Positions 1-64,000 of a stretch of DNA of 64,000 bases are shown piece by piece (the first letter of the stretch is position 1; every line of letters starts with the position of its first letter). Under the pieces are notes generated by a model, which made no database searches, had not been told where the DNA came from, and worked only from the letters and a program-made list of their open reading frames with translations. Position numbers and translations under genes: made by a program. This stretch comes from Microglena sp. YARC (lineage: Eukaryota > Chlorophyta > Chlorophyceae > Chlamydomonadales > Chlamydomonadaceae), in the NCBI GenBank assembly GCA_022414725.1, contig CM039462.1, positions 52,208,840-52,272,839 on the forward strand, written 5' to 3'.

Positions 1-1330
1 GATCGCCTCGGGCTTTGATTTGTGCAGTTTCGGGAGGGAAGGGAGGATGCCAGGAGTCAAAATCAGGATGGGAAGTGGGGAAGGCTTGCAAGCTAGCTGG
101 CTAGCTTAGTGTCGAAGGTAGGGGTGATTTCGTGTCGCAGGACGGGTCGGTAGTCAGCCCAACGCCCATACCTGGCGTGTCGAAGGCTGGAGCACGTTGT
201 TGACGTGCGATTGCGTATGGAAATTGGGGGATGCTTGCAACCTAGCTGGTTAGCTGCGTGGTCGAGGTGGGGGTGTATTTGCAGGACGGGGCGGAACCCA
301 GCCAAGCGCCCATGCGGCCATGCCTGACCTGGTCGTGCCATACAAATTGCTCACACCAACGATACTGCATTCTGTGCTCAGGAGTGTGGTTTGGTGGTGT
401 TTGTAATGCGCATGTTTACTCCGCCTGCAGACGGTAAGCAGCCTGAAGGCTAGTAGACCATGTAATAAAACCTAACTAAGCCAAGCGGCCATACCTGGCA
501 TGTCGAAGGCTGGATGAGGTTGCATACGTGCGATTGCTTATGAAAATCGTTGAATTGGCACCATCTATTTAGGTCGGTTGAAAGCTGCGCGGAGGCCCCG
601 ACCACTGCCACGGCCATCAACATAGCAGTTAAGGCATGCATGGTGTCTGGAAATACAAGCTAGCTATTAGCAAGAGGGGAATAGTGTTTGTTCCGGAGCG
701 CTGGGAGTAGGTGCAGGAGGGGGAGGAGGGTATGTAAGAGATGTCGAATCTGTCGGACAGGTGCGCGCGAGGATTGAGGTGCCATGCGGGGGCCAAAGCG
801 GGCGGACTCTGCTCCGAACCTGGTGGGTAGCTATGTGGGTGTAGTCGGGTGTAGTGGCGGTAGCCAAGCCTTGAAGGTGGTTGTTTAAATTCGTTGGTCG
901 ATTCCCAGCTTTGAATTCGAATCCTAACCCCGCGCAGCTCAGGTCGGGCTGGCGTTCAACCGTTTATTACCAAACCGCCAGCTCCCCACAGGCACGAATC
1001 CCAACCGCGGTTGCAACCGATGTATTACTGATTTTGGGCGGAGCCCCCTCTTCGGGTGGCCACATAGGCCGTAGGCCGTGGATGGGTCTGGATGGGTCGA
1101 AAAGTACGAACAACCAACGATCCATCCAGGCCTTACAGCTTGTTACCGCCCTCAATGTAGGACAATCGGCTCATACCCGGCCGGGGGAGACTAGTAATGG
1201 GGGGGCTGGGGGCTGGGAGCTGTGTGGTAGAAACACAGGACAGATATGTTAAATATAGGTTGGATCCAAGAACGCGAATGAGCGAGATCGTGTGCAAAAG
1301 GGTGGGCATGATTTAGCGCCTACCTACGGC
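1..1330. other. No recognisable gene; short dispersed repeat copies
   Basis: Short ORFs occur on both strands but none shows a known domain. A unit containing 'catacctggc' and 'tgtcgaaggctgg' occurs near 158-235 and again near 479-552, so at least part of this stretch is dispersed repeat. I see no splice pattern or motif supporting a gene. Confidence 0.5.
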
Positions 1331-1339
1331 AGCATGCAC

Positions 1340-1475
1340 CCTGTTCAGAGTAGTTAAACAGGTGTTTAGGGTTTTTAACTGGTGTTCAGGGTGTTTAACT
1401 AATTCCCGCTCGCATGGTTAAACAGGTGTTCAGGGTGTTCAACTACCCTGTTTAGCATGTTCAGGGTAGTCAACA
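1340..1475. repeat. Degenerate short tandem repeat (GTTAAACAGGTGTTCAGGGT-like)
   Basis: Several imperfect copies of a roughly 20-40 bp unit carrying 'aacaggtgtt' and 'cagggtgtt' follow one another, some in inverted orientation ('caactaccctg' next to 'cagggtagt'). The block ends where the LINE reverse-transcriptase homology starts, so it may mark the break at which the LINE copy was truncated. Confidence 0.6.
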
Positions 1476-1484
1476 TCATCATGT

Positions 1485-1949
1485 TCATTGTCTAACGCCT
1501 GAATGCACATTGAATTCATTGGAAAGTTTACCGTTGATCATAACTTGGGCGGTAGTGTGAGCATGAAGAGCTTTAAAGGCATTAATAAGGAAACGTGGAA
1601 AGTTCATTTTATTCATGACTTCCGCCATGAAGGAGTGATCCGCAGAATCATAAGCTTTGGTGAAGTCACAAAGGAAAGCGGAAAAAGGTTTATTCGTGAT
1701 GTGAGCGAGCTCTATGAGAAGCTTGAAGGTAAAAATATTAAGAGAGATATTTCTGCAAGGAATAAAACCTGTCTGGTCATGGTGAATGAGGGAGTTGAGG
1801 ACACGGGAAGTGCGTAGAGCATAGGCCTTTGCAATGATTGTATAGACACAGTTAGTGAGAGAAATGGGCCGGTAATTAGCAACGTCGGTTTGGACGCCTT
1901 TATTTTTATATTTGACTGTGATTATAGAATGATTCATGGAGGGGGGAAC
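1485..1949 (-). pseudogene. LINE reverse transcriptase, downstream half of a split copy
   Basis: The minus-strand ORF shows classic non-LTR RT blocks: a YRPISLTN box near its start, motif A as DFTKAYDSADH, and GVRQ at its end, where homology stops abruptly. It lacks the catalytic FADD/YADD box and the C-terminus, so the copy is truncated. Its upstream half lies 13.5 kb away at 15466-16061; the two were separated by the LTR retrotransposon between them. RT family membership is seen directly. The LINE clade is not resolved. Confidence 0.85.
1945..1949. repeat. Target-site duplication of the copia element, left copy (GGAAC)
   Basis: GGAAC here abuts the left end of the LTR. The same five bases occur at 15461-15465 immediately outside the other LTR. 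Five-base duplications are usual for LTR retrotransposon integration. Confidence 0.75.
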
Positions 1950-2196
1950 TTAAGCTTTCCGGAGAGATATCTTATACTGACACAGGGAATGGATTAGGGC
2001 AATGTATGCTTACATATGCGAGATGCCGTGTCAGGCGACAGGGCAGGTATAAGAAGAGAAAGGCGACAGTACCTTATGGTACTGACGCCGCTGGGTGCAG
2101 GCCCTAACGGGCGGAGGCACTACAGCGGAAGCTTCCAGGCGGGAAGCCTGGCGCACTAGGACACTCTAGCGGGACCGGGAGAACCGGTCTATAACA
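1950..2196 (-). mobile_element. 3' LTR of the copia element
   Basis: This repeat matches 15230-15460 over nearly its whole length, including 'cttatactgacacaggga', 'gaggcactacagcgg' and 'gagaaccggtctataaca'. On the element's strand it begins TGTTATAG directly after a G8 tract. It carries about 20 bp ('cgcactagga...') missing from the other LTR, plus substitutions, so the insertion is not recent. The expected terminal CA at the other end is not present. It contains a chain of hairpins (CAGTACC/GGTACTG, CCGCT/AGCGG, CCAGGC/GCCTGG, GACCGG/CCGGTC). Confidence 0.8.
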
Positions 2197-2204
2197 CCCC
2201 CCCC
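2197..2204 (-). promoter_or_regulatory. Polypurine tract (plus-strand primer site) of the copia element
   Basis: Eight C on the + strand read as G8 on the element's strand, directly before the TGTTATAG start of the 3' LTR. This is the expected place and composition for the PPT that primes second-strand synthesis. Confidence 0.65.
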
Positions 2205-3100
2205 AATTCCTGGTATTCTTCATTCAGAAGAATTCCTGGAATTTAGAAGGTGAAAGAAAAAGGGGAAGCTAGAGTGTAAGGAAATAGCTGGTGCATTTGG
2301 AAGCACAAAGGACATAAGGTCTGGCTGGCAGGAGCTTATCAAGGAATGATACTTGTCTCAGGGGGACATGTGCAAGTACATTCAGGGAGAGGAAAGGTCA
2401 AGAGCGGTACATTATGATTGTCATCTATTATCTAAATAAGACTGGATTCCAGCTGTGAAGCTGCCAGGAAGGTGCAGCCAAAGGTCAACTGTAAGGGGAC
2501 TGTGTAGCTGCCAGGAGAACTCAGAGATGTACATGTTGAGGTTCAGGGTGAGGGAGGAACCCTGTTCTGGGATAAAGGGCAGCTTTAGGCAAGATAGATC
2601 TAACATGGACTGGATTCCAGCTGATAGCAGCCAGGAAAGGTGGTCTGCCTAAATGCTAGGCAAGAAGGCTAGAGGAGAAGCTCAAGTCAGTAAATCGAGT
2701 GCCAAAGCTATGACTCCCTCTGATCAGGGATTAGAGAGAACCAGATCAAAGGTGCTTGATTAGTGCTTGCAGGCTATTTGGTCCAGTTTGAGCTTTCCAA
2801 TGTGTCAGCGTATACTACTAGGACACGAGTGCCTTATTGGCATCTGATCAGATGCCAATAAGGCACTCGTGTCCTAGTAGTATACGCTGACAATAATGCA
2901 TGTCCCAAAGGGTTAAAGGAAGGAATGAAACAAGGCAAAAACAATTTTTTTGCCAAGCTAGAAAAGGATGAAAAACCGAATACCAAAGATGGGTAACAAC
3001 GGTATAGAAAACCCGATCCGGGAATAGGAACCTAATGCCAAACAATGATAACCAAAGAAACCGATGTTACCAGAAGAAAACAAAATGACCCTAAGGAGAA
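2205..3100 (-). other. Copia 3' non-coding region with imperfect duplication
   Basis: No domain is found between RNase H and the 3' LTR. An imperfect duplication is visible: 'actggattccagctg' followed by 'gccaggaa' occurs at about 2443-2472 and 2608-2638. A perfect 90-bp palindrome sits inside at 2803-2892. Confidence 0.55.
2803..2892. repeat. Perfect 90-bp palindrome
   Basis: Base-by-base reading shows two 45-bp arms with no spacer and no mismatch. They run from TGTCAGCG at 2803 through TGATCA at the centre (2845-2850) to CGCTGACA at 2892. Pairing stops at 2802/2893. It could be a back-to-back dimer of a TIR end, a hairpin-capped break repair product, or an assembly or cloning artefact. Confidence 0.9.
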
Positions 3101-3104
3101 GCGG

Positions 3105-3566
3105 TCATTCCAAGCATTCGGACAAACCGCCAGAACACAGCAGGATCAAGGGGTCAGCACAGTTGTCCTTAGTGTTAACATAGGCAACATCCAGTTGGCC
3201 ATCCTCCACCAGCTCCTTGATATAGTGATGAATAACATCAATGTGCTTGCTGCGAGGGAGCAGCTGCCAGTCATTGGCCCAACTCAGAGACCCTAAGTTG
3301 TCACCCTGAATTGTAACCAGGTGACAAGACAGACCCAGATCCACCCTCAACTTCTTCAACCATTGCACCTCCCTGGCAGTCTGAGACAGGGCCTGATACT
3401 CTGCCTCACTAGAGCTAATGGCAACAGTGGGCTGCCTCTTGCTCATCCAGTTTACTAGGCTCCCCCCAGCAAGCACAGCATAGCCAGTCTGAGACCTCCG
3501 GTCAGACCCATCATCAGCAAAGGATGAGTCACTAAAGACAGTAAAAGAGAACTCAGGGATGTGCAA
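3105..3566 (-). pseudogene. Copia RNase H domain
   Basis: The product contains the hallmark copia RNase H blocks: SDSSFADD near the start, RSQTGYAVLAGG, SSSEAEYQAL, a GDN box, then SKHIDVIHHYI and the VNTKDNCADPL tail. These acidic residues (D, E, D) would form the metal-binding site that removes the RNA strand during reverse transcription. The approximately 130 residues that should connect it to RT are missing, and a 26-bp duplication marks the junction, so this is a broken part of a polyprotein. Confidence 0.85.
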
Positions 3567-3607
3567 TGCCCCCAGCCAGCAGGGATGTGCAATGCCCCCA
3601 GCCAGCA
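3556..3607. repeat. Perfect 26-bp tandem duplication at the RT/RNase H deletion junction
   Basis: The unit starting 'gggatgtgcaatgc' occurs at 3556-3581 and 3582-3607 without a mismatch. It lies where the copia polyprotein lacks its RT connection segment, so the duplication and deletion may have arisen in one repair event. Confidence 0.85.
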
Positions 3608-4209
3608 GCCTCCATAGCTTTTATCAGCAAAGCATACAAAGCCAGCACACTAAAAGCACAGATAAAATCATCAACATAGGTCAGGACATAGCTCCACCCA
3701 CCAAAATAATCCCTCCTAAAATACAGAGCAGGTTCTGCCTTGCACATAGTAAACCCATGTGCAACCAAAACCCGCTTGACATCCATACTCCAACCCCTGG
3801 GCGCCTGCTTCAAACCATAAAGGGACTTGATCAGTTTGCACACAAGGGGAACACCGTTAGGACCAAGTACCTTGAAGCCCTCAGGCTGGTGGCAGTACAA
3901 GTCCAGGCCAGGTTCCAACTTGGCATTCAGAAATGCAGTCTTGATATCCAGCTGCCGAACAAACATCTTCCTATGAGTGATGGCAGCAAGGAGTACCCGC
4001 AGACCTGCTTTAGAGGAGACGGGGGCATATACATCATGAAAGTCCAGCCCAGGACGCTGGAGAAAACCTCGTACCACAAAACGTGCTTTAAAGCGCACAG
4101 AACCATCAACCCCAATCTTCTTCACAAATAACCACCTGCCAGACAGGATCCTCTGCTTAGGAGGCTGTGGAGTGAGTGCCCAAGTACCATGGGCATGCAA
4201 GGAAGCCAT
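3608..4209 (-). pseudogene. Copia reverse transcriptase domain
   Basis: Copia RT blocks are clear: an N-terminal RWLFVKKIGVDGSVRFKAR region, motif A as QLDIKTAFLNA, the SLYGLKQAPRGW box and the catalytic YVDD box in LTYVDDF. The domain would copy the genomic RNA within the virus-like particle. Downstream of YVDD the frame breaks off after about 25 residues, losing the thumb and connection regions. It was part of a single pol polyprotein with integrase and RNase H. Confidence 0.9.
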
Positions 4210-4468
4210 CTCATCCTAACTTCATAGCAAGCAGCCACTGATCCCTGTCAGGGTTGGAAGGAAGCATGGCAGCTTTATAAGTTAGTTCAGATGAGGTAGA
4301 AATATATGCTCCCACGTACAAGCAGTGTACTTGTACATGAGCAGCACGGGTATCAGCAGTATCAGCAGTAACCGGTAGTAAAGCCCCCAGCGCAGCACTA
4401 ATGCCTGGTTGAACAAGGCCGGCATTCTTTGCCTCTATGTCATCGAATCCTGGGTCGACCGGTACACC

Positions 4469-5851
4469 CTAGCCATACGCAGTATCGGAACCAGACCAGT
4501 GTTCAAGGTCATCACTCACACTCTCTGTGACGGCTACATCGTCGCAATGCCTTGTTCGGTATAAACCACCAGGGGCGACAGGAGGCGAAGGGATCAACAA
4601 CGCCCGCGAGTCATCCGAACAGGTGGACGGGGGGTGGCGACTAGTAGGCAGTGGACCTATGACAGGCTCCACTGTGACCTGAGGCTGTCCAAATCCTAGA
4701 GCTTCACCGACGGAACTTGGCGCAGAGGAAGGCCTGGCGACCCCCTGAGATCCGGGTAAATTATTGCCTGAAGGAACATCAGAATCCCCCTTCCCCAGTA
4801 CCTTCACACGCAATACAGCACCATCAGTCCCTGACCTGGGACGCAAATTCATCCCATGACCAGTACAGCGGTCAACAATTGGGGTTGGTAAAGGGTCTAG
4901 GGCATCACCTGCAGGATCAAGCATGTGTCCGTTGATAGCGGCAGGGATGCGAGAAACATACCGGGACAGCCCAGGTGTGCAGTTATAGCTGAACTGCTCA
5001 TAGAAGAGTACATCACGACTCTCTACTACCTGGCGCAACTTAGGAACCCAAACAAAATAACCCTTGCTCACCAGCATAGCAAGGGCAACCAAACACACGC
5101 AACAACGACACATCAGGTAGAACCCCAAAGAACAACTCGTATGGAGTCTTGTCACCCTGATTAGGCAGCCGATTTCGTAGGTAACAAGCACTGAGAAAGG
5201 CACAGGGCCAAAAAGACTTAGCTAGCTTAGACTCCAAGTGGATACTCCTAGCTATGTTCTGCAAGACCCCATTGTACCTCGCCACAGTCGCATTATGCTG
5301 AGCAGTGTATGCCATAGATAATTCATGCACAGCTCCAACCGATTTCAACCAAAGCTCGAACCACTCCACTATAAATTCCTTAGCCCTGTCAGATCTCAGA
5401 CATTTGAAGACAAACCCATGTAGCTGAGTCATCCATCTGAGGATGATAGTTGGAACTGCTAAGGGAGCTTCACTCTTGGTTCTCAAGCACAATACTTCAG
5501 CATAGCCAGAGTATTGGTCTGTGAGACACAAGATGTAAAACTCCCCACGCAAACCTCTAACATGAACTGGTCCCATGATGTCCAAGTGAAGGCGTTGGAG
5601 AGGTGCACGGATCTTAGTTTTGCTTTCTTTAGGAAAAGGGATACGTTTTGCCTTTGCCTTCTGACAAGCATCACATGGGATCTTAGCCAGTTTCTGCACT
5701 TGTTTGAGAGTGAGGGGTAAGTTGCTAACCAGACCATCCCTGACAAGCTTGTGCATGGCGTCATAGCCAGGGTGACCCAGCCGCCTATGCCACAGCCATT
5801 CAGGGGTGGTGGGGATAACAACTCCACCATCCTCATCAACATCAAGTGCAA
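4469..5851 (-). pseudogene. Copia GAG-pre-integrase and integrase, frameshifted
   Basis: Reading on the minus strand, the zinc-binding HHCC segment is WHRRLGHPGYDAM followed by CDACQKAKAKR. The rve core follows, with D in LHLDIMGP and D in RSDRAKEF. Where copia integrases have NGVAERxN, this copy reads NATVARYN, so the third catalytic acid (Glu) is Ala. The frame shifts near 5050-5130: a second frame carries the C-terminal GYFVWVPKLRQVVESRDVLF block and a Ser/Pro-rich spacer ending at 4469. The protein would insert element cDNA, but this copy cannot be active. Confidence 0.85.
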
Positions 5852-5877
5852 AATGGATGTGTTGTACTTATATTCTT

Positions 5878-6344
5878 CACAAGGGACGAAGCCGGATAGA
5901 AGAATGGCCTACGAGCCCACTACTGATTTGGTTGTTGGTCATGTCGCTGTGGTCAAGGTACAAATGGATGACTCTAGCGGATTGAGAGGATGGGACGTGG
6001 TGGAGGTCAAATCACTACCAGTGAATGGAGAAGTGGAATGTGTGTATTTAAAGCCCTTGTACTCTGGGGCTCAGAAGTTGGTGTACACTGAAACACAATA
6101 CCCAACTTGGCCAGAAGATTGGATGGACCACAAGCTTGTGCCTATTACCGTGGGGGGTAGGAGAAAAGCAACATGGACGGGCGATATTCCCATTGACGCA
6201 TTTCAATTTAGCTGCGAACCCACCAAGGGTATGAAGATCCAGAGAAAGTACCACACAAGCATGCTCCTAGCTTGTCAATCCATTGAGAAGGACACCAGGG
6301 GCAGAGGCTGTGCAATCGGATGGAGACAATGCAGACATTGCTGA
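5878..6344 (+). pseudogene. C-terminal fragment of an unidentified protein, probably transposon-derived
   Basis: The open frame runs from copia-antisense sequence through about 150 insert codons to a TGA at 6342-6344. It shows VGHVAVVKVQMDDSSG and WDVVEVKSLP, then a WPEDWMDHK segment and IPIDAFQFSC near the end. This resembles the short tail domains seen at the ends of some large algal or plant transposon ORFs, but I cannot name the family. No start codon belongs to it, so it is a 5'-truncated fragment. Confidence 0.4.
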
Positions 6345-6557
6345 GGAGGAGGAGATGGAGGAGGAGGAAGATGGGGATGGGGACATGGAGGAGGAGAAGG
6401 AGGAGGAAGAGGAGGACGAGGAGGGGGGGGGAGGAGGAGGAGTAAGATGTTTGACACATAGCCGTTTTTTACTAATGAATTATACTTACGATTTTATTGT
6501 AAGATGTAAAAGCTGAATTCTGCCTGCCGACTTATAACCGTCCGCTTTCCCTTTATT

Positions 6558-6728
6558 TCTTACAATTATAATTGTAAGACACGAATTGATGTTAACACCT
6601 TCTGTTACAAAATATGGCATTTCAACGTTGTAACATTCGCAATCTGTACGTTTCTCCGTCTTTCAAGCTCATTTCAAGCATATTTTGTCAAAATTGACTA
6701 CAATCTTACGATTTTTATCGTAAGATTG
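6558..6728. repeat. Cluster of palindromes built on the CTTACRAT motif
   Basis: A perfect 22-bp palindrome (TCTTACAATTA and its complement) lies at 6558-6579. A hairpin with perfect 12-bp arms (CAATCTTACGAT / ATCGTAAGATTG, loop TTTT) lies at 6701-6728. Another weaker one is near 6487-6506, and 'atcgtaagattgg' recurs at 6763. They may be subterminal sites of the inserted element. Confidence 0.75.
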
Positions 6729-6803
6729 CATTTGGAAAGCATCAAAAGACCCCCAAAAAGTGATCGTAAGATTGGAAATCCGTTCGGAAGCAGGAACGCC
6801 CAT

Positions 6804-7240
6804 TTAATGTCCAGCACGAAACAAACGGCCATTGGGGTTGATACAAGGCCTACAGGTAAACTTGTACACACCATCACTTGAGGCAGGAAAAGACGAGAGC
6901 ACAGAAGAGTTTTGAGTGGCAGTACAACTAAGACTATCAAAATAAATCTTGCAGTGATGAGCATGAGCCACTGCATTTACTGTCAGGGGGTTCACTGGAC
7001 AGTGGGGGATGTAGAGCACATTGGTTAGAGTGATTGATGTTGGTAACCAATCACTACATAACACAATGGATCCCTCACCCACTGACCGTTGAACCACACC
7101 ATCACCAAATCGAAATGATGGTCCATTCTTAGAAGCATTATACACAGTGAACAAAGACAGATCACCTGTGATAGACATTCCAGCTCCAGAATCAACATGC
7201 CAGACACCCGCAGACAGGCTCGGGCTACATACGTTGGAAA
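6804..7240 (-). pseudogene. Copia aspartic protease region
   Basis: On the minus strand the frame reads SAGVWHVDSGAGMSITGD, the copia retropepsin signature with D-S-G catalytic triad, followed by typical SFRFGDG, VLYIPHCPVN and VNAVAHAHHC segments. It would cleave the Gag-Pol polyprotein. The frame ends at 6804 where the foreign insert begins. Protease lies between gag and integrase, as in the copia order. Confidence 0.85.
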
Positions 7241-7277
7241 ACTTCGAGGTGCAAGAGAATAGGACAGAGCTTACCTA

Positions 7278-9009
7278 CTACGTCTGCATAGCAAACCCAT
7301 CAATTTGAGCCTGCAAGGAGGACAGCTGCTTTGGAGTAAGCGTACCTGGAAGGGCCAAGTTGACAGGCACCGGTGCAGTACCAGGTGCACCATCCTTGCC
7401 CCTTCTCAGATGCGGGTGCTTCGTCCAGCGGCGGTCCTCTGAGTGACTCTCCTTGCGAGGGCATGGTCCCCAAGTGCAATCCAGGCGTCTCTTGGTAGAC
7501 CCGGAACCATGAGAACCAGATCCCTGCCTCCGCTGAAATGCAGCATTGGCAGGAACCTGGGGAGTGTCCCGGGACCACCCAGGATGCCTGGAATCGGACT
7601 TGGGAAGCGCTATGTTCAAAATGTCTAAAGTCCTATATTCCTTCAGACAGGACCAATACTCGACAGGCTGCGAGTTGTATAGCAGCCTGCCATACCTGAT
7701 GCGCAGCGATTCGAAACGCGCCAGACGAATGCCGTTAACAATAATACCCATGGCGTGACGCTGAGTCTGTGGAGACCCAGCACTGCGGAGGTCAGTGCAG
7801 AGACCGCGAACCCGGCGAAAGAAGGATTCAACCTGTTCAGTAGGGCTCATGACTGAATCAAGATACTATTTCATCATGAGAGGGACACGAGAGGCAAGGG
7901 CATCAGACTGCTGCCTCCGGATATGTAACAAGATATCCCGAAGTGAAGCAAAGTCCTGGTATACCTTGACTAAGGCGTCCGTCATGTTAGCGAGCATCAT
8001 GGATAAGACCATGAACTCCTGACGGGGCAGGGGCAGTGCACTGAAACCCAACAGTGCAGGATCTACAAGAGACTCACCATGAGAAGCCGAAGTTCCATCA
8101 GCAGGAGCAGGGGTCCTAGGAGCTAAAGACTCACGAATCCCTATAAAATACTCAGCAGCAAGACCAGCGTCATAAGCGCGCTGGTCATCTAAGTTCCTGA
8201 TCTCAGACAGGGACCGCGCAACACTCACCACTAGCTCGAAATCAGGACGAACAGGACAGTGAGGGAGGGGCATCTTCACGAACTGGTAACCCCGCAGGTC
8301 ATTATTCCTACGCCCAATACCACCAAAGGTCACACCATTAGCAGGAGGGTAGGCAATCCCCGATGTAACCGGTCCTAGAAAAGCCGGACACTCGAGACCT
8401 AGCTCAGAGAATGCCATTACGCGCCGAGTGCGACCCCTGCTATCAACATAGGTCTGAGTGGCTTTCTTATCCAGCCTACCGTACAGAGTGCGGTTCAAGG
8501 AGTCCCCATCACGTTGAGCTTGGCAGATACAACGGCAGTCCTGCAACTGTAGATGCAGAGGAGGTCCTCCAGTGAGCAGATGCTCCCAAGATTCGCATGA
8601 CCGCGAAGGAAACACTGGAGGTGGAGGGCCAGGAGCCGGTGGCAGCTCCACCGGAGGAGGCGGAGGGGGCTCCTGCGAAGTGCCAGCAGAAGATGTGCGG
8701 ACAACCGTAGCAGCAGCCTCTCGAGCACGAGTATGGTAGGCACCGAGAGCTCGCTCCGCTGGGTTGCGACCAAGATTCGGCTGAGGACCCAAGGGACGAA
8801 GAACTCCTCAGCAAAGACGGCTTGGCCACATCCGGTTGGTCCAGTGGAGGAGGCGCAAACAGAGGCGCAGGCTTAAACACAGGGGAAGGCTCAGGCGGAG
8901 GTGCCGACGGATGCTCATACACTAGAGAGACGATGGAAGTGTTGAACACACGAGTAGCATTTGAAGGAGTACCTCCACCGAAGTCGCCACTCATAGCACT
9001 CTGCAGATC

Positions 9010-9074
<65 letters not shown>

Positions 9075-9480
9075 GACGATCACGAGCAAGGTTTTCATAG
9101 TCATAGTCGAAACAGGCATTAGGAGGCGGAGGCCCTACGGCATACTGGATGATCTGAGTCTGTACATAACATAGACCCATAAGAACGTCCTCAACCTCAG
9201 GAGAGAGGCGTCGGACAGCAGGAGAAGGAACCGCAAAGTTGGAGAATTGATTGGGGGGGGGTTACTTCCACGATGGCGGAAGGATCCTCCCCTCCGTTAG
9301 CAGAGGCCGCTGGCGCGCAAACATCAAGCCAATCAGAGAGAGACCCCTTGACCTCCGAAGGAAGGACATGGTCGCAGCCATTGCTGATGATGACACTGCG
9401 AATCCCGCGCGACCAAGAAAGACCATTTGACTCATAGAGTTTCTCAAAGCCGGTGGGAGGCCCTCGAGGAAGTAGCATTC
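7278..9480 (-). pseudogene. Copia gag, interrupted
   Basis: Overlapping minus-strand frames (9478-9197, 9180-8509, 8792-7866, 7850-7278) form a degraded gag. The last two are collinear and separated only by an in-frame stop near 7866. The C-terminal part has a UBN2-like stretch (SPTEQVESFFRRVRGLC) and a degenerate zinc-knuckle (CTWGPCPRKESHSEDRRW, lacking the last Cys). An Asp run encoded by a (TCA)n repeat and a Pro-rich segment lie upstream. Gag would package the element RNA. The true start cannot be fixed because of frame breaks. Confidence 0.7.
9010..9074. repeat. (TCA)n trinucleotide microsatellite
   Basis: About 21 uninterrupted TCA units lie within the gag region. Read on the minus strand they encode a poly-aspartate run. 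Expansion here is probably one cause of frame and length differences in gag. Confidence 0.95.
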
Positions 9481-9564
9481 ACTCGGGGAAGTCGACAGAT
9501 CGCTAAATGCGTACGAGCGCAGCGGAATGCACGCGGAACGCACGCGGGGTCCGCGATTAGTCAT

Positions 9565-10295
9565 AGTCCTTTAATGACCTGGCACTTCTGACTCTAGCGG
9601 TAAGCCCTACACCCGCGTCGCGTGTAGCTCAGAATCCCGAGACATTTCGCCTGCATTTCGCCAAGGTGGATTGTCGTCGAAATGTCTCAGACTTCTGAGA
9701 TATTTCGACGGCATCTCGCCACGCACGGCGGCTTGTGCACGGTAATGAGGCGAAATGTTCGGTCTTCTAAGACATTTCGCCTGTACTTCGCCTGCAGGGC
9801 CGTTTGGGCATGGTGGTCGGAGAGGTCACATTTTCAGGAATATTTTCTAGGAGCATTTCTCAACTACATCAGGAGTCGAGAAGATAGATTACATACATAA
9901 TAAACTATGCATCCATTAACCTATTGATCTACCTATATATCTATGTAAGCATCCTTACACATGTACATCCACTACAGCCCATATATTTCCTCTATATCCA
10001 TTAACCATAGATAGACAGCAAGCAAAAACGAGCAGCCAAATTGCTGGCTGGAGCCATGTAGCTAATTAAGTTCAAGTACAAGTATATACGCAGCCTGCAG
10101 GCAGCTATCTATTTGTCTACTTATGAAAACATAGGCCTATATATCCATCAAGAAGAAACGCCCAATCAAAGCTACACATCTATATATATTCGCTGATTCT
10201 ATTTTATATTTCCATCTTCAGCATGTGTAGTTCCTTCGTGGCAACAATCTTCATCGCAGCCGTAGCATTTCCATCCATCCTTTTGCCCTGCAAGA
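9565..10295. other. Non-coding copia leader with repeated CATTTCGCC motifs
   Basis: No domain-bearing ORF. Between 9640 and 9800 the motif 'acatttcgcc' with variants ('gatatttcgac', 'gacatttcgcctg') recurs several times, and a similar cluster appears near 14280-14360. The remainder is AT-rich with no recognisable function. Confidence 0.45.
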
Positions 10296-10299
10296 CATG

Positions 10300-11960
10300 C
10301 AAAGCAGGGCATGCGTTAGAGAGCAACCAATGGCAGGGTTAATGGCAAGGGGCAGGACGGTGATGAGCAGAGCATGGCATGCGTTACATAGCAACCAATG
10401 GCAGGGAGCATGGCAAGGGGCATGCATGTGCTAAACAGAGTAGAGCAGGCATTATAGAGCAATGAATGGCAGGGAGCACGGTAAGGGGCATGGATGCGAT
10501 AAGCAGATCAGGGCATGTGTTAGAGAGCAAAGCAGGGAAGGGAGCAAAGTACGCCTGGAAAGTGATGATCAGAGAAGGGCATGCGTTCAAGAGGAAGGAA
10601 GGGAAGGGAGCACGGCAAGGGGCAGGACCACAGTGATGAGCATAGTAAGGCATGCATTTGAGAACCAAGAGCATGGATAATGGCAATTTCCAGTATCCAT
10701 GCCCCTCTTTAACGCCTGCCCTGCTCTGCTCATCACTGTCGTCCTGCCCTTTGCCATTATCCCTGCCCCTCTTTGCTCTCTAACGCCTGCCCTGCTCTGC
10801 TCATCACTGTCGTCCTGCCCCTCGCCATTATCCCTGCCCCTCTTTGCTCTCTATTTCATGCCCTGCTCTGCTCATCACTGTCGTCTTGCCTTTTGCCATT
10901 ATCCCTGCCCCTCCTTGCTCTCTAACGCCTGGCCTGCTCTGCTCATCACTGTCGCCTTGCCCCTTTCCATTATTCCTGCCCCTCTTTGCTCTCTAACGCC
11001 TGCCCTGCCTTGTTCATCACTGTCGTCCTGCCCCTTGCCATTATCCCTGCCCCTCTTTGCTCTCTAACGCCTTCCCTTCTCTGCTCATCAATGTCATCCT
11101 GCCCCTTGCCATTATCCCTGCCCCTCTTTGATCTCTAACACCTGCCCTGCTCTGCTCATCACTGTCGTCCTGCCCCTCGCCATTATCCCTGCCAGCTGGT
11201 TTGTACTCGCGAGAGTAAAGAGTGGCAGGGATAATGGCAAGGGGCAAGACGACAGTGATGAGCAGAGCGGGGCAGGCATAAGAGAGCAAAGAGGGGCAGG
11301 GATAATGGCAAGGGGCAAGACGACAGTGATGAGCAGAGCAGGGCAGGCGTTAGAGAGCAAAGAGGGGCAGGGATAATGGCAAGGGCAGGACGACAGTGTT
11401 GAGCAGAGCAGAGCAGGCGTTAGAGAGCAAAGAGGGGCAGGGATAATGGCAAAGGACAGGACGACAGTGATGAGCAGGGCAGGGCAGGCGTTAGAGAGCA
11501 AAGAGGGGCAGGGATAATGGCGAGGGGCAGGATGACAGTGATGAGCAGAGAAGGGAAGGCGTTAGAGAGCAAAGAGGGGCAGGGATAATGGCAAGGGGCA
11601 GGAGGACAGTGTTGAGCAGAGCGGGGCAGGCTTTAGAGAGTAAAGAGGGGCAGGGATAATGGCAAGGGGCAGGACGACAGTGATGAACAAGGCAGGGCAG
11701 GCGTTAGAGAGCAAAGAGGGGCAGGGATAACGGAAAGGGGCAAGGCGACAGTGATGAGCAGAGCAGGGCAGGCGTTAGAGAGCAAGAAAGGGCAGGGAGC
11801 ACGGATAAGGGCAGGATGGTGATTAGCAGGGGATGGCCTGCGAAACAGAGCAATGAAAGGCAGGGAGAATGGCAAGGGGCAGGACAGTGACGTGCAGAGC
11901 AGGGTATGCGTTAGAGATCAATGAAGGGCAGTACATAGACAGAGGCATAGTACAGATGCT
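10300..11960. repeat. 71-bp satellite array with two orientation switches
   Basis: The unit contains 'gctctctaacgcctgccctg', then 'ctcatcactgtcgtcctgcc' and 'cattatccctgcccc'. It reads in one orientation at 10690-11205 and in the opposite orientation at 10300-10690 and 11222-11960. The switch at about 11205-11222 is marked by 'ctggtttgtactcgcgagag'. Start-to-start spacing is about 71 bp. Apparent ORFs of 80-130 codons here are repeat translations, not genes. Confidence 0.9.
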
Positions 11961-12720
11961 GTAACAGAGACGATGGCAGAGACAGTGATACAAACATAGA
12001 CAGATGCACGTGGGCACCACCTAGGAATGAATCAATACATAATTCGCTATGCCACACAATTGTTGCGAACCGCACCTACAAGCAAGCTTCACTTATTACT
12101 TACGTTGTTGTCCAAAAGCCTCATGTGACAGTGGAACATCAGAACTGGGAGGGAAGACAGAGCAATGGTCCCTGCAAATACAGAATGCAGGCATAGTTAA
12201 ATTAAGTAGCACCTCTACTTCTCATTTGATGATAGTTTAAAGCCCCCTTCTCTTGTGTCAACAATGGCCAAGCGCTCAAGCAGACTGACAAGCAAGTATT
12301 CATGCGTACAACAGATAGGCATGCACGCAACCAAGCCACTTTCCCATGGGCTGAACACTCTATGCCTAGCACCTCCAAGCTGCAGTCACCATCCAGATAG
12401 TCAGCCAATCAGTCACCAGGGATGAAGACAGAAAGGCAGGCATACAGACATGAATGCACAAAAGGAGGCATGCAAGCAGGTGGACACTATTTAGGCATAT
12501 GATCAAGTCAGAATTCCTTAGGCCACATTGTTGTGAAACCCTACCTACAAGCAACCTTCAGACCGCTACCAGACAGAGCATGGGTCCCTGCAAAAATGAA
12601 GGGCGGGCATAGTTACATTTATTGACACCCTTTGTGTTGTTTTTGCGTATTGGAAGGGAGACACCCCTGGAAGTCCAACCTGCCTTAAGCTTAGGTACCT
12701 GAACCTCAGGTCCTACCCCA
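11961..12720. other. No recognisable gene
   Basis: A moderately AT-rich stretch after the satellite. A near-duplicate phrase ('ccacacaattgttgcgaacc...cctacaagcaa' near 12052 and 'ccacattgttgtgaaacc...cctacaagcaa' near 12522) suggests a diverged local duplication of about 470 bp. No coding signal was found. Confidence 0.5.
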
Positions 12721-12723
12721 GCC

Positions 12724-13478
12724 TTGCATTGTCCACACTTGCCTAAGTTTACCATGCAGAATGGATCTGGAAGACCCAAGCATAAAGACAAGGTTGGACT
12801 GTCACCCAACACCCAGCAAAGCAAGGAGAACCAGTCTCCACCACAACACAAGAGGCAACGTGCCAAGACTGCCACAACTACTAGGAGTGAACCCAATGTG
12901 AAGATGCATGCCATGGACATGGGTCTAGTGCGTCAGCCAAATAGACACAGTGCTGCCAACATCTATCATGCAGGGTCTCAAGGGATAATTGCCACGCATG
13001 ATCTCCTGATACAATGCTCAAGGGCACCATGCAGCCAGGGCAGTGCATGATCCAACTATTGTGTAAGTCCCCGTGTCCTTTAAAGCTCTACTCAGGCCCA
13101 GGAGAGAACAGGTGGAAGTATGACTCACATAAGAGTTGGGAGCAAGTTGTCCCAGCATCCTACTTTGCACAGTGCCAACTAATCATGCTGCCATCCCAAG
13201 CTGAAGTCATGCTCCTGGCACAGCAGACTCCACATACCACCATATTTGACCGTGTACAGAGCAACGTCGAGTGGGCTGCCGAGATGCTGCAACGTATGCA
13301 GCTTATTCATGCGGTGGCAGTACAGCAGCGCCGACCGGGCTTCCTGGTTGAGGAGTTGACGACGCAAGGGACGCTGGCTGCAAGATGCCATGCCTCCAGC
13401 ACTGACAACCTACACAGGTCTAGCATAGACGGATCGGTTGCGAGAATTAGCGGCACCGATGCAAGGGAATTTGTGTAG
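12724..13478 (+). other. Two overlapping uncharacterised ORFs
   Basis: ORFs of 108 codons (12724-13050) and 154 codons (13014-13478) overlap in different frames. The first is basic and Gln/Lys/Pro-rich; the second has a helical stretch (DRVQSNVEWAAEMLQRMQL). No family is recognised. They sit inside the copia element in antisense orientation, so they are more likely remains of a nested element, or chance, than a host gene. Confidence 0.25.
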
Positions 13479-14828
13479 GAGAGAGGACCAGAGCATTTGT
13501 CAAATTTCAAAAACAATCTGACGCACTACTTTGCGCTTGTCCACGCGGAAGGCGGAAGAGGGCGTTGCGCAGTAATACTGAAAATATATATGGAAAGAAA
13601 GGAGGGAATAAAGCAGGACGCCAGAAATATCAAGTAGCAACAAACACATGCTTTGGGCGAGGGAGGGAAGAATATGAGGTAGGAGTACGAGAGGTAGAAG
13701 GTTGGCGTGGCTTACCTTAGCCATACTGCAAAGGCTCTAATCAGAGGGCTCTAATCGTACGGCCATTTCGCCATGCCGCGTCCAATCCGCCTTGGCTAAA
13801 TGTACGTGAAAGGCTGGTGAAAGGAAACCCTGCGAAAACATCTATCAAAATTAGTAAGAGCACTGACAGGTCATAGCGTCACACTAATATTTCAGTGTGA
13901 CTTAGGCTTTCATCACAGTGATTAAAATCGTCCTGGTTTCGCCCTACAACAGCGCCATTTTCGACGCATGCAGCGAAAGCACATCAGTGACTTCGGGTGT
14001 CCATTTTCCCGAATGAAAGCTATTCGCCAACAAGTAGTTCGCGCTAGTACTTCGTTGCCTAATTGTTCACCCTATCTCGGAATCGCTGGCAGAGCTTGGC
14101 AGGTTCGCAAGATTGACCCCTCGAAAAGGTTGCTAACAGACCCTCGAGCGACAGAAAGCTGCATACCCCTTCGCGTATTACAACTCAGTAGTTAACGTGC
14201 GATCGAGGAGTTATTGGTCACGCTTCAGTCTACGAAAAGTTCTGGGTGTCTGTCGGGATCGCTAGTTTGCGTTGAGCCGAGACATTTCGTCCACTGTACG
14301 CCTACATTTATCTGTAGTTCCGCTGCAAATCGTGTCTTTCGCCTACATTTAGCGAAATTGTCACTTCCCCGAGTGATTAAAAGGCAGTGGTAGTAAATGA
14401 AGGACCCTATGACCTATCAGCCTGAATACACTCCAGAGAGTGGACAGAGATGCTTGCGTGAAACAGACGCGCTAATCTATACACGGAGACGAGAATAGCG
14501 TTACAAGCACTGGAGACCCATCAAGGGGCACCAGCGGTGAAAGGGGCGGTAGCCTGGAACCTAACAGGGTACAGGCTATACAGCGCGTGACAGTGGAACC
14601 GGTGACGCAGCCAACAGGAAGCTGTCACTGAGTCATGAAGGATGACACAGTCTACGGGAATCTGGCACAGTACTGGCAGAGCCGATAGTTCTAAGGAAGT
14701 ACATAAGTAGTCACCAAGTCATAAAACGCGTGAGAGCACCGCAATTCATGCTGATAATCTGGACTGGTTGTTTCCATCACCTTAAGATCTGTGGTGCATT
14801 CATTGTGGAGTAGATCTTGAAGGGTCTG

Positions 14829-14830
<2 letters not shown>
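13479..14830. other. No gene seen; minor hairpins
   Basis: No domain-bearing ORF. A hairpin GTCACACT/AGTGTGAC occurs near 13879-13902. The CATTTCG-type motifs shared with 9640-9800 recur near 14280-14360, consistent with both flanks belonging to the leader of one element. Confidence 0.45.
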
Positions 14831-14831
<1 letters not shown>

Positions 14832-14861
<30 letters not shown>

Positions 14862-14981
14862 TTGCTAGGCCGACGGGGTTAGAAAGAGGAGACGGAGGGA
14901 AGGTAGGAGAGGGGAACTGATGGGTAGACGCAGTGGATGGGCGGTTTGGGTGTTGCGGGGCAGCAAGCTGGGTTGATCCAA

Positions 14982-15032
<51 letters not shown>

Positions 15033-15052
15033 CGGGGGGGGGGGGGGGGGGG
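14832..15052. repeat. Very long poly-G tracts
   Basis: A G29 run at 14832-14860 and a G50-C-G19 block at 14983-15052. Such runs would form stable G-quadruplexes if single-stranded. They sit just inside the 5' LTR. Runs this long are also difficult for sequencing chemistry, so exact lengths are uncertain. Confidence 0.9.
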
Positions 15053-15229
15053 CAAAGCGATCAAAAGCTGTTCTGGGCCTCAGATCCTCTTCTTTCGGGA
15101 GTTGCGGCGCAATAAACAAAGACACTGCGTATGCCGGGGAACGAGGGATCAATGGGCAAGGACGACAGAATCTGGTGCAGCTCAGATCTGATGCAGTGGA
15201 TGACGCGTAGGCTTGATAAGGCAATAACC

Positions 15230-15460
15230 TTTAGCATTCCGGAGTGTTATATCTTATACTGACACAGGGAATGGACTAAGGCAATGCATGCTTACATATG
15301 CGAGATGCCGTGTCAGGCGACAGGGCAGGTATAAGAAAAGAAAGGCGACAGTACCTTAGGATACTAATGCCGCTGGGTGCAGGCCCTATCCGGCGGAGGC
15401 ACTACAGCGGAAGCTTCCAGGCGGGAAGCCTGGTTGGACCGGGAGAACCGGTCTATAACA
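15230..15460 (-). mobile_element. 5' LTR of the copia element
   Basis: Matches 1950-2196 in the same orientation. It begins TGTTATAG on the element's strand (15460) next to the GGAAC duplication. It lacks about 20 bp found in the other LTR, and two of the LTR hairpins are weakened by substitutions. No convincing tRNA primer-binding site could be named in the bases that follow it (15205-15229). Confidence 0.8.
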
Positions 15461-15465
15461 GGAAC
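15461..15465. repeat. Target-site duplication of the copia element, right copy (GGAAC)
   Basis: Identical to 1945-1949. It lies between the 5' LTR and the upstream half of the LINE. Confidence 0.75.
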
Positions 15466-16061
15466 TGAGAGATCTTTCCCAATAGTATTTGATAATTTGA
15501 TGAGGATCGGAAGGACATAAGGCCAGGTAAGCAAATAGAACTCGTAAGGGACACGGTCAGCGCCAAGGACTTTGTTTCTGGGAAGTTTACGTTTGACGCT
15601 ATTGAGTTCAGAGGCTATAAAAGGTCTATCAAGAGATGTACAAATATCATCATGCATAGAGTTGTGAATGAAAGAAATAAAGTGATTATGTGCATTAGTA
15701 TCCGTAGTGGTTTGTTTGAAAATGATGTTTTGTAAAAGTCTGCAAAGTGATTCAGGATTTCGGTGGGGTTGTCAAAAGTATAGTTGTTGTTAAGTTTAAT
15801 GGCATCAATAGATTGTCTAGTTTTAGAATGAAGAATTTTGGAAATAATTGGGGCCGGATTTTCTTTGTTATCGAACCATTTTTGTTTAGAAAGCCAAGAA
15901 GAGGTGTTGAAGCGATCATCCATGATGTTATTGACAATGGCACGGGCTGAGCAGTGATTAATGATGGTGGTTTCATCATGAGGATTGGCGTTGATGGTGT
16001 TATGAGAGGACAGGAGGTTATTGAGGGCAGTAGCGAGGATAGTATTGTTATGTGTTGTCAT
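15466..16061 (-). pseudogene. LINE reverse transcriptase, upstream half of a split copy
   Basis: Two overlapping minus-strand frames (16061-15615 and 15657-15364) show the linker and N-terminal RT region of a non-LTR element: WLSKQKWFDNKENP, a DAIKLNN/FADFYKTSF segment, then a DRVPYEFYLL box. The frame change near 15630 is a mutation. The LINE sequence stops at GKDLSVP at the copia TSD and continues in frame at 1949 (PPSMNHS). Upstream of 16080 the LINE homology is lost at an inverted-repeat element. Confidence 0.8.
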
Positions 16062-16304
16062 ATCTGTGAGAGTGTTGTCAAAAAAAATAGCTAGTTGACT
16101 TTTGAAAGTTTACGCAGGTACAGAAAAGGACGCAGAATTTCGGACGTGAATGGGGTGTTCCAGAAGGTGTTTCGAATTCGTCAAATATTTGGAGGGCAAA
16201 CCAAACGTCAGAATCACAGGTCAGCAAGCTGGTTCCTGCTCCTGCGGCCAAAACAGCGGCGCTCCGAAAATCCGAGACGCGAGATGCGGGATTCGTGATC
16301 ACCT

Positions 16305-16396
16305 CGACGACAGGTCGGCAAGATTTCGAGAATCGAGATCGGGTTACCCTGAAACCACGCGCTATATCCTCCACGCGCAACTTTATATAATAAGAT
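16305..16396 (+). repeat. Direct repeat A, left copy
   Basis: The segment from 'acaggtcggcaag' through 'ccacgcgct' to 'caactttatataataaga' recurs in the same orientation, diverged, at 16906-16990. The pair brackets the large inverted repeat 16432-16868, giving a direct-inverted-direct arrangement as in a composite or rearranged LTR-like element. Confidence 0.7.
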
Positions 16397-16431
16397 AAGA
16401 TAAGACTAGCATTGAGCCCGCGGGTAGCCCC

Positions 16432-16868
16432 ACAGGAAATTTCAGAGTACTGAAACCGAGCATTTCGACTGTCTCGAAACCTACCATGCCCTGACCTGAT
16501 AGCACCAGGAAGGCAGCGCACGTGGCGCGCCCAGTTCTCCGAATTGGCTACCTCCAAGAAGAAGCCTTTGAACATGCAGCATCAGCGTCCGAATTCAAGA
16601 ATACCTTTTCGCGCGTTGGGTCAACAGATGCTCCTGGGGTCAGAAGATTTTGACCATCGAATCCAGGAGCATCTGTTGACCCAACGCGCGACAAGATATT
16701 CTTGAATTCGGACGCTGTTGCTGCATGTTCAAAGGCTTCGTCTTGGAGGTAGCCAATTCGGAGAACTGGGCGCGCCACGTGCGCTGCCTTCCTGGTGCTA
16801 TCAGGTCAGGGCATGGTAGGTTTCGAGACAGTCGAAATGCTCGGTTTCAGTACTCTGAAATTTCCTGT
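16432..16868. repeat. Large inverted repeat with about 206-bp arms
   Basis: Left arm 16432-16637 pairs with right arm 16662-16868 with only a few mismatches around a 24-base centre. The outermost matched sequence is 'acaggaaatttcagagtac'; the innermost is 'gttgggtcaacagatgctcc'. The centre itself holds GGTCA/TGACC. Antisense ORFs sharing an MFKGF...EVANSENW start are mirror images, showing the duplication. No transposase is seen, so this is a foldback-type element or the product of a nearby inverted duplication. Confidence 0.85.
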
Positions 16869-16905
16869 GTAGCCCGTCGTTCCGACGGGAGGACCCCCGT
16901 GGCCA

Positions 16906-16990
16906 CGTCAGCGACAGGTCGGCAAGATCCGAAACCAAAGCCCTGTAACCACGCGCTAAACCCGAACGCCCAACTTTATATAATAAGAAG
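16906..16990 (+). repeat. Direct repeat A, right copy
   Basis: Diverged copy of 16305-16396 with the same 'acaggtcggcaagat...ccacgcgct...aactttatataataaga' order. See the left copy for the arrangement. Confidence 0.7.
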
Positions 16991-17023
16991 ATGCGATACG
17001 CGCCTGCCTCTCGCTTTACCAGC

Positions 17024-17775
17024 GGGACAGCGATCGGTACAGTAAACCCCAATGCCAAACCTAGGAACCCACGTGCCTATACCCTGGCTTGGGTGAATTG
17101 CCAGCTCGACAGAGCGAAAGCGCCAGTCAGCATGAAGGGCCGCGCATGCGCAGCGAGCCAATGAAACTCCAGGACTTGGTCAAAATTCGCAAAGACTCAA
17201 GGACTCAGTCAAATTTCGCGAGGCTGTTATAATTTACATCATCCATCGTCCATCAGCCACGAAGCAAAATGTTACGAAGTACTGATAATGATTTACATCC
17301 ACCATCCACGGACGCATAGGCCAGGTGCTGCGCCTTCCTATTTCTTAGTCTAGGAATATCTTCTGAGCTTCAGCATTGATGCTTTCGAGCTGCAAGCTAC
17401 CGCCTCCCTTGCTTCCTTGCGTGCTACGCGAAAAGGGGGAGCTCCCTCCCCTTGCACGGCATATTTCAAAGCTTGAACTATGTCTACAGCCCCAAAGCCT
17501 CCCCCCCAGGCGATTGTTCTATAAGCTCACCCAAAGCAAGGAAGGGTGGCATCATAAACGAGAAGCAAGATCCAGACTCGCTCGACTTAGGTTCACAAAT
17601 GGACATATCTGTATTTTTGAATTGTTCCTCGTTGCGCGAAATTGTCGTTGCGCAGCCCTTCATGCTGACTGGCGCTTTCGCCCTGTCGAGCTGGCAATTT
17701 ACCCACAAGCCAGGGTATAGGCACGTGGGGGTCTAGGTTTGGGCATTGGGGTTGTTACTGTACCGATCGCTACCC
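17024..17775. mobile_element. Non-autonomous element with about 125-bp terminal inverted repeats
   Basis: Left arm 17024-17150 and right arm 17651-17775 are inverted copies. Both contain 'cgatcggtacagtaa', 'cacgtgcctataccctggct' and 'gctcgacag.gcgaaagcgcc' on one strand or the other. About 500 bp between them carry no recognisable transposase. The size and structure fit a TIR or foldback element. No TSD could be fixed. Confidence 0.65.
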
Positions 17776-17829
17776 TTACCAGCGTGGCGCCAGGCCGCTA
17801 TAATCCAACTTTATGTCGAACATCGCTAC

Positions 17830-17854
17830 GATATAATCCCGACGGGATTATATC
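17830..17854. repeat. 25-bp palindrome
   Basis: GATATAATCCCG and CGGGATTATATC flank a single A. Perfect 12-bp arms. Confidence 0.9.
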
Positions 17855-17920
17855 ATCCCTGGTGTGTACAATCTTATTCGTCTTATATTCTTCGTCCTGC
17901 CACGCATGCGTGTGTGCACC

Positions 17921-18001
17921 CTCCTGTCAAGTTAGCAAACTGTGAGAGCAATTTAAACCATTCTCGTAGTTTTCTTTCATAGTTTGCCAACTTGACAGGA
18001 G
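17921..18001. repeat. Inverted repeat with 25-bp arms
   Basis: Arm 'ctcctgtcaagttagcaaac' at 17921 pairs with 'gtttgccaacttgacaggag' ending at 18001 with a few mismatches and a loop of about 31 bases. Possibly a tiny MITE. Confidence 0.7.
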
Positions 18002-19541
18002 GTGCGCGCACGGCGAATTGCGCCCTGCGTCAAGGAAACCTGGTGGCACTCGGCTCCTTGATTTGCTAGGCTGGCACATCCGACATATCCTGCCTCAATC
18101 AGTCCCAAGCCCGTGGTCCCTGTGGTCCGAGTCCGATCAGGCGATACAGATTTCAACACGATTCAGATTTATCATTCTGAACTCCCCTGCTGTTTTCGAT
18201 GAAGCATGTAGCCTACTTGATTGTGCGTTTAACCGTCTGAAGCCAACCAAGCACCCACAGCATCAGCAGTAGCAGTATCAGCTCGAAGCGCCGTGATACA
18301 TACTGAGCCGTTGAGAGGGCCCACTCCTGACCTGAGGTGCGCCCCTGGCTATTGCAATTCACTCAGTGCGACACTCGAACCCGTACTCTTTAGCCTGCAT
18401 GCAAGGAATCGATTCCCAGGTCAAACCGAAGAAGCCACCATGCTGTTAGCGTTGGGCTTCTGTCTCTTTTTCGTCTACCTGGCCAGGGGGGTGCTTGAGC
18501 AGGGCTGTGCCGAAGTCAGGTATTTTGCCAGGATCGCGTGCTGAAGTAATGTGCTGAATTGGCCCGCGCAACAAGTTCACTAGCATGGGTATCCGTCAGC
18601 TTATTACAGAAGGGCGAGCCAGGGAATCCCAGGATATTTATAAAATTAGCTTGAGGGTGGTCCGGTTTTACCGGTACCGCAGACCTGTGCTTGCCCCCCA
18701 CCCCCACCCCACCCCCACCCACCCCCCACGCACTTGTTGACAACCACGGAATGGGCCCTATGGAGGTGACAGCCATATGCAGGGTGTAGCGTGGTGTGGT
18801 GTGATGTGGCGATATGAGGGAATAATGGGAAAACCCAAAGCATGTAGTTGCGCAATGGCTGATGTATAAGATTAAGAAGCACGAGGGGAGATTAGAGAGG
18901 CGCCCAGCCTGCAGGCGATCAGCTTGAATGATTGGTCGTGCTCCTGTCGTACAAGACCTTCACACCATCGATTATTGATCGCTGTGCATGGCATTAGCCT
19001 GCTTTGACTCATGATTTGGTCGTTGCAAGTCCTAGGCGTCGCAAGCGACGAGGAAAATTGGCGGAGAGTGTCGGCTATCGGAGCGACCGGTGGCGACGGA
19101 ATCGAGTGCATCGTATCGAAGCCAGAGTTCTCGATACAGGAAGGGCCAGGGTTACTTGGCTTCGTGTGACAGAGGGGCAACGCTGTGACCCTGGGGGCTT
19201 ATACTGCTTGTGGTGGTGGAAGGGTAGGGTCCCGTGGTCGTGGTGGGGGGCTTGGGGGTAGGGGAGCGAGAGTGTGGGGGTGGGGTGGGTGGGTATTGGG
19301 GAGCTGATGGAGTGAGGAGGTAGTTGAGGGATTGGGAGGGAGCACTACAACTGCTTGAACCACCACCAATCACTGATCCCATGCCTACTTACATGCTTGC
19401 CTGCAGGAAAGGTGTGGATTTCTACTTCTTCCCCTGACAAGCAAGCTAAAAGGGTTCAGCCCCCCCACTCACACACACTTCTCCGCTGGCCCCCGCTGTC
19501 TCCTGCCACCCAAGCTGCACCACACAAGTACCAATACCAGC
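18002..19541. other. No gene identified
   Basis: Only short ORFs without motifs. A C-rich, strand-biased stretch lies at 18694-18729 and a G/T-rich stretch at 19200-19330. The phrase 'cggtggc.acggaatcgagtgca' near 19090 resembles 'aggtggcaccggaatcaagtgca' near 61794, hinting at an old dispersed repeat. Confidence 0.45.
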
Positions 19542-20702
19542 ATGGCTGATGAAGTGGCACTTCCGTCCAAGCTTGCTTGCTTCTTTCACACTCTTATATG
19601 CGCACGGGGATGTGCCACATGCACGCGCGACCAGGACTCTGATTTCCCTGTATCTCGCGACTCCCAAGCCCCGTCTCCTGGGACGACCAAGGCTGTTGCA
19701 GCTAGGTCTAAGGAATCTGAGCCTAAGTGGTCATCCCGTGAGCCTCCATTGAGGTCATCTTGTCCTTCATGGCTATCATGGTTTTCACCCGCTGCCCAAT
19801 CCGAGTTAAGCATTGCAGTGAATCTGAGTTACTCTGCTGACAAGGGAACTGGTAATAAGTGCCCTACTGTGTTGTCCCCTGGAACTATTAGTGGTGAAGT
19901 AGATGACTACCTCTATTTCCCTACAAGCTTTTCTTCTGTACCTCCAGTCCTACTCCCAACAATTGAGGACCATAGTCCTGACACTGAGCATGACATGGTG
20001 TGGCCCTCACACCCTGTCTCGTACTTCCTGGCTGCAGTGCCAGCACCTCAGGGGGAAGTCCGTCCGTCGAGTATGCACATCCCATCAACGCGATCATCAT
20101 GGGAGCTGTCCAACAGACCCGCCTCCCTCGAGATCCTAGGGGCTAACCGACAGGACAAAGCCCTGGGAGGGACCGTTTGCCAGCTCCTACCCGCATCTCC
20201 CACCTTTCTGCATCCTAGAGGAAGCAGAAAGAATATGCAGGCAAGCACTTTGACCGCCAGCAAGCAGTCTCATGTGAAAGGGCTGCTTGTGGATCAGGGT
20301 GCTAGGACCCTCTCCACATGGCAGCATGTGGCGGGGGGCAATGGCCTGTATGTGCAGAATTCAGGCTCTGCATTCAGTCAGGACTCGAAATACGGGAGGG
20401 CCTCTGCTTCCATGGTGCACCAAGGGAGACCAGAGTTGGGCCAAGGGGTCGGTATAAGGTCTCACAACAGCGTAACAGTTGACAGTCGCAGTAGCCCTAT
20501 ATTCAGGCGACAGTCCATGGACACAGGGAACACCTTCATGCAGCATGGAGCGGATGCGTTCAAGCGTAGGGGTCTGTCCTACAGGGGGGTAGGGGTCTGT
20601 CCTCCCCAGGTGTGTGCTCACATCCACAAGCATGGCAACGCAAATCCACTCTCATCCCTCGTCTACAAAGTGGTCGCGTGGGCAGGTGACTTGAGTTGCT
20701 GA
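19542..20702 (+). CDS. Hypothetical protein, 386 codons
   Basis: This is the longest non-repetitive open frame in the window. The ATG lies in a good eukaryotic context (A at -3, G at +4). The product is Ser/Pro/Gly-rich and polar, with no signal peptide, membrane segment or domain I recognise. A Cys-rich patch occurs near residues 13-28 (CFFHTLICARGCATC). Near the C-terminus a short direct repeat (GLSYRGVGVCP) reflects a DNA duplication at 20567-20605. It could be a real single-exon gene, the first exon of a longer one, or a chance ORF in old TE sequence. No neighbour suggests a role. Confidence 0.4.
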   Translation: MADEVALPSKLACFFHTLICARGCATCTRDQDSDFPVSRDSQAPSPGTTKAVAARSKESEPKWSSREPPLRSSCPSWLSWFSPAAQSELSIAVNLSYSADKGTGNKCPTVLSPGTISGEVDDYLYFPTSFSSVPPVLLPTIEDHSPDTEHDMVWPSHPVSYFLAAVPAPQGEVRPSSMHIPSTRSSWELSNRPASLEILGANRQDKALGGTVCQLLPASPTFLHPRGSRKNMQASTLTASKQSHVKGLLVDQGARTLSTWQHVAGGNGLYVQNSGSAFSQDSKYGRASASMVHQGRPELGQGVGIRSHNSVTVDSRSSPIFRRQSMDTGNTFMQHGADAFKRRGLSYRGVGVCPPQVCAHIHKHGNANPLSSLVYKVVAWAGDLSC

Positions 20703-21054
20703 AGCGAAACTCTGAAGCTTCTGCTGATGCCTGTGGTGCTTCTGCCCCACTTGATCGCCTCCAATCAGCCCATTCCGTCAAACCCTCCTTGTCATTACGA
20801 CCTTGCAAGACATTCATGTACCCAGATCACCCTCTTGCCTCAACACCATTCAGCTCCAGCCTCAACACCATCCAACATCAACACCATCCAGCCTCTGCAC
20901 CACTGAATACACTCAAATCCAGTGTACCCAATCACGGCCATCTTGGTAGATTTCCTAACAAATAGTCTGACTCAGCTAAAGAGCAACACGGGTACCTCAG
21001 TTCACACATATGTGAGCCCCCCACCCCACCCCCACCCCACCCACCCCACCCACC

Positions 21055-21085
<31 letters not shown>

Positions 21086-21370
21086 GCTGCCCTGGTTGGA
21101 GGGCACCCCACCCCACCCACCCACCCCCCTTGGTAGACTGCAGTGTTGAGTTGAGGCTAACTAAAAAACCTAACCCCCCGTGTACAACAACAATCCAGAA
21201 GTTTGTGAACTTCTGGACTGTTGTTTTACACTTTTTCTTTTCCGGCCACACATGCTTTCAGTCAGCTCCATAAGCCAGCCTCTGGGCCAATCATGAAGCT
21301 TCCCACTGCATTTGAAATCCCTCTATGTTGCCTTCCAGACGCACTACCTAGCTTCTGGTTGGGCCCAAGG
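20703..21370. other. Intergenic; outlying copy of the 22.5-23.4 kb repeat and a (CA)n tract
   Basis: A copy of the repeat unit of 22540-23370 lies at about 21002-21140: C-rich tract, (CA)n at 21057-21082, 'ggagggcaccccacccc' and 'gtagactgcagt'. A hairpin 'cagaagtttgtgaacttctg' occurs at 21191-21210. No gene was found. Confidence 0.6.
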
Positions 21371-21377
21371 ATGGACA

Positions 21378-21640
21378 GGGGGAGCTACCTAGTAGCTACT
21401 GTGTGTTGCCCCAGGGGGAGCTACTTAGTAGCTACTGTGTGTAGCCCCAGAGGGAGCTACTTAGTAGCTACTGTGTGTAGCCCCAGAGGGAGCTACTTAG
21501 TAGCTACTGTGTGTAGCCCCAGGGGGAGCTACTTACTAGCTACTGTGTGTAGCCCCAGGGGGAGCTACTTAGTAGCTACTGTGTGTAGCCCCAGGGGGAG
21601 CTAATTAGTAGCTACTGTGTACTGTGTGTAGCCCCAAAAA
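21378..21640. repeat. 36-bp tandem repeat, about seven copies
   Basis: Each unit contains 'ggggagctacttagtagcta' then 'ctgtgtgtagcccca'. Within it AGCTACTTAGTAGCT is a perfect 15-bp palindrome, so every monomer can form a hairpin. As the period is a multiple of three, the array is open in frame (RGSYLVATVCSP). I see no evidence that it is translated. Confidence 0.95.
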
Positions 21641-22049
21641 GAAATATTGCTGTTGTCCGCTTGTGTATCATCTATCTTTGCAACCCCCAAAAACCAGGAC
21701 CTCCCTAAAATTCCACTGTTGGGGGAATTTTGACTGGACCGCCTTCCTGGGTCCAAATGGGTCCAAAACTGTTGAAAAAAATGCAGATTGTTTTTTAAGG
21801 CAGGGGGGGGGAATTGCTTGTATTCTGGTTATCGTCCTTAGCGGGCCAGCCTGGGGCAAACTTTGTTTGGACAGCCACAGGGAGGTTGGCCCCAGTGAAA
21901 TCAAACAGGCTGGCCCCTTCAACCTCATCACGCCACTTGGGGCTTAGTCTGGTGGTGTGCTAATGGAGCTTCAAAGAAAATATAAAAAAGGCCAGGAGTG
22001 AGGTGCTGTAGGATCATTTCTGAAATAGTAGCCCTTACCAGTGGGGTTA
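21641..22049. other. No gene identified
   Basis: Short ORFs only; no motif and no strong repeat structure. Confidence 0.4.
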
Positions 22050-22400
22050 CATGCGTTACGTTTTCCTTCTCTCGTTTTCTTATAACTTGCTTATAACCAG
22101 CTTATAATCTGCATACATGTATATGCTTATAACCTGATTATACCATGCTTATAATCTGCAGACATGTATGCTGATAACCTGATGATAACATGCTTATAAC
22201 TAACAACTTGCACATAACCTGCATACTGGATTCTTGAGCAAACTGTATGTATAATTATTATTGCCAGAGTGAAGGCTTAAGTAGGCCTGGCTACCTAGAA
22301 TGTCTAATAGATGTGGGCACCTTGTAGACCGGGTGACCTGGGACTAGAATGTCTAATAGATGTGGGCACCTTTTAGACCTGGTGACCTGCTAAGATAGCA
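22050..22400. repeat. Short tandem repeats (GCTTATAACC-type, then a two-copy 53-bp repeat)
   Basis: 'gcttataac' and variants recur through 22080-22210. At about 22298-22394 the block 'ctagaatgtctaatagatg' with 'tgggcacctt.tagacc.ggtgacctg' is present twice. Confidence 0.8.
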
Positions 22401-22539
22401 TAGATTCACATTAGTGCCGCTGTCTGTTGCCTGTCAGTCCAGGTGATTGAATGCTTGACAGGTAGATAGTGTGTCCGTTGCAGTCCAGGGGGTAGCAAAA
22501 TAGGCTAAATGGACTTGCCCAAGCTTGGAATTTGGAGGG

Positions 22540-23375
22540 GTGGAAAAGAAAAAGCACTGATGACTGAAGGCACATTGAATTATTGGCACTCCCCCCCCCC
22601 CCGCCCCACTGCACACACACACATCCTGCCCTGTTCCACCTGAGTGGAGGGCACCCCACCCCACCCACACCCCTTGATAGAACTGCAGTAAAATCACTGA
22701 TGAACTGAATGTACATTGAATTATTGGCACTCCCCCCCACACCACACACACACCACCCCCTCCCCCCACTGCACACACACACATGCTGACCTGTTCCACC
22801 TGAGTGGAGGGCACCCCACCCCACCGCCCATTGATAGACTGCAGTAAAATCACTGATGAACTGATGTACATTGAATTATTGGCACTTCCCCCCCCCCACC
22901 ACCCCCACCACCCCCTCCCCCCCCCCACCTGCACACACACACATGCTGACATGTTCCACTGAGTGGAGGGCTCCCCACCCACCCCACCCCCATTGATAGA
23001 CTGCAGTAAAAGCACTGATGAACTGAATGTACATTGAATTATTGGCACTCCCCCCCCCCCACCCCACCTGCACACACACACATGCTGACCTGTTCCACCT
23101 GAGTGGAGGGCTCCCACCCACCCCACACCCCTTGATAGACTGCAAGTAAAGCACTGATGAACTGAATGTACATTGAATTATTGGGCACTCCCCCCCCCCC
23201 ACCACCACACACCACCACCACCACCACCACCACCAACCACCACCACCTGCACACACACACATGCTGAACTGTTCACCTGAGTGGAGGGCACCCCACCCCA
23301 CCCCATACCCCTTGATAGACTGCAGTAAAAGCACTGATGGCCTGAAGGTATATTTAATTATTGGCACTGCAGGGA
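22540..23375. repeat. About 130-bp tandem repeat array with poly-C and CA tracts
   Basis: About six units, each ordered: 'actgatgaactgaatgtaca', 'ttgaattattggcactcc', a poly-C tract, 'cctgcacacacacacatgct', 'gttccacctgagtggaggg', a C/A-rich tract and 'ttgatagactgcagtaaa'. ORFs rich in CVCVGGGG on the minus strand are repeat translation. A further copy is at 21002-21140. Confidence 0.9.
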
Positions 23376-23465
23376 GGTGGAAGTACAGATTCCTTGAATT
23401 ATTGGCACTCCAGGGGGGTGGAAGTACAGATTCCTTGAAGCCGTCAGGTCCAGCTGTCGAATTTG

Positions 23466-23590
23466 TTTTTGTTTTGGTCCCCAAATGTGTGATCCCCAAA
23501 TTGTTTTGGTCCCCAAATGTGTGATCCCCAAATTGTTTTGGTCCCCAAATGTGTGGTCCCCAAATTCTTTTGGTCCCCAAATGTGATAAG
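23466..23590. repeat. Approximately 31-bp tandem repeat
   Basis: Four copies of 'ttttggtccccaaatgtgtg' followed by 'atccccaaattg'. Confidence 0.9.
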
Positions 23591-23594
23591 TCCT

Positions 23595-23787
23595 ATGCAG
23601 CGTTGCAAGCGGAACGGAAGGTGGCAACGATGGAGCTGACCGAAGCCAGTTAGTTGTGAGACAGTTAGCTGACGTGTCAGGCTTCAATTTTTCGGTCAGT
23701 CAGTCGGTCGCACAAACGGACAACAGGGTAACCCTGGGGGCTCTCGCCCCCCAGAGGAGGGGGCTCCGCCAAAAACAAAATGTGACT
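23595..23787 (+). mobile_element. Dispersed SINE-like repeat, family 1, copy A
   Basis: Matches 42840-43053 and 59941-60146 from 'gaaaggtggcaacgatgga' through 'ctgaccgaagccagttag', 'gagacagttagctgacgtg' and 'ccctgggggctc' to 'gggctccgccaaaa'. In the 42.9-kb copy the centre reads GGGTTCGATTTTCC, close to a pol III B box. All three copies lie in the same orientation and end A-rich. A tRNA-derived SINE is a reasonable inference; pol III function is untested. Confidence 0.65.
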
Positions 23788-23992
23788 CATTGCTACCCCA
23801 GTGCAATGGTCACGTGGGCTATCCCAGGCCCTATCTAAGCACATAGCCCAGACCCAATCCTGGTAGAAGTTAGATAACAAGAGAAGGGTATTATTAATGA
23901 ATCATTCATCGGCGTAGAATGAATGAATAGCTCTCAGGGCAGGAGTGGAAAAAAGCTGCAAACGCCATGCCTCAGATACCTGAGGAGGTCTG

Positions 23993-23993
<1 letters not shown>

Positions 23994-24025
<32 letters not shown>
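23994..24025. repeat. Poly-C tract (C32)
   Basis: 32 consecutive C. No adjacent exon is recognised here. Confidence 0.95.
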
Positions 24026-24459
24026 TTTAAATAGAAATACTCATTTAAAAAAATGATTTGTATGGATTTGGGGGATTTACAATATGGATTTGGGGGGTTA
24101 GCAATTAGTCACCCGTTGCCATCAGGGGGGGCGGCCAGAAAAATGAATGCAAATATAAACAATTTTGACCCAGCACAGACACTCCGATACTCAATTAAAA
24201 AACAGTACGGTACCCACAGCCTGTTTTTTCATGATTCAGCTACAGTTCAGCTACACTGCCCCTTGAGGTCTGTCTGGTCACTGCCCCTTGAGGTCTGGCT
24301 GGCTGGCTTCAACTGCTTGACAAGCTTCCCCATAAATAAAGTAATGAATAGTATGCCTTATTACTAGGCATGAGGTTGAGGGGGCCAGCCCGCTTGCTTT
24401 CACGGGGGCCAACGGCCAACCAACACTTCCCATAAACTCTAGCTCCTTGGTCTGTAGCT

Positions 24460-24490
24460 CCCATATACCCCCCCCCCCCCCCCCCCCCCA
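24460..24490. repeat. Poly-C tract
   Basis: A run of about 20 C following 'ccatatacc', in otherwise unremarkable sequence. Confidence 0.85.
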
Positions 24491-24574
24491 ACTGCTCCAC
24501 CTGTTGCCCACATACAGTTGGTGCCACCTCAGGGCACATACCAGTTGGCACCACCACCCCAACTGCTCCTCCTA

Positions 24575-24985
24575 TGTGCAGGTTTTAATCTGTGCAGGAT
24601 TCTGGCTGAATTACACAATCTGGGAAGAAGTTTGGCGGAAATAAATTATATGTGCATGATTTTGGCGGAACTAAATTACACGTGCATGATTTTGGCGGAA
24701 CTCAATACTAAGTGCAGGATTTTAATCTGTGCAGGAGTTTGGCTGAACTACACAATCTGGGCAGAATTTTTGCGGAACTAAATTATATGTGCAGGATTTT
24801 GGCAGAACTAATTACTATGTGCACGATTTAAATCTGTGCAGGATTTGGGCTGAACTAAATAATATGTGCAGGAGTTTGGCTGAACTACACAATCTGGGCA
24901 TAATTTTTGCGGAACTAAATTATATGTGCAGGATTTTGGCGGAACTAAATACTATGTGCATGATTTTAATATGTGCAGGATTTTG
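24575..24985. repeat. Approximately 30-bp degenerate tandem repeat
   Basis: The unit 'tgtgcaggattttggcggaa' followed by 'ctaaattata' recurs about a dozen times with variants ('gcatgatttt', 'gcaggagtttggctg'). Confidence 0.9.
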
Positions 24986-25298
24986 ATGAGTCAAGATCCT
25001 CTTTAGTACTAGCTGCTCAATCAGGTTAACATCGCTATTGATGGTGGTGGTCAATAGTCTGGCTCTCGTAAGGGTTGCTAACTAGGTTAATAACTAACTA
25101 TAATTTGCTATTTACTAGGATTCTTTTTAGTCTTTTTAGACCTAACTTTTCGGCTTTTGGTAGTTGCTTATAGGTAGGCTTCCTGGTCCAGCCTGTGTGC
25201 TACCACTGTTTTTTTGTGTGCGACGTGTCGCAAATTGAGCGACTGGGTGTGAACCCAGTTCAAAGCACTGCCCCCAAGTCCTGTGTGAAGTGCTGATC

Positions 25299-25313
25299 CT
25301 GGGGGGGGGGGGG
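25299..25313. repeat. Poly-G tract
   Basis: A G-rich run following 'gctgatcct'. No other feature is attached to it. Confidence 0.8.
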
Positions 25314-25604
25314 GAGGGCATTTCTGGCTAGATTAGCCAGACCCATGCACCACCATGCAGCGACAGATTGGCGACAGAATGGCAAGGCATTGTCGGAAGA
25401 AACAAAGTGGTGTGATAAACCCATCATTGGGGATTTCAATATCGTACTCGTCTCTAATAGTATCGTGTTCAATGTATTGATATATTGTACAATATCATAC
25501 AAATATCAACTGGTATTGCCGATATCGCACTTGACAACCCTACCCGTTGCAGCAGTCTAGAAGACTGGGGTTAAGTAGAAGCTACTTTAGCCCGTTTCAG
25601 TGAT

Positions 25605-25796
25605 ACGATTGGTCTAGTGGTACACCAAATCGATTCACGACTAAGGGTCGGGGGTACGATTCCCCCAACGGCCACCCTTAGCGTTGCAGGTCGTTGTCCA
25701 CCGCGATGGTAGCTTGTCCAGTCGAGGTGGTAGACCGTTCTCTGACCGTGTACGACGGGTTCCCTTAACACCACGCCCCACCAGGCGTTATCATTA
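25605..25796 (+). mobile_element. tRNA-headed SINE, family 2, copy 1
   Basis: The head is tRNA-like: A-box-like GGTCTAGTGGTAC at 25610-25622 and a T-arm GGGGG/CCCCC enclosing TACGATT at about 25650-25666 (canonical TTCGATT with one change), ending ACGGCCA. The body shares 'accgcgatggtagcttgtcc' and the tail 'caccacgccccaccaggcg' plus 'ttatcatta' with the minus-strand copy at 63395-63585. The acceptor stem does not close, so this is a SINE head and not a tRNA gene. Confidence 0.75.
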
Positions 25797-25808
25797 CCTA
25801 GCTAACAG

Positions 25809-26040
25809 GTAGCTCCTTGTGCTGTACAGGGGTCCTGCCCCCTAGCAGGACAGCCCACAAGGGGGCTGAATAAGAAGGGTTTCTACTTGTGCAGTACAGG
25901 GGTCCTGCCCCCTAGCAGGACAGCCCACAAGGGGGCTGACTAAGAAGGGTAGCTACTTGTGCAGTACAGGGGTCCTGCCCCCTAGCAGGACAGCCCACAA
26001 GGGGGTTGACTAAGAAGGGTAGCTACTTGTGCAGTACAGT
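25809..26040. repeat. 70-bp tandem repeat, three to four copies
   Basis: Units start at about 25819, 25889, 25959 and 26029 with 'gtgcagtacaggggtcctgc', then 'cctagcaggacagcccacaa' and 'gggggctga.taagaagggt'. Each contains the inverted pair GTCCTGC/GCAGGAC. Confidence 0.95.
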
Positions 26041-26340
26041 ACAGTACTTGTGCAGTACACATGCACCTAGCCGTGCACCAGCAACTAGTCGTGCTCCAAC
26101 CATACCCATGATGGCAGCAGTTCTGTACAGCTGATTGTGTCAGCTTCTAGGTGCACTACATTGCGTTCGCCTTGGCTGAGAAGCCAGTCAGCAAAGCTAC
26201 CGAGAATCTGCTGCTTGCCGTCGAAAATTCAAATAATCGTGCTCAATTCATTGTCCATTTCCTTGATTAGAATTCGAATTTGAATCATCTTTGTATCATG
26301 GTTGTGTTTGGGTGTTGTTGTTAGGTACCATTGCCCAAGT
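26041..26340. other. No gene; dispersed repeat fragment
   Basis: 'tgtcagcttctaggtgcact' near 26138 recurs with changes at 26704 and 62935, indicating a dispersed repeat shared with the TIR element at 62838-63022. Confidence 0.55.
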
Positions 26341-26349
26341 CAAATACGA

Positions 26350-26705
26350 TTTCGTACTTGACAACCCTACCCTTAATGGCAGCAGTTCTTTACAGCTGAT
26401 TGTGTACTTGACAACCCTAGTCATCATGGCAGCAGTTCTTGACAACTGATTGTGTCCTTCAGAACCCTAGTCATCATGGCAGCAGTTCTTGACAACTGAT
26501 TGTGTACTTGACAACCCTAGTCATCATGGCAGCAGTTCTTGACAACTGATTGTGTCCTTCAGAACCCTAGCCATCATGGCAGCAGGTCTTTACAGCTGAT
26601 TGTGTCCTTCAGAACCCTAGTCATCATGGCAGCAGTTCTTGACAACTGATTGTGTACTTGACAACCATGCCCACCATGGGAGCAGTTATTTACAGCTGAT
26701 TGTGT
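26350..26705. repeat. 50-bp tandem repeat
   Basis: About seven units of 'acaaccctagtcatcatggc', 'agcagttcttgacaactgat' and 'tgtgtacttg'. Alternate units differ at the last block ('tgtgtccttcag'), so a 100-bp higher-order period is visible. Confidence 0.95.
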
Positions 26706-27919
26706 CAGTGCCAAGGTGCACTATGTTGCATTTACTTTGACTGAAAAGCCAGTTAGGAAAGCTGCCGTGAAGCTGTTGCTTGCTCTCAAAAATGCACGTT
26801 ATCGTGATCGTTTCATCTTCCATGCATCCTTCCCAGGGGCGGGGGCTGTGCCCCAGATGGACACATCTCCTATACCTTGTTCTCCTTCGTCGGTCTGTCA
26901 TCTTCATCTTATCATCGCTCACAATCAATAGTTGGGCCATTTACCTGCTTCTGCAGGCCTCTATGTAACCAAGTTCATGTTCAAGTTAATACCATGAACA
27001 ATTGTTTAACAAGAGAGCGGATTTGTTTAATAATGTAAACCAGAGAAGATCGTTGCCAACCTCGAGCAAGGTGAGCTTGCGAACCGGTGTCGAAAACACC
27101 ACGTCCTTAGTAGGGTCAACTGTCCCCGGCAGTGTGACTTCCTTGGATGTTCGATTTTTATTTTTTAAACCAGAGGAGAGGATGCGTTACATAAAGTCAG
27201 TAAACCACTACCATGACACGTAATGTAATGTAAAAGTAAAACACTACCGAGACAGGACAGCAGCACAGCCTGTCGACCATCCAATTCATAACAAGAAGCA
27301 AGAGGGTTTTTAAGACAACCCCCCAAAACTGATAAACAAACTAGGTAAGTCAAAAGGAAACAAACTAAAGGCGGAAAGGGGAAGGATGCCGAGGCAAACA
27401 ATCCAGAGCACCAAGCCCAACAAACTCAAGATGGCTGAACCAAACAGAACTTAAGACCCCCAAGGGCATGCGCTATGAGCCCCTTAATATGCATCGATAA
27501 TGCCCTGAAAGTGAAAAAGCACAAGTCAAACCAGCACAACCATCTGGCAGAAAAGGACCGGAGTGCCAAAGAGAACAACAGTAGGCACCCCAAGAAGTCA
27601 CATTACATTACATGTTCAAGTCTACTTGACACCGCGAGGGTGTATGAGACTCAGAGCTTTAAACAAAAAGAAAAAGCACCCACAAAGCAAGAAAACCATT
27701 ATGTCAGGGGTATTGGAACAAACCAAACTCCCAACCACCGTTTTGGTGGCGTAGGTATTGAACCCCCTAGAGCAGGACCCAGATCCCTCCTGGACAAACA
27801 AACCAAACTCCCAACCACGATCAGTGGCGGAGGTAAGAAGCTAACAAATGAGAAGTCACAAGAAGAAGAAGAAGAATAAATTACGGTGCCACTAAGCAGT
27901 CCAGGGATTCCTGTCTTGC
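26706..27919. other. No gene identified
   Basis: Open frames (for example 27475-27879) are Lys-rich and featureless. 'aaaccaaactcccaaccac' occurs twice (27721 and 27801). A (GAA)n run at 27860-27878 lies just beyond the LINE stop and could be its 3' tail. Confidence 0.45.
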
Positions 27920-28810
27920 TCATCGACACGTAGAAAGATAGACGGCTAGGTTGCTCCAAAAAGTCTTAGTACCATTTCCATTCATTAAGGTTCTGAATGT
28001 GGATTCTAAATGTTGTTCCACATTCCATACGGTTAAGTCGGTATCCTCATGGACATGCCTATAAATAACTGTAAACAGCTTCTGGTAGCGGAGGCGAATA
28101 TCATTATAAAAAGGGCACTCAAACATATGCATTTCATCCTCTGGATTTTGGAACCCACACAGTTGACAGTGTCTCATTGAACGAGGGATGTGTGCTCCAT
28201 CCACCACCCTCAATCTTTCAGTGTTCAGCCAATGGGAGCCCATTCTAAACTGTGCTATAGAACGAATCTGATCCCGCTTATGTAAGGCAGATGTAAAGGG
28301 AATCAAGCCATTCCCATCATTACAGTTGGCTGCAAACCATTTCTGTTATCATAGGCGTTTGAAGCCTTCCCTTCTCTCATTAGGGATGTCTCTAACTGCA
28401 TTGGTGTCACTTGGGTACTTCAACCTCCATGACTCAAAAACTTCAGACATAATACCTTCGACATCGACAGCCTCCAAAATGTTGAGGATTCTACTGGATC
28501 CTAGCTTGTGGAGAGCACAGCGTAAGTCATGAACCCAGCCAGTGTTGGAATAAAAAGATTCCTCAAGAGCCATTCTAATGAGATCCTAAGGTTCTTTATC
28601 TATGATCTTGTTCCAGAAGCGTTCCAGAAGCAAAACACACCCGGGTTCTACACAGCTCTTTCATGATAATATTAGATGTAGTAGATTGGCAACACCAACA
28701 TTTGTTTAAGTATACTCTATGCCATTTCTCACAAGCATGGTCATTTGATATAAGTGTGTTGTTCAGAATACAAGGGCCCCACACCCCACAACCAAAATTC
28801 AGGATAGGTT
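27920..28810 (-). pseudogene. LINE reverse-transcriptase C-terminal domain fragment
   Basis: Reading right to left, successive frames show a non-LTR C-terminal region. First come FGCGVWGP and WHRVYLNKCW with a TTSNIIMKELCR block, then a helical stretch (28573-28349). The terminal RSIAQFRMGSHWLNTERLR segment follows with the zinc-binding pattern CQLCGFQNPEDEMHMFECPF. In non-LTR elements this domain helps bind RNA at the target. Stops and frame changes separate the pieces (near 28595 and 28320) and no catalytic RT part is present, so it is a 5'-truncated, decayed copy. Confidence 0.75.
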
Positions 28811-28842
28811 ATACAAGAGAATCAAATAGGTGGGTGAGAATA

Positions 28843-28888
28843 TCAGTGTGTGTGTGTGTGTGTGTGTGGTGGTGGGGGGGGGGGGGAG
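28843..28888. repeat. (GT)n microsatellite followed by a G-rich tract
   Basis: About 12 GT units then 'ggtggtgg' and a G run. Confidence 0.9.
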
Positions 28889-29206
28889 GGGGGAGTAAAG
28901 GGGGAGCCCATACGAAATACAGAGAGTGCAGAAATCAATCTTAGCAAGACTCAGCAAGCAGGCACACATGACAGGGGCGAGAGAATCCACTACACAGGGC
29001 AGACCTGTTGGCTAAAGCATCTGATTGCATCTGCAGCCAACACAAAGCCCTGCCCGTACACCAGGAGCCACAAGGAAGAGCTCTAAGCAGAGAAACGAAA
29101 CCAACAAACTAAGCACAAGCTGCCGAAGACGGAGAGCAGCCAAATTGCTGGCTGAAGCTATGTAACCAAGTTCAAGTTCAAGAACGAAGCACAGTTGGAC
29201 TCAGGG
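28889..29206. other. No gene identified
   Basis: No motif-bearing ORF. 'gagcagccaaattgctggctg.agc' near 29134 resembles 10030-10055, a dispersed fragment. Confidence 0.4.
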
Positions 29207-29364
29207 TACTACTTCCTGCCAAATTGGTTAGCTCTTAAAGCACACAAACGTCAAATTGGTCAGCGCTTTTTAGTGCAAAAAGCGCAAAAACTGTGCGCTG
29301 CTGGCGCTAACAGGGGTCTCAAAAATGCAGCGCGGCACGCGCTGCGCGCGCGCTTAGTAGTAAC
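29207..29364. mobile_element. Small MITE-like element, copy 1 (GGGTACTAC ends)
   Basis: Begins GGGTACTAC and ends AGTAGTAACC, a short inverted pair. The interior 'caaattggtcagcgct' and 'gcaaaaagcgcaaaaa' plus GC-rich 'gcgctgcgcgcgcgctt' match the copy at 62250-62437. It is flanked by the direct repeat 'aagcacagttggact' (from 29187 on the left, from 29371 on the right). Confidence 0.6.
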
Positions 29365-30350
29365 CGCTGCTAAGCACAGTTGGACTACAGCAAAAGAGAG
29401 GCGGAAAGGGGGGGGAACCAAAACCGGCAGGAAGCGCCATGCCAAAAACCACACTGGGGATCGAATGACAAGTGCAGGCTGCAGTAGGGTTTCAGGTGGA
29501 AGGAAATGATGGACATCGCAAAATAATGTATAGGAGGCAGAAATCAAGCTAGAGTACTACCCAGCATCAATCAGACGGGTGTCATTCAATTTCATGCCCT
29601 GCTCATAGTCTTCAATGTTTTATGAGGCAAACCTGAGGCAAAACAAAAAAGGGAGGCTGGACCAGGGTAGGACAAGTCGCTCTGGTCTCCGGGGAATTCC
29701 GATAATCCTGAAAATACCCAACCGTAACTAAAAGAGCCGTCGGTTCGCCCGCAGTTGAGCGCAGTCTTAGCTGACATTGCCCTGAAGAGTCTAAACACCC
29801 GTAAAATATTGTTTTATTGTAGATGATCAGAAATCACAAATACAGGGCACTTTATTCCGCAGAACATACACTTGCTTGATGAACTGGTCCTAATGGCGAC
29901 GCAAAAATAGTCAGAAATGCCCCGATGCCGCCCCCCCCCCCCCCACCCCCCCCCCCCGGGCTCCACACTTTGCGCTGTGCAAGGTTTGGGGGGTCAGCGT
30001 GTTGCACTGGGGTTGCACTTAGTCGCTCAATTTACGACAGTCACACAAACAATGTACATATATATAATATAACACATCAAATGTGTATATAATATGTACT
30101 ATGGGATAATGTAACCATCACCGTCATCATCCGATGAAAAAAATGCAGCAAGCAGTAAAAGTGTAGCACATAATATGGGAGAGCAAAAAATAGGAGCGTC
30201 GCTATCTCAAGTGTGGACCAAATCAGTTTTTATTTTTTCAAATCTGAAAGTGGGGATTTTCTAGCTTAATGTTTTAGCCTCCCTCTAGGGACAGCATTTA
30301 GTGTTTTATATAGCTTTTTATAGCCTTTTATAGCTTTACAGGTCCTTAAA
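29365..30350. other. No gene; poly-C tracts and AT-rich sequence
   Basis: Poly-C blocks at about 29931-29957 are interrupted by one A. The rest (30050-30350) is AT-rich with no coding signal. Confidence 0.5.
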
Positions 30351-30361
30351 GGGGGGGGGGG

Positions 30362-30399
<38 letters not shown>

Positions 30400-30411
30400 G
30401 GGGGGGGGGGG
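30351..30411. repeat. 61-base poly-G tract with two A interruptions
   Basis: G13-A-G34-A-G12. Strong G-quadruplex potential; the exact length is uncertain. Confidence 0.95.
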
Positions 30412-30935
30412 CATTTATATTTTTATAGCGAGTATTTAGTGATTTTTAGCGATATTTTTATAGCGATACATTTGCCAAAACAGGGTCAAAACTAGCGATC
30501 CCTATATATGGGGGTAAACAAATGATGACATGATATCATATTGCCGTTCCCTACCTACATATGACTTGCATCTGGGACCGAGTTCCTGAGGAAATGCCTG
30601 ATGCTCCCACAGGGGGCAGTGATTTTATTCAAATCTGACGATCGTTATATACTAAGGAAAAAAATCCCTGACAGGGGGACCGCCTCATAGCAGCCATTCC
30701 CCCAAATGAGGCCATCATGTGTCAGCATGCTCATTCAACCTCTCGGGGGTGCCTAGAAATGCCTTAGAGGGGGGCCTAGCCCTAAGGTCCTGGCCATACC
30801 TCTATGCGCCTAGAAGTGCCTAGAAAAGGATCTTGCCCCAAGGTCCTGGCCGTACCCTCTTGGGAGCGCCTAGAAGTGCCTAGGGGGGGGGGCCTAGCCC
30901 CAAGGTCCTGGCCGTGTACTCTTGGGAGCGCCTAG
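30412..30935. repeat. Short repeats of the GCCTAGAAGTGCC type
   Basis: Between 30750 and 30935 the phrase 'gcgcctagaagtgcctag' with 'ccccaaggtcctggcc' recurs about four times. The preceding 330 bases are AT-rich and hold nothing I recognise. Confidence 0.7.
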
Positions 30936-31905
30936 AAGTGCTCCTTGCGAAGGTTCTGGTGGGTGCCTGCTCTGTTGTTGCAGCTATTCTCGTACGGGGA
31001 AATCCTCATGGTGTCTTGCTCTTGTCGGGTTTGTAGGTCCTCATTGGCGTTGGTGTGGTTGGAAGATACCCGGGTGGGGTTGGAAGGTTCTCCTACTTGT
31101 ATGGTCGTGGGGGGGGCCTGCTCTGTTGTAGCAGCTATTCTCGTAGGAAAATCCTCATGGTGTCTTGCCTCTTGTCGGGTTTGTAGGGTCCTCATTGGCG
31201 TTGGTGTGGTTGGAAGAATACCCGGGAGTGAGGTTGGAAGTCTCTCCTACTTGCGTATGGTTGTGGGGGGGGCTGCTCTGTTGTAAGCAGCTATTCTCTG
31301 TAGGAAAATCCTCATGGTGTCTTGCTCTTGTCGGGTTTGTAGGTCCTCATTGGCGTTGGTGTGGTTGGAAGATACCCGGGTGAGGTTGGAAGGTTCTCCT
31401 ACTTGTATGGTTGTGGGGGGGGCCTGCTCTGTTGTAGCAGCTATTCTCGTAGGAAAATCCTCATGGTGTCTTGCTCTTGTCGGGTTTGTAGGTCCTCATT
31501 GGCGTTGGTGTGGTTGGAAGATACCCGGGTGAGGTTGGAAGGTTCTCCTACTTGTATGGTCGTGGGGGGGGCCTGCTCTGTTGTAGCAGCTATTCTCGTA
31601 GGAAAATCCTCATGGTGTCTTGCTCTTGTCGGGTTTGTAGGTCCTCATTGGCGTTGGTGTGGTTGGAAGATACCCGGGTGAGGTTGGAAGGTTCTCCTAC
31701 TTGTATGGTCGTGGGGGGGGCCTGCTCTGTTGTAGCAGCTATTCTCGTAGGAAAATCCTCATGGTGCCTTGCTCTTGTCGGGTCGTAGGTCCTCGTTGGT
31801 GTGGTTGGAAGATACCCGGGTGGGGTTGGAAGGTTCTCCTACTTGTATGGTCGTGGGGGGGGCCTGCTCTGGTGTGGCATCCATTCTCCCAAGGGAGGTC
31901 CTCAT
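30936..31905. repeat. 149-bp tandem repeat, about six copies
   Basis: Units share 'cctcatggtgtcttgctctt', 'gtaggtcctcattggcgttg', 'gatacccgggt' and 'cctgctctgttgtagcagct'. Start-to-start spacing between clean copies (31459, 31608) is 149 bp. As 149 is not a multiple of three, no strand stays in one frame from unit to unit, arguing against translation across the array. It lies beyond the last exon I can assign to the ThrE-like gene. Confidence 0.95.
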
Positions 31906-32034
31906 GACATCAGGTCACCTGTTCCTCCTCAACCTACCCACCCACTAATTCCTCCTCCACCCACCCATCCACACATGTCATGGCACATTCTTGTTTTTGC
32001 GTTCTCATGTATTATCCTGGACTGAGTCGGTGTG

Positions 32035-32335
32035 CCCCATGGGGCCTTCCGGCGGGGAGGTCCCTGCAGCCCCCTTCAGGGAGGGCCTAGCCCCAATACC
32101 CCTTTGGGGTTTCCCCATGGGGCCCTTGGACGGGAAAGTCCCGGCAGCCCCCTTCAGGGAGGGCCTAGCCCCAATCCCCCTTGGGGGATTTCCCCTATGG
32201 CCCTTGGGGGAGGGCCTAGCCACATTCCCTTAGGAGGGGTCCCAATGGGCCCTTGGACGGGGAAGTCCCCATCCGAAGCTACTCGGGGGAGGGCCTAGCC
32301 CTAATCTCCTTACGAGGGGTCCCCATGGCGATCTG
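32035..32335. repeat. Imperfect 80-115-bp repeats (GGGCCTAGCCCC...CCTTGGACGGG)
   Basis: Three to four units with 'cttcagggagggcctagccc', 'atggggcc' and 'cttggacgggaaagtcccgg'. The minus-strand frame is open and Pro/Gly/Arg-rich, but coding status is unclear. Confidence 0.8.
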
Positions 32336-32487
32336 CTCTGTTCCTGCGCTCAGTGTGATCAAATTGTCCCCCGGGGAGCTCGTCCTTGGTGCCTGTTCGA
32401 GAATGGTCATGGGTGTAGATGGCTCCGAGGGCGTTGGGGAGGGTCCCAAGGCTGGCAGGGAGGGGCTCAAGGTGGTCGGGGAGGGGC

Positions 32488-34384
32488 TTAAGGTGGTCGG
32501 AAGGGGCTTAAGGTGGTCGGGGAAGGGCTCAAGGTGGTCGGGGAGGGGCTTAAGGCAGCCAGCTCAGTTTCAACAACAGGATTGTGATTCCAGCGGGGTG
32601 AGTCCCCCGTGTTGGGAATGGGCATAAGAGAGGATGGGGTGGCCAGCACCACACCTAACGACGCACTCGTTGCAGACATCCCCCCCAAGGAGGGTGCTGC
32701 TCCTACCACTCCCCAGAGGTGCTGGTTGCTCCTGCCCCCCCAGAGGAGGGTGTTTGCTCCTACCACTCCCCAGAAGAGGGTGTTACTCCTGCACTCCCCA
32801 GAGGAGGGTGTTGCTCCTACCACTCCCCCAGAAGAGGGTGTTACTCCTGCCACTCCCCCAGAGGAGGGTGTTGCTCCTACCACTCCCAGAGGAGGGTTGC
32901 TCCTACCACTCCCCAGAAGGAGGGTGTTGCTCCTACCACTCCCCCAGAGGAGGGTGCTGCTCCTACCACTCCCCCAGAGGAGGGTGTTGCTCCTACCACT
33001 CCCCCAGAGGAGGGTGTTGCTCCTACCACTCCCCCAGAGGAGGGTGTTGCTCCTACCACTCCCCCAGAAGAGGGTGTTACTCCTGCCACTCCCCCAGAGG
33101 AGGGTGATGCTCCTACCACTCCCCCAGAGGAGGGTGTTGCTCTCTACCATCCCCAGAGGAGGGTCCCCACTCCCCAGAGGAGGGTGTTGCTCCTACCACT
33201 CCTAGAAGGAGGGTGTTGCTCTGCTACGACTTCCCCAGGGGAGGGTGTGCTTCCTACCACTCCCCCAGAGGAGGGTGTTGCTCCTACCACTCCCCAGAGA
33301 GGGTGTTGCTCCTACACTCCCCCAGAGGAGGGTGTTGCTCCTACCACTCCCCCAGAGGAGGGTGTTGCTCCTACGACTATCCCCAGAGGAGGGTGTTGCT
33401 GTCCTACACTCCCCCAGAGGAGGGTGTTGCTCCTACCACTCCCCGAGGAGGGTGCTGCTCCTACAACTCCCCACAGAGGAGGGTGCTGCTCCTACCACTC
33501 CCCCAGAGGAGGGTGTTGCTCCTACCACTCCCCAGAGGAGGGTGCTTGCTCCTACCACTCCCCCAGAGGAGGGTGCTGCTCCTACCACTCCCCCAGAGGA
33601 GGGTGTTGCTCCTACCACTCCCCCAGAGGAGGGTGCTGCTCCTACCACTCCCCCAGAGGAGGGTGCTGCTCCTACCACTCCCCCAGAGGAGGGTGCTGCT
33701 CCTACCACTCCCCCAGAGGAGGGTGCTGCTCCTACCACTCCCCCAGAGGAGGGTGCTGCTCCTACCACTCCCCCAGAGGAGGGTGTTGCTCCTACCACTC
33801 CCCCAGAGGAGGGTGCTGCTCCTACCACTCCCCCAGAGGAGGGTGCTGCTCCTACCACTCCCCCAGAGGAGGGTGTGCTCCTACCACTCCCCCAGAGGAG
33901 GGTGCTGCTCCTACTGCTCGCACTCCCCCAGAGGAGGGTGTTGCTCCTACCACTCCCCCAGAGGAGGGTGCTGCTCCTACACTCCAGAGGAGGGTGCTGC
34001 TCCTACCACTCCCCCACTCCCAGAGGAGGGTGCTGAGGAGGGTGCTCCTACCACTCCCCCCAGAGGAGGGTGCTGCTCCTACCACTCCCCCAGAGGAGGG
34101 TGCTGCTCCTACCACTCCCCCAGAGGAGGGAGGGTGCTGCTCCTACCACTCCCCCAGAGGAGGGTGCTGCTCCCTACCACTCCCCCAGAGGAGGGTGTTG
34201 CTCTACCACTCCCCCAGAGGGACAGGGGGGAGGGTGCTGCTCCTACACTCCCCAGAGGAGGGTGCTGCTCCTACCACTCCCAAGTGCTGCTCCTACCACT
34301 CCCACCAGGGAGGGTGCTGGCTCCTACCACTCCCCCAAGGGAGGGTGCTGCTCCTACCACTCCCCCAGGGAAGGGTGTTGCTCC
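32488..34384 (-). CDS. Putative C-terminal decapeptide-repeat region of the ThrE-like gene
   Basis: A 30-bp unit ('cagaggagggtgctgctcct' plus 'accactcccc') is repeated about 55 times from 32680 to 34400. Ten codons per unit keep frames open; the minus strand reads GVVGAAPSSG or GVVGATPSSG. This frame is continuous with the non-repetitive exon at 34385-35106, which supports minus-strand coding. At 32488-32610 it leaves the repeat as a Ser/Thr/Pro-rich tail. Units of 29 or 31 bp break the frame several times, so this is expression-incompetent DNA, an intron, or contains sequencing indels. Plus-strand frames up to 576 codons are also open but lack exon context. Confidence 0.4.
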
Positions 34385-34400
34385 TACCACACCCCCAGAG
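32680..34400. repeat. 30-bp minisatellite, about 55 copies
   Basis: The central block 33560-33870 is nearly perfect with period 30, differing only at one C/T site (gctgct versus gttgct). The flanks carry indels and truncated units. The array grows more irregular toward both ends, as expected if recent expansion is central. Confidence 0.97.
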
Positions 34401-35106
34401 GTTATCGTGTCTGCAACCATGCGGCCATATGTGTGGCCCTCCTCAGTAGACCTCCTCCTATCGTCCCAGCCCCCAGAAAATCCCACTTTATCGAACCCGC
34501 CCCCAGAAGATCTCCCTAAGGCTGCCATCGCCCCGAAAATAGAACCAACAATTCCCTTGCTGGACTTCTGGGCAATCCCTTCTTGGGAGGTCTTGGCAGA
34601 CGCCTCCTTAGGGTTACGGGCAACGTTTGAGTTACTGGCAGCGTTAGAGTTACTGGCAGCGTTTGAATTACTGGCAACGTTTGAGTTACTGGCAGCGTTA
34701 CAGTTACTGGCAGCGTTCGAGTTACTGGCAGCGTTACCGCTACCGGCAGCGTTAGTGTTACTAGCAACGTTAGAGTTACTGGCAGCGTTGGAGGTATGGG
34801 TCAGCTCATTGGACTTAGGCGCAAGCCCCCCAGCAGACAGCCTGGCAACGCCCTCGGAGTTGGTATGAGACAAGGGTACCTGTTCTGGTATCATCATTAG
34901 ACCAGGGGTGCCCAAGCCCGAGGAGGGGGGGGTCAAGGTGGCTTGTTGTGATAATGTCTGTGGTGACGATAGGCCCCCGGGAGGGAAATCACTAGGCAGG
35001 CGGCCACTCTCTCCAAGTTCTATCGCCACACCTGGATCATCTGGGCTCTTGCCACCACCGACACCGAAGAGACCTTGAAGTGCCCCAAGGCCGGCTGACC
35101 AACGGT
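34385..35106 (-). CDS. ThrE-like gene, exon 9 (Ser/Asn-rich tail)
   Basis: The acceptor is CCCCCCTATAG at 35117-35107, giving phase 1, which matches the phase-1 donor of exon 8. The translation starts with a Gly-rich patch (LGALQGLFGVGGGK), continues Pro/Ser-rich, and has an Asn-rich run of AASNSN-type hexapeptides (34617-34795). It then has a GIVGSIFGAMAALGRSSGGG segment before entering the GVVGA decapeptide repeats. It is probably a cytoplasmic tail; no domain is recognised. It is open for about 240 codons without a stop, in contrast to the surrounding DNA. Confidence 0.6.
34617..34795 (-). repeat. 18/24-bp coding repeat (AASNSN)
   Basis: About ten copies of 'ttactggcagcgtt.gag' in multiples of six bases, encoding Ala-Ala-Ser-Asn-Ser-Asn and variants in the exon 9 frame. 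Substitutions are mostly single-base and preserve the frame. Confidence 0.85.
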
Positions 35107-35132
35107 CTATAGGGGGGAATGGATATGGAAAT

Positions 35133-35135
<3 letters not shown>

Positions 35136-35184
<49 letters not shown>

Positions 35185-35237
35185 GGGGGGGGGATAGGGT
35201 TTAAGGTGAGTGAGTGTGTGTGTGTGTGGGGGGGGAC
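35136..35237. repeat. (GT)n microsatellites in intron 8
   Basis: About 22 GT units at 35136-35180, a G run, and a second shorter GT block before 35227. They lie just upstream of the exon 9 acceptor on the coding strand. Confidence 0.95.
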
Positions 35238-35399
35238 AGATAGGAAATGATAGGGATGTAGGTCTGCAATGGATATGGAGGATAGGGAAGTTCTGTTGGG
35301 ACAGATAGGGACAGATAGGAAATGATAGGGATGTAGGGCAGAAATTGATATGGAGGATAGGGAAGTAGGGCTGGAATAAATATTTAGGATAAGGAAACA

Positions 35400-35890
35400 G
35401 TGTTGGGATGGATAGGACATGATAGAGATAGATAGGACATGATAGAGATAGATAGGACATGATAGAGATAGATAGGACATGATAGAGATAGATAGGACAT
35501 GATAGAGATAGATAGGACATGATAGAGATAGATAGGACATGATAGAGATAGATAGGACATGATAGAGATAGATAGGACATGATAGAGATAGATAGGACAT
35601 GATAGAGATAGATAGGACATGATAGAGATAGATAGGACATGATAGAGATAGATAGGACATGATAGAGATAGATAGGACATGATAGAGATAGATAGGACAT
35701 GATAGAGATAGATGAGGACATGATAGAGATAGATAGGACAATGATAGAGATAGATAGGACATGATAGAGATAGGATAGGACATGATAGAGATAGATAGGA
35801 CATGATAGAGATAGATAGGACATGATAGAGATAGATAGGACATGATAGAGATAGATAGGACATGATAGAGATAGATAGGACATGATAGGG
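35400..35890. repeat. 20-bp tandem repeat in intron 8
   Basis: About 24 copies of GATAGGACATGATAGAGATA, almost without variation except small indels near 35712-35775. Minus-strand ORFs reading YLYHVLSIS are translations of this repeat. Confidence 0.98.
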
Positions 35891-35919
35891 ATGTAGGGCT
35901 GGAATGGAAATGTCAGATA

Positions 35920-37040
35920 GGACAGCTGGGTGTGTGTTGGTGTGTGTGTGTTGGTGGATGTTTGTGGGTGTTCGGTGTTGTGTGTGTGTGTTGGTGGATG
36001 TAGGTGTGTGTTGGTGTGTGTTGGTGGATGTTGGTGGATGTTGGTGTGTGTTGGTGTGTGTTGTGTGTGTTGGTGTGTGTGTGTTGGTGGGTTGGTGTGT
36101 GTTGGTGTGTGTTGGTGGATGTTGGTGTGTGTTGGTGGATGTTGGTGTGTGTTGGTGTGTGTTGGTGTGTGTTGGTGGGTGTTTTGTGTGTGTTGGTGTA
36201 TGTTGGTGTGTGTTGGTGTGTGTTGGTGTGTGTTGGTGTATGTTGGTGTGTGTTGGTGTGTGTTGGTGTGTGTTGGTGGATGTTGGTGTGTGTTGGTGTA
36301 TGTTGGTGTATGTTGGTTTGTGTGTTTGTGTGTGTTGGTTGGTGTTTGTGTGTGTTGGTGGTGTGTTGATGTTGGTGTGTGTTGTGTGTGTGTGTGTGTG
36401 TTGTGTGATGTAGGTGTTGTGTGTGTTGGGTGTGGTGTGGTGTGTGTTGGTGTTTGTTGTTTATGTTTGTGGGTGTTGGTGTGTTTGTTGGTGGATGTAG
36501 GTGTGTGTTGGTTGTGTGTTGGTGGTGTGGTTGGTGGGCGTGGTGGTTTTGGTGTTTGTTGGTGTTTGTTGGTGTGTGTTGTGTGTGTTGTGGTGTTGGT
36601 GGGTATTGGTAGTGTTGGGTGTGTGTTGGTGTGTGTGGTGTGTTGGTGGTGTTGGTGGGTGTTTGGTGGGTGTTGGTGGGTGTTGGTGATGTTGGTGTTG
36701 GTGGCGTTGGTGGGTGTTATGGTGTGTGGTGTTGGTGTGTTGGTTGGGGTGGGTGTAGGTGTTGGTGTTTGTGGTGTTTGTGGGTGTTGGTGGATGTTGG
36801 TGGGTTGTGGGTGGGTGGGTTGAGGTTGGTGGGTGTAGGTGTTGGTGGTGCTGGTCTTGGTGGTGGTTGTTGTGTGGGTTGGTGTTTTGTGGTGTGTTGG
36901 TGGGTGTTCGTGTTGGTGTGGTGTAGGTGAATGTTGGTGGTGGTGGGTGTAGTGTTGGTGGGTGCTGGTCTTGGTGTGTGTTGGTGTGTGTGGGTGTGTG
37001 TTGGTGTTGGTGGCTGCTGGTCTTGGTGGGTGGGTGTTGG
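35920..37040. repeat. 10-bp GT-rich minisatellite in intron 8
   Basis: Over a kilobase of 'tgttggtgtg' and variants ('tgttggtgga', 'tgttggtggg'). It becomes less regular toward 36900. The array ends about 45 bases short of the exon 8 donor. On the coding strand it is CA/CCAAC-rich. The 693-codon minus ORF through here is a repeat artefact. Confidence 0.95.
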
Positions 37041-37083
37041 TGTTGATGGGTGGGTGGATTAAATGAGAGAGAAAGGACCTTAC

Positions 37084-37464
37084 CTGACCCAAAGGCAAAC
37101 GGTGTTCTCTTGTTGTGGGAGTCATGAGCGGAGGACTGAGTTGAGTCCTTGCCACCCACTTCGCTTCTCTCAGCAAACCCGCCATCAAGTGCCTCCGAGG
37201 GCTTGACTGAAAAGTGTCGGTGCGAGGGAGACGGTGAATAGCTAACTCCTTGCATGCTGTTGCGCTGTTGTGAGTGGGAGTAGCCAGAACGTTGAGAGTC
37301 CTTCCTTGCCATGCCGACCTCGTGCGCCTTGAACGTGAATGTGGGGGGCATGTCCATGTAATGGTCCACGGAAGGCAGTGCGCCAGACAATTGCATCGAG
37401 TTGTATTGGGCCAGGTTGATGGGGCTGGCGTTGTACAGGGTGTTGGAGTCGTGTGAGGCTACAC
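37084..37464 (-). CDS. ThrE-like gene, exon 8 (cytoplasmic linker)
   Basis: The exon ends FAFGSG at a GTAAGG donor (37083), phase 1. It encodes a hydrophilic Ser/His-rich segment containing DHYMDMPPTFTFKAH, then SYSPSPSHRHFSVKPSEALDGGF, with no membrane segment, so it is probably on the cytoplasmic side after the last helix. The 5' border is uncertain: the frame stays open into the neighbouring array, and the likely AG near 37457 gives a phase that does not match the main exon 7 donor. A degraded copy of the 5' half of this exon is at 37570-37740. Confidence 0.65.
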
Positions 37465-38700
37465 CTAAGCAGTTGGTGCAGGGATTGGGGTTAGTGTAGA
37501 GGGTGGTGTAGGTGGCGGTGTAGGTCGCAGGTGGTTAATGTAGATGGTGGCGGTGTGTGATGTAGGTGTGTAGGTGGGGAGTCCTTCCTTGCCATGCCAA
37601 CATCTTGCGCCTTGAACGTGAAAGTGGGGGGCATGTCCATGTAATGTCCACGGAGGGCAGTGTGCCAGAGACAATTGCAATGAGTTGTATTGGGCCAGGT
37701 TGATGGGGCTGTTGGCGTGTACAAACCTAAGGGTGCAGGGATTGGGTTAGTGGAGTCGTGTGAGCGCTACACCTAAGCAGAGTCGGTGCAGGATTGGGTT
37801 GTTAGAGATGGGTAGGTGGCGGTGTATGTGTGGTTAGGTGGTGTAATGTAGGTGGTGTAGGTGGGTAGGTGTTGTGGTGTGGTATGTATGGATATCCTTC
37901 TCATCGGTTAACAGGCGTTGGGTGTTGTAGTGTGGTGTAGTGTGTGTAGGTGGTGGTAGTTGGGCAGTAGTCGGTGCAGGGGTTGGGAGTTAGTGTAGGT
38001 GGTTAGTTAGGTGTAGTGTAGTGTAGCCAGTAGTCGGCATGCACGGGTTGGGGTTAGTGTAGGTGGTGTAGGTGGTGGGTAGTGCAGAAGTGCAGTAGTC
38101 GGTGCCTGCAGGGGTTGGGGTTAGTGTACTGGTGGTGTAGGTGTGGTAGTGAGCAGTAGTCGGTGCAGGGGTTGGGGTTAGTGTAGGTGGTGTAGGTGGC
38201 TTGTAGTGCAGGGCATAGTCGGTGCAGGGGTTGGGTTAGTGTAGGTGGTGTAGTGTGGTAGTGTGGGCAGTAGGTCGGCCATGCAGGGGTTGGGGTTAGT
38301 GTAGGTGGTGTAGGTCCGGTGGTAGTGTGGCAGTAGTCGGTGCAGGGTTGGGGTTAGTGTAGGTGGTGTAGGTGGTGGTAGTGTAGGCAGTAGTCGGTGC
38401 AGGGGTTGGGGTTAGTGTAGGTGGTGTAGGTGGTGGTAGTGTGGGCAGTAGTCGGTGCAGGGGTTGGGGTTAGTGTAGGTGGTGTAGGTGGTGGTAGTGT
38501 AGGCAGTAGTCGGTGGGCGGGGTTGGGGTTAGTGTAGGTGGTGGGGTGTGTAGTGTGGGCGTGGTAGCAGTAGTCGTGCAGGGGTTGGGTAGTGTAGTTT
38601 TATCACGTTAGAGTGGTGTAGTGTAGGCAGTAGTCGGTGCAGGGTTGGGTTAGTGTAGGTGGTGTAGTGGTGTAGTGTAGCAGTAGTCGGTCACTAGTCA
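37465..38700. repeat. About 56-bp satellite in intron 7, including a degraded copy of exon 8
   Basis: The unit 'gtgcaggggttggggttagt' then 'gtaggtggtgtaggtggtgg' and 'tagtgtgggcagtagtcg' is repeated about 18 times. The first lines (37570-37740) contain a copy of exon 8 coding sequence (ccttccttgccatgcc, gtgaaagtggggggcatgtc) with frame breaks. The unit's 'tgcagggattggggttagtg' also occurs at the 5' edge of exon 8, so the array appears to have grown from that exon border. Confidence 0.85.
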
Positions 38701-38879
38701 GCTAGTGTACCGCTTCAGGGGTGAAGCCCTTTACCTACCCCCTCCTCCCACTTCTCCCATAACGCCCTCCCTGACCCCCTTCCCTGCCCCCCTCACTGCC
38801 TCCCTCCCTGCCATTTCCCCCATAACCAATCGCACCTTCAGATCCAGCTAGAGAAGCAGAATCCGAGCCTGTTGCCTGG
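38701..38879. other. Unique spacer in intron 7
   Basis: Pyrimidine-rich on the + strand ('cccctcctcccacttctccc'). No feature recognised. Confidence 0.4.
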
Positions 38880-40395
38880 AAGAGCACTCTCCTGTGTGCG
38901 GTTGGTGTGTTGTTGTTTTTGTTGTGCTGAGTGTTGGTTTTTTTTGTGCTGGTGGGTGTTGGGTTTTTTGTTGGTGCTGGTGGGTGTTGTGGTTTTTTGG
39001 TTGGTGCCCTGGTGTGGTGTTGGGTTTATTCGATCGCATCTTGGTTGGTGCTGTTGGCTTGGCCTGTTTTTTGCTGGCCTGGTTGGCTTGGCTTGGTTGT
39101 TGCTAGTTGTTTTTGGTTGGCTTGGTTGTTTATGGTTGGCCAGGCTGGTGCTGGCTGGTGTTGGTCGGCTTGCTTGTTTTTTTGGTTGGCGTTGGTTGGC
39201 TTTCGCTGTTTTGGTTAGTGCTGGTTGGTGTTGGTTGGTGTTGGTTGGCTTGCTTGTTTTTTGTTACTGCTGGTTGGCATTGGTTAGCTTTGTTGTTTAT
39301 GGTTTTTTTTGGTTGGCCTGGTTAGGCTTTTGGTTGGCCTGGTAGGCTTTTGTTGTTTCTGGTTCTTTTTTGGTTGGCCTGGTAGTTTCTGGTTAGGCCT
39401 GTTGGCTTTGTTGTTTATGGTTCTTTTTGGTTGGCCTGGTAGGTTTTGGTTGGCCTGGTAGGCTTTGTTGTTAATGGTTCTTTTTGGTTGGCCTTGTAGG
39501 TTTTGGTTGGCTTGGTAGGTTTTGGTTGGCCTGGTAGGTTTTGGTTGGCCTGGTAGGCTTTGTTGTTTATGGTTGTTTGGTTGCCTGGTAGGTTTTGTTG
39601 GTTCTGGTTGTCTTCTGTTGGCCTGGTTTGCTTGGTGTTTTTGGTTGGTAACTGGTCGGCATGGTTGTTTTTGGTTGGTGCTGGTTGTCTTTTGTGCCTG
39701 GTTGGCTTGGTTTTTTTGGTTGGTGCTGGTTGTCTTTGTTGCTGGTTGGCTTGGTTGTTTTTGGTTGGTGCTGGTTGTCTTTTGTTGGCCTGGTTGCTTG
39801 TTGTTTTGGTTGGTGCTGGTTGTCTTTTGTTGGCCTGGTTGGCTTGGTTGTTTTTTGGTTGGTGCTGGTTGTTTTTGTTTGGCCTGGTTGGCTTGGTTGT
39901 TTTTGGTTGGTGCTGGTTGTCTTTTGTTGGCCTGGTTGGCTTGGTTGTTTTATGTTAGTTCTGGTTTTTGTTAATTGGCATGGTTGTCTTTCGTTGGCTT
40001 GTTTGGCTTGGTTTGGTTGGCTTGGTTGTATTTCTGTTGGGGCTGGATGGCTTGGTTGTTCTTGGTTGTTCTGGTTGGCTTTGCTTGGTTGGATTGGTTA
40101 GCCAGGTTGACTTGGTTGTTTATGGTTGGTTGGATTGGTTAGCCTGGTTGGCTTGGTTGGCTTGGTCTTTTTTTATTGGTGCTGGATGGCTTTGTTGTTT
40201 TTGTTGGCCTGATTGGCTTGGCTTGGTTGAATTGGTTGTTTCTGGTTGGTGCTGGTTGGCTTGGTTGTTTGTGTTTGTTTCTGGTTGATGTTAGTTTGCT
40301 TGGTTGTCTTTTGTTGGCCTGGTTGGCTTGGCTTGGTTGAATTGGTGGTTTTTGTTGGCCTGGTTGGCTTGGTTGTCTTTTGTTGGCCTGGTTGG
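38880..40395. repeat. GGTTGGCTTGGTT-type degenerate minisatellite in intron 7
   Basis: About 1.5 kb of T/G-only sequence built on 'ttggttggtgctggttg' and 'ggcctggttggcttggttg'. The coding strand is correspondingly CCAACCAA-rich. All ORFs here are low-complexity repeat frames. Confidence 0.95.
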
Positions 40396-40763
40396 CTTGC
40401 CGCCCACTCTGAACACCACCACCACCACCACTTCCACCAACACATATACCTCCACCAACACCACCACTCCCCAAATCCACCCACCCACACCCCCATGTGA
40501 CCTACCGGTTCAGGTCCAATACTACCACCACCACCACCACCAAGGCTCACCACCACCAATACTACCACCACCACCACCACACACACACACACACATGTGA
40601 CCTACCAGGTCCATCCTTCCTACATGGCCGCTTGTCGCCGCGCATCTTCATGTTTCAATTCAACAAGTGTGCAACATTGCTGCCCACTTTAAACACCACC
40701 ACCACTACCACATATACCTCCACCACCACCATCACCCCCCACACCAACCCGCATGTGACCTAC
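40396..40763 (-). repeat. Two extra copies of the exon 7 3' end and donor, with (CAC)n
   Basis: Between (CAC)n stretches, the coding strand contains 'ggacctg|gtaggtcacatg' at about 40600-40612, preceded by a 90-bp diverged copy of exon 7 coding sequence (AACATGAAGATGCGCGGCGA). A shorter copy reads 'ggacctgaaccg|gtaggtc' at about 40497-40517. Both repeat the exon-intron junction of exon 7. Confidence 0.8.
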
Positions 40764-40963
40764 CGGATCAGGTCCATCCTTCCTACAAGGCCTTTTGTCA
40801 CCGCGCATCTTCATATTTCGATTCAACAAGTGTGCAACATTGCCGCCCACTTTGAACACAACCAGCGCGCCCTTGAGTCCCATTACAATTGAAATGCCGA
40901 CCGTGAAGAAGGATGCCAAAAAGTTTGAAAAATTGTTGAGACTCGATACAGCTTCAGTCACGC
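40764..40963 (-). CDS. ThrE-like gene, exon 7 (last membrane helix)
   Basis: The acceptor is CCCGCAG|GCGTG and the donor is ATCCG|GTAGG. Its 200 nt take phase 1 to phase 0. It encodes TEAVSSLNNFSNFLASFFTV followed by GISIVMGLKGALVVF, a hydrophobic helix, and a basic tail (NRNMKMRGDKRPCRKD). In ThrE-type proteins this is the final helix after the LVPGS motif. The acceptor border is present three times and the donor border three times in neighbouring DNA. Confidence 0.75.
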
Positions 40964-41016
40964 CTGCGGGTAGGAAGGGTGGGGTTGGAGGGGTGAGGTT
41001 GTGCCTCTGGTCGGGT

Positions 41017-41110
41017 TGGGTTGGGTTGGGGTGGTGGGTTGGTAGGGGGTTGGGTTGGGTTGGGTTGGGTTGGTTGGGTTGGTTGGGTTGGGTTGGGTTG
41101 GGTTGGGCAG
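41017..41110. repeat. (TTGGG)n repeat in intron 6
   Basis: 'ggttgggttgggttgg' pentamers run through this block. A second, cleaner array is at 50020-50100. It resembles telomere-type sequence but is internal. Confidence 0.9.
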
Positions 41111-41149
41111 GGGTGGGTAGGGTGGGGTGATGAGTTGGTTGGTTGCTAG

Positions 41150-41530
41150 GGAGGGGGGGGGGGGGGATGGGAGGGGGGGCGAGTTTTTAATTGTGTGCAC
41201 ATTTGTGAGACTAGATACAGCTTCAGTCATGCCTGCGGGTAGCATGGTGGGGGGGGGGGGGGGGGGGGGGGGGTAAGGTGGAATGGGTTGGGTTGAGTTT
41301 TTGATTGTGTGCAAATTTTTGAGACTAGATACAGCTTCAGTCATGCCTGCGGGTGGGGTGGGTGGGGTCGGTGGGGGTGGGTGGGGTAAGGTAGGGTGGG
41401 ATGAGGTGGGGTGGGGTGAGGGTAAGATGGGCGGTGGTGGGGTGGGGTGGGGTAAAGTGGTATGTGATAAGGAAGGGTGGGATGAGGTGGTGTGGGGTAA
41501 GGTGGGATGAGATGAAGTGGGGTAAGGTGG
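41150..41530 (-). repeat. Two extra copies of the exon 7 acceptor border
   Basis: On the coding strand, 'acccgcag|gcatgactgaagctgta' with the next 25-35 exon bases occurs at about 41205-41245 and 41316-41360, each behind a C-rich tract (C26 ending near 41247 for one). The copies diverge from exon 7 soon after codon 10 and then read 'cacacaattaaaaac', so they are border fragments and not full exons. Confidence 0.85.
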
Positions 41531-41629
41531 GGTGAGAACGCATTTTTTCTGACGACGCCTTGGCGGTCCACTGCTGCATGGCAACGCATGGGTTTGGCTA
41601 AACTAGTCAGAAATGCTTCTCCCCGACCC

Positions 41630-42795
41630 CCTGGTCTCTTTAGAGGGGCAGCCCAGGTCTTTAGAGGGGCAGCCGGGTCTTAGGAGGGCAGCCCTTAGAG
41701 GCAGCCCAGGTCTTTACCCAGGTCTTTAGAGGGGCAGCAGTCTTTAGAGGGGCAGCCAGGTCTTTAGAGGGGCAGCCCAGGTCTTTAGAGGGGCAGCCCA
41801 GTCCAGCCCAGGTCTTTAGAGGGGCAGCCCAGGTCTTTAGAGGGGCAGCCCAGGTCTTAGAGGGGCAGCCCAGGTCTTTAGAGGGGCAGCCCAGGTCTTA
41901 GAGGGGCAGCCCAGTCTTTAGAGGGGCAGCCCAGGTCTTTAGAGGGGCAGCCCAGGTCTTTAGAGGGGCAGCCCAGGTCTTTAGAGGGGCAGCCCAGGTC
42001 TTTAGAGGGGCCCAGGTCTTTAGAGGGGCAGCCCAGGTCTTTAGAGGGGCAGCCCAGGTCTGTAGAGGGGCAGCCCAGGTCTTTAGAGGGGCAGCCCAGG
42101 TCTTTAGAGGGGCAGCCCAGGTCTTTAGAGGGGCAGCCCAGGTCTTTAGAGGGGCAGCCCAGGTCTTTAGAGGGGCAGCCCAGGTCCTTTTAGAGGGGCA
42201 AGCCCAGGTCTTTAGAGGGCAGCCCAGGTCTTTAGAGGGCAGCCCAGGTCTTTAGAGGGGCAGCCCAGGTCTTTAGAGGGGCAGCCCAGGTCTTTAGAGG
42301 GGCAGCCCAGGTCTTTAGAGGGGCAGCCCAGGTCTTTAGAGGGGCAGCCCAGGTCTTTAGAGGGGCAGCCCAGGTCTTTAGAGGGGCAGCCCAGCCCAGT
42401 CTGTCGAGGGGCAGCCCAGGTCTTTTAGAGGGGCTTCCCCAGGTCTTTAGAGGGGCAGCCCCAGGTCTGTAGAGGCAGCAGCCCAGGTAGAGGGGCCCCA
42501 GTCTTTACGTCTTGAGGGGCAGCCCAGGTCTTAGAGGGCAGCCCAGGTCTTTAGAGGGGCAGCCAGGTCTTTTTAGAGGGGCTGCCCAGGTCTTTAGAGG
42601 GGCTCTTTAGCCCCAGGTCCTGCCCAGGTCTTTAGAGGGGCAGCTTTAGAGGGGCCAGGTCTTTAGAGGGGCAGCCCCAGGTCTTTCTTTAGAGGGGCAG
42701 CCCAGGTCTTTAGAGGGGCTGCCCAGGTCTTTAGAGGGGCAGCCCAGGTCTTTAGAGGGGCAGCCCAGCTTAGTCTTTAGAGGGGCAGCCCAGCC
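41630..42795. repeat. 22-bp minisatellite in intron 6, about 50 copies
   Basis: The unit is 'caggtctttagaggggcag' plus 'ccc'. The central part (41930-42380) is nearly perfect; edges carry deletions and compound units. Confidence 0.98.
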
Positions 42796-42839
42796 GCATT
42801 TTGCTCACTTTGTGATGCATTGCAAAAAGTTATATGCAG

Positions 42840-43053
42840 CATCACATGCGACATTAACAATTGGCGGAGTGTGTTGGCAACTGAATGAAAGGTGGCAACG
42901 GACTGGACCTGACCGAAGCCAGTTAGTTATGAGACAGTTGGCTGACATGCCAGGGTTCGATTTTCCGGGCAGGCGGTCAAACGGACACACAAACAGACAA
43001 CCAGGTGACCTTGGGGGCTCCCGCCCCCCAGAAGGGAGGGCTCTGCCAAAAAG
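42840..43053 (+). mobile_element. Dispersed SINE-like repeat, family 1, copy B
   Basis: This is the best preserved copy: 'attggcggagtgtgttggca', 'gaaaggtggcaacgg', 'gaccgaagccagttag', a B-box-like GGGTTCGATTTTCC at about 42954-42967, 'ccttgggggctcccgccccc' and an A-rich end. It sits in intron 6 antisense to the host gene, next to a copy of the exon 6 3' part. Confidence 0.7.
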
Positions 43054-43061
43054 CCTTGCTG

Positions 43062-43155
43062 AGGACGCGGCTCAAAAGCTGGTCGAGCCTGGAACCAGAA
43101 GGAAGAGCGTTGGAAAGAGAACAGACCACACGTCAGCATTGGAACCCATGAGCTT
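43062..43155 (-). pseudogene. Partial copy of exon 6 (3' half) of the ThrE-like gene
   Basis: The minus-strand frame repeats exon 6 coding sequence (LMGSNADVWSVLFPTLFLLV, then PGS) with about 10% base change, then reaches a stop where exon 6 has RAAF. It lies downstream of exon 6 on the coding strand, within intron 6, and is another case of 3'-border duplication. Confidence 0.85.
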
Positions 43156-43174
43156 CATGTGTGTACGTGTGTGT

Positions 43175-43282
43175 GTGAGCAGGTGAGAGAGTGTGTGTGT
43201 GAGAGTGTGGGTGTGTGTGGGTGCGAGTGTGGGTTGAGAGAGAGAGAGTGAGAGAGGGGAGAGGGGAAGAAGAAGAAGAAGA

Positions 43283-43330
<48 letters not shown>
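43175..43330. repeat. (GT)n and (GA)n microsatellites after the exon 6 donor
   Basis: A GT/GTGA-rich block at 43165-43250, then (GAA)n and (GA)n to 43330, directly adjacent to the exon 6 donor. Confidence 0.95.
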
Positions 43331-43332
<2 letters not shown>

Positions 43333-43337
43333 CTCAC

Positions 43338-43608
43338 CGAAAGTTCCGTCCAATAGGGCCGAGAACGCAGCTCGGAAAATGGTTGAGCCTGGTACCAGGA
43401 GGTATAGAGCTGGAAAGAGAACAGACCAAACATCAGCATTGGCGCCCATAAGCAACATGGTGTTATTCCAAAGGAGGGAAAATCGACCTGTCTTGGGTCG
43501 TCGGCGGCGCATGACATCGACCAACACGTAGGCAGTGAGGGTGGCGGCAAAAGAGGGGCCGACATTGGAGATGACAGTGTTCTGTTTGGCAACCTGATCG
43601 ATCAGCAC
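43338..43608 (-). CDS. ThrE-like gene, exon 6 (LVPGS motif)
   Basis: The acceptor is CACCCACAG|GTGCTG and the donor TTTCG|GTGAGG; 271 nt, phase 0 to 1. It encodes QVAKQNTVISNVGPSFAATL, an AYVLVDVMRRRRPK helix end, and LMGANADVWSVLFPALYLLV followed by PGS. The LVPGS motif before the last helices is a hallmark of the second ThrE-type domain (ThrE_2, PF12821) in fungal and bacterial amino-acid exporters. It gives the strongest family evidence in this gene. Confidence 0.85.
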
Positions 43609-43639
43609 CTGTGGGTGGGTGAAGGTGGGAGGCGGGGGG

Positions 43640-44525
43640 GAGGGGGGGCTGACTATAAGCAGGTGAGTGTGAGTAGTTGTGGGTGGCGGTGGGGGGTAGT
43701 GAGTAGGTGGCAAGAAGCTGAGTGGGTGTAATGGTGGGGGTGGCGGTGGGGGGTAGTGAGTAGGTGGCAAGAAGCTGAGTGAGTGTAATGGTGGGGTGGC
43801 GGTGGGGGGTAGTGAGTAGGTGGCGCAAATGTGAGTATGAGTAGTTGTGGGGTGGCGGTGGGGGGTAGTGAGTAGGTGCGCGCAAATGTGAGTGTGAGTA
43901 GTTGTGGGGGTGGCGGTGGGAGTGAGTAGGTGGCGAAAAGCTGAGTGAGTGTAATGGTGGGGTGGCAGTGGGGGTAGTGAGTAGGTGGCGAAAAGCTGAG
44001 TGAGTGTAATGGTGGGGGTGGCGGTGGGGTAGTGAGTAGGTGGCAAGAAGCTGAGTGTGAGTAGTTGCGGGGGTAGCGGTGGGGGTAGTGAGTAGGTGGC
44101 AAGAAGCTGAGTGTGAGTAGTTGTGGGGTGGCGGTGGGGGGTAGTGAGTAGGTGGCGCAAAGGTGAGTGTGAGTAGTTGTGGGTGGCGGTGGGGGGTAGT
44201 GAGTAGGTGGCGAGAAGGTGAGTGTGAGTAGTTGTGGGGTGGCGGTGGGGGGTAGTGAGTAGGTGGCAAGAAGCTGAGTGTGAGTAGTTGTGGGGTGGCG
44301 GTGGGGGTAGTGAGTAGGTGGCAAGAAGCTGAGTGTGAGTAGTTGTGGGGTGGCGGTGGGGGGTAGTAAGTAGGTGGCGCAAAGGTGAGTGAGTGTAATG
44401 GTGGGGTGGCGGTGGGGGTAGTGAGTAGGTGGCAAGAAGCTGAGTGTGAGTAGTTGTGGGGTGGCGGTGGGGGGTAGTGAGTAGGTGGCAAGAAGCTGAG
44501 GGGGTGTGGGGAGGCGGGGGGCAGT
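43640..44525. repeat. About 60-bp minisatellite in intron 5, about 14 copies
   Basis: The unit 'agtgtgagtagttgtggggt' then 'ggcggtggggggtagtgagt' and 'aggtggcaagaagctg'. On the coding strand each unit is pyrimidine-rich (CCCCCCACCGCCACCCC...) and ends with CTCAG, resembling a 3' splice site. The array lies directly upstream of the exon 6 acceptor. Confidence 0.95.
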
Positions 44526-44639
44526 GGATAGGCAGCGATAAGGTGAGTGTTAGTAATTGTGGAGTGGCGGTGAGTGGGAGGGGGGAGGGGGAGGCGGGGG
44601 GGTGGGGGGGGGGGGGGCAGTGGATAGGCAGGGATAAGG

Positions 44640-45404
44640 TGAGTGTGAGGCCACCATGCAATCTGTTGCATAATCAGTGTAGGTAGGGCAGCCCAGAAGT
44701 TCAAACATTTTTTAAATTTAACTTGAAATTTAAATTTTGAATTTAAATAAAAATGAAAAATCCATGTACCTGCGCCCACATGCAATCTGTTGCGCTATCA
44801 GTGTGGATAGGTAACCCTAGGGGTTGGACACTTTTCAAAACTGAAATTGAAATTCGAATTTGAAAAATTGATTTCAGTATGTCCACATACCTGCGTCCAC
44901 CATGCAATCTGTTACATAATCATCACCCAATGGGTTGGACAATTTCAGAACTAAATTTGAAATTTGAAATTTGAATTCAGTATGCCCACATGCCCTAGTT
45001 CACCATACAATATGTTCCATAATCAGTGTAGATGGGTAACCCAAGGGGTTTGACACTTTTCAAAACTGAAATTGAAATTCGAATTTAAAAATTTGAATTC
45101 AGTATGTCCACATGCCTGCGTCCACCATGCAATCTGTTGTGGAATCAGTGTGGAAGGGAAACCCAGACACTTCAGACACTTTTCAGCCGCTCAGACACTT
45201 TTCAACCGTGAATTTGAATTTAAATTTGATTACAATCCACGTACCCGTGTCCACCATGCAATCTGTTACGTAATCAGTGTAAAAGGGCAACCCAGGAGTT
45301 CAGACATTTCAAATTAAATTTTGAATTTAAATTCCGAATTTTGGATTTGAATCTGAAAACAATTCACGTACCTGCGTTCACCATGCAATCTGTTATGTAA
45401 TCAG
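44640..45404 (-). repeat. Seven extra copies of the exon 5 donor border
   Basis: The coding strand repeats 'acagattgcatggtgg' followed by a GTA-type donor context. The + strand motif 'ccatgcaatctgtt' or a close variant lies at about 44654, 44778, 44901, 45003, 45124, 45254 and 45382, spaced 102-130 bp, with AT-rich 'gaatttgaattt' filler between. The true exon border is at 46249. The copies contain 30-50 coding bases plus intron start. Confidence 0.9.
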
Positions 45405-46153
45405 TAGGGTTGGGAAGCAAACGTATATGTTTATTTGTATAAGCCGTATAAACGTATAAACGTATACATATAAACGTATAAAAACGTATAGGAAAATTAG
45501 GCACTTCTTGAGAAAATACTTTTACATGGTTTTAAAGGTATTGCTGCGTAGCTAAATTCATTGGCATCACATATCAACTCTCAGAAAAATAATCTGGCAA
45601 GTTTAGGTTGTCCAAATCTCAGAAAAGAAATAACGACCACAAAGCGCGGTGCCAATCTAAGGGAGCCATTAAATGCCAGTTGGTCTATTATAACTGTATG
45701 AGTGTATAATAATATAAGTACATAACGGTATTGCAATTTTTTCCATGTTCACATTGCACTAGGCTTGCACCATCAATCCCTCAAGCCCACGTAGAAGCAT
45801 AGCTTGTGGAATGGAAGGCTAGGTGGCGCTCAGATATGTGTGCCATCCTGGCTATCTAGATCAACCATTAGGCCAAATGTTTATAAAATAATGCGCGTGA
45901 ATGGTGATTTTTATTGCATATTGTGATAGAGGAGGTCAAAAGCTTTCCAATGAGCTATCTAAATCAGAAATATAATGAAAACCAAGAAAGTTAAGTGCCG
46001 GGACGTGTGCTGTACTTCTTGAAGTACAGACTAAAAGGTTTTGTATACGACGTATATAAGGTCGATTTGAGAAAAAATATACGGCATATTTATACGTATG
46101 ACCGTATAAACTTATATTATACGTTTATGTGTCGGCCCAACCCTAGTAATCAG
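45397..46153. mobile_element. hAT-type non-autonomous transposon with 8-bp TSD
   Basis: The element at 45405-46145 begins TAGGGTTGGG and ends CCCAACCCTA, the typical hAT terminal sequence. GTAATCAG is duplicated on both sides (45397-45404 and 46146-46153). Subterminal repeats of CGTATA/TATACG crowd both ends. The interior lacks a transposase ORF, so it must be moved in trans. The unoccupied site is visible in the neighbouring repeat copy ('tgttacgtaatcagtgtaaa' near 45262), proving insertion into an exon-5 border repeat. Confidence 0.9.
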
Positions 46154-46248
46154 TGTAAAAGGGCAACCCAGGAGCTCAGACATTTTCAAATTAAATTTTG
46201 AATTTAAATTCCGAATTTTGGATTTGAATCTCAAAACAATTCACGTAC

Positions 46249-46602
46249 CTGCGTCCACCATGCAATCTGTTGAGTAATAAGTGTAGGGAGCATCTGCCAG
46301 TGGCCAACCTTCAATTGCCCCTGGGCTGCGAAGGAGACGATAGGCAGTATGGTGACGTAGGCGATATTGGTCTCGGATGTAGCGAGGGTGCAGGACACAC
46401 CGGCGTTGATGTTATCCTCACCCATCCAAAAGTTGGACAGCCAGGTGCCCATAGCGGCCCCTAGGGCCAGCGAGTAGGTTTTAATAATGGCCATCCAGAA
46501 GCGGGTGACACCATTAATGGCCCAGCCGTCCAGCACCTCCATCATTCCAAGGACTAGGGGGGTGCCGTAGAAGAACCAGGTCAGTGTGCCCATCACAATA
46601 GC
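46249..46602 (-). CDS. ThrE-like gene, exon 5 (membrane core)
   Basis: The acceptor is ACCCGCAG|GCTATT and the donor GACGCAG|GTACGTG; 354 nt, phase 0 at both ends. It encodes several helices: AIVMGTLTWFFYGTPLVLGM, then MEVLDGWAINGVTRFWMAII, KTYSLALGAAMGTWL and NIAYVTILPIVSFAAQG. The 'pG..l..gi.El..g....G.sRl..a......L.lG...G' pattern matches the first-domain end of ThrE/DUF1212 proteins, where yeast Prm10 has ELxxR(N)xxxGxSRL. The protein probably moves small amino acids or related solutes across a membrane. Both borders of this exon are amplified nearby. Confidence 0.85.
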
Positions 46603-46619
46603 CTGCGGGTTTAGGGTGT

Positions 46620-46709
46620 AGGGTTTAGGTTGTGGGATAAGGTTGTAGGGTTGTAGATTGGAAGTAAGAGGAGGTATCTTCAGTTGTGGTTGTGGGATTG
46701 TGTGTGTGT

Positions 46710-46742
<33 letters not shown>

Positions 46743-47048
46743 ACGCCATTGATAGCCCAGCCGTCCAGCACCTCCAACATGCCAAGGACTAAGGGGTGCC
46801 GTAGAAGAAGCAGGTCAGTGTGCCCATCACGATAGCCTGCGGGTTTAGGGTGTATGATTTAGTGTTCAATGCACGTGTTGAGTACAAGATCACATGTTTA
46901 TATTGGGCATGGGGGCTGCCGTAAAATAAGCAGGTCAGTGTGCCCATCACGATAGCCTGCGGGTTTAGGGTGTATGGTTTATGTCGTGGGATCAGGTTGT
47001 AGGGTTGTAGATTGGAAGTTATAGGAGGTTTCTTCGGTTGTGGTTGTG

Positions 47049-47091
<43 letters not shown>

Positions 47092-47380
47092 CGCCATTGA
47101 TAGCCCAGCCGTCCAGCACCTCCATCATTCCAAGGACTAGGGGGGTGCGGTAGAAGAAGCAGGTCAGTGTGCCCATCACGATAGCCTGCGGGTTTAGGGT
47201 GTATGATTTAGTGTTCAATGCATGTGTTGATTACACGATCACATGTTTTAATGTTTATATAGGACTAGGGGGTGCTGTAGAAGAAGCAGGGCAGTGTGAT
47301 CATTACCATAGCCTGCGCATGATTGAGTACGAGATCACATGTTTGGACTAGCGTAGATTGGGAGTAAGAGGAGGCATCTT
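46620..47380 (-). repeat. Four extra copies of the exon 5 acceptor border with (GT)n
   Basis: 'aacccgcag|gctatcgtgatgg' with about 50 following exon bases (through CFFYGTP) recurs at about 46795-46845, 46920-46965, 47153-47192 and, diverged, 47265-47320. Blocks matching the middle of exon 5 (LGMMEVLDGWAING) recur at 46744-46795 and 47090-47155. GT microsatellites (46697-46741, 47057-47090) separate them. Confidence 0.9.
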
Positions 47381-47389
47381 CGGAGTGGT

Positions 47390-48640
47390 TGTGGGATTGT
47401 GAGGTTGGGATTGTTTGTTGGGATTGTGAGGTTGGCAGCAGTTGTTGGGATTGATTGTTGGCAGCAGTTGTTGGGATTGTGAGGTTGGGATTGTGAGGTT
47501 GGGATTGTGAGGTTGGGATTGTGAGGTTGGGATTGTGAGGTTGGGATTGTTTGTTGGCAGCAGAGGCTTTTGTCAGTCCGGCTTGCGGTTTCGCCCACAA
47601 CGCCCACCAGGGACCCTGGCACAAAAACCTCTGCCCCCATGCAATATAAAATAAAAATAAACAAACACAAATAAATTGCAGTGTCACCTCATGCATTACC
47701 ACCTGAGAGCAGAGGGTTGTGTCAGTCCGGCTTGCGTTTTGCCCACATCCTCCACTAGGGATACTGGCACAATTGAAATACAAATTAATATAATAAACAA
47801 TGGCAGTGTCAACCCATGCATAAAAACGAAAATAAATTGCAGTGTCGCCCCACCTGGGAGCAGAGGGTTGGGTTGTGTCACCCCACCTGGGAGCAGAAGG
47901 TTGTGTCAGTCCGGCGTGCGGTTTCGCCTACGACGCCCACCAGGAAGGCTGCCACGACACCCTCTGTCCCAAGCAATATAACAAATATGCAGCGTCACCC
48001 CGCCTTTGAGCAGAGGCTTTGTCATTCCAGTGTGCGGTTTCGCCCACGACGCCCACCAGGAAGGCTGCAACGACACCCTCTGTCCCAAGCAATATAAAAA
48101 GTATGCAGCGTCACCCCACCTTTGAGCAGAGGCTTTTGTCATTCCTGCCACGACACCCTCTGCCCCAGGCAATGTAAAATAAAAGTGCTCTTGATCAGTT
48201 CTAAGTTACCTTCAATGCGGTTTCACCCACGACACCCTCTATCCCAGGCAATATAAAATAAAAGTAAACAAATAAAATAAATTGCAGTGTCACCCCACCG
48301 GCGAGCAGAGGGTCCTGTCGGTCCGGCGTGCGGTTTCACCTACGACCCATACCCAGAAGGCTGCCACGACACCCTCTGCCCCAGGCAATGTAAAATAAAA
48401 GTGCTCTTGATCAGTTCTAAGTTACCTTCAATGCGGTTTCACCCACGACACCCTCTGTCCCAGGCAATGTAAAATAAAAGGAAACAAATAAAATAAATTG
48501 CAGTGAGTGTCACTCTACCGGCGAGCAGAGGGTTGTGTCAGTCTGGCGTGCAGTTTCACCCACGACCCATACCCAGAAGGCTGCCACGACGGCCTCTGTC
48601 CCAGGCAATATAAATAAAAGCAAACAAATTAAGCAAATTG
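47390..48640 (-). repeat. About eight copies of the exon 4 3' border
   Basis: The coding strand repeats 'gtgggcgt.gtgggcgaaac', 'cgcacgccggactgacaa' and 'ctctgctcgc' derived from exon 4 (VGVVGETARRTDKTLCS) at about 47560-47630, 47700-47765, 47885-47960, 48000-48080, 48120-48165, 48300-48380 and 48530-48605, with the exon itself at 48665. Filler is 'tttattttatattgcctggg'-like. At the left edge (47395-47560) the array decays to 'gggattgtgaggtt' decamers. Confidence 0.9.
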
Positions 48641-48664
48641 CAGTGTCACCCCATGCATTACTAC

Positions 48665-48894
48665 CTGCGAGCAGAGGGTCTTGTCAGTCCGACGTGCGGT
48701 TTCGCCCACAACGCCCACCAGGAAGGCTGCCACAAAATCGTCCGTCCCATGCAAACTGAAAAATTTGGCGTCCACGACAATGACCACAGAAGCCAGTAGG
48801 GCGCACACTACAGCCCACCCAGCCTCTGCGATTTCTCCCTTGTAGAAAGTCATGGCTGTGGAGAAGGAGAGCAGCACAAGCAGGAGAACACGAC
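48665..48894 (-). CDS. ThrE-like gene, exon 4 (two to three helices)
   Basis: The acceptor is ACATACAG|GTCGTG and the donor CTCGCAG|GTAGTA; 230 nt, phase 1 to 0. Joined to exon 3 the Gly codon at the junction is completed (G|GT). It encodes RVLLLVLLSFSTAMTFY, AGWAVVCALLASVVIVVD, then FVAAFLVGVVGET, three hydrophobic stretches. This matches the first helices of ThrE domains, which follow a conserved Pro-Trp. The 3' border is amplified about eightfold. Confidence 0.85.
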
Positions 48895-49029
48895 CTGTAT
48901 GTATTCAAAGCGATTCAATGTTCAAAATGTGCTCATAAATAGGCTAAACACGAGCTTCAAATGTGCTCATGAATAGGATCGAAATGTGCTCATAAATAGG
49001 TTGAAATGTGTTCCTAAATGTGCTCATAC

Positions 49030-49095
49030 AGTACAAGCAGGACGAGCAGCACGAGAAGGAGAGCAGCACAAGCAGTAGGACACGACCTGTATGAC
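49030..49095 (-). repeat. Extra copy of the exon 4 acceptor border
   Basis: 'catacag|gtcgtgtcctactgctt' and 'gtgctgctctccttctc' on the coding strand duplicate the first 40 bases of exon 4 about 190 bp upstream of it, separated by 'atgtgctcataaatagg' repeats. Confidence 0.8.
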
Positions 49096-49099
49096 ATTC

Positions 49100-49264
49100 A
49101 AAACGATCAAATGCTCAAAGATCAGCCATCCTCGGCCAAGTTAAATTAGAAGTTAGAATGTCGAAAGAAGCCATTTTGAAAACAGCTATGAATAGCTACA
49201 ACAGGAGACTGGCCACATATGACATGCGAACACGCATGCACGCTTGCACAGGTAGCAGTAGTGG
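49100..49264. other. Intron 3 sequence without recognisable feature
   Basis: No repeat or coding motif seen. It joins the exon 4 border copy to the exon 3 border array. Confidence 0.4.
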
Positions 49265-49960
49265 AGAGAGGCTTACCCAGGAGAGAACAATGGAAGGCAT
49301 TTTCCCACGAGGCCAAGCCGGTAATTTACTGACAAAAACACATAGAACACACTGGAACACATATGAAATACACTAAAGCACGCACGCACGCACGCACATA
49401 CGCATGCACAGGTAGCAGTCGTGGAGAGAGAGGCTTACCCAGAAAAGAACAATGAAAGACATTTCCCCACAAGGCCAAGCGTGTGCCGGTAACTTACTGA
49501 TAACGTACATATATGAAATACACACATGCACGCTCGCTCTCACGCAAGCACACACGCACGCAAGCACACACGCACACACGCACGCACAGGTAGCACTAGC
49601 GGAGAGAAAGGCTTACCCAGGAATGTACGATTGAAGAACTTATCAGACGATGTCGAGCGTGCGCTGGTAACTTACTGATAAAATACGCATAGTACACATG
49701 TGAAAAACACGCACGCACGCACACACACACACACGCATGCATGCACAGGTAGCAGTAGTGGAGAGAGAGCTTACCCAAGAGTGTGCAATGGAAGAAATAT
49801 TCCCACGAGGCCAAGTGTGCGACGGTGAATTACTGACAACAAAACAAATAGGACACATATGAAATACACGCACGCACATACGCACGCACGCATGCACACA
49901 CAGGTAGCAGTCGTGGAGAGAGAGGCTTACCCAGGAGAGTACAATGGACGAATTTTATTT
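49265..49960 (-). repeat. Five extra copies of the exon 3 donor border, about 165-bp spacing
   Basis: On the coding strand the end of exon 3 (TGGGA.AAATTCTTCCATTG then CACTCTCCTGG) followed by GTAAGC recurs at about 49270-49322, 49434-49486, 49612-49666, 49770-49824 and 49929-49960. The spacers carry 'ctctctccacgactgctacc' and CGTGCGTG-type microsatellite. These copies have the stronger donor GTAAG, whereas the exon at 52815 has GTATG. Confidence 0.92.
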
Positions 49961-50019
49961 TAGGGTGATTCACACTTCCATTTACCCTCTCATACTCTGG
50001 GCTGGGCTGGGCTGGGGAA

Positions 50020-50100
50020 GTTGGGTTGGGTTGGGTTGGGTTGGGTTGGGTTGGGTTGGGTTGGGTTGGGTTGGGTTGGGTTTGGGTTGGGTTGGGTTAA
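50020..50100. repeat. (TTGGG)n array in intron 3
   Basis: About 15 TTGGG units with one interruption. It matches the block at 41017-41110. Confidence 0.97.
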
Positions 50101-50400
50101 GGGGGGTAAATACTTATTGCACCAGGTCCAAAGTGGTGCCAATAGACTACCCTTCCCAAGGCCTACTCAGAAATGGTCTCGGAATGACATTTGGAGGTCT
50201 GAGTAAAAAGGTAGCAAAAAGGTGGCAAAAACAAAATGAGGGCTCAGACACACACACACACACACACCCCTAAATGATGTGCTCAGAATGACCTGAAAAG
50301 TGACTTTTAATATCGCCTAAATACATGCCATTACAACCCCACTGTCAGAAAAAATCGATCGGCGTGACTGAAACATTTGAAGCCTGGGCTACTCCTGATT
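50101..50400. other. Intron 3 spacer
   Basis: No feature beyond a short (CA)n at 50249-50269. Confidence 0.4.
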
Positions 50401-50499
50401 AAACAAACATTTAAATACACAGAAACACACACACCAATACACATTACATACACATAAAACATGCATTAAACACACACATATACACACATCGATACACAT

Positions 50500-50750
50500 T
50501 AAATACACATAAAACATGCACATAGAACACGCACATAGAACATGCACATAGAACATGCACATAGAACATGCACATAGAACATGCACATAGAACATGCACA
50601 TAGAACATGCACATAGAACATGCACATAGAACATGCACATAGAACATGCACATAGAACATGCACATAGAACATGCACATAGAACATGCACATAGAACATG
50701 CACATAGAACATGCACATAGAACACGCACATAAAACACGCATAAAACATT
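50500..50750. repeat. 13-bp tandem repeat in intron 3
   Basis: About 18 copies of AACATGCACATAG, nearly perfect. Minus-strand ORFs reading CACSMCMFYVHVL are repeat frames. Confidence 0.97.
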
Positions 50751-50872
50751 AACAGGAGAGTAAATACACAGGAAATACACAGAAATACACCTTCAATCGG
50801 CTTCAATACACAAAAAATATACATAAGTACACCTTCAATACACAGAAACATACACATAAAAGATGCATCAAA

Positions 50873-50940
50873 CATACCCAGGAGAGTACAATGGAAGAAC
50901 TTTTCCCACGGGGTCAAGCGTGCGCCGGTGACCACATCGT
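50873..50940 (-). repeat. Long extra copy of the exon 3 3' end and donor
   Basis: About 65 bp repeating the last 20 codons of exon 3 (VVTGARLTPWEKFFHCTLL) then GG|GTATG. It is closer in sequence to the real exon end than the five shorter copies are, and has the same GTATG donor. Confidence 0.9.
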
Positions 50941-50979
50941 TTGTCTAGGACACATAAATACACACAAACTACACTTCGA

Positions 50980-51673
50980 ACACAGCGAATCACACACATA
51001 AATACACATAAAATACACCTAAATATACATAAACACACACATAAAATACACCAAAATATGCATGAACACACACATAAAATACACCTAAATATACATAAAC
51101 ACACACATAAAATACACCAAAATATAAATAAACACACACATAAAATACAACTAAATATACATAAACACACACATAAAATACACCAAAATATACATAAACA
51201 CACACATAAAATACACCTAAATATACATAAGCACACACATAAAATACACCTAAATTTACATAAGCACACACATAAAATACGCCTAAATTTACATGAACAC
51301 ACACATAAAATACACCAGAATATGCATAAACACACACATAAAATACAACTAAATATACATAAACACACACATAAAATACACCAAAATAAACATAAACACA
51401 CACATAAATACACCAAAATATACATAAACACACACATAAAATACACCTAAATATACATAAACACACACATAAAATACACCCATATATACATAAACACACA
51501 CATAAAATACACCAAAATATACATAAGCACACACATAAAATACACCTAAATATACATAAACACACACATAAAATACACCAAAATATGCATAAACACACAC
51601 ATAAAATACACAAACATATCCATAAACACACACATAAAATACACAAACATATACATAAACACACACATAAAAT
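50980..51673. repeat. 33-bp tandem repeat in intron 3, left part
   Basis: About 20 copies of 'acataaaatacacc' followed by 'taaatatacataaacacac'. The array is interrupted at 51674 by a transposon and resumes at 52605. Confidence 0.95.
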
Positions 51674-52612
51674 CGGGGGGCCCTCAGGAAGTTGCTTGTG
51701 TACTGCATGCCGGAATCGGGGCCGGAAGGGGTCGTAAGCCCCAGAACCATCGAAAAAAGTCGAAAAATGTGTCGGGGTAAGGTAGATATCGACCCCTCAA
51801 AAAGAGGGGGGGGGGGGGGGGGGTCCGTCGGCTTTCAGAAATTTACTCTGGTGAAGACTGTTAGAGGCCAAAACTTCCTCAGTACTCGGTCTCTGCTAAA
51901 ATTAAGCAGACCTATGACACAAGCTCGGCGAGATCTTTCCGAATCCACCCTTATTTCCGACACCGAGTAAATATGGAGGCGTGATCCTCTAGATCCTGTC
52001 TAGATCCAAGTCGAGGCACCTGCCAGGCTGGCTCGTTCATGGGTCGAGCCGGTTACGGAAATATCTTCGTAACTTCCTCACCAGACGGAATCTGACAAAG
52101 TTAAGCATACCCACGAAACTGGTTCGACGAGAGCATTCCGACTCTGCGAATGTTTTCGAGAATGAGTTAATGTGTCGTGGTAGTGCTTGAGTAGTGACCT
52201 CCACAGGTTCTAAGTACACCAAGTGTGAAGGTTGGGTCAAACCAGAAACTCAATCTTTCCTCCCCAAACTTCTTGGGTATAAGGAGGGTACTTGGGCATG
52301 CGACTTAGGCTTAACACCACCTTCAAATTCTCAAACACCAACACTAGCTAGCTCAGCTCAGAATCAGGACTAGGACAGGGTGTTTGCTTGAACATGTTGT
52401 CAACTTTGATCAAATCCAAATATAAGACCACAAATGGATAGAGCTCGTCAAGGAGATCACTATAGAGCCTACTTTGACCCCCTAATTATAATTGTTGAAG
52501 GAGATATGGGCCTTTGGGGGGGGGGGGGGGGGGGGGGGGGGGTAAGGCTGATTACAAAAACTTCCGGCATAGGTATATGAAAAAAACTTCCTCAGGGCCC
52601 CCTGCATAAAAT
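51666..52612. mobile_element. hAT-like non-autonomous element (931 bp) inside the 33-bp array
   Basis: The element at 51674-52604 has inverted ends. The right end on the minus strand reads CAGGGGGCCCTGAGGAAGTT; the left end differs at a few positions (CGGGGGGCCCTCAGGAAGTT), with further pairing around 'atgccggaa'. CATAAAAT lies on both sides (51666-51673 and 52605-52612), as an 8-bp TSD would, though this octamer also belongs to the array unit. Poly-G tracts lie at 51806-51825 and 52517-52542. No transposase ORF is seen. Confidence 0.7.
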
Positions 52613-52795
52613 ACACCTAAATATACATAAACACACACATAAAATACACAAACATATACATAAACACTCACATAAAATACACCAGAATAAACATAAACAC
52701 ACACATAAAATACACCTAAATATACAAAAACACACACATAAAATACGCCTAAATATACATAAACACACACCTAAAATACACCTGAAATACACATA
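52605..52795. repeat. 33-bp tandem repeat in intron 3, right part
   Basis: Five to six further units of the array that ends at 51673, confirming that one array was split. Confidence 0.95.
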
Positions 52796-52814
52796 AAACA
52801 CACATAAAACATAC

Positions 52815-53060
52815 CCAGGAGAGTGCAGTGGAAAAACTTCTCCCACGGGGTCAAGCGTGCACCAGTGACGACATCATTCATCTCTGTAAAGGCCTGGTCA
52901 ATGCTCATGTTGCCTTCTAGGAGGGACCACTTGATACGAGTGAGTTCTCCAATGGACTTTGCATTATAGGATCCAGAGGAGGGTGTGGCCCAGGTAAAGC
53001 GGCCGCCGAATAGGTTGTGGTCAATACGGTTGATTGCGAAGCTCAGTTCCAAGTCTTGTT
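52815..53060 (-). CDS. ThrE-like gene, exon 3
   Basis: The acceptor is CCCCAACTACAG|AACAAG and the donor TCCTGG|GTATG; 246 nt, phase 1 at both ends. It encodes ELSFAINRIDHNLFGGRFTW, then ELTRIKWSLLEGNMSIDQAF and a TEMNDVVTGARLTPWEKFF segment. The 'L..L.....G.lS.deA...l..i......PW' layout matches the cytoplasmic linker that precedes the first helix in ThrE domains. The first 95 bases are present twice more upstream and the last 45-65 bases six more times downstream. Confidence 0.85.
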
Positions 53061-53092
53061 CTGTAGTTGGGGGGGGGAGAGTTAGTGTGTAG

Positions 53093-53340
53093 GATCCAGA
53101 GGAGGGTGTGGCCCAGGTAAAGTGGCCGCCGAATAGGTTGTGGTCAATGCTGTTGATTGCGAAGCTCAGTTCCAAGTCTTGTTCTATAGGGGGAGGTAGG
53201 GGGGGGGGGGGGGGTAGGAGGCGTAGGAGGGGGTGACCCAGGTGAAGAGGCCGCCGAATAGGTTGTGGTCAATACGGTTAATCGCTAAGCTCAGTCCCAA
53301 GTCGTGTTCTATAGGGGGGGGGGGGGGGGGGGGGGGGCAC
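53093..53340 (-). repeat. Two extra copies of the exon 3 acceptor border
   Basis: Coding-strand copies start at 53183 and 53308, each directly behind a C-rich tract plus TATAG (C24 for the second, 53314-53337). Each contains about 95 bp of exon 3 coding sequence (DLELSFAINRIDHNLFGG) through the TPS.GSY or TPSYASY codons, then turns into C-rich DNA without a clear donor. The third unit in the series is exon 3 itself. Confidence 0.92.
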
Positions 53341-53344
53341 TCAC

Positions 53345-53675
53345 CCAATCCCCACAGGCGAATGAGTCGCGCACATGCACCCTTAAGCATGTACAATGGC
53401 ATCACCGCATTGTGTGCGATGTCTGTAAGCCGCACAACCACTAGCACCCGCTTTGTAAACTCGTCCACAGTTGACTCGGCGTCGTGGCCGTTGAAGAACA
53501 TGCCAGGCAGCTCATGTTGGTTGGTTAAGTGGTTCCTAGCTGCCTCACGGACCCTCTTTTCCACCCGCGTCCAGAAAGCTACATCACCACTCCCGGCCTC
53601 GACTTGTGTGAAGAGCTCGACCACCTTGTTGGTTTCGTTGAAATATCCGCGTGCAAAGTGGGAAACCCAGGGGTC
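53345..53675 (-). CDS. ThrE-like gene, exon 2
   Basis: The acceptor is CCCCCTCAG|GACCCC and the donor GATTGG|GTGAGT; 331 nt, phase 0 to 1. It encodes DPWVSHFARGYFNETNKVVE, then a Trp/Arg-rich helix and FTKRVLVVVRLTDIAHNAVM followed by PLYMLKGACARLIRLWGLG. The last part corresponds to the 'L..la..L...GA...r.E..l......LG' opening of ThrE domains, though it is divergent. The first 60 bases occur again upstream (53770-53835). Confidence 0.75.
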
Positions 53676-54000
53676 CTGAGGGGGGTGAGTGGTGGGTGGG
53701 TGGTGAGTGGGTGGGTGGTGGGTGGGTGCATGGGTTGGTAGGTGGAGAGGTGAAGGGGTGGGTGGAGAGCTTTACCACCTTGTTGGTTTGGTTGATATGT
53801 CCGCGCGCAAAGTGGGACACCCAGGGGTCCTGAGGGGGGCGAGTGGTAGGTGGGTGTGTGGGTTGAGAGTTGAAGGGGTGGGTGGGTTCGTGGGTGCAGG
53901 GTGGGTGGGTGGAGAGGTGAATGGGTGGGTGGTTGGGTGGGTGCAGGGGTGGGCGGGTGAAGAGGTGAAGGGGTAGGTGGGTGAAGGAGTTGGTGGGTTG
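53676..54000 (-). repeat. Extra copy of the exon 2 acceptor border within GGTGGGTG repeats
   Basis: 'cccccctcag|gacccctggg' plus 50 exon bases (VSHFARGHINQTNKVVKL) recurs at about 53770-53837, embedded in 'ggtgggtgggtg' DNA, which is CACCCACC-rich on the coding strand and can serve as a pyrimidine tract. Confidence 0.88.
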
Positions 54001-55650
54001 TGCATGTCTGCAACATGCATGCATGGATACTTACACTCACAAAATAATCTGAACACACAAACTACAGACGTATGCATGCATGTATGCTTTCAAGCAACAT
54101 AGTATACTGAACACACACATGCACACGCTAAACCTACTGACGTATGCATGTATGAGTAGATAGCTACATGCATGGATGATTTCAACATATTATATTTAAC
54201 ACATCCACTCACATGCACAAACCTACTGACGTATGCATGCGTTCAAGTGCACCTACATGCATGGATGCTTTCAACGTAGTATACTTAACACACACACACA
54301 CACAAAGTGAGTAACGGTATTACACGGATGTAACAATTTCAATTTCAATTTCAATAACACACACGCACACAAAAGCAAAAATGTATGTATGCATGCATGC
54401 ATGGATAGCTACATGCATGGATGCTTTCAACGTAGTACACTTAACACACACACGCACACAAGAACATAAATGTATGCATGCATGGGTAGCTACGTGCATA
54501 GATGCTTTCAACGTAGTATACTTAACACTCACACGCACACAAAAGCAAAAATGTATGTATACATGCATGGATAGCTACATGCATGGATGCTTTCAACCTA
54601 GTACACTTAACACACACACGCACACAAGAACATAAATGTATGCATGCATGGGTAGCTACGTGAATGGATGATTTCAGAATATATACTGAAAACATACACG
54701 TGCTCACACAAACCTACTGACGTATACATGCATGCATGCATGGATAGCTACATGCATGGATGCTTTTAACATATTACACTGAACACCTACGCGCACATGC
54801 AAAAACCTACTGACGTATGCATGCATGCAAGTGCACCTACATGCATGGGTGATGTTAACGTAGTATACGTAACACACACACACACACACACAAGAACACA
54901 AATGTATGCATGCATGCAAGAGCACCTACATGCATGGATGCTTTCAACATAGTATACTGAACACATGCACGCACACGCATACGCACAAACCTACTGACGT
55001 ATGCATGCATGTATGCCTATATAGCTACATGCATAAATGCTTTCAATGTAGTATGCTTAAAACACGCACGCACACAAGAACATAAACGTATGAATGCATG
55101 CATGCAAAGATGGCGCCATGCATCGATGCTTTCATCATATTATTCTGAGCACAAACGCACACATGCACACAAATGTATGCACGCATGCAAGGATATGTAC
55201 ATGCGTGGATGCTAACACTGGCAAAAGAATATGAACACACACAATCACGCACCTACTGCATATGCATACAAGGATGGATGCTTTCAACCATCTTGCATAA
55301 AACAAGCACAGTCACTTAACATGATTTCTGCATGCATGTCAGGGCTCCTACATGCATGCATACTTCCAACCACCTTCAGCTGTACTGAAAAAATAATATG
55401 AACCCGCATACACTCACAAACCTACTGGCTTAGGCATGCACGCAAGGATAGTTACATGCATGGGTCCGTCCACTCACTAAATAATATGAACCCTCACACA
55501 CTCATAAACCTACTGGTGTATGCATGCACGCAAGGATAGTTACATGCATGGGTGCGTCCACTCACACAATCATCTGAACACACACACGCACACACACTTA
55601 CAAACCTATACTGGTATATGCATGCACGCAAGCATAGTTACATGCATGCG
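54001..55650. repeat. Degenerate 75-100-bp CA/TGCATG-rich repeats in intron 1
   Basis: Blocks of 'gtatgcatgcatgcaag', 'tagctacatgcatggatgct', 'ttcaacgtagta.acttaac' and (CA)n recur about 18 times with considerable divergence. This is the older edge of the satellite that becomes regular after 55655. Confidence 0.85.
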
Positions 55651-55654
55651 AGCT

Positions 55655-57095
55655 TAACTCACAAAATAATATGAACACACACACATTAGCAACCCTTTCA
55701 TGGCGCATGCATGCATGCAAGTATAGCAATGTGCATGGGTGCTTAACTCACAAAATAATATGAACACACACACATTAGCATCCCTTTCATGGCGTATGCA
55801 TGCATGCAAGTATAGCAATGTGCATGGGTGCTTAACTCACAAAATAATATGAACACACACACACATTAGCATCCCTTTCATGGCGTATGCATGCATGCAA
55901 GTATAGCAATGTGCATGGGTGCTTAACTCACAAAATAATATGAACACACACACATTAGCAACCCTTTCATGGCGTATGCATGCATGCAAGTATAGCAATG
56001 TGCATGGGTGCTTAACTCACAAAATAATATGAACACACACACACATTAGCAACCCTTTCATGGCGTATGCATGCATGCAAGTATAGCAATGTGCATGGGT
56101 GCTTAACTCACAAAATAATATGAACACACACACATTAGCAACCCTTTCATGGCGTATGCATGCATGCAAGTATAGCAATGTGCATGGGTGCTTAACTCAC
56201 AAAATAATATGAACACACACACATTAGCAACCCTTTCATGGCGTATGCATGCATGCAAGTATAGCAATGTGCATGGGTGCTTAACTCACAAAATAATATG
56301 AACACACACACATTAGCAACCCTTTCATGGCGTATGCATGCATGCAAGTATAGCAATGTGCATGGGTGCTTAACTCACAAAATAATATGAACACACACAC
56401 ATTAGCAACCCTTTCATGGCGTATGCATGCATGCAAGTATAGCAATGTGCATGGGTGCTTAACTCACAAAATAATATGAACACACACACATTAGCAACCC
56501 TTTCATGGCGTATGCATGCATGCAAGTATAGCAATGTGCATGGGTGCTTAACTCACAAAATAATATGAACACACACACACATTAGCAACCCTTTCATGGC
56601 GTATGCATGCATGCAAGTATAGCAATGTGCATGGGTGCTTAACTCACAAAATAATATGAACACACACACATTAGCAACCCTTTCATGGCGTATGCATGCA
56701 TGCAAGTATAGCAATGTGCATGGGTGCTTAACTCACAAAATAATATGAACACACACACATTAGCAACCCTTTCATGGCGTATGCATGCATGCAAGTATAG
56801 CAATGTGCATGGGTGCTTAACTCACAAAATAATATGAACACACACACATTAGCAACCCTTTCATGGCGTATGCATGCATGCAAGTATAGCAATGTGCATG
56901 GGTGCTTAACTCACAAAATAATATGAACACACACATTAGCATCCCTTTCATATCGTATGCATGCATGCAAGTATAGCAATGTGCATGGGTGCTTAACTCA
57001 CAAAATAATATGAACACACACACATTAGCAACCCTTTCATGGCGTATGCATGCATGCAAGTATAGCAATGTGCATGGGTGCTTAACTCACATAAT
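55655..57095. repeat. 89-91-bp satellite in intron 1, about 16 near-identical copies
   Basis: The unit contains 'gcttaactcacaaaataata', 'tgaacacacacacattagca', 'accctttcatggcgtatgca' and 'tgcatgcaagtatagcaatg'. Length changes come from CA-repeat slippage, giving 89 or 91 bp. Sequence identity is very high in 55900-56900. Confidence 0.97.
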
Positions 57096-58190
57096 CATCT
57101 GAACACAGACACGCACATTCACACTTGAAAACCTATACTGGCGTATGCATGCATGCAAGTATAGTCATATGCATGGGTGCTTCACTCACAAAAGGATATA
57201 AACACTCGAACACTTACAAACCTTCATTGGTGTATGCATGCATGCAAGTATAGCAATATGCATGGGTGCTTAATTCACAAAATAATATGAACACACACAC
57301 ACATTAGCCCTCATACACTCACAAACTTATACTGGTGGATGCATGCATGCAATGATAGTTATATGCATGGGTGCTTAACTCACAAAATACTCTGAACCCT
57401 CATACACTCACAAACTTATACTGGTGGATGCATGCATGCAATGATAGTTATATGCATGGGTGCTTACGATCACAAAAGAATATAAATACTCGAACACTCA
57501 CAAACTTATACTGGTGGATGCATGCATGCAATCATAGTTATATGCATGGGTGCTTAACTCACAAAATACTCTGAACTCTCATACACTCACAAACTTATAC
57601 TGGTGGATGCATGCATGCAATGATAGTTATATGCATGGGTGCTTACGATCACAAAAGGATACAAACACTCGAACACTTACAAACCTTCACTGGTGTATGC
57701 ATGCATGCAAGGATAGTTATATTCATGGGTGCTTAACTCACAAAATCATCTGAACACACACACACTTACCAACCTATACTGGCGTATGAATACGCACAAT
57801 GATAGTTACATGCATGGGTACTTCCACTCTCATAATAATTTGAACCCTCGAACGCTCACAAACCTACAGCTGTATGCATGCATGCAAGGATAGTCATATG
57901 CATGGGTGCTTAACTCACATAATCATCTGAACACAGACACGCACATACACACTTACAAACATATACTGGTGTATGCATGCACGCAAGGATAGTTATATGC
58001 ATGGGTGCTTAACTCACAAAATAATCTGAACCCGCATACACTCACAAACCTACTAGTGTGCGCATGCATGCAAGGATAATTACAAGCATGGGTGCTTCCA
58101 CTCACAAAATCATCTGAACACACACATACACTTACAAACCTATACTGGTGTATGCATGCATGCCAGGATAGCTATATGCATGGATGCTTC
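57096..58190. repeat. Diverged continuation of the intron 1 satellite
   Basis: The same unit layout with altered middle blocks ('acaaacttatactggtggat', 'cactcgaacact'). Divergence rises toward exon 1. Confidence 0.9.
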
Positions 58191-58425
58191 CACCCATATC
58201 ATCTTAAACGCTAAAGGGCATATTCGGCTGGACACACTTGCAAGCAGACAAACACGCGCACACACCTCCACCCACACCTCCACCCATGCATACTCCCACC
58301 CATGCATACCCCCACCCCTCCACTACCACCACCCACCCACCTCCACCCACCCCATTACCCACAACCGAGCTCTACCTCTCCCATTATAATGTATAACCCG
58401 TTTGCTTAGTATCAGCACCACGTAC
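58191..58425 (-). other. Start of intron 1, C/CACC-rich on the + strand
   Basis: The stretch 58255-58370 is 'cacctccacccac'-like. The putative donor GTACGTG begins at 58425. In frame, the codons after the donor run to a stop at 58384, so the intron must be removed or the ORF ends early. Confidence 0.5.
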
Positions 58426-58695
58426 ATGACGAAAAGCGCGACGTGCCAGGGCCTTAGACCATTGGTCATGGGTTTTATTGGAGTTGGTGCCATTCATATT
58501 GCCATCGCCATCGCCATTGAAAGGTGTATGGCTATGCCCATTGGCTTCGTCAACGTTGGGGTCATCCAGGTCCGGGGCCGAGCGAGCGCGCTTAGATGCT
58601 ACTCCATTTTCCATTTTCTCGCCTCTCAGTTGCGCAAGAGGGATTGTGTTATGCAGATGGTTAGGCGCCGTAAGGCGTGTAGAAGCATGTAACAA
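58426..58695 (-). CDS. ThrE-like gene, exon 1 (N-terminal tail)
   Basis: The ATG at 58695 opens a 90-codon segment ending AFRH at a GTCAT|GTACGTG donor, phase 0, the phase needed by exon 2. A second in-frame Met (MENGVAS) lies 27 codons in and could be the true start, as the frame remains open upstream of 58695. The product is hydrophilic and Asn/Asp/Gly-rich (DPNVDEANGHSHTPF, GDGDGNMNGTNSN), like the disordered N-termini of fungal Prm10-type proteins. Assignment to this gene rests on phase, strand and position, not on homology. Confidence 0.55.
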
Positions 58696-59940
58696 TTCCG
58701 CTTCTCAAAACGGCGAGCAGCTGCAGGCTGGAGCCATGTGAGTTCTAGACTTAGCTTCGGATAGGTTCAGACAGATCAGAATGCGCGCTAATACTGTCGC
58801 TTGTCAGAAACGATGCAAAGAAGAAGGTGGTGCGAATATTCCAGCTGTTGACCGGGTTGGAAGGATTTATAAATAGAAAGGAGCCGAGGGTCCGAACGGC
58901 AGCCTCGAGTATTTGCGTCAACGGTTCGCAGTCTGTGGTATCAGTCAGTTAGAGGAATTTCTCACGAGACAATCATCTCGGCCAATTTTCGAGCGAAATA
59001 ACGGAAGGAAGCGAAACTGTAACATGGCGTGCCTCTCCTACACGGTTCACCGGTAGTAAGAATCTGGAGGGAGGCGAGCATCGAGCAGGGGCAGGGGGGG
59101 GGGGGGGGGGGGGGACACAAGCCAGGGGGGCTGCTGTTGTACACACATTTTCATCAAGATGCCCCGACAGCCCTCGAATATCCGAAATATTCCAAGATCC
59201 TCCTCCTCGCTCGTGATTCCGATGTTGTCGGAATCACGAGCTCGCCACAGCAAAGTTGTCTAGCAGGAGCTCCTATTTTAGCCTGACGCGGAGGCTGCAC
59301 AAGCAAGGCTGTGTCAAAGTCAGAGTTTTGATGGGGTAGTGCCGCTTGGAGCGCGCCAGGGACTGCCAAGCGAGCGCCTCCCATGAAGGGCATAAGCATG
59401 GGTTTTCTCGCGTTTTTAATGGGGCGTAGAGCCAGAATGCCCCAGAAAAAACTTGTGCATTTGGGGTGGTACGAGAAGTGTGACACAGGCGAGGCGCACC
59501 GGTACCCAGTCCTGCCCAATCTCGTGCGTCAGTAGGAAAACAGTACGAGTCGAGTGCATCTGGTTGAGACCTTACACGCACAGGGTGCGAGTGTTGCCCT
59601 TTTGTACCTGTGTTCTTGAAAGGGTACCAATTGTTGCAGCAAATATAATGGGGTAATAGAATAGGGTACTAATAAGGGCCAATTTAATAGGGGACGAGGT
59701 AGGGGGGAGATGTAACTAACCTAGACATTTATATATCAAGAAAAAACATGTAGGTACACTAGGATGCATGTGTGCAAAACAAGAGCACATTAAGCATGAT
59801 CGCCATGCATGAACCATAAAAAAGAGTGGCACCCACAAAAGGGCCAACATGAAAGCCCCCCCCCCCCCCCCCCCCCCCCCCGTCTGTGTTGGAATAATAT
59901 GTACAGTGCTTCCAAACCACCCACCCACTCCGGACAAGTC
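58696..59940. other. No gene identified; possible upstream region of the ThrE-like gene
   Basis: No TATA-like element or domain-bearing ORF could be assigned. It holds a G21 tract (59094-59114), a perfect hairpin (59209-59241) and a C26 tract (59856-59881). Confidence 0.45.
59209..59241. repeat. Perfect 14-bp hairpin
   Basis: GCTCGTGATTCCGA and TCGGAATCACGAGC around the loop TGTTG. Confidence 0.95.
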
Positions 59941-60146
59941 CTGTGCAGCGTTGCAAACGTCGCGGGAAATTGGCGGAGTGTGTTGGTAACGGAACGAAAG
60001 GTGGCAACGATGGAGGTGACCGAAGCCACATAGTTATGAGACAGTTGGCTGACGTGTCAGGCTTCAATTTTTCGGTCGGACACACGGACAAACGGGTAAC
60101 ACTGGGGGCTCCCGTCATCCAGTAGGGGGGGCTCTGCCAAAAGCAT
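59941..60146 (+). mobile_element. Dispersed SINE-like repeat, family 1, copy C
   Basis: Same order as copies A and B ('gtgcagcgttgcaaacg', 'gaaattggcggagtgtgttg', 'gaccgaagcca', 'ctgggggctcccg', 'gggctctgccaaaa'). The B-box-like centre is GGCTTCAATTTTTC, as in copy A. Confidence 0.65.
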
Positions 60147-60600
60147 TTTTCGTGTACCACCTCTCATTGAACGTCATCATGAGACCAAGGGATATTAAAG
60201 GTAATGGCGTAACAACGTACAGAATAATGCAAGTCAAATAAACCAACATTGAAGAAGATATAAAACACGATAATACCGTGCTCTTGTATAACACGATGAA
60301 TCACCCTATTTCGTAAGATATAAGGGGGTACCGTATGCTCTATTCCAGGCCCAGGCCCATTATGTGTAAAAAACAAGCTTCCTACGTCCTTGAGGTCCTC
60401 CTTACGAAAACCAACCCCTAACCAGCTAGCACCAAACTGGTCCAAGGCCCTTGAGGTACTCCTAACAAGAACCAACCCCCCTGACCAGGGTACTACATTT
60501 TTCATTCGGGGCTGCGCTTTTGACTCAACTGAAAACGGAAATCGCAAACCTATGTATGTATGTATGTAAGTCTGGGCACCATGGTACATCAAACGGACCC
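60147..60600. other. No gene identified
   Basis: The open minus-strand frame 60691-60164 shows no known motif. A local duplication 'ccaaggcccttgaggtactcc' / 'acgtccttgaggtcctcct' with 'aaccaacccc' is visible at 60385-60480. Confidence 0.4.
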
Positions 60601-60905
60601 CAGGGGTTGCGTCCTGGGACGCACCCAAATTTGGTAGGTTGCGTCCTGGGACGCACCCAATTCGGTATGTTGCTTCCTGGGACGCAATCAAGTCCTAAGG
60701 CTGCGTCCATCTATCAACAGAACCCGTAGCCCACTGCAATGGAGTGGTGGTGGGCCAATCAACTGCTGGGTGAGACGCAGCTAACAACCTGAACCTGCGT
60801 CTGCGACGCAACCAACATCCTGAACCTGCATCTGGGACGCAACGGACCCTCCCATGGTACGTCTGCGACGCAGGACGCTGCGTCCTGCACTACCCTGATG
60901 GGCAC
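60601..60905. repeat. Repeats of a GACGCA hairpin motif
   Basis: 'ttgcgtcctgggacgcaccc' recurs at about 45-bp spacing (60607, 60639 and, changed, 60670), each carrying the inverted pair TGCGTCC/GGACGCA. Related 'cctgcgtctgcgacgcaacc' motifs continue to 60890. Confidence 0.8.
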
Positions 60906-61889
60906 CTGCATGCATGGATACTTCCACCCACCTTGAGCTATACACGCACACGCACACACCTACTGCCATACGCATGCATGGATGCGTACACTCATTTAAA
61001 TATGAACACACATACCGGTACATACTCACACACCTAATGCCTCAGAGGGGGTGTTAGATGTGTGTTGATCGCGCGGTCGGGCACCAAACCTAGTAGCCCG
61101 GCTGTTGTAAAGAGAGGGAGAATGCTCCGTTATCGGCACACGCCAACTTGACAACGTCACCAGAGAGAATTCATTAACCAAGCTTAGGGTGGATTATGAA
61201 TTTATGATTCGAGAGTCGGCTGTATAACCATGTAAAAAACCAAATACTCTTTCCAATCAAACTTTTGCGCCTACACTTTTTTTAGTTGGTAAAGGACTTT
61301 CACCCCAGAAGGTGGGTCTCCCGACATAACAAGCGACCCGAAGCATTCAGTTCGAATGGCGTTGCCCCTCCTACAACGTGCGAAGTATGCGCGCTTACGT
61401 GGGAGATACCAACCCTCGACCAAACGAAAATCCACAAATACCCTTACTGACCACGAAAGACAAGCTCCCTGCCATGGGAGCATTTCATTACATTGTCATT
61501 CTTGACCAAGGACACGTCCACTCCACTACACGTGGGCTCTGCTTGTTCCCTGCAATTTGCAGACAGTTAGACGCCAAAAGCAGTGCATAGAACCTTGTAA
61601 CAATTATTTCATTCTTTCAACACGTGGGCGGGGTCTTCCAAGTGATCTCCAAAATAAGATAAGACGAGCATATAAGATTGCGAGTTATATATGTAATATC
61701 AATACTCACAGCTGCTCGGATGTAATATAAAATGTCCTAGACGCGTCACAAGGGATGCGGAAATTTGGCCAAGAGGGCTAGCTATTGAAGCGGCAGGTGG
61801 CACCGGAATCAAGTGCAGCGGTACAAAGCCATGGTTAACCAAAGCCATGGTTAACGACTTTGTTAGGGCCATTTTTTTCCTTTTTCGCC
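60906..61889. other. No gene identified
   Basis: Short ORFs only. A diverged 'gcatgcatggatgcgtacact' fragment near 60970 resembles the intron 1 satellite. Confidence 0.4.
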
Positions 61890-61955
61890 TTGCCAACAAA
61901 TAAACAAAGGGGTGACCCTGGGGGCTCCCGCCCCAAAGACTCTGCTAATACCGTT
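61890..61955 (+). mobile_element. Fragment of SINE-like family 1
   Basis: 'ggggtgaccctgggggctcc' and 'cgccccaaagactctgct' match the 3' end of copies A-C. The 5' part is absent. Confidence 0.6.
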
Positions 61956-61984
61956 AACCCAACCTGTCCATCCCAATCTTCAAT

Positions 61985-62215
61985 CATTGCAGTGTAAAAC
62001 CACATAAGTAACATGGCCATTCCAATCTTGGACCATTGCAATGTAGAACCACATAAGTAACATGGCCATCCTAACCTTCGACCATTGGAGTGTACAACCA
62101 CATAAGTAACATGGCCATTCCAATCTTGGACCATTGCAATGCAGAACCACATACGTAACATGGCCATCCCAATCTTGGACCATCGCAATGCAGAACCACA
62201 TACGTAACATGGACA
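61985..62215. repeat. 49-bp tandem repeat, five copies
   Basis: 'ccacataagtaacatggcc' followed by 'attccaatcttggaccattg' recurs at a spacing of 49 bp (62002, 62051, 62100 and on). Confidence 0.95.
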
Positions 62216-62249
62216 CAAAACAACTCTGTGCCAGGCCCATGCCCAAGCA

Positions 62250-62437
62250 GGGTACTACATTTCGCCAAATTGGTCAGCGCTCGAAGCGCACAAACGTCCA
62301 ATTGGTCAGCCCTTTGTTGTGCAAGAAGCGCAAAAATGCGCGCTGCGTCCACAAGGGGTCGAAAAAACTTTTTCGACCCCTTGAGTTTCGCGCAATGGGG
62401 CTCAAAAAGCGTGCGTGAAATCGCTTGGTAGTACACT
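62250..62437. mobile_element. Small MITE-like element, copy 2 (GGTACTAC/GTAGTAC ends)
   Basis: Starts GGGTACTACATTTCGCC and ends GGTAGTACAC; the interior matches 29207-29364. A perfect hairpin (14-bp arms AAGGGGTCGAAAAA / TTTTTCGACCCCTT, spacer AC) at 62353-62382 is unique to this copy. Flanking DNA on both sides shares 'aaacaactctg' and 'ccaggcccatgccc', a direct repeat of about 30 bp. Confidence 0.65.
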
Positions 62438-62837
62438 AGACATGAAACAACTCTGGTCCAGGCCCATGCCCGAGAACAGAGTTCATGTCCATCTTATCAC
62501 GTAAGATCATCTTAATATGCACGCAGCCAGGTCACCAAGACATGTCCAGGCCCACACCCAAGCCTGGGCCCAGGACTTCGTTGCCTTAAGTGATCCTGAT
62601 GTGCCACCTGCCAGGTCACCTTGGCTCGATATGTATGTATGATATGTATGTATTGATACCCACAGACGCCATAAAAAAAACTATAATGTAACTTAATAAT
62701 CATCAGGAACTAAGCATGAACTCAGAAGCACCATAACTAAGACAACGTGCATAAGTAAGTAGCAGGAACACGAAAACTACAAGAGTATTTAAGCATACAC
62801 TCATGTGCACAATACATAAGTATTATGACATAGCTTT

Positions 62838-63022
62838 TCTTTTCTGCTACGAGCAGCAGCTTCTAGCCAGCTCCACAAGCTAGCCACTGGGTGAAGCCCC
62901 AAGATTTCAATTTAACTGGACCGTTGATTCTGTCAGCTTCCAGGTGCACTACGTTACCGTAGGTTTTGTAGGGTAGCAATCCAAGGGAGCTGCCTAGAAG
63001 CTGCTGCTCGTAGCGAAGAATA
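62838..63022. mobile_element. Small element with about 30-bp TIRs
   Basis: The left end CTACGAGCAGCAGCTTCTAG (from 62847) plus 'ccagctcc' is the inverse of the right end 'ggagctgc' plus CTAGAAGCTGCTGCTCGTAG (to 63013) with one mismatch; weaker pairing extends outward. Internal 'cagcttccaggtgcactac' links it to fragments at 26130 and 26704, and one arm recurs near 63736. No ORF. The class is not resolved. Confidence 0.75.
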
Positions 63023-63394
63023 CAAGATGTGGACTATGAGAGAAGGTTGGTATGGACTCATAAGCGCCATCAGAAAAGCAATATGAGCAGACGGAAGTAG
63101 CAGCATACAAAATACCCTATAATGGGATTGGCAAAGTGTAAACTCAACAGTCTAACTAGTAGTGAATCAAATCATTAGGATCAGCCGGGGCAGCAATACC
63201 TGCATTATCGATAGTTAAAAAAGCCAATACCCTTGCGTCCAACTTTTGAGGTGCGTGGGGTTGGTTGTGGTGACTGGGGAAACTCGATAGCCTTACTAGG
63301 AGTGAATCAAATCATTAGGAGTGTTTGAATTCAACCAATCGTTCATCTTACGGATATAACAGGAATATACCGGCTTTCTACTGTTTAAAGAAAA

Positions 63395-63585
63395 ATAATG
63401 ATAACGCCTGGTGGGGCGTGGTATTAAGGGAGCCCCGTCTTGCGGCGGTAGAGATCAGGCTGCTACTTTACCTGGACAAAGCTACCATGGCGGTTGACAT
63501 CGACCCGAACACGAAAGCGCACCTGGAGGGATTCGAACCCCGCACCTTCTTGTTTCTACGTGCTCTACTAATGAGCCAGTCGTGG
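63395..63585 (-). mobile_element. tRNA-headed SINE, family 2, copy 2
   Basis: On the minus strand the A box TGGCTCATTAGTAGAGC (63578-63562) and the canonical B box GGTTCGAATCC (63539-63529) are spaced as in a tRNA, 39 bases start to start. The anticodon stem does not pair and the acceptor stem does not close, so it is not a functional tRNA. The body and tail match the copy at 25605-25796, while the tRNA heads differ. Confidence 0.8.
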
Positions 63586-64000
63586 AACAGTTTTTTTTTA
63601 AGGAAAATAATTGGCGTCTTTACGTACAACCATGGTGCTCCTAGTAGCCCTCAAGGTGCTACTTCCAGGTTTATTGGGACAAAAAAGCAACCCCTAAAGG
63701 CTGTACCGTAACTGTTTCTTTTGAGGGATACGGGTAGCAGCTTCTAGGCAGCTCCCTTTACCTGTTATTGGGCCAAACCTGAAGCTAGCCAGTGTGCCTG
63801 AAAGCTGACATGACAGATATTCCAATGCAGATGCAAGTTTTGGGTTTGACCCAGTGGCTGGCTATTGGAGTTAGCGGGAAGCTGCCACGAGAAGCCCCAA
63901 AAGGAACAGTGTAGACCGTAGCACCCCTAAAACACCAAGGTAAGTAATGCAGCAAGGAATGCAGCACTCGAGGTACAATACAAAAACACTTGGTGTTGGC
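63586..64000. other. No gene identified
   Basis: Contains a single-arm fragment of the 62.8-kb TIR element (63733-63757). Otherwise no feature. Confidence 0.4.

Follow-up and report, generated by a model that had tools for sequence, protein, structure and literature searches.

The long introns of a ThrE-family gene of Microglena sp. YARC, and of other genes in the same 568-Mb genome, have probably grown by indiscriminate local tandem duplication, exon edges being carried along with the duplicated DNA. Tandem, same-strand, local arrays in many genes, the lack of border enrichment, the relaxed state of the copies and an intron length that tracks duplicated DNA support this reading, and most of the intron length in the examined genes is traceable to local duplication.

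Structure of the ThrE Gene and Its Exon-Border Copies

The window, that is, the whole analyzed stretch of 64,000 nucleotides, contains a ThrE-family gene of nine exons on the minus strand (58614-34271), the exons of which were located from splice signals and reading frame (Table 1). All eight introns are of the GT-AG type, and the exon phases connect into a single open frame. The gene product matches the Pfam family ThrE (PF06738) with an E-value of 5.2e-12 and 46.2 bits, compared with a curated cut-off of 26.3. A PF06738 profile search of the genome gave no match at E 0.001 and missed the exons of this very gene as well, and is thus uninformative about paralogues. Scans of the window for tRNAs and, at the gathering threshold, for Rfam families were empty.

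Every exon with 150 bp on either side was compared with the entire window on both strands, and two-pass profiles were used to recover additional diverged copies. Diverged, local, partial copies on the same strand were identified for 10 of the 16 exon borders, with E-values between 1.3e-6 and 6.7e-80 in the window search; all copies from that search are on the coding strand and in the adjoining intron. With a distance limit of 4 kb, a junction-spanning copy is present at 10 of the 16 borders, and with a limit of 1.5 kb at nine; masking of simple repeats leaves 8-10 such borders. The search revealed no border copies of exon 1, and matches of the exon 9 acceptor profile elsewhere turned out to be TG/CA runs rather than border copies.

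A preliminary description of this DNA had reported multiplied borders for seven of the nine exons, the same count that we obtained from the window-wide search. Its copy numbers agree with ours once the true border is counted: seven at the exon 3 donor, about eight at the exon 4 3' end and eight at the exon 5 donor (profiles give six, about eight, some of them partial, and seven copies), as well as two, three, two and five at the acceptors of exons 2, 3, 4 and 5, two for the 3' part of exon 6, three each at the exon 7 acceptor and donor, and two for the 5' half of exon 8 (one, two, one, four, one, two, two and one copies found). The exonic part of the copies extends over 17-169 nt, a range wider than the 20-95 coding bases given there. 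The exon 6 copy lacks the junction and adjoins an unrelated repeat, relatives of which occur at 23.6 and 60.0 kb. As described there, all copies lie on the intron side of their own exon, but this restriction is expected from geometry, since the remaining exon can join just one copy.

Table 1. Exons, intron 1 and exon-border copies of the ThrE-family gene (window positions).
Feature	Position	Strand	Remarks
Exon 1	58426..58614	-	splice signals and frame; without border copies
Exon 2	53345..53675	-	splice signals and frame
Exon 3	52815..53060	-	splice signals and frame
Exon 4	48665..48894	-	splice signals and frame
Exon 5	46249..46602	-	splice signals and frame
Exon 6	43338..43608	-	splice signals and frame
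Exon 7	40760..40963	-	splice signals and frame; donor picked by phase, adjacent GT possible
Exon 8	37084..37464	-	splice signals and frame
Exon 9	34271..35106	-	splice signals and frame; 3' end uncertain, enters 30-bp minisatellite
Intron 1	53676..58425	-	96% of interior points within local tandem duplicates; copy at acceptor border only
Exon 2 acceptor, 1 copy	53759..53932	-	71 exon nt; E 1.8e-43
Exon 3 acceptor, 2 tandem copies	53090..53335	-	84-94 exon nt; period ~123; occupy most of intron 2
Exon 3 donor, 6 diverged copies	49222..50941	-	from 50941, 49996, 49830, 49678, 49500 and 49322; window search and profiles
Exon 4 acceptor, 1 copy	49053..49119	-	34 exon nt; E 5e-18
Exon 4 donor-end array, ~8 copies	47552..48608	-	some partial; window search and profiles
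Exon 5 acceptor, 4 copies	46740..47401	-	46-98 exon nt; window search and profiles
Exon 5 donor, 7 copies	44647..45409	-	window search and profiles
Exon 6 3' part, 1 copy	43058..43164	-	exon positions 146-251 of 271; junction missing; abuts repeat
Exon 7 acceptor, 2 copies	41206..41451	-	window search
Exon 7 donor, 2 copies	40397..40701	-	window search and profiles
Exon 8 5' part (acceptor), 1 copy	37579..37866	-	169 exon nt; E 6.9e-62

Occurrence in Other Genes

The preliminary description had supposed a general process and had named the same search in other genes as a possible source of refutation; the pattern is present there. Copies of exon edges were identified in 8 of 11 chaperonin-family genes, the remaining three (G7, G8, and G11) having none, and for 7 of 10 kinesin exons, with none for the other three. 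A search with one CCT query put the alga close to volvocalean green algae. Among 20 AAA matches, no neighboring partial matches were found in the match table itself, which does not cover the flanking DNA. The arrays consist of a repeating unit in local, head-to-tail, same-strand order, which fits local tandem duplication of a minisatellite-like kind.

Intron Length and the Proposed Mechanism

We modeled 28 introns with 56 borders from ten genes, a set that covers 20 of the 41 chaperonin exon gaps, heavily duplicated cases being among the gaps left out. The link between duplication and intron size, suggested in the preliminary description, holds throughout this set: intron length closely follows the number of duplicated base pairs (r = 0.93), and duplicates make up 30,263 of 45,721 bp of intron DNA (66%). 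The non-duplicated remainder has a median of 470 bp and is not correlated with intron length.

We propose that a stretch of DNA, at borders mostly of ~110-220 bp, would be copied head to tail, possibly by replication slippage, template switching or unequal exchange, and that the resulting arrays would afterwards expand and decay. Duplications within exons would be purged by selection, and those inside introns or across one exon border would be tolerated, the latter because the body of the exon still adjoins an intact edge and splice site. Ancestral introns were presumably short, in the range of a few hundred bp, so that many tolerated duplications would cross a border. The outcome would be half-exon relics in the intron, consisting of one splice site and part of an exon, which are probably ignored, since none of them has a second splice site to pair with one exon length away.

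Duplication in chaperonin genes exceeds that in their flanks in 11 out of 11 cases (0.57 vs. 0.18), and in the ThrE introns it reaches 0.80, compared with 0.15 in the remaining window; pure indiscriminateness is thus insufficient as an explanation of this gene-body excess. Six arbitrary 3-kb stretches differ widely in duplication (0.07, 0.13, 0.92, 0.51, 0.00, and 0.91), so that introns may be special or may share a genome-wide behavior. A more speculative reading, which we consider rather unlikely, is that duplication tied to gene bodies and linked to transcription or replication conflicts, in units of roughly the size of a nucleosome or an Okazaki fragment, lengthens introns genome-wide and that half-exon relics date the growth of each intron. 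The border units have a median of 178 bp and most often measure ~110-220 bp; however, the periods of intron and flank arrays are broad and spanning a border favors long units, so that we rejected a nucleosome-sized unit as a possible sampling bias.

Duplication at Exon Borders and within Introns

The preliminary description had suggested, as an inference, that border-anchored slippage or template switching makes introns grow from their edges. In such border-anchored growth, a process at splice borders, for instance template switching linked to R-loops or pausing, would add units at the exon edge and move older ones inward, and there are indeed arrays at many borders, in some of which the likeness to the border unit declines with distance (from 0.96 to 0.83 in array L059). 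However, when a border was counted as duplicated if a unit contained at least 15 nt of exon and at least 15 nt of intron, copies were carried by 24 of 56 borders (43%). If borders behaved like points drawn at random within introns, 28.4 would be expected, with a simulated 95% range of 23-34. This expectation is partly circular, the intronic portions of arrays at borders being classed as interior, an objection that the test of exon-edge homology answers only roughly. By that test, 49% of the duplicated intron DNA is without homology to exon edges. The duplication coverage of introns has no peak at borders, as it amounts to 0.43 in the 50 bp closest to the exon, stays at 0.43-0.47 up to 200 bp away and reaches 0.84 at distances above 1200 bp, and the identity of adjacent units is highest next to the exon in one of six usable arrays, a small sample out of 11 tried. 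Growth anchored at borders is therefore improbable.

Indiscriminate duplication accords with the border count, as simulated blind duplication leaves copies at 36-62% of borders. The exon-side breakpoints are consistent with a uniform distribution (KS p = 0.056, n = 22, after omission of two long-offset cases). Within exons the coverage drops smoothly from 0.38 to 0.10 over 100 nt. Exon-heavy units, on the other hand, are somewhat scarce.

Fate of the Border Copies

Copies might also be maintained by selection as alternative splice sites, a role already considered in the preliminary description, or as alternative exon halves. The claim that every copy keeps its splice dinucleotide is borne out for acceptors, where AG is retained in 11 of 11 copies, but not for donors (17 of 22; both in MAFFT columns). 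In pairwise alignments the dinucleotide is kept in 26 of 27 junction-aligned copies, 7 of 34 copies being unaligned at the junction. Striking as this looked, we rejected a special retention of splice sites, since it is not exceptional among neighboring columns: 8 of 59 other column pairs do equally well in the donor alignments, as do 7 of 53 in the acceptor alignments. The pooled synonymous fraction of 0.51, which counts shared changes repeatedly, likewise speaks for selection when set against the 0.24-0.29 expected. However, in 27 copies from six borders, the differences from the exon that are common to all copies fall at codon position 3 in 15 of 16 cases, whereas variation among copies is nearly even over codon positions 1, 2, and 3 (40/34/48; third-position excess p = 0.086). 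The pooled third-position excess, in which shared changes are recounted, is larger than drifting copies alone would suggest; it resides in the shared and not in the copy-specific changes, and was thus rejected as a sign of coding constraint on the copies. Moreover, all but one of 15 indels break the frame (seven of these 15 belong to a single copy), and duplication of a whole internal exon with both splice sites was found for none of 13 internal exons, which also argues against tandem exon duplication. Selective maintenance is thus quite improbable, and because variation among copies is near-even while the exon remains constrained, the border copies look like dead relics, although a copy may occasionally be used in splicing.

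False tandem copies created by collapsed or mis-joined long reads would be suggested by the arrays at 32.7-34.4 and 37.9-38.7 kb, which appear noisy by eye with scattered indels; such an artefact is highly improbable, given copies of only ~67-97% identity with numerous substitutions, the spread of the arrays over many genes located on several large contigs, and the interruption of two of the window's intron arrays by distinct inserted elements. Insertion of mobile elements or of introner-like units at splice sites, of which the inserted elements with inverted ends in introns 3 and 5 are reminiscent, is very unlikely to explain the copies, as every border has its own unit built from its own exon edge and the window-wide search found no exon-containing unit at any other border.

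Significance and Comparison with Known Systems

To our knowledge, the causes of long introns are poorly known apart from mobile elements. Under indiscriminate tandem duplication, exon-edge relics may act as built-in clocks by which the speed and mode of intron growth could be measured, each copy preserving in drifting, fossil form an exon that is itself under constraint. The copies could also serve as ready-made decoys with which to study the choice of the true splice site, and gene predictors may mistake them for real exon edges.

Searches of the open-licence literature revealed no title or abstract that presents border copies as a genome-wide feature. Long introns occur in volvocine algae, for which the driving mechanism was left open (Craig et al., 2021, PMC8226300), as well as in Limnomonas (PMC11228838) and the snow alga CCCryo 101-99 (PMC11247165), all from the same broad green-algal group; unlike the present gene, the relevant passages of these reports feature neither duplicated exon edges nor tandem duplication as a cause. 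Direct repeats at intron-exon borders were also described by Rogers and Bendich (2025, PMC11782384), in whose account, however, repeats of 4-30 bp flank both intron borders and are read as insertion scars, whereas the tandem units of the alga measure ~100-200 bp and lie at one border. In the Tetrahymena LRR genes, as reported in PMC6564038, exon and intron sequence is likewise tandemly repeated inside genes, but these arrays of 90-bp exons retain whole exons in one gene family, whereas the alga has half exons in the introns of unrelated genes. In fission yeasts, tandem units beside exon edges similarly change intron structure, with two cases of intron gain from 24-nt tandem repeats (PMC3629103); there small repeats produced new introns, whereas in the alga existing introns lengthen. 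Another parallel is the case presented in PMC4974935 (2016, which cites a model by Rogers, 1989), in which a tandem duplication across an acceptor border, comprising an intron tail and an exon head, created a novel spliced intron together with a piece of exon; in contrast to that single event, the alga's copies stay within one intron, reach up to ~8 repeats, decay, and occur in many genes.

Duplicated Exon Edges in the ThrE Gene

The window (C1:52208840-52272839) contains nine minus-strand exons that share a single frame and are separated by GT-AG introns only (coordinates of exon 9 are approximate at the uncertain 3' end of the gene); the product of this gene matches the Pfam family ThrE. The EukProt predicted protein gene9200-16339_t is 75% identical to this product over 80% (BLASTP) and probably comes from the same organism, since the two share long stretches that are identical by eye. 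With CCT-alpha from this genome (568 Mb, 2390 contigs) as a query, the best 120 of 5956 matches include one EukProt entry at 99% identity, followed further down by matches at 78-79% from Sanguina, Astrephomene, Chlamydomonas, and Haematococcus. The organism thus most likely belongs to the volvocalean green algae.

Each ThrE exon, extended by 150 bp on either side, was searched against the entire window, and each border was additionally searched by a two-pass profile. Copies spanning the exon-intron junction, allowed to lie up to 4 kb away, were identified at 10 of 16 borders, all on the same strand and within the adjacent intron; one more copy, of exon 6, lacks the junction. The copy numbers per border in the preliminary description are accurate, give or take one or two copies. 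The splice dinucleotide, described there as kept in every copy, is indeed present in all 11 acceptor copies, but in only 17 of 22 donor copies. This retention is equalled at 8 of 59 other column pairs for donors and at 7 of 53 for acceptors. The exon 9 region carries a minisatellite and a coding repeat (see table), which perhaps arose by a similar duplication at a site where the coding sequence can accommodate it.

Codon positions were analyzed in 27 copies from the six ThrE borders with at least two copies, excluding the exon 7 donor and single-copy borders. Of the 16 differences from the exon that are common to all copies, 15 affect codon position 3, and columns variable among copies are distributed as 40/34/48 over positions 1/2/3 (third-position excess p=0.086), which argues that the exon is kept under purifying selection and that the copies drift. 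The pooled pairwise counts (66/53/169) blend shared with copy-specific changes and count the shared ones repeatedly. Among 15 indels in the copies, seven of them in the exon 8 copy, 14 break the frame. No whole-exon copy was found for the 13 internal exons searched.

Occurrence in Other Genes

A whole-genome search with the chaperonin profile PF00118 yielded 64 matches, of which 52 form 11 gene clusters with at least three exon matches each; the 12 matches omitted from the sample are two frames without introns, isolated matches, those on small contigs, and one spread-out group on contig C2. The two matches in single open frames (see table) differ from the intron-rich members of the family. Of the 41 gaps separating matched chaperonin exons, 20 could be modelled with exact borders, and gaps without a continuous profile match, open frame, or good site pair were dropped; with eight ThrE introns, this gives 56 borders. 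As a second sample, we took 10 of the top 13 rows of a kinesin match table (rows 1, 8, and 12 omitted), a choice that was not blind, the table having been seen beforehand, with hints in some rows of partial matches nearby. The pattern extends beyond one gene: 8 of 11 chaperonin genes have local partial copies that overlap an exon core, and an edge is copied, with the alignment extending past the core, in 7 of 10 kinesin exons (5' edge, 7; 3' edge, 4). Every alignment counted has the arrangement that geometry demands, with copies of acceptors upstream and those of donors downstream (modelled set, 36 and 20; kinesins, 23 and 13). The array outside the ThrE gene (see table), whose unit by eye combines acceptor- and donor-like sequence, may contain relics of another gene's exon edges.

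Relation of Duplications to Borders and Intron Length

The data do not support the proposal that introns grow by a process anchored at their borders. Copies that include 15 nt or more of both exon and intron occur at 24 of 56 borders (9 donors, 15 acceptors), compared with 28.4 expected (95% range 23-34) if each border were equivalent to a point drawn at random from the same intron. This null is partly circular, because the intronic portions of border arrays are themselves counted as interior; stricter margins give 23 versus 27.6 (20 nt) and 21 versus 26.0 (30 nt). Duplicate coverage is 0.43 in the 50 bp next to a border versus 0.84 at distances above 1200 bp, and adjacent units are most alike beside the exon in only one of six usable arrays (11 tried). 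The positions of exon-side breakpoints are consistent with a uniform distribution (n=22, excluding two cases with long offsets; KS p=0.056). The 30,263 bp of duplicated intron DNA comprise 15,529 bp in sequence components linked to exon edges, by generous single linkage, and 14,734 bp without such a link.

Local duplicates account for 66% of the bases in the 28 introns, and intron length follows duplicated length (r=0.93, Spearman 0.87), whereas the unduplicated remainder (median 470 bp) shows no correlation with it (rho 0.18, p=0.36). The duplicated fraction is 0.57 between chaperonin exons versus 0.18 in flanks (inside exceeding flanks in 11 of 11 genes, with low values throughout in G7 and G11), and 0.80 in ThrE introns away from exons versus 0.15 in the rest of the window. 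Intron specificity is called into question by six arbitrary 3-kb genome stretches, which may include gene sequence and range from 0.00 to 0.92.

Proposed Mechanism and Inserted Elements

We favour indiscriminate tandem duplication. Its traces would show at exon edges for two reasons: ancestral introns would have been short compared with the duplication unit, and a duplication overlapping a border would leave one intact exon edge in place. Under exon definition, relics would be ignored for want of a partner splice site at exon distance. When blind tandem duplication is simulated in a simple model, with exons under selection and starting introns of 200-470 bp, 36-62% of borders end up in arrays, versus 43% observed. 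Border units have a median length of 178 bp (5th-75th percentile 108-221), which may reflect biology, although arrays in introns and flanks have a broad range of periods. At the exon 5 copies, one junction, read by eye, has GTCAC from the exon directly followed by a run of CA, as would be expected for microhomology.

The AT-rich element, which we take to be MULE-like, interrupts the array of exon 5 donor copies by insertion and is therefore younger than that array. The intron 3 element lies within a 33-bp minisatellite.

Repeats, mobile elements, and single-frame chaperonin matches (window positions unless a contig is named)
Feature	Position	Strand	Characteristics
RVT_1 fragment	1485-1949		separate from Copia-like remains
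Copia-like retroelement remains	3105-9261	minus	RVT_2, gag_pre-integrs, weak rve
Array outside ThrE gene	22593-23208		period about 140-160 bp
Exon 9 region minisatellite	32682-34401		30 bp, about 57 copies
Exon 9 region coding repeat	34608-34793		18 bp, about 10 copies
Repeat adjoining exon 6 copy	42859-43052		relatives at 23612-23775 and 59968-60142
AT-rich element	45406-46144		inverted ends AGGGTTGGG/CCCAACCCT; flanking repeat GTAATCAGT with one extra A on right
Element in intron 3	about 51674-52602		imperfect inverted ends (GGGGGCCCTCAGGAAGTT-like); flanking CATAAAAT
Chaperonin open frame	C6:13962293-13963762		544 aa
Chaperonin open frame	C5:11283081-11284901		704 aa

Relation to Known Cases

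Among the titles and abstracts listed in searches of open-licence literature, none describes duplicated exon edges as a common feature of any genome. The cause of long volvocine introns was left open by Craig et al. (PMC8226300), and introns made by tandem repeats are described in fission yeast (PMC3629103). Potato provides an earlier example of an intron-exon border spanned by a tandem duplication (PMC4974935), and this alga resembles the potato case in that respect.
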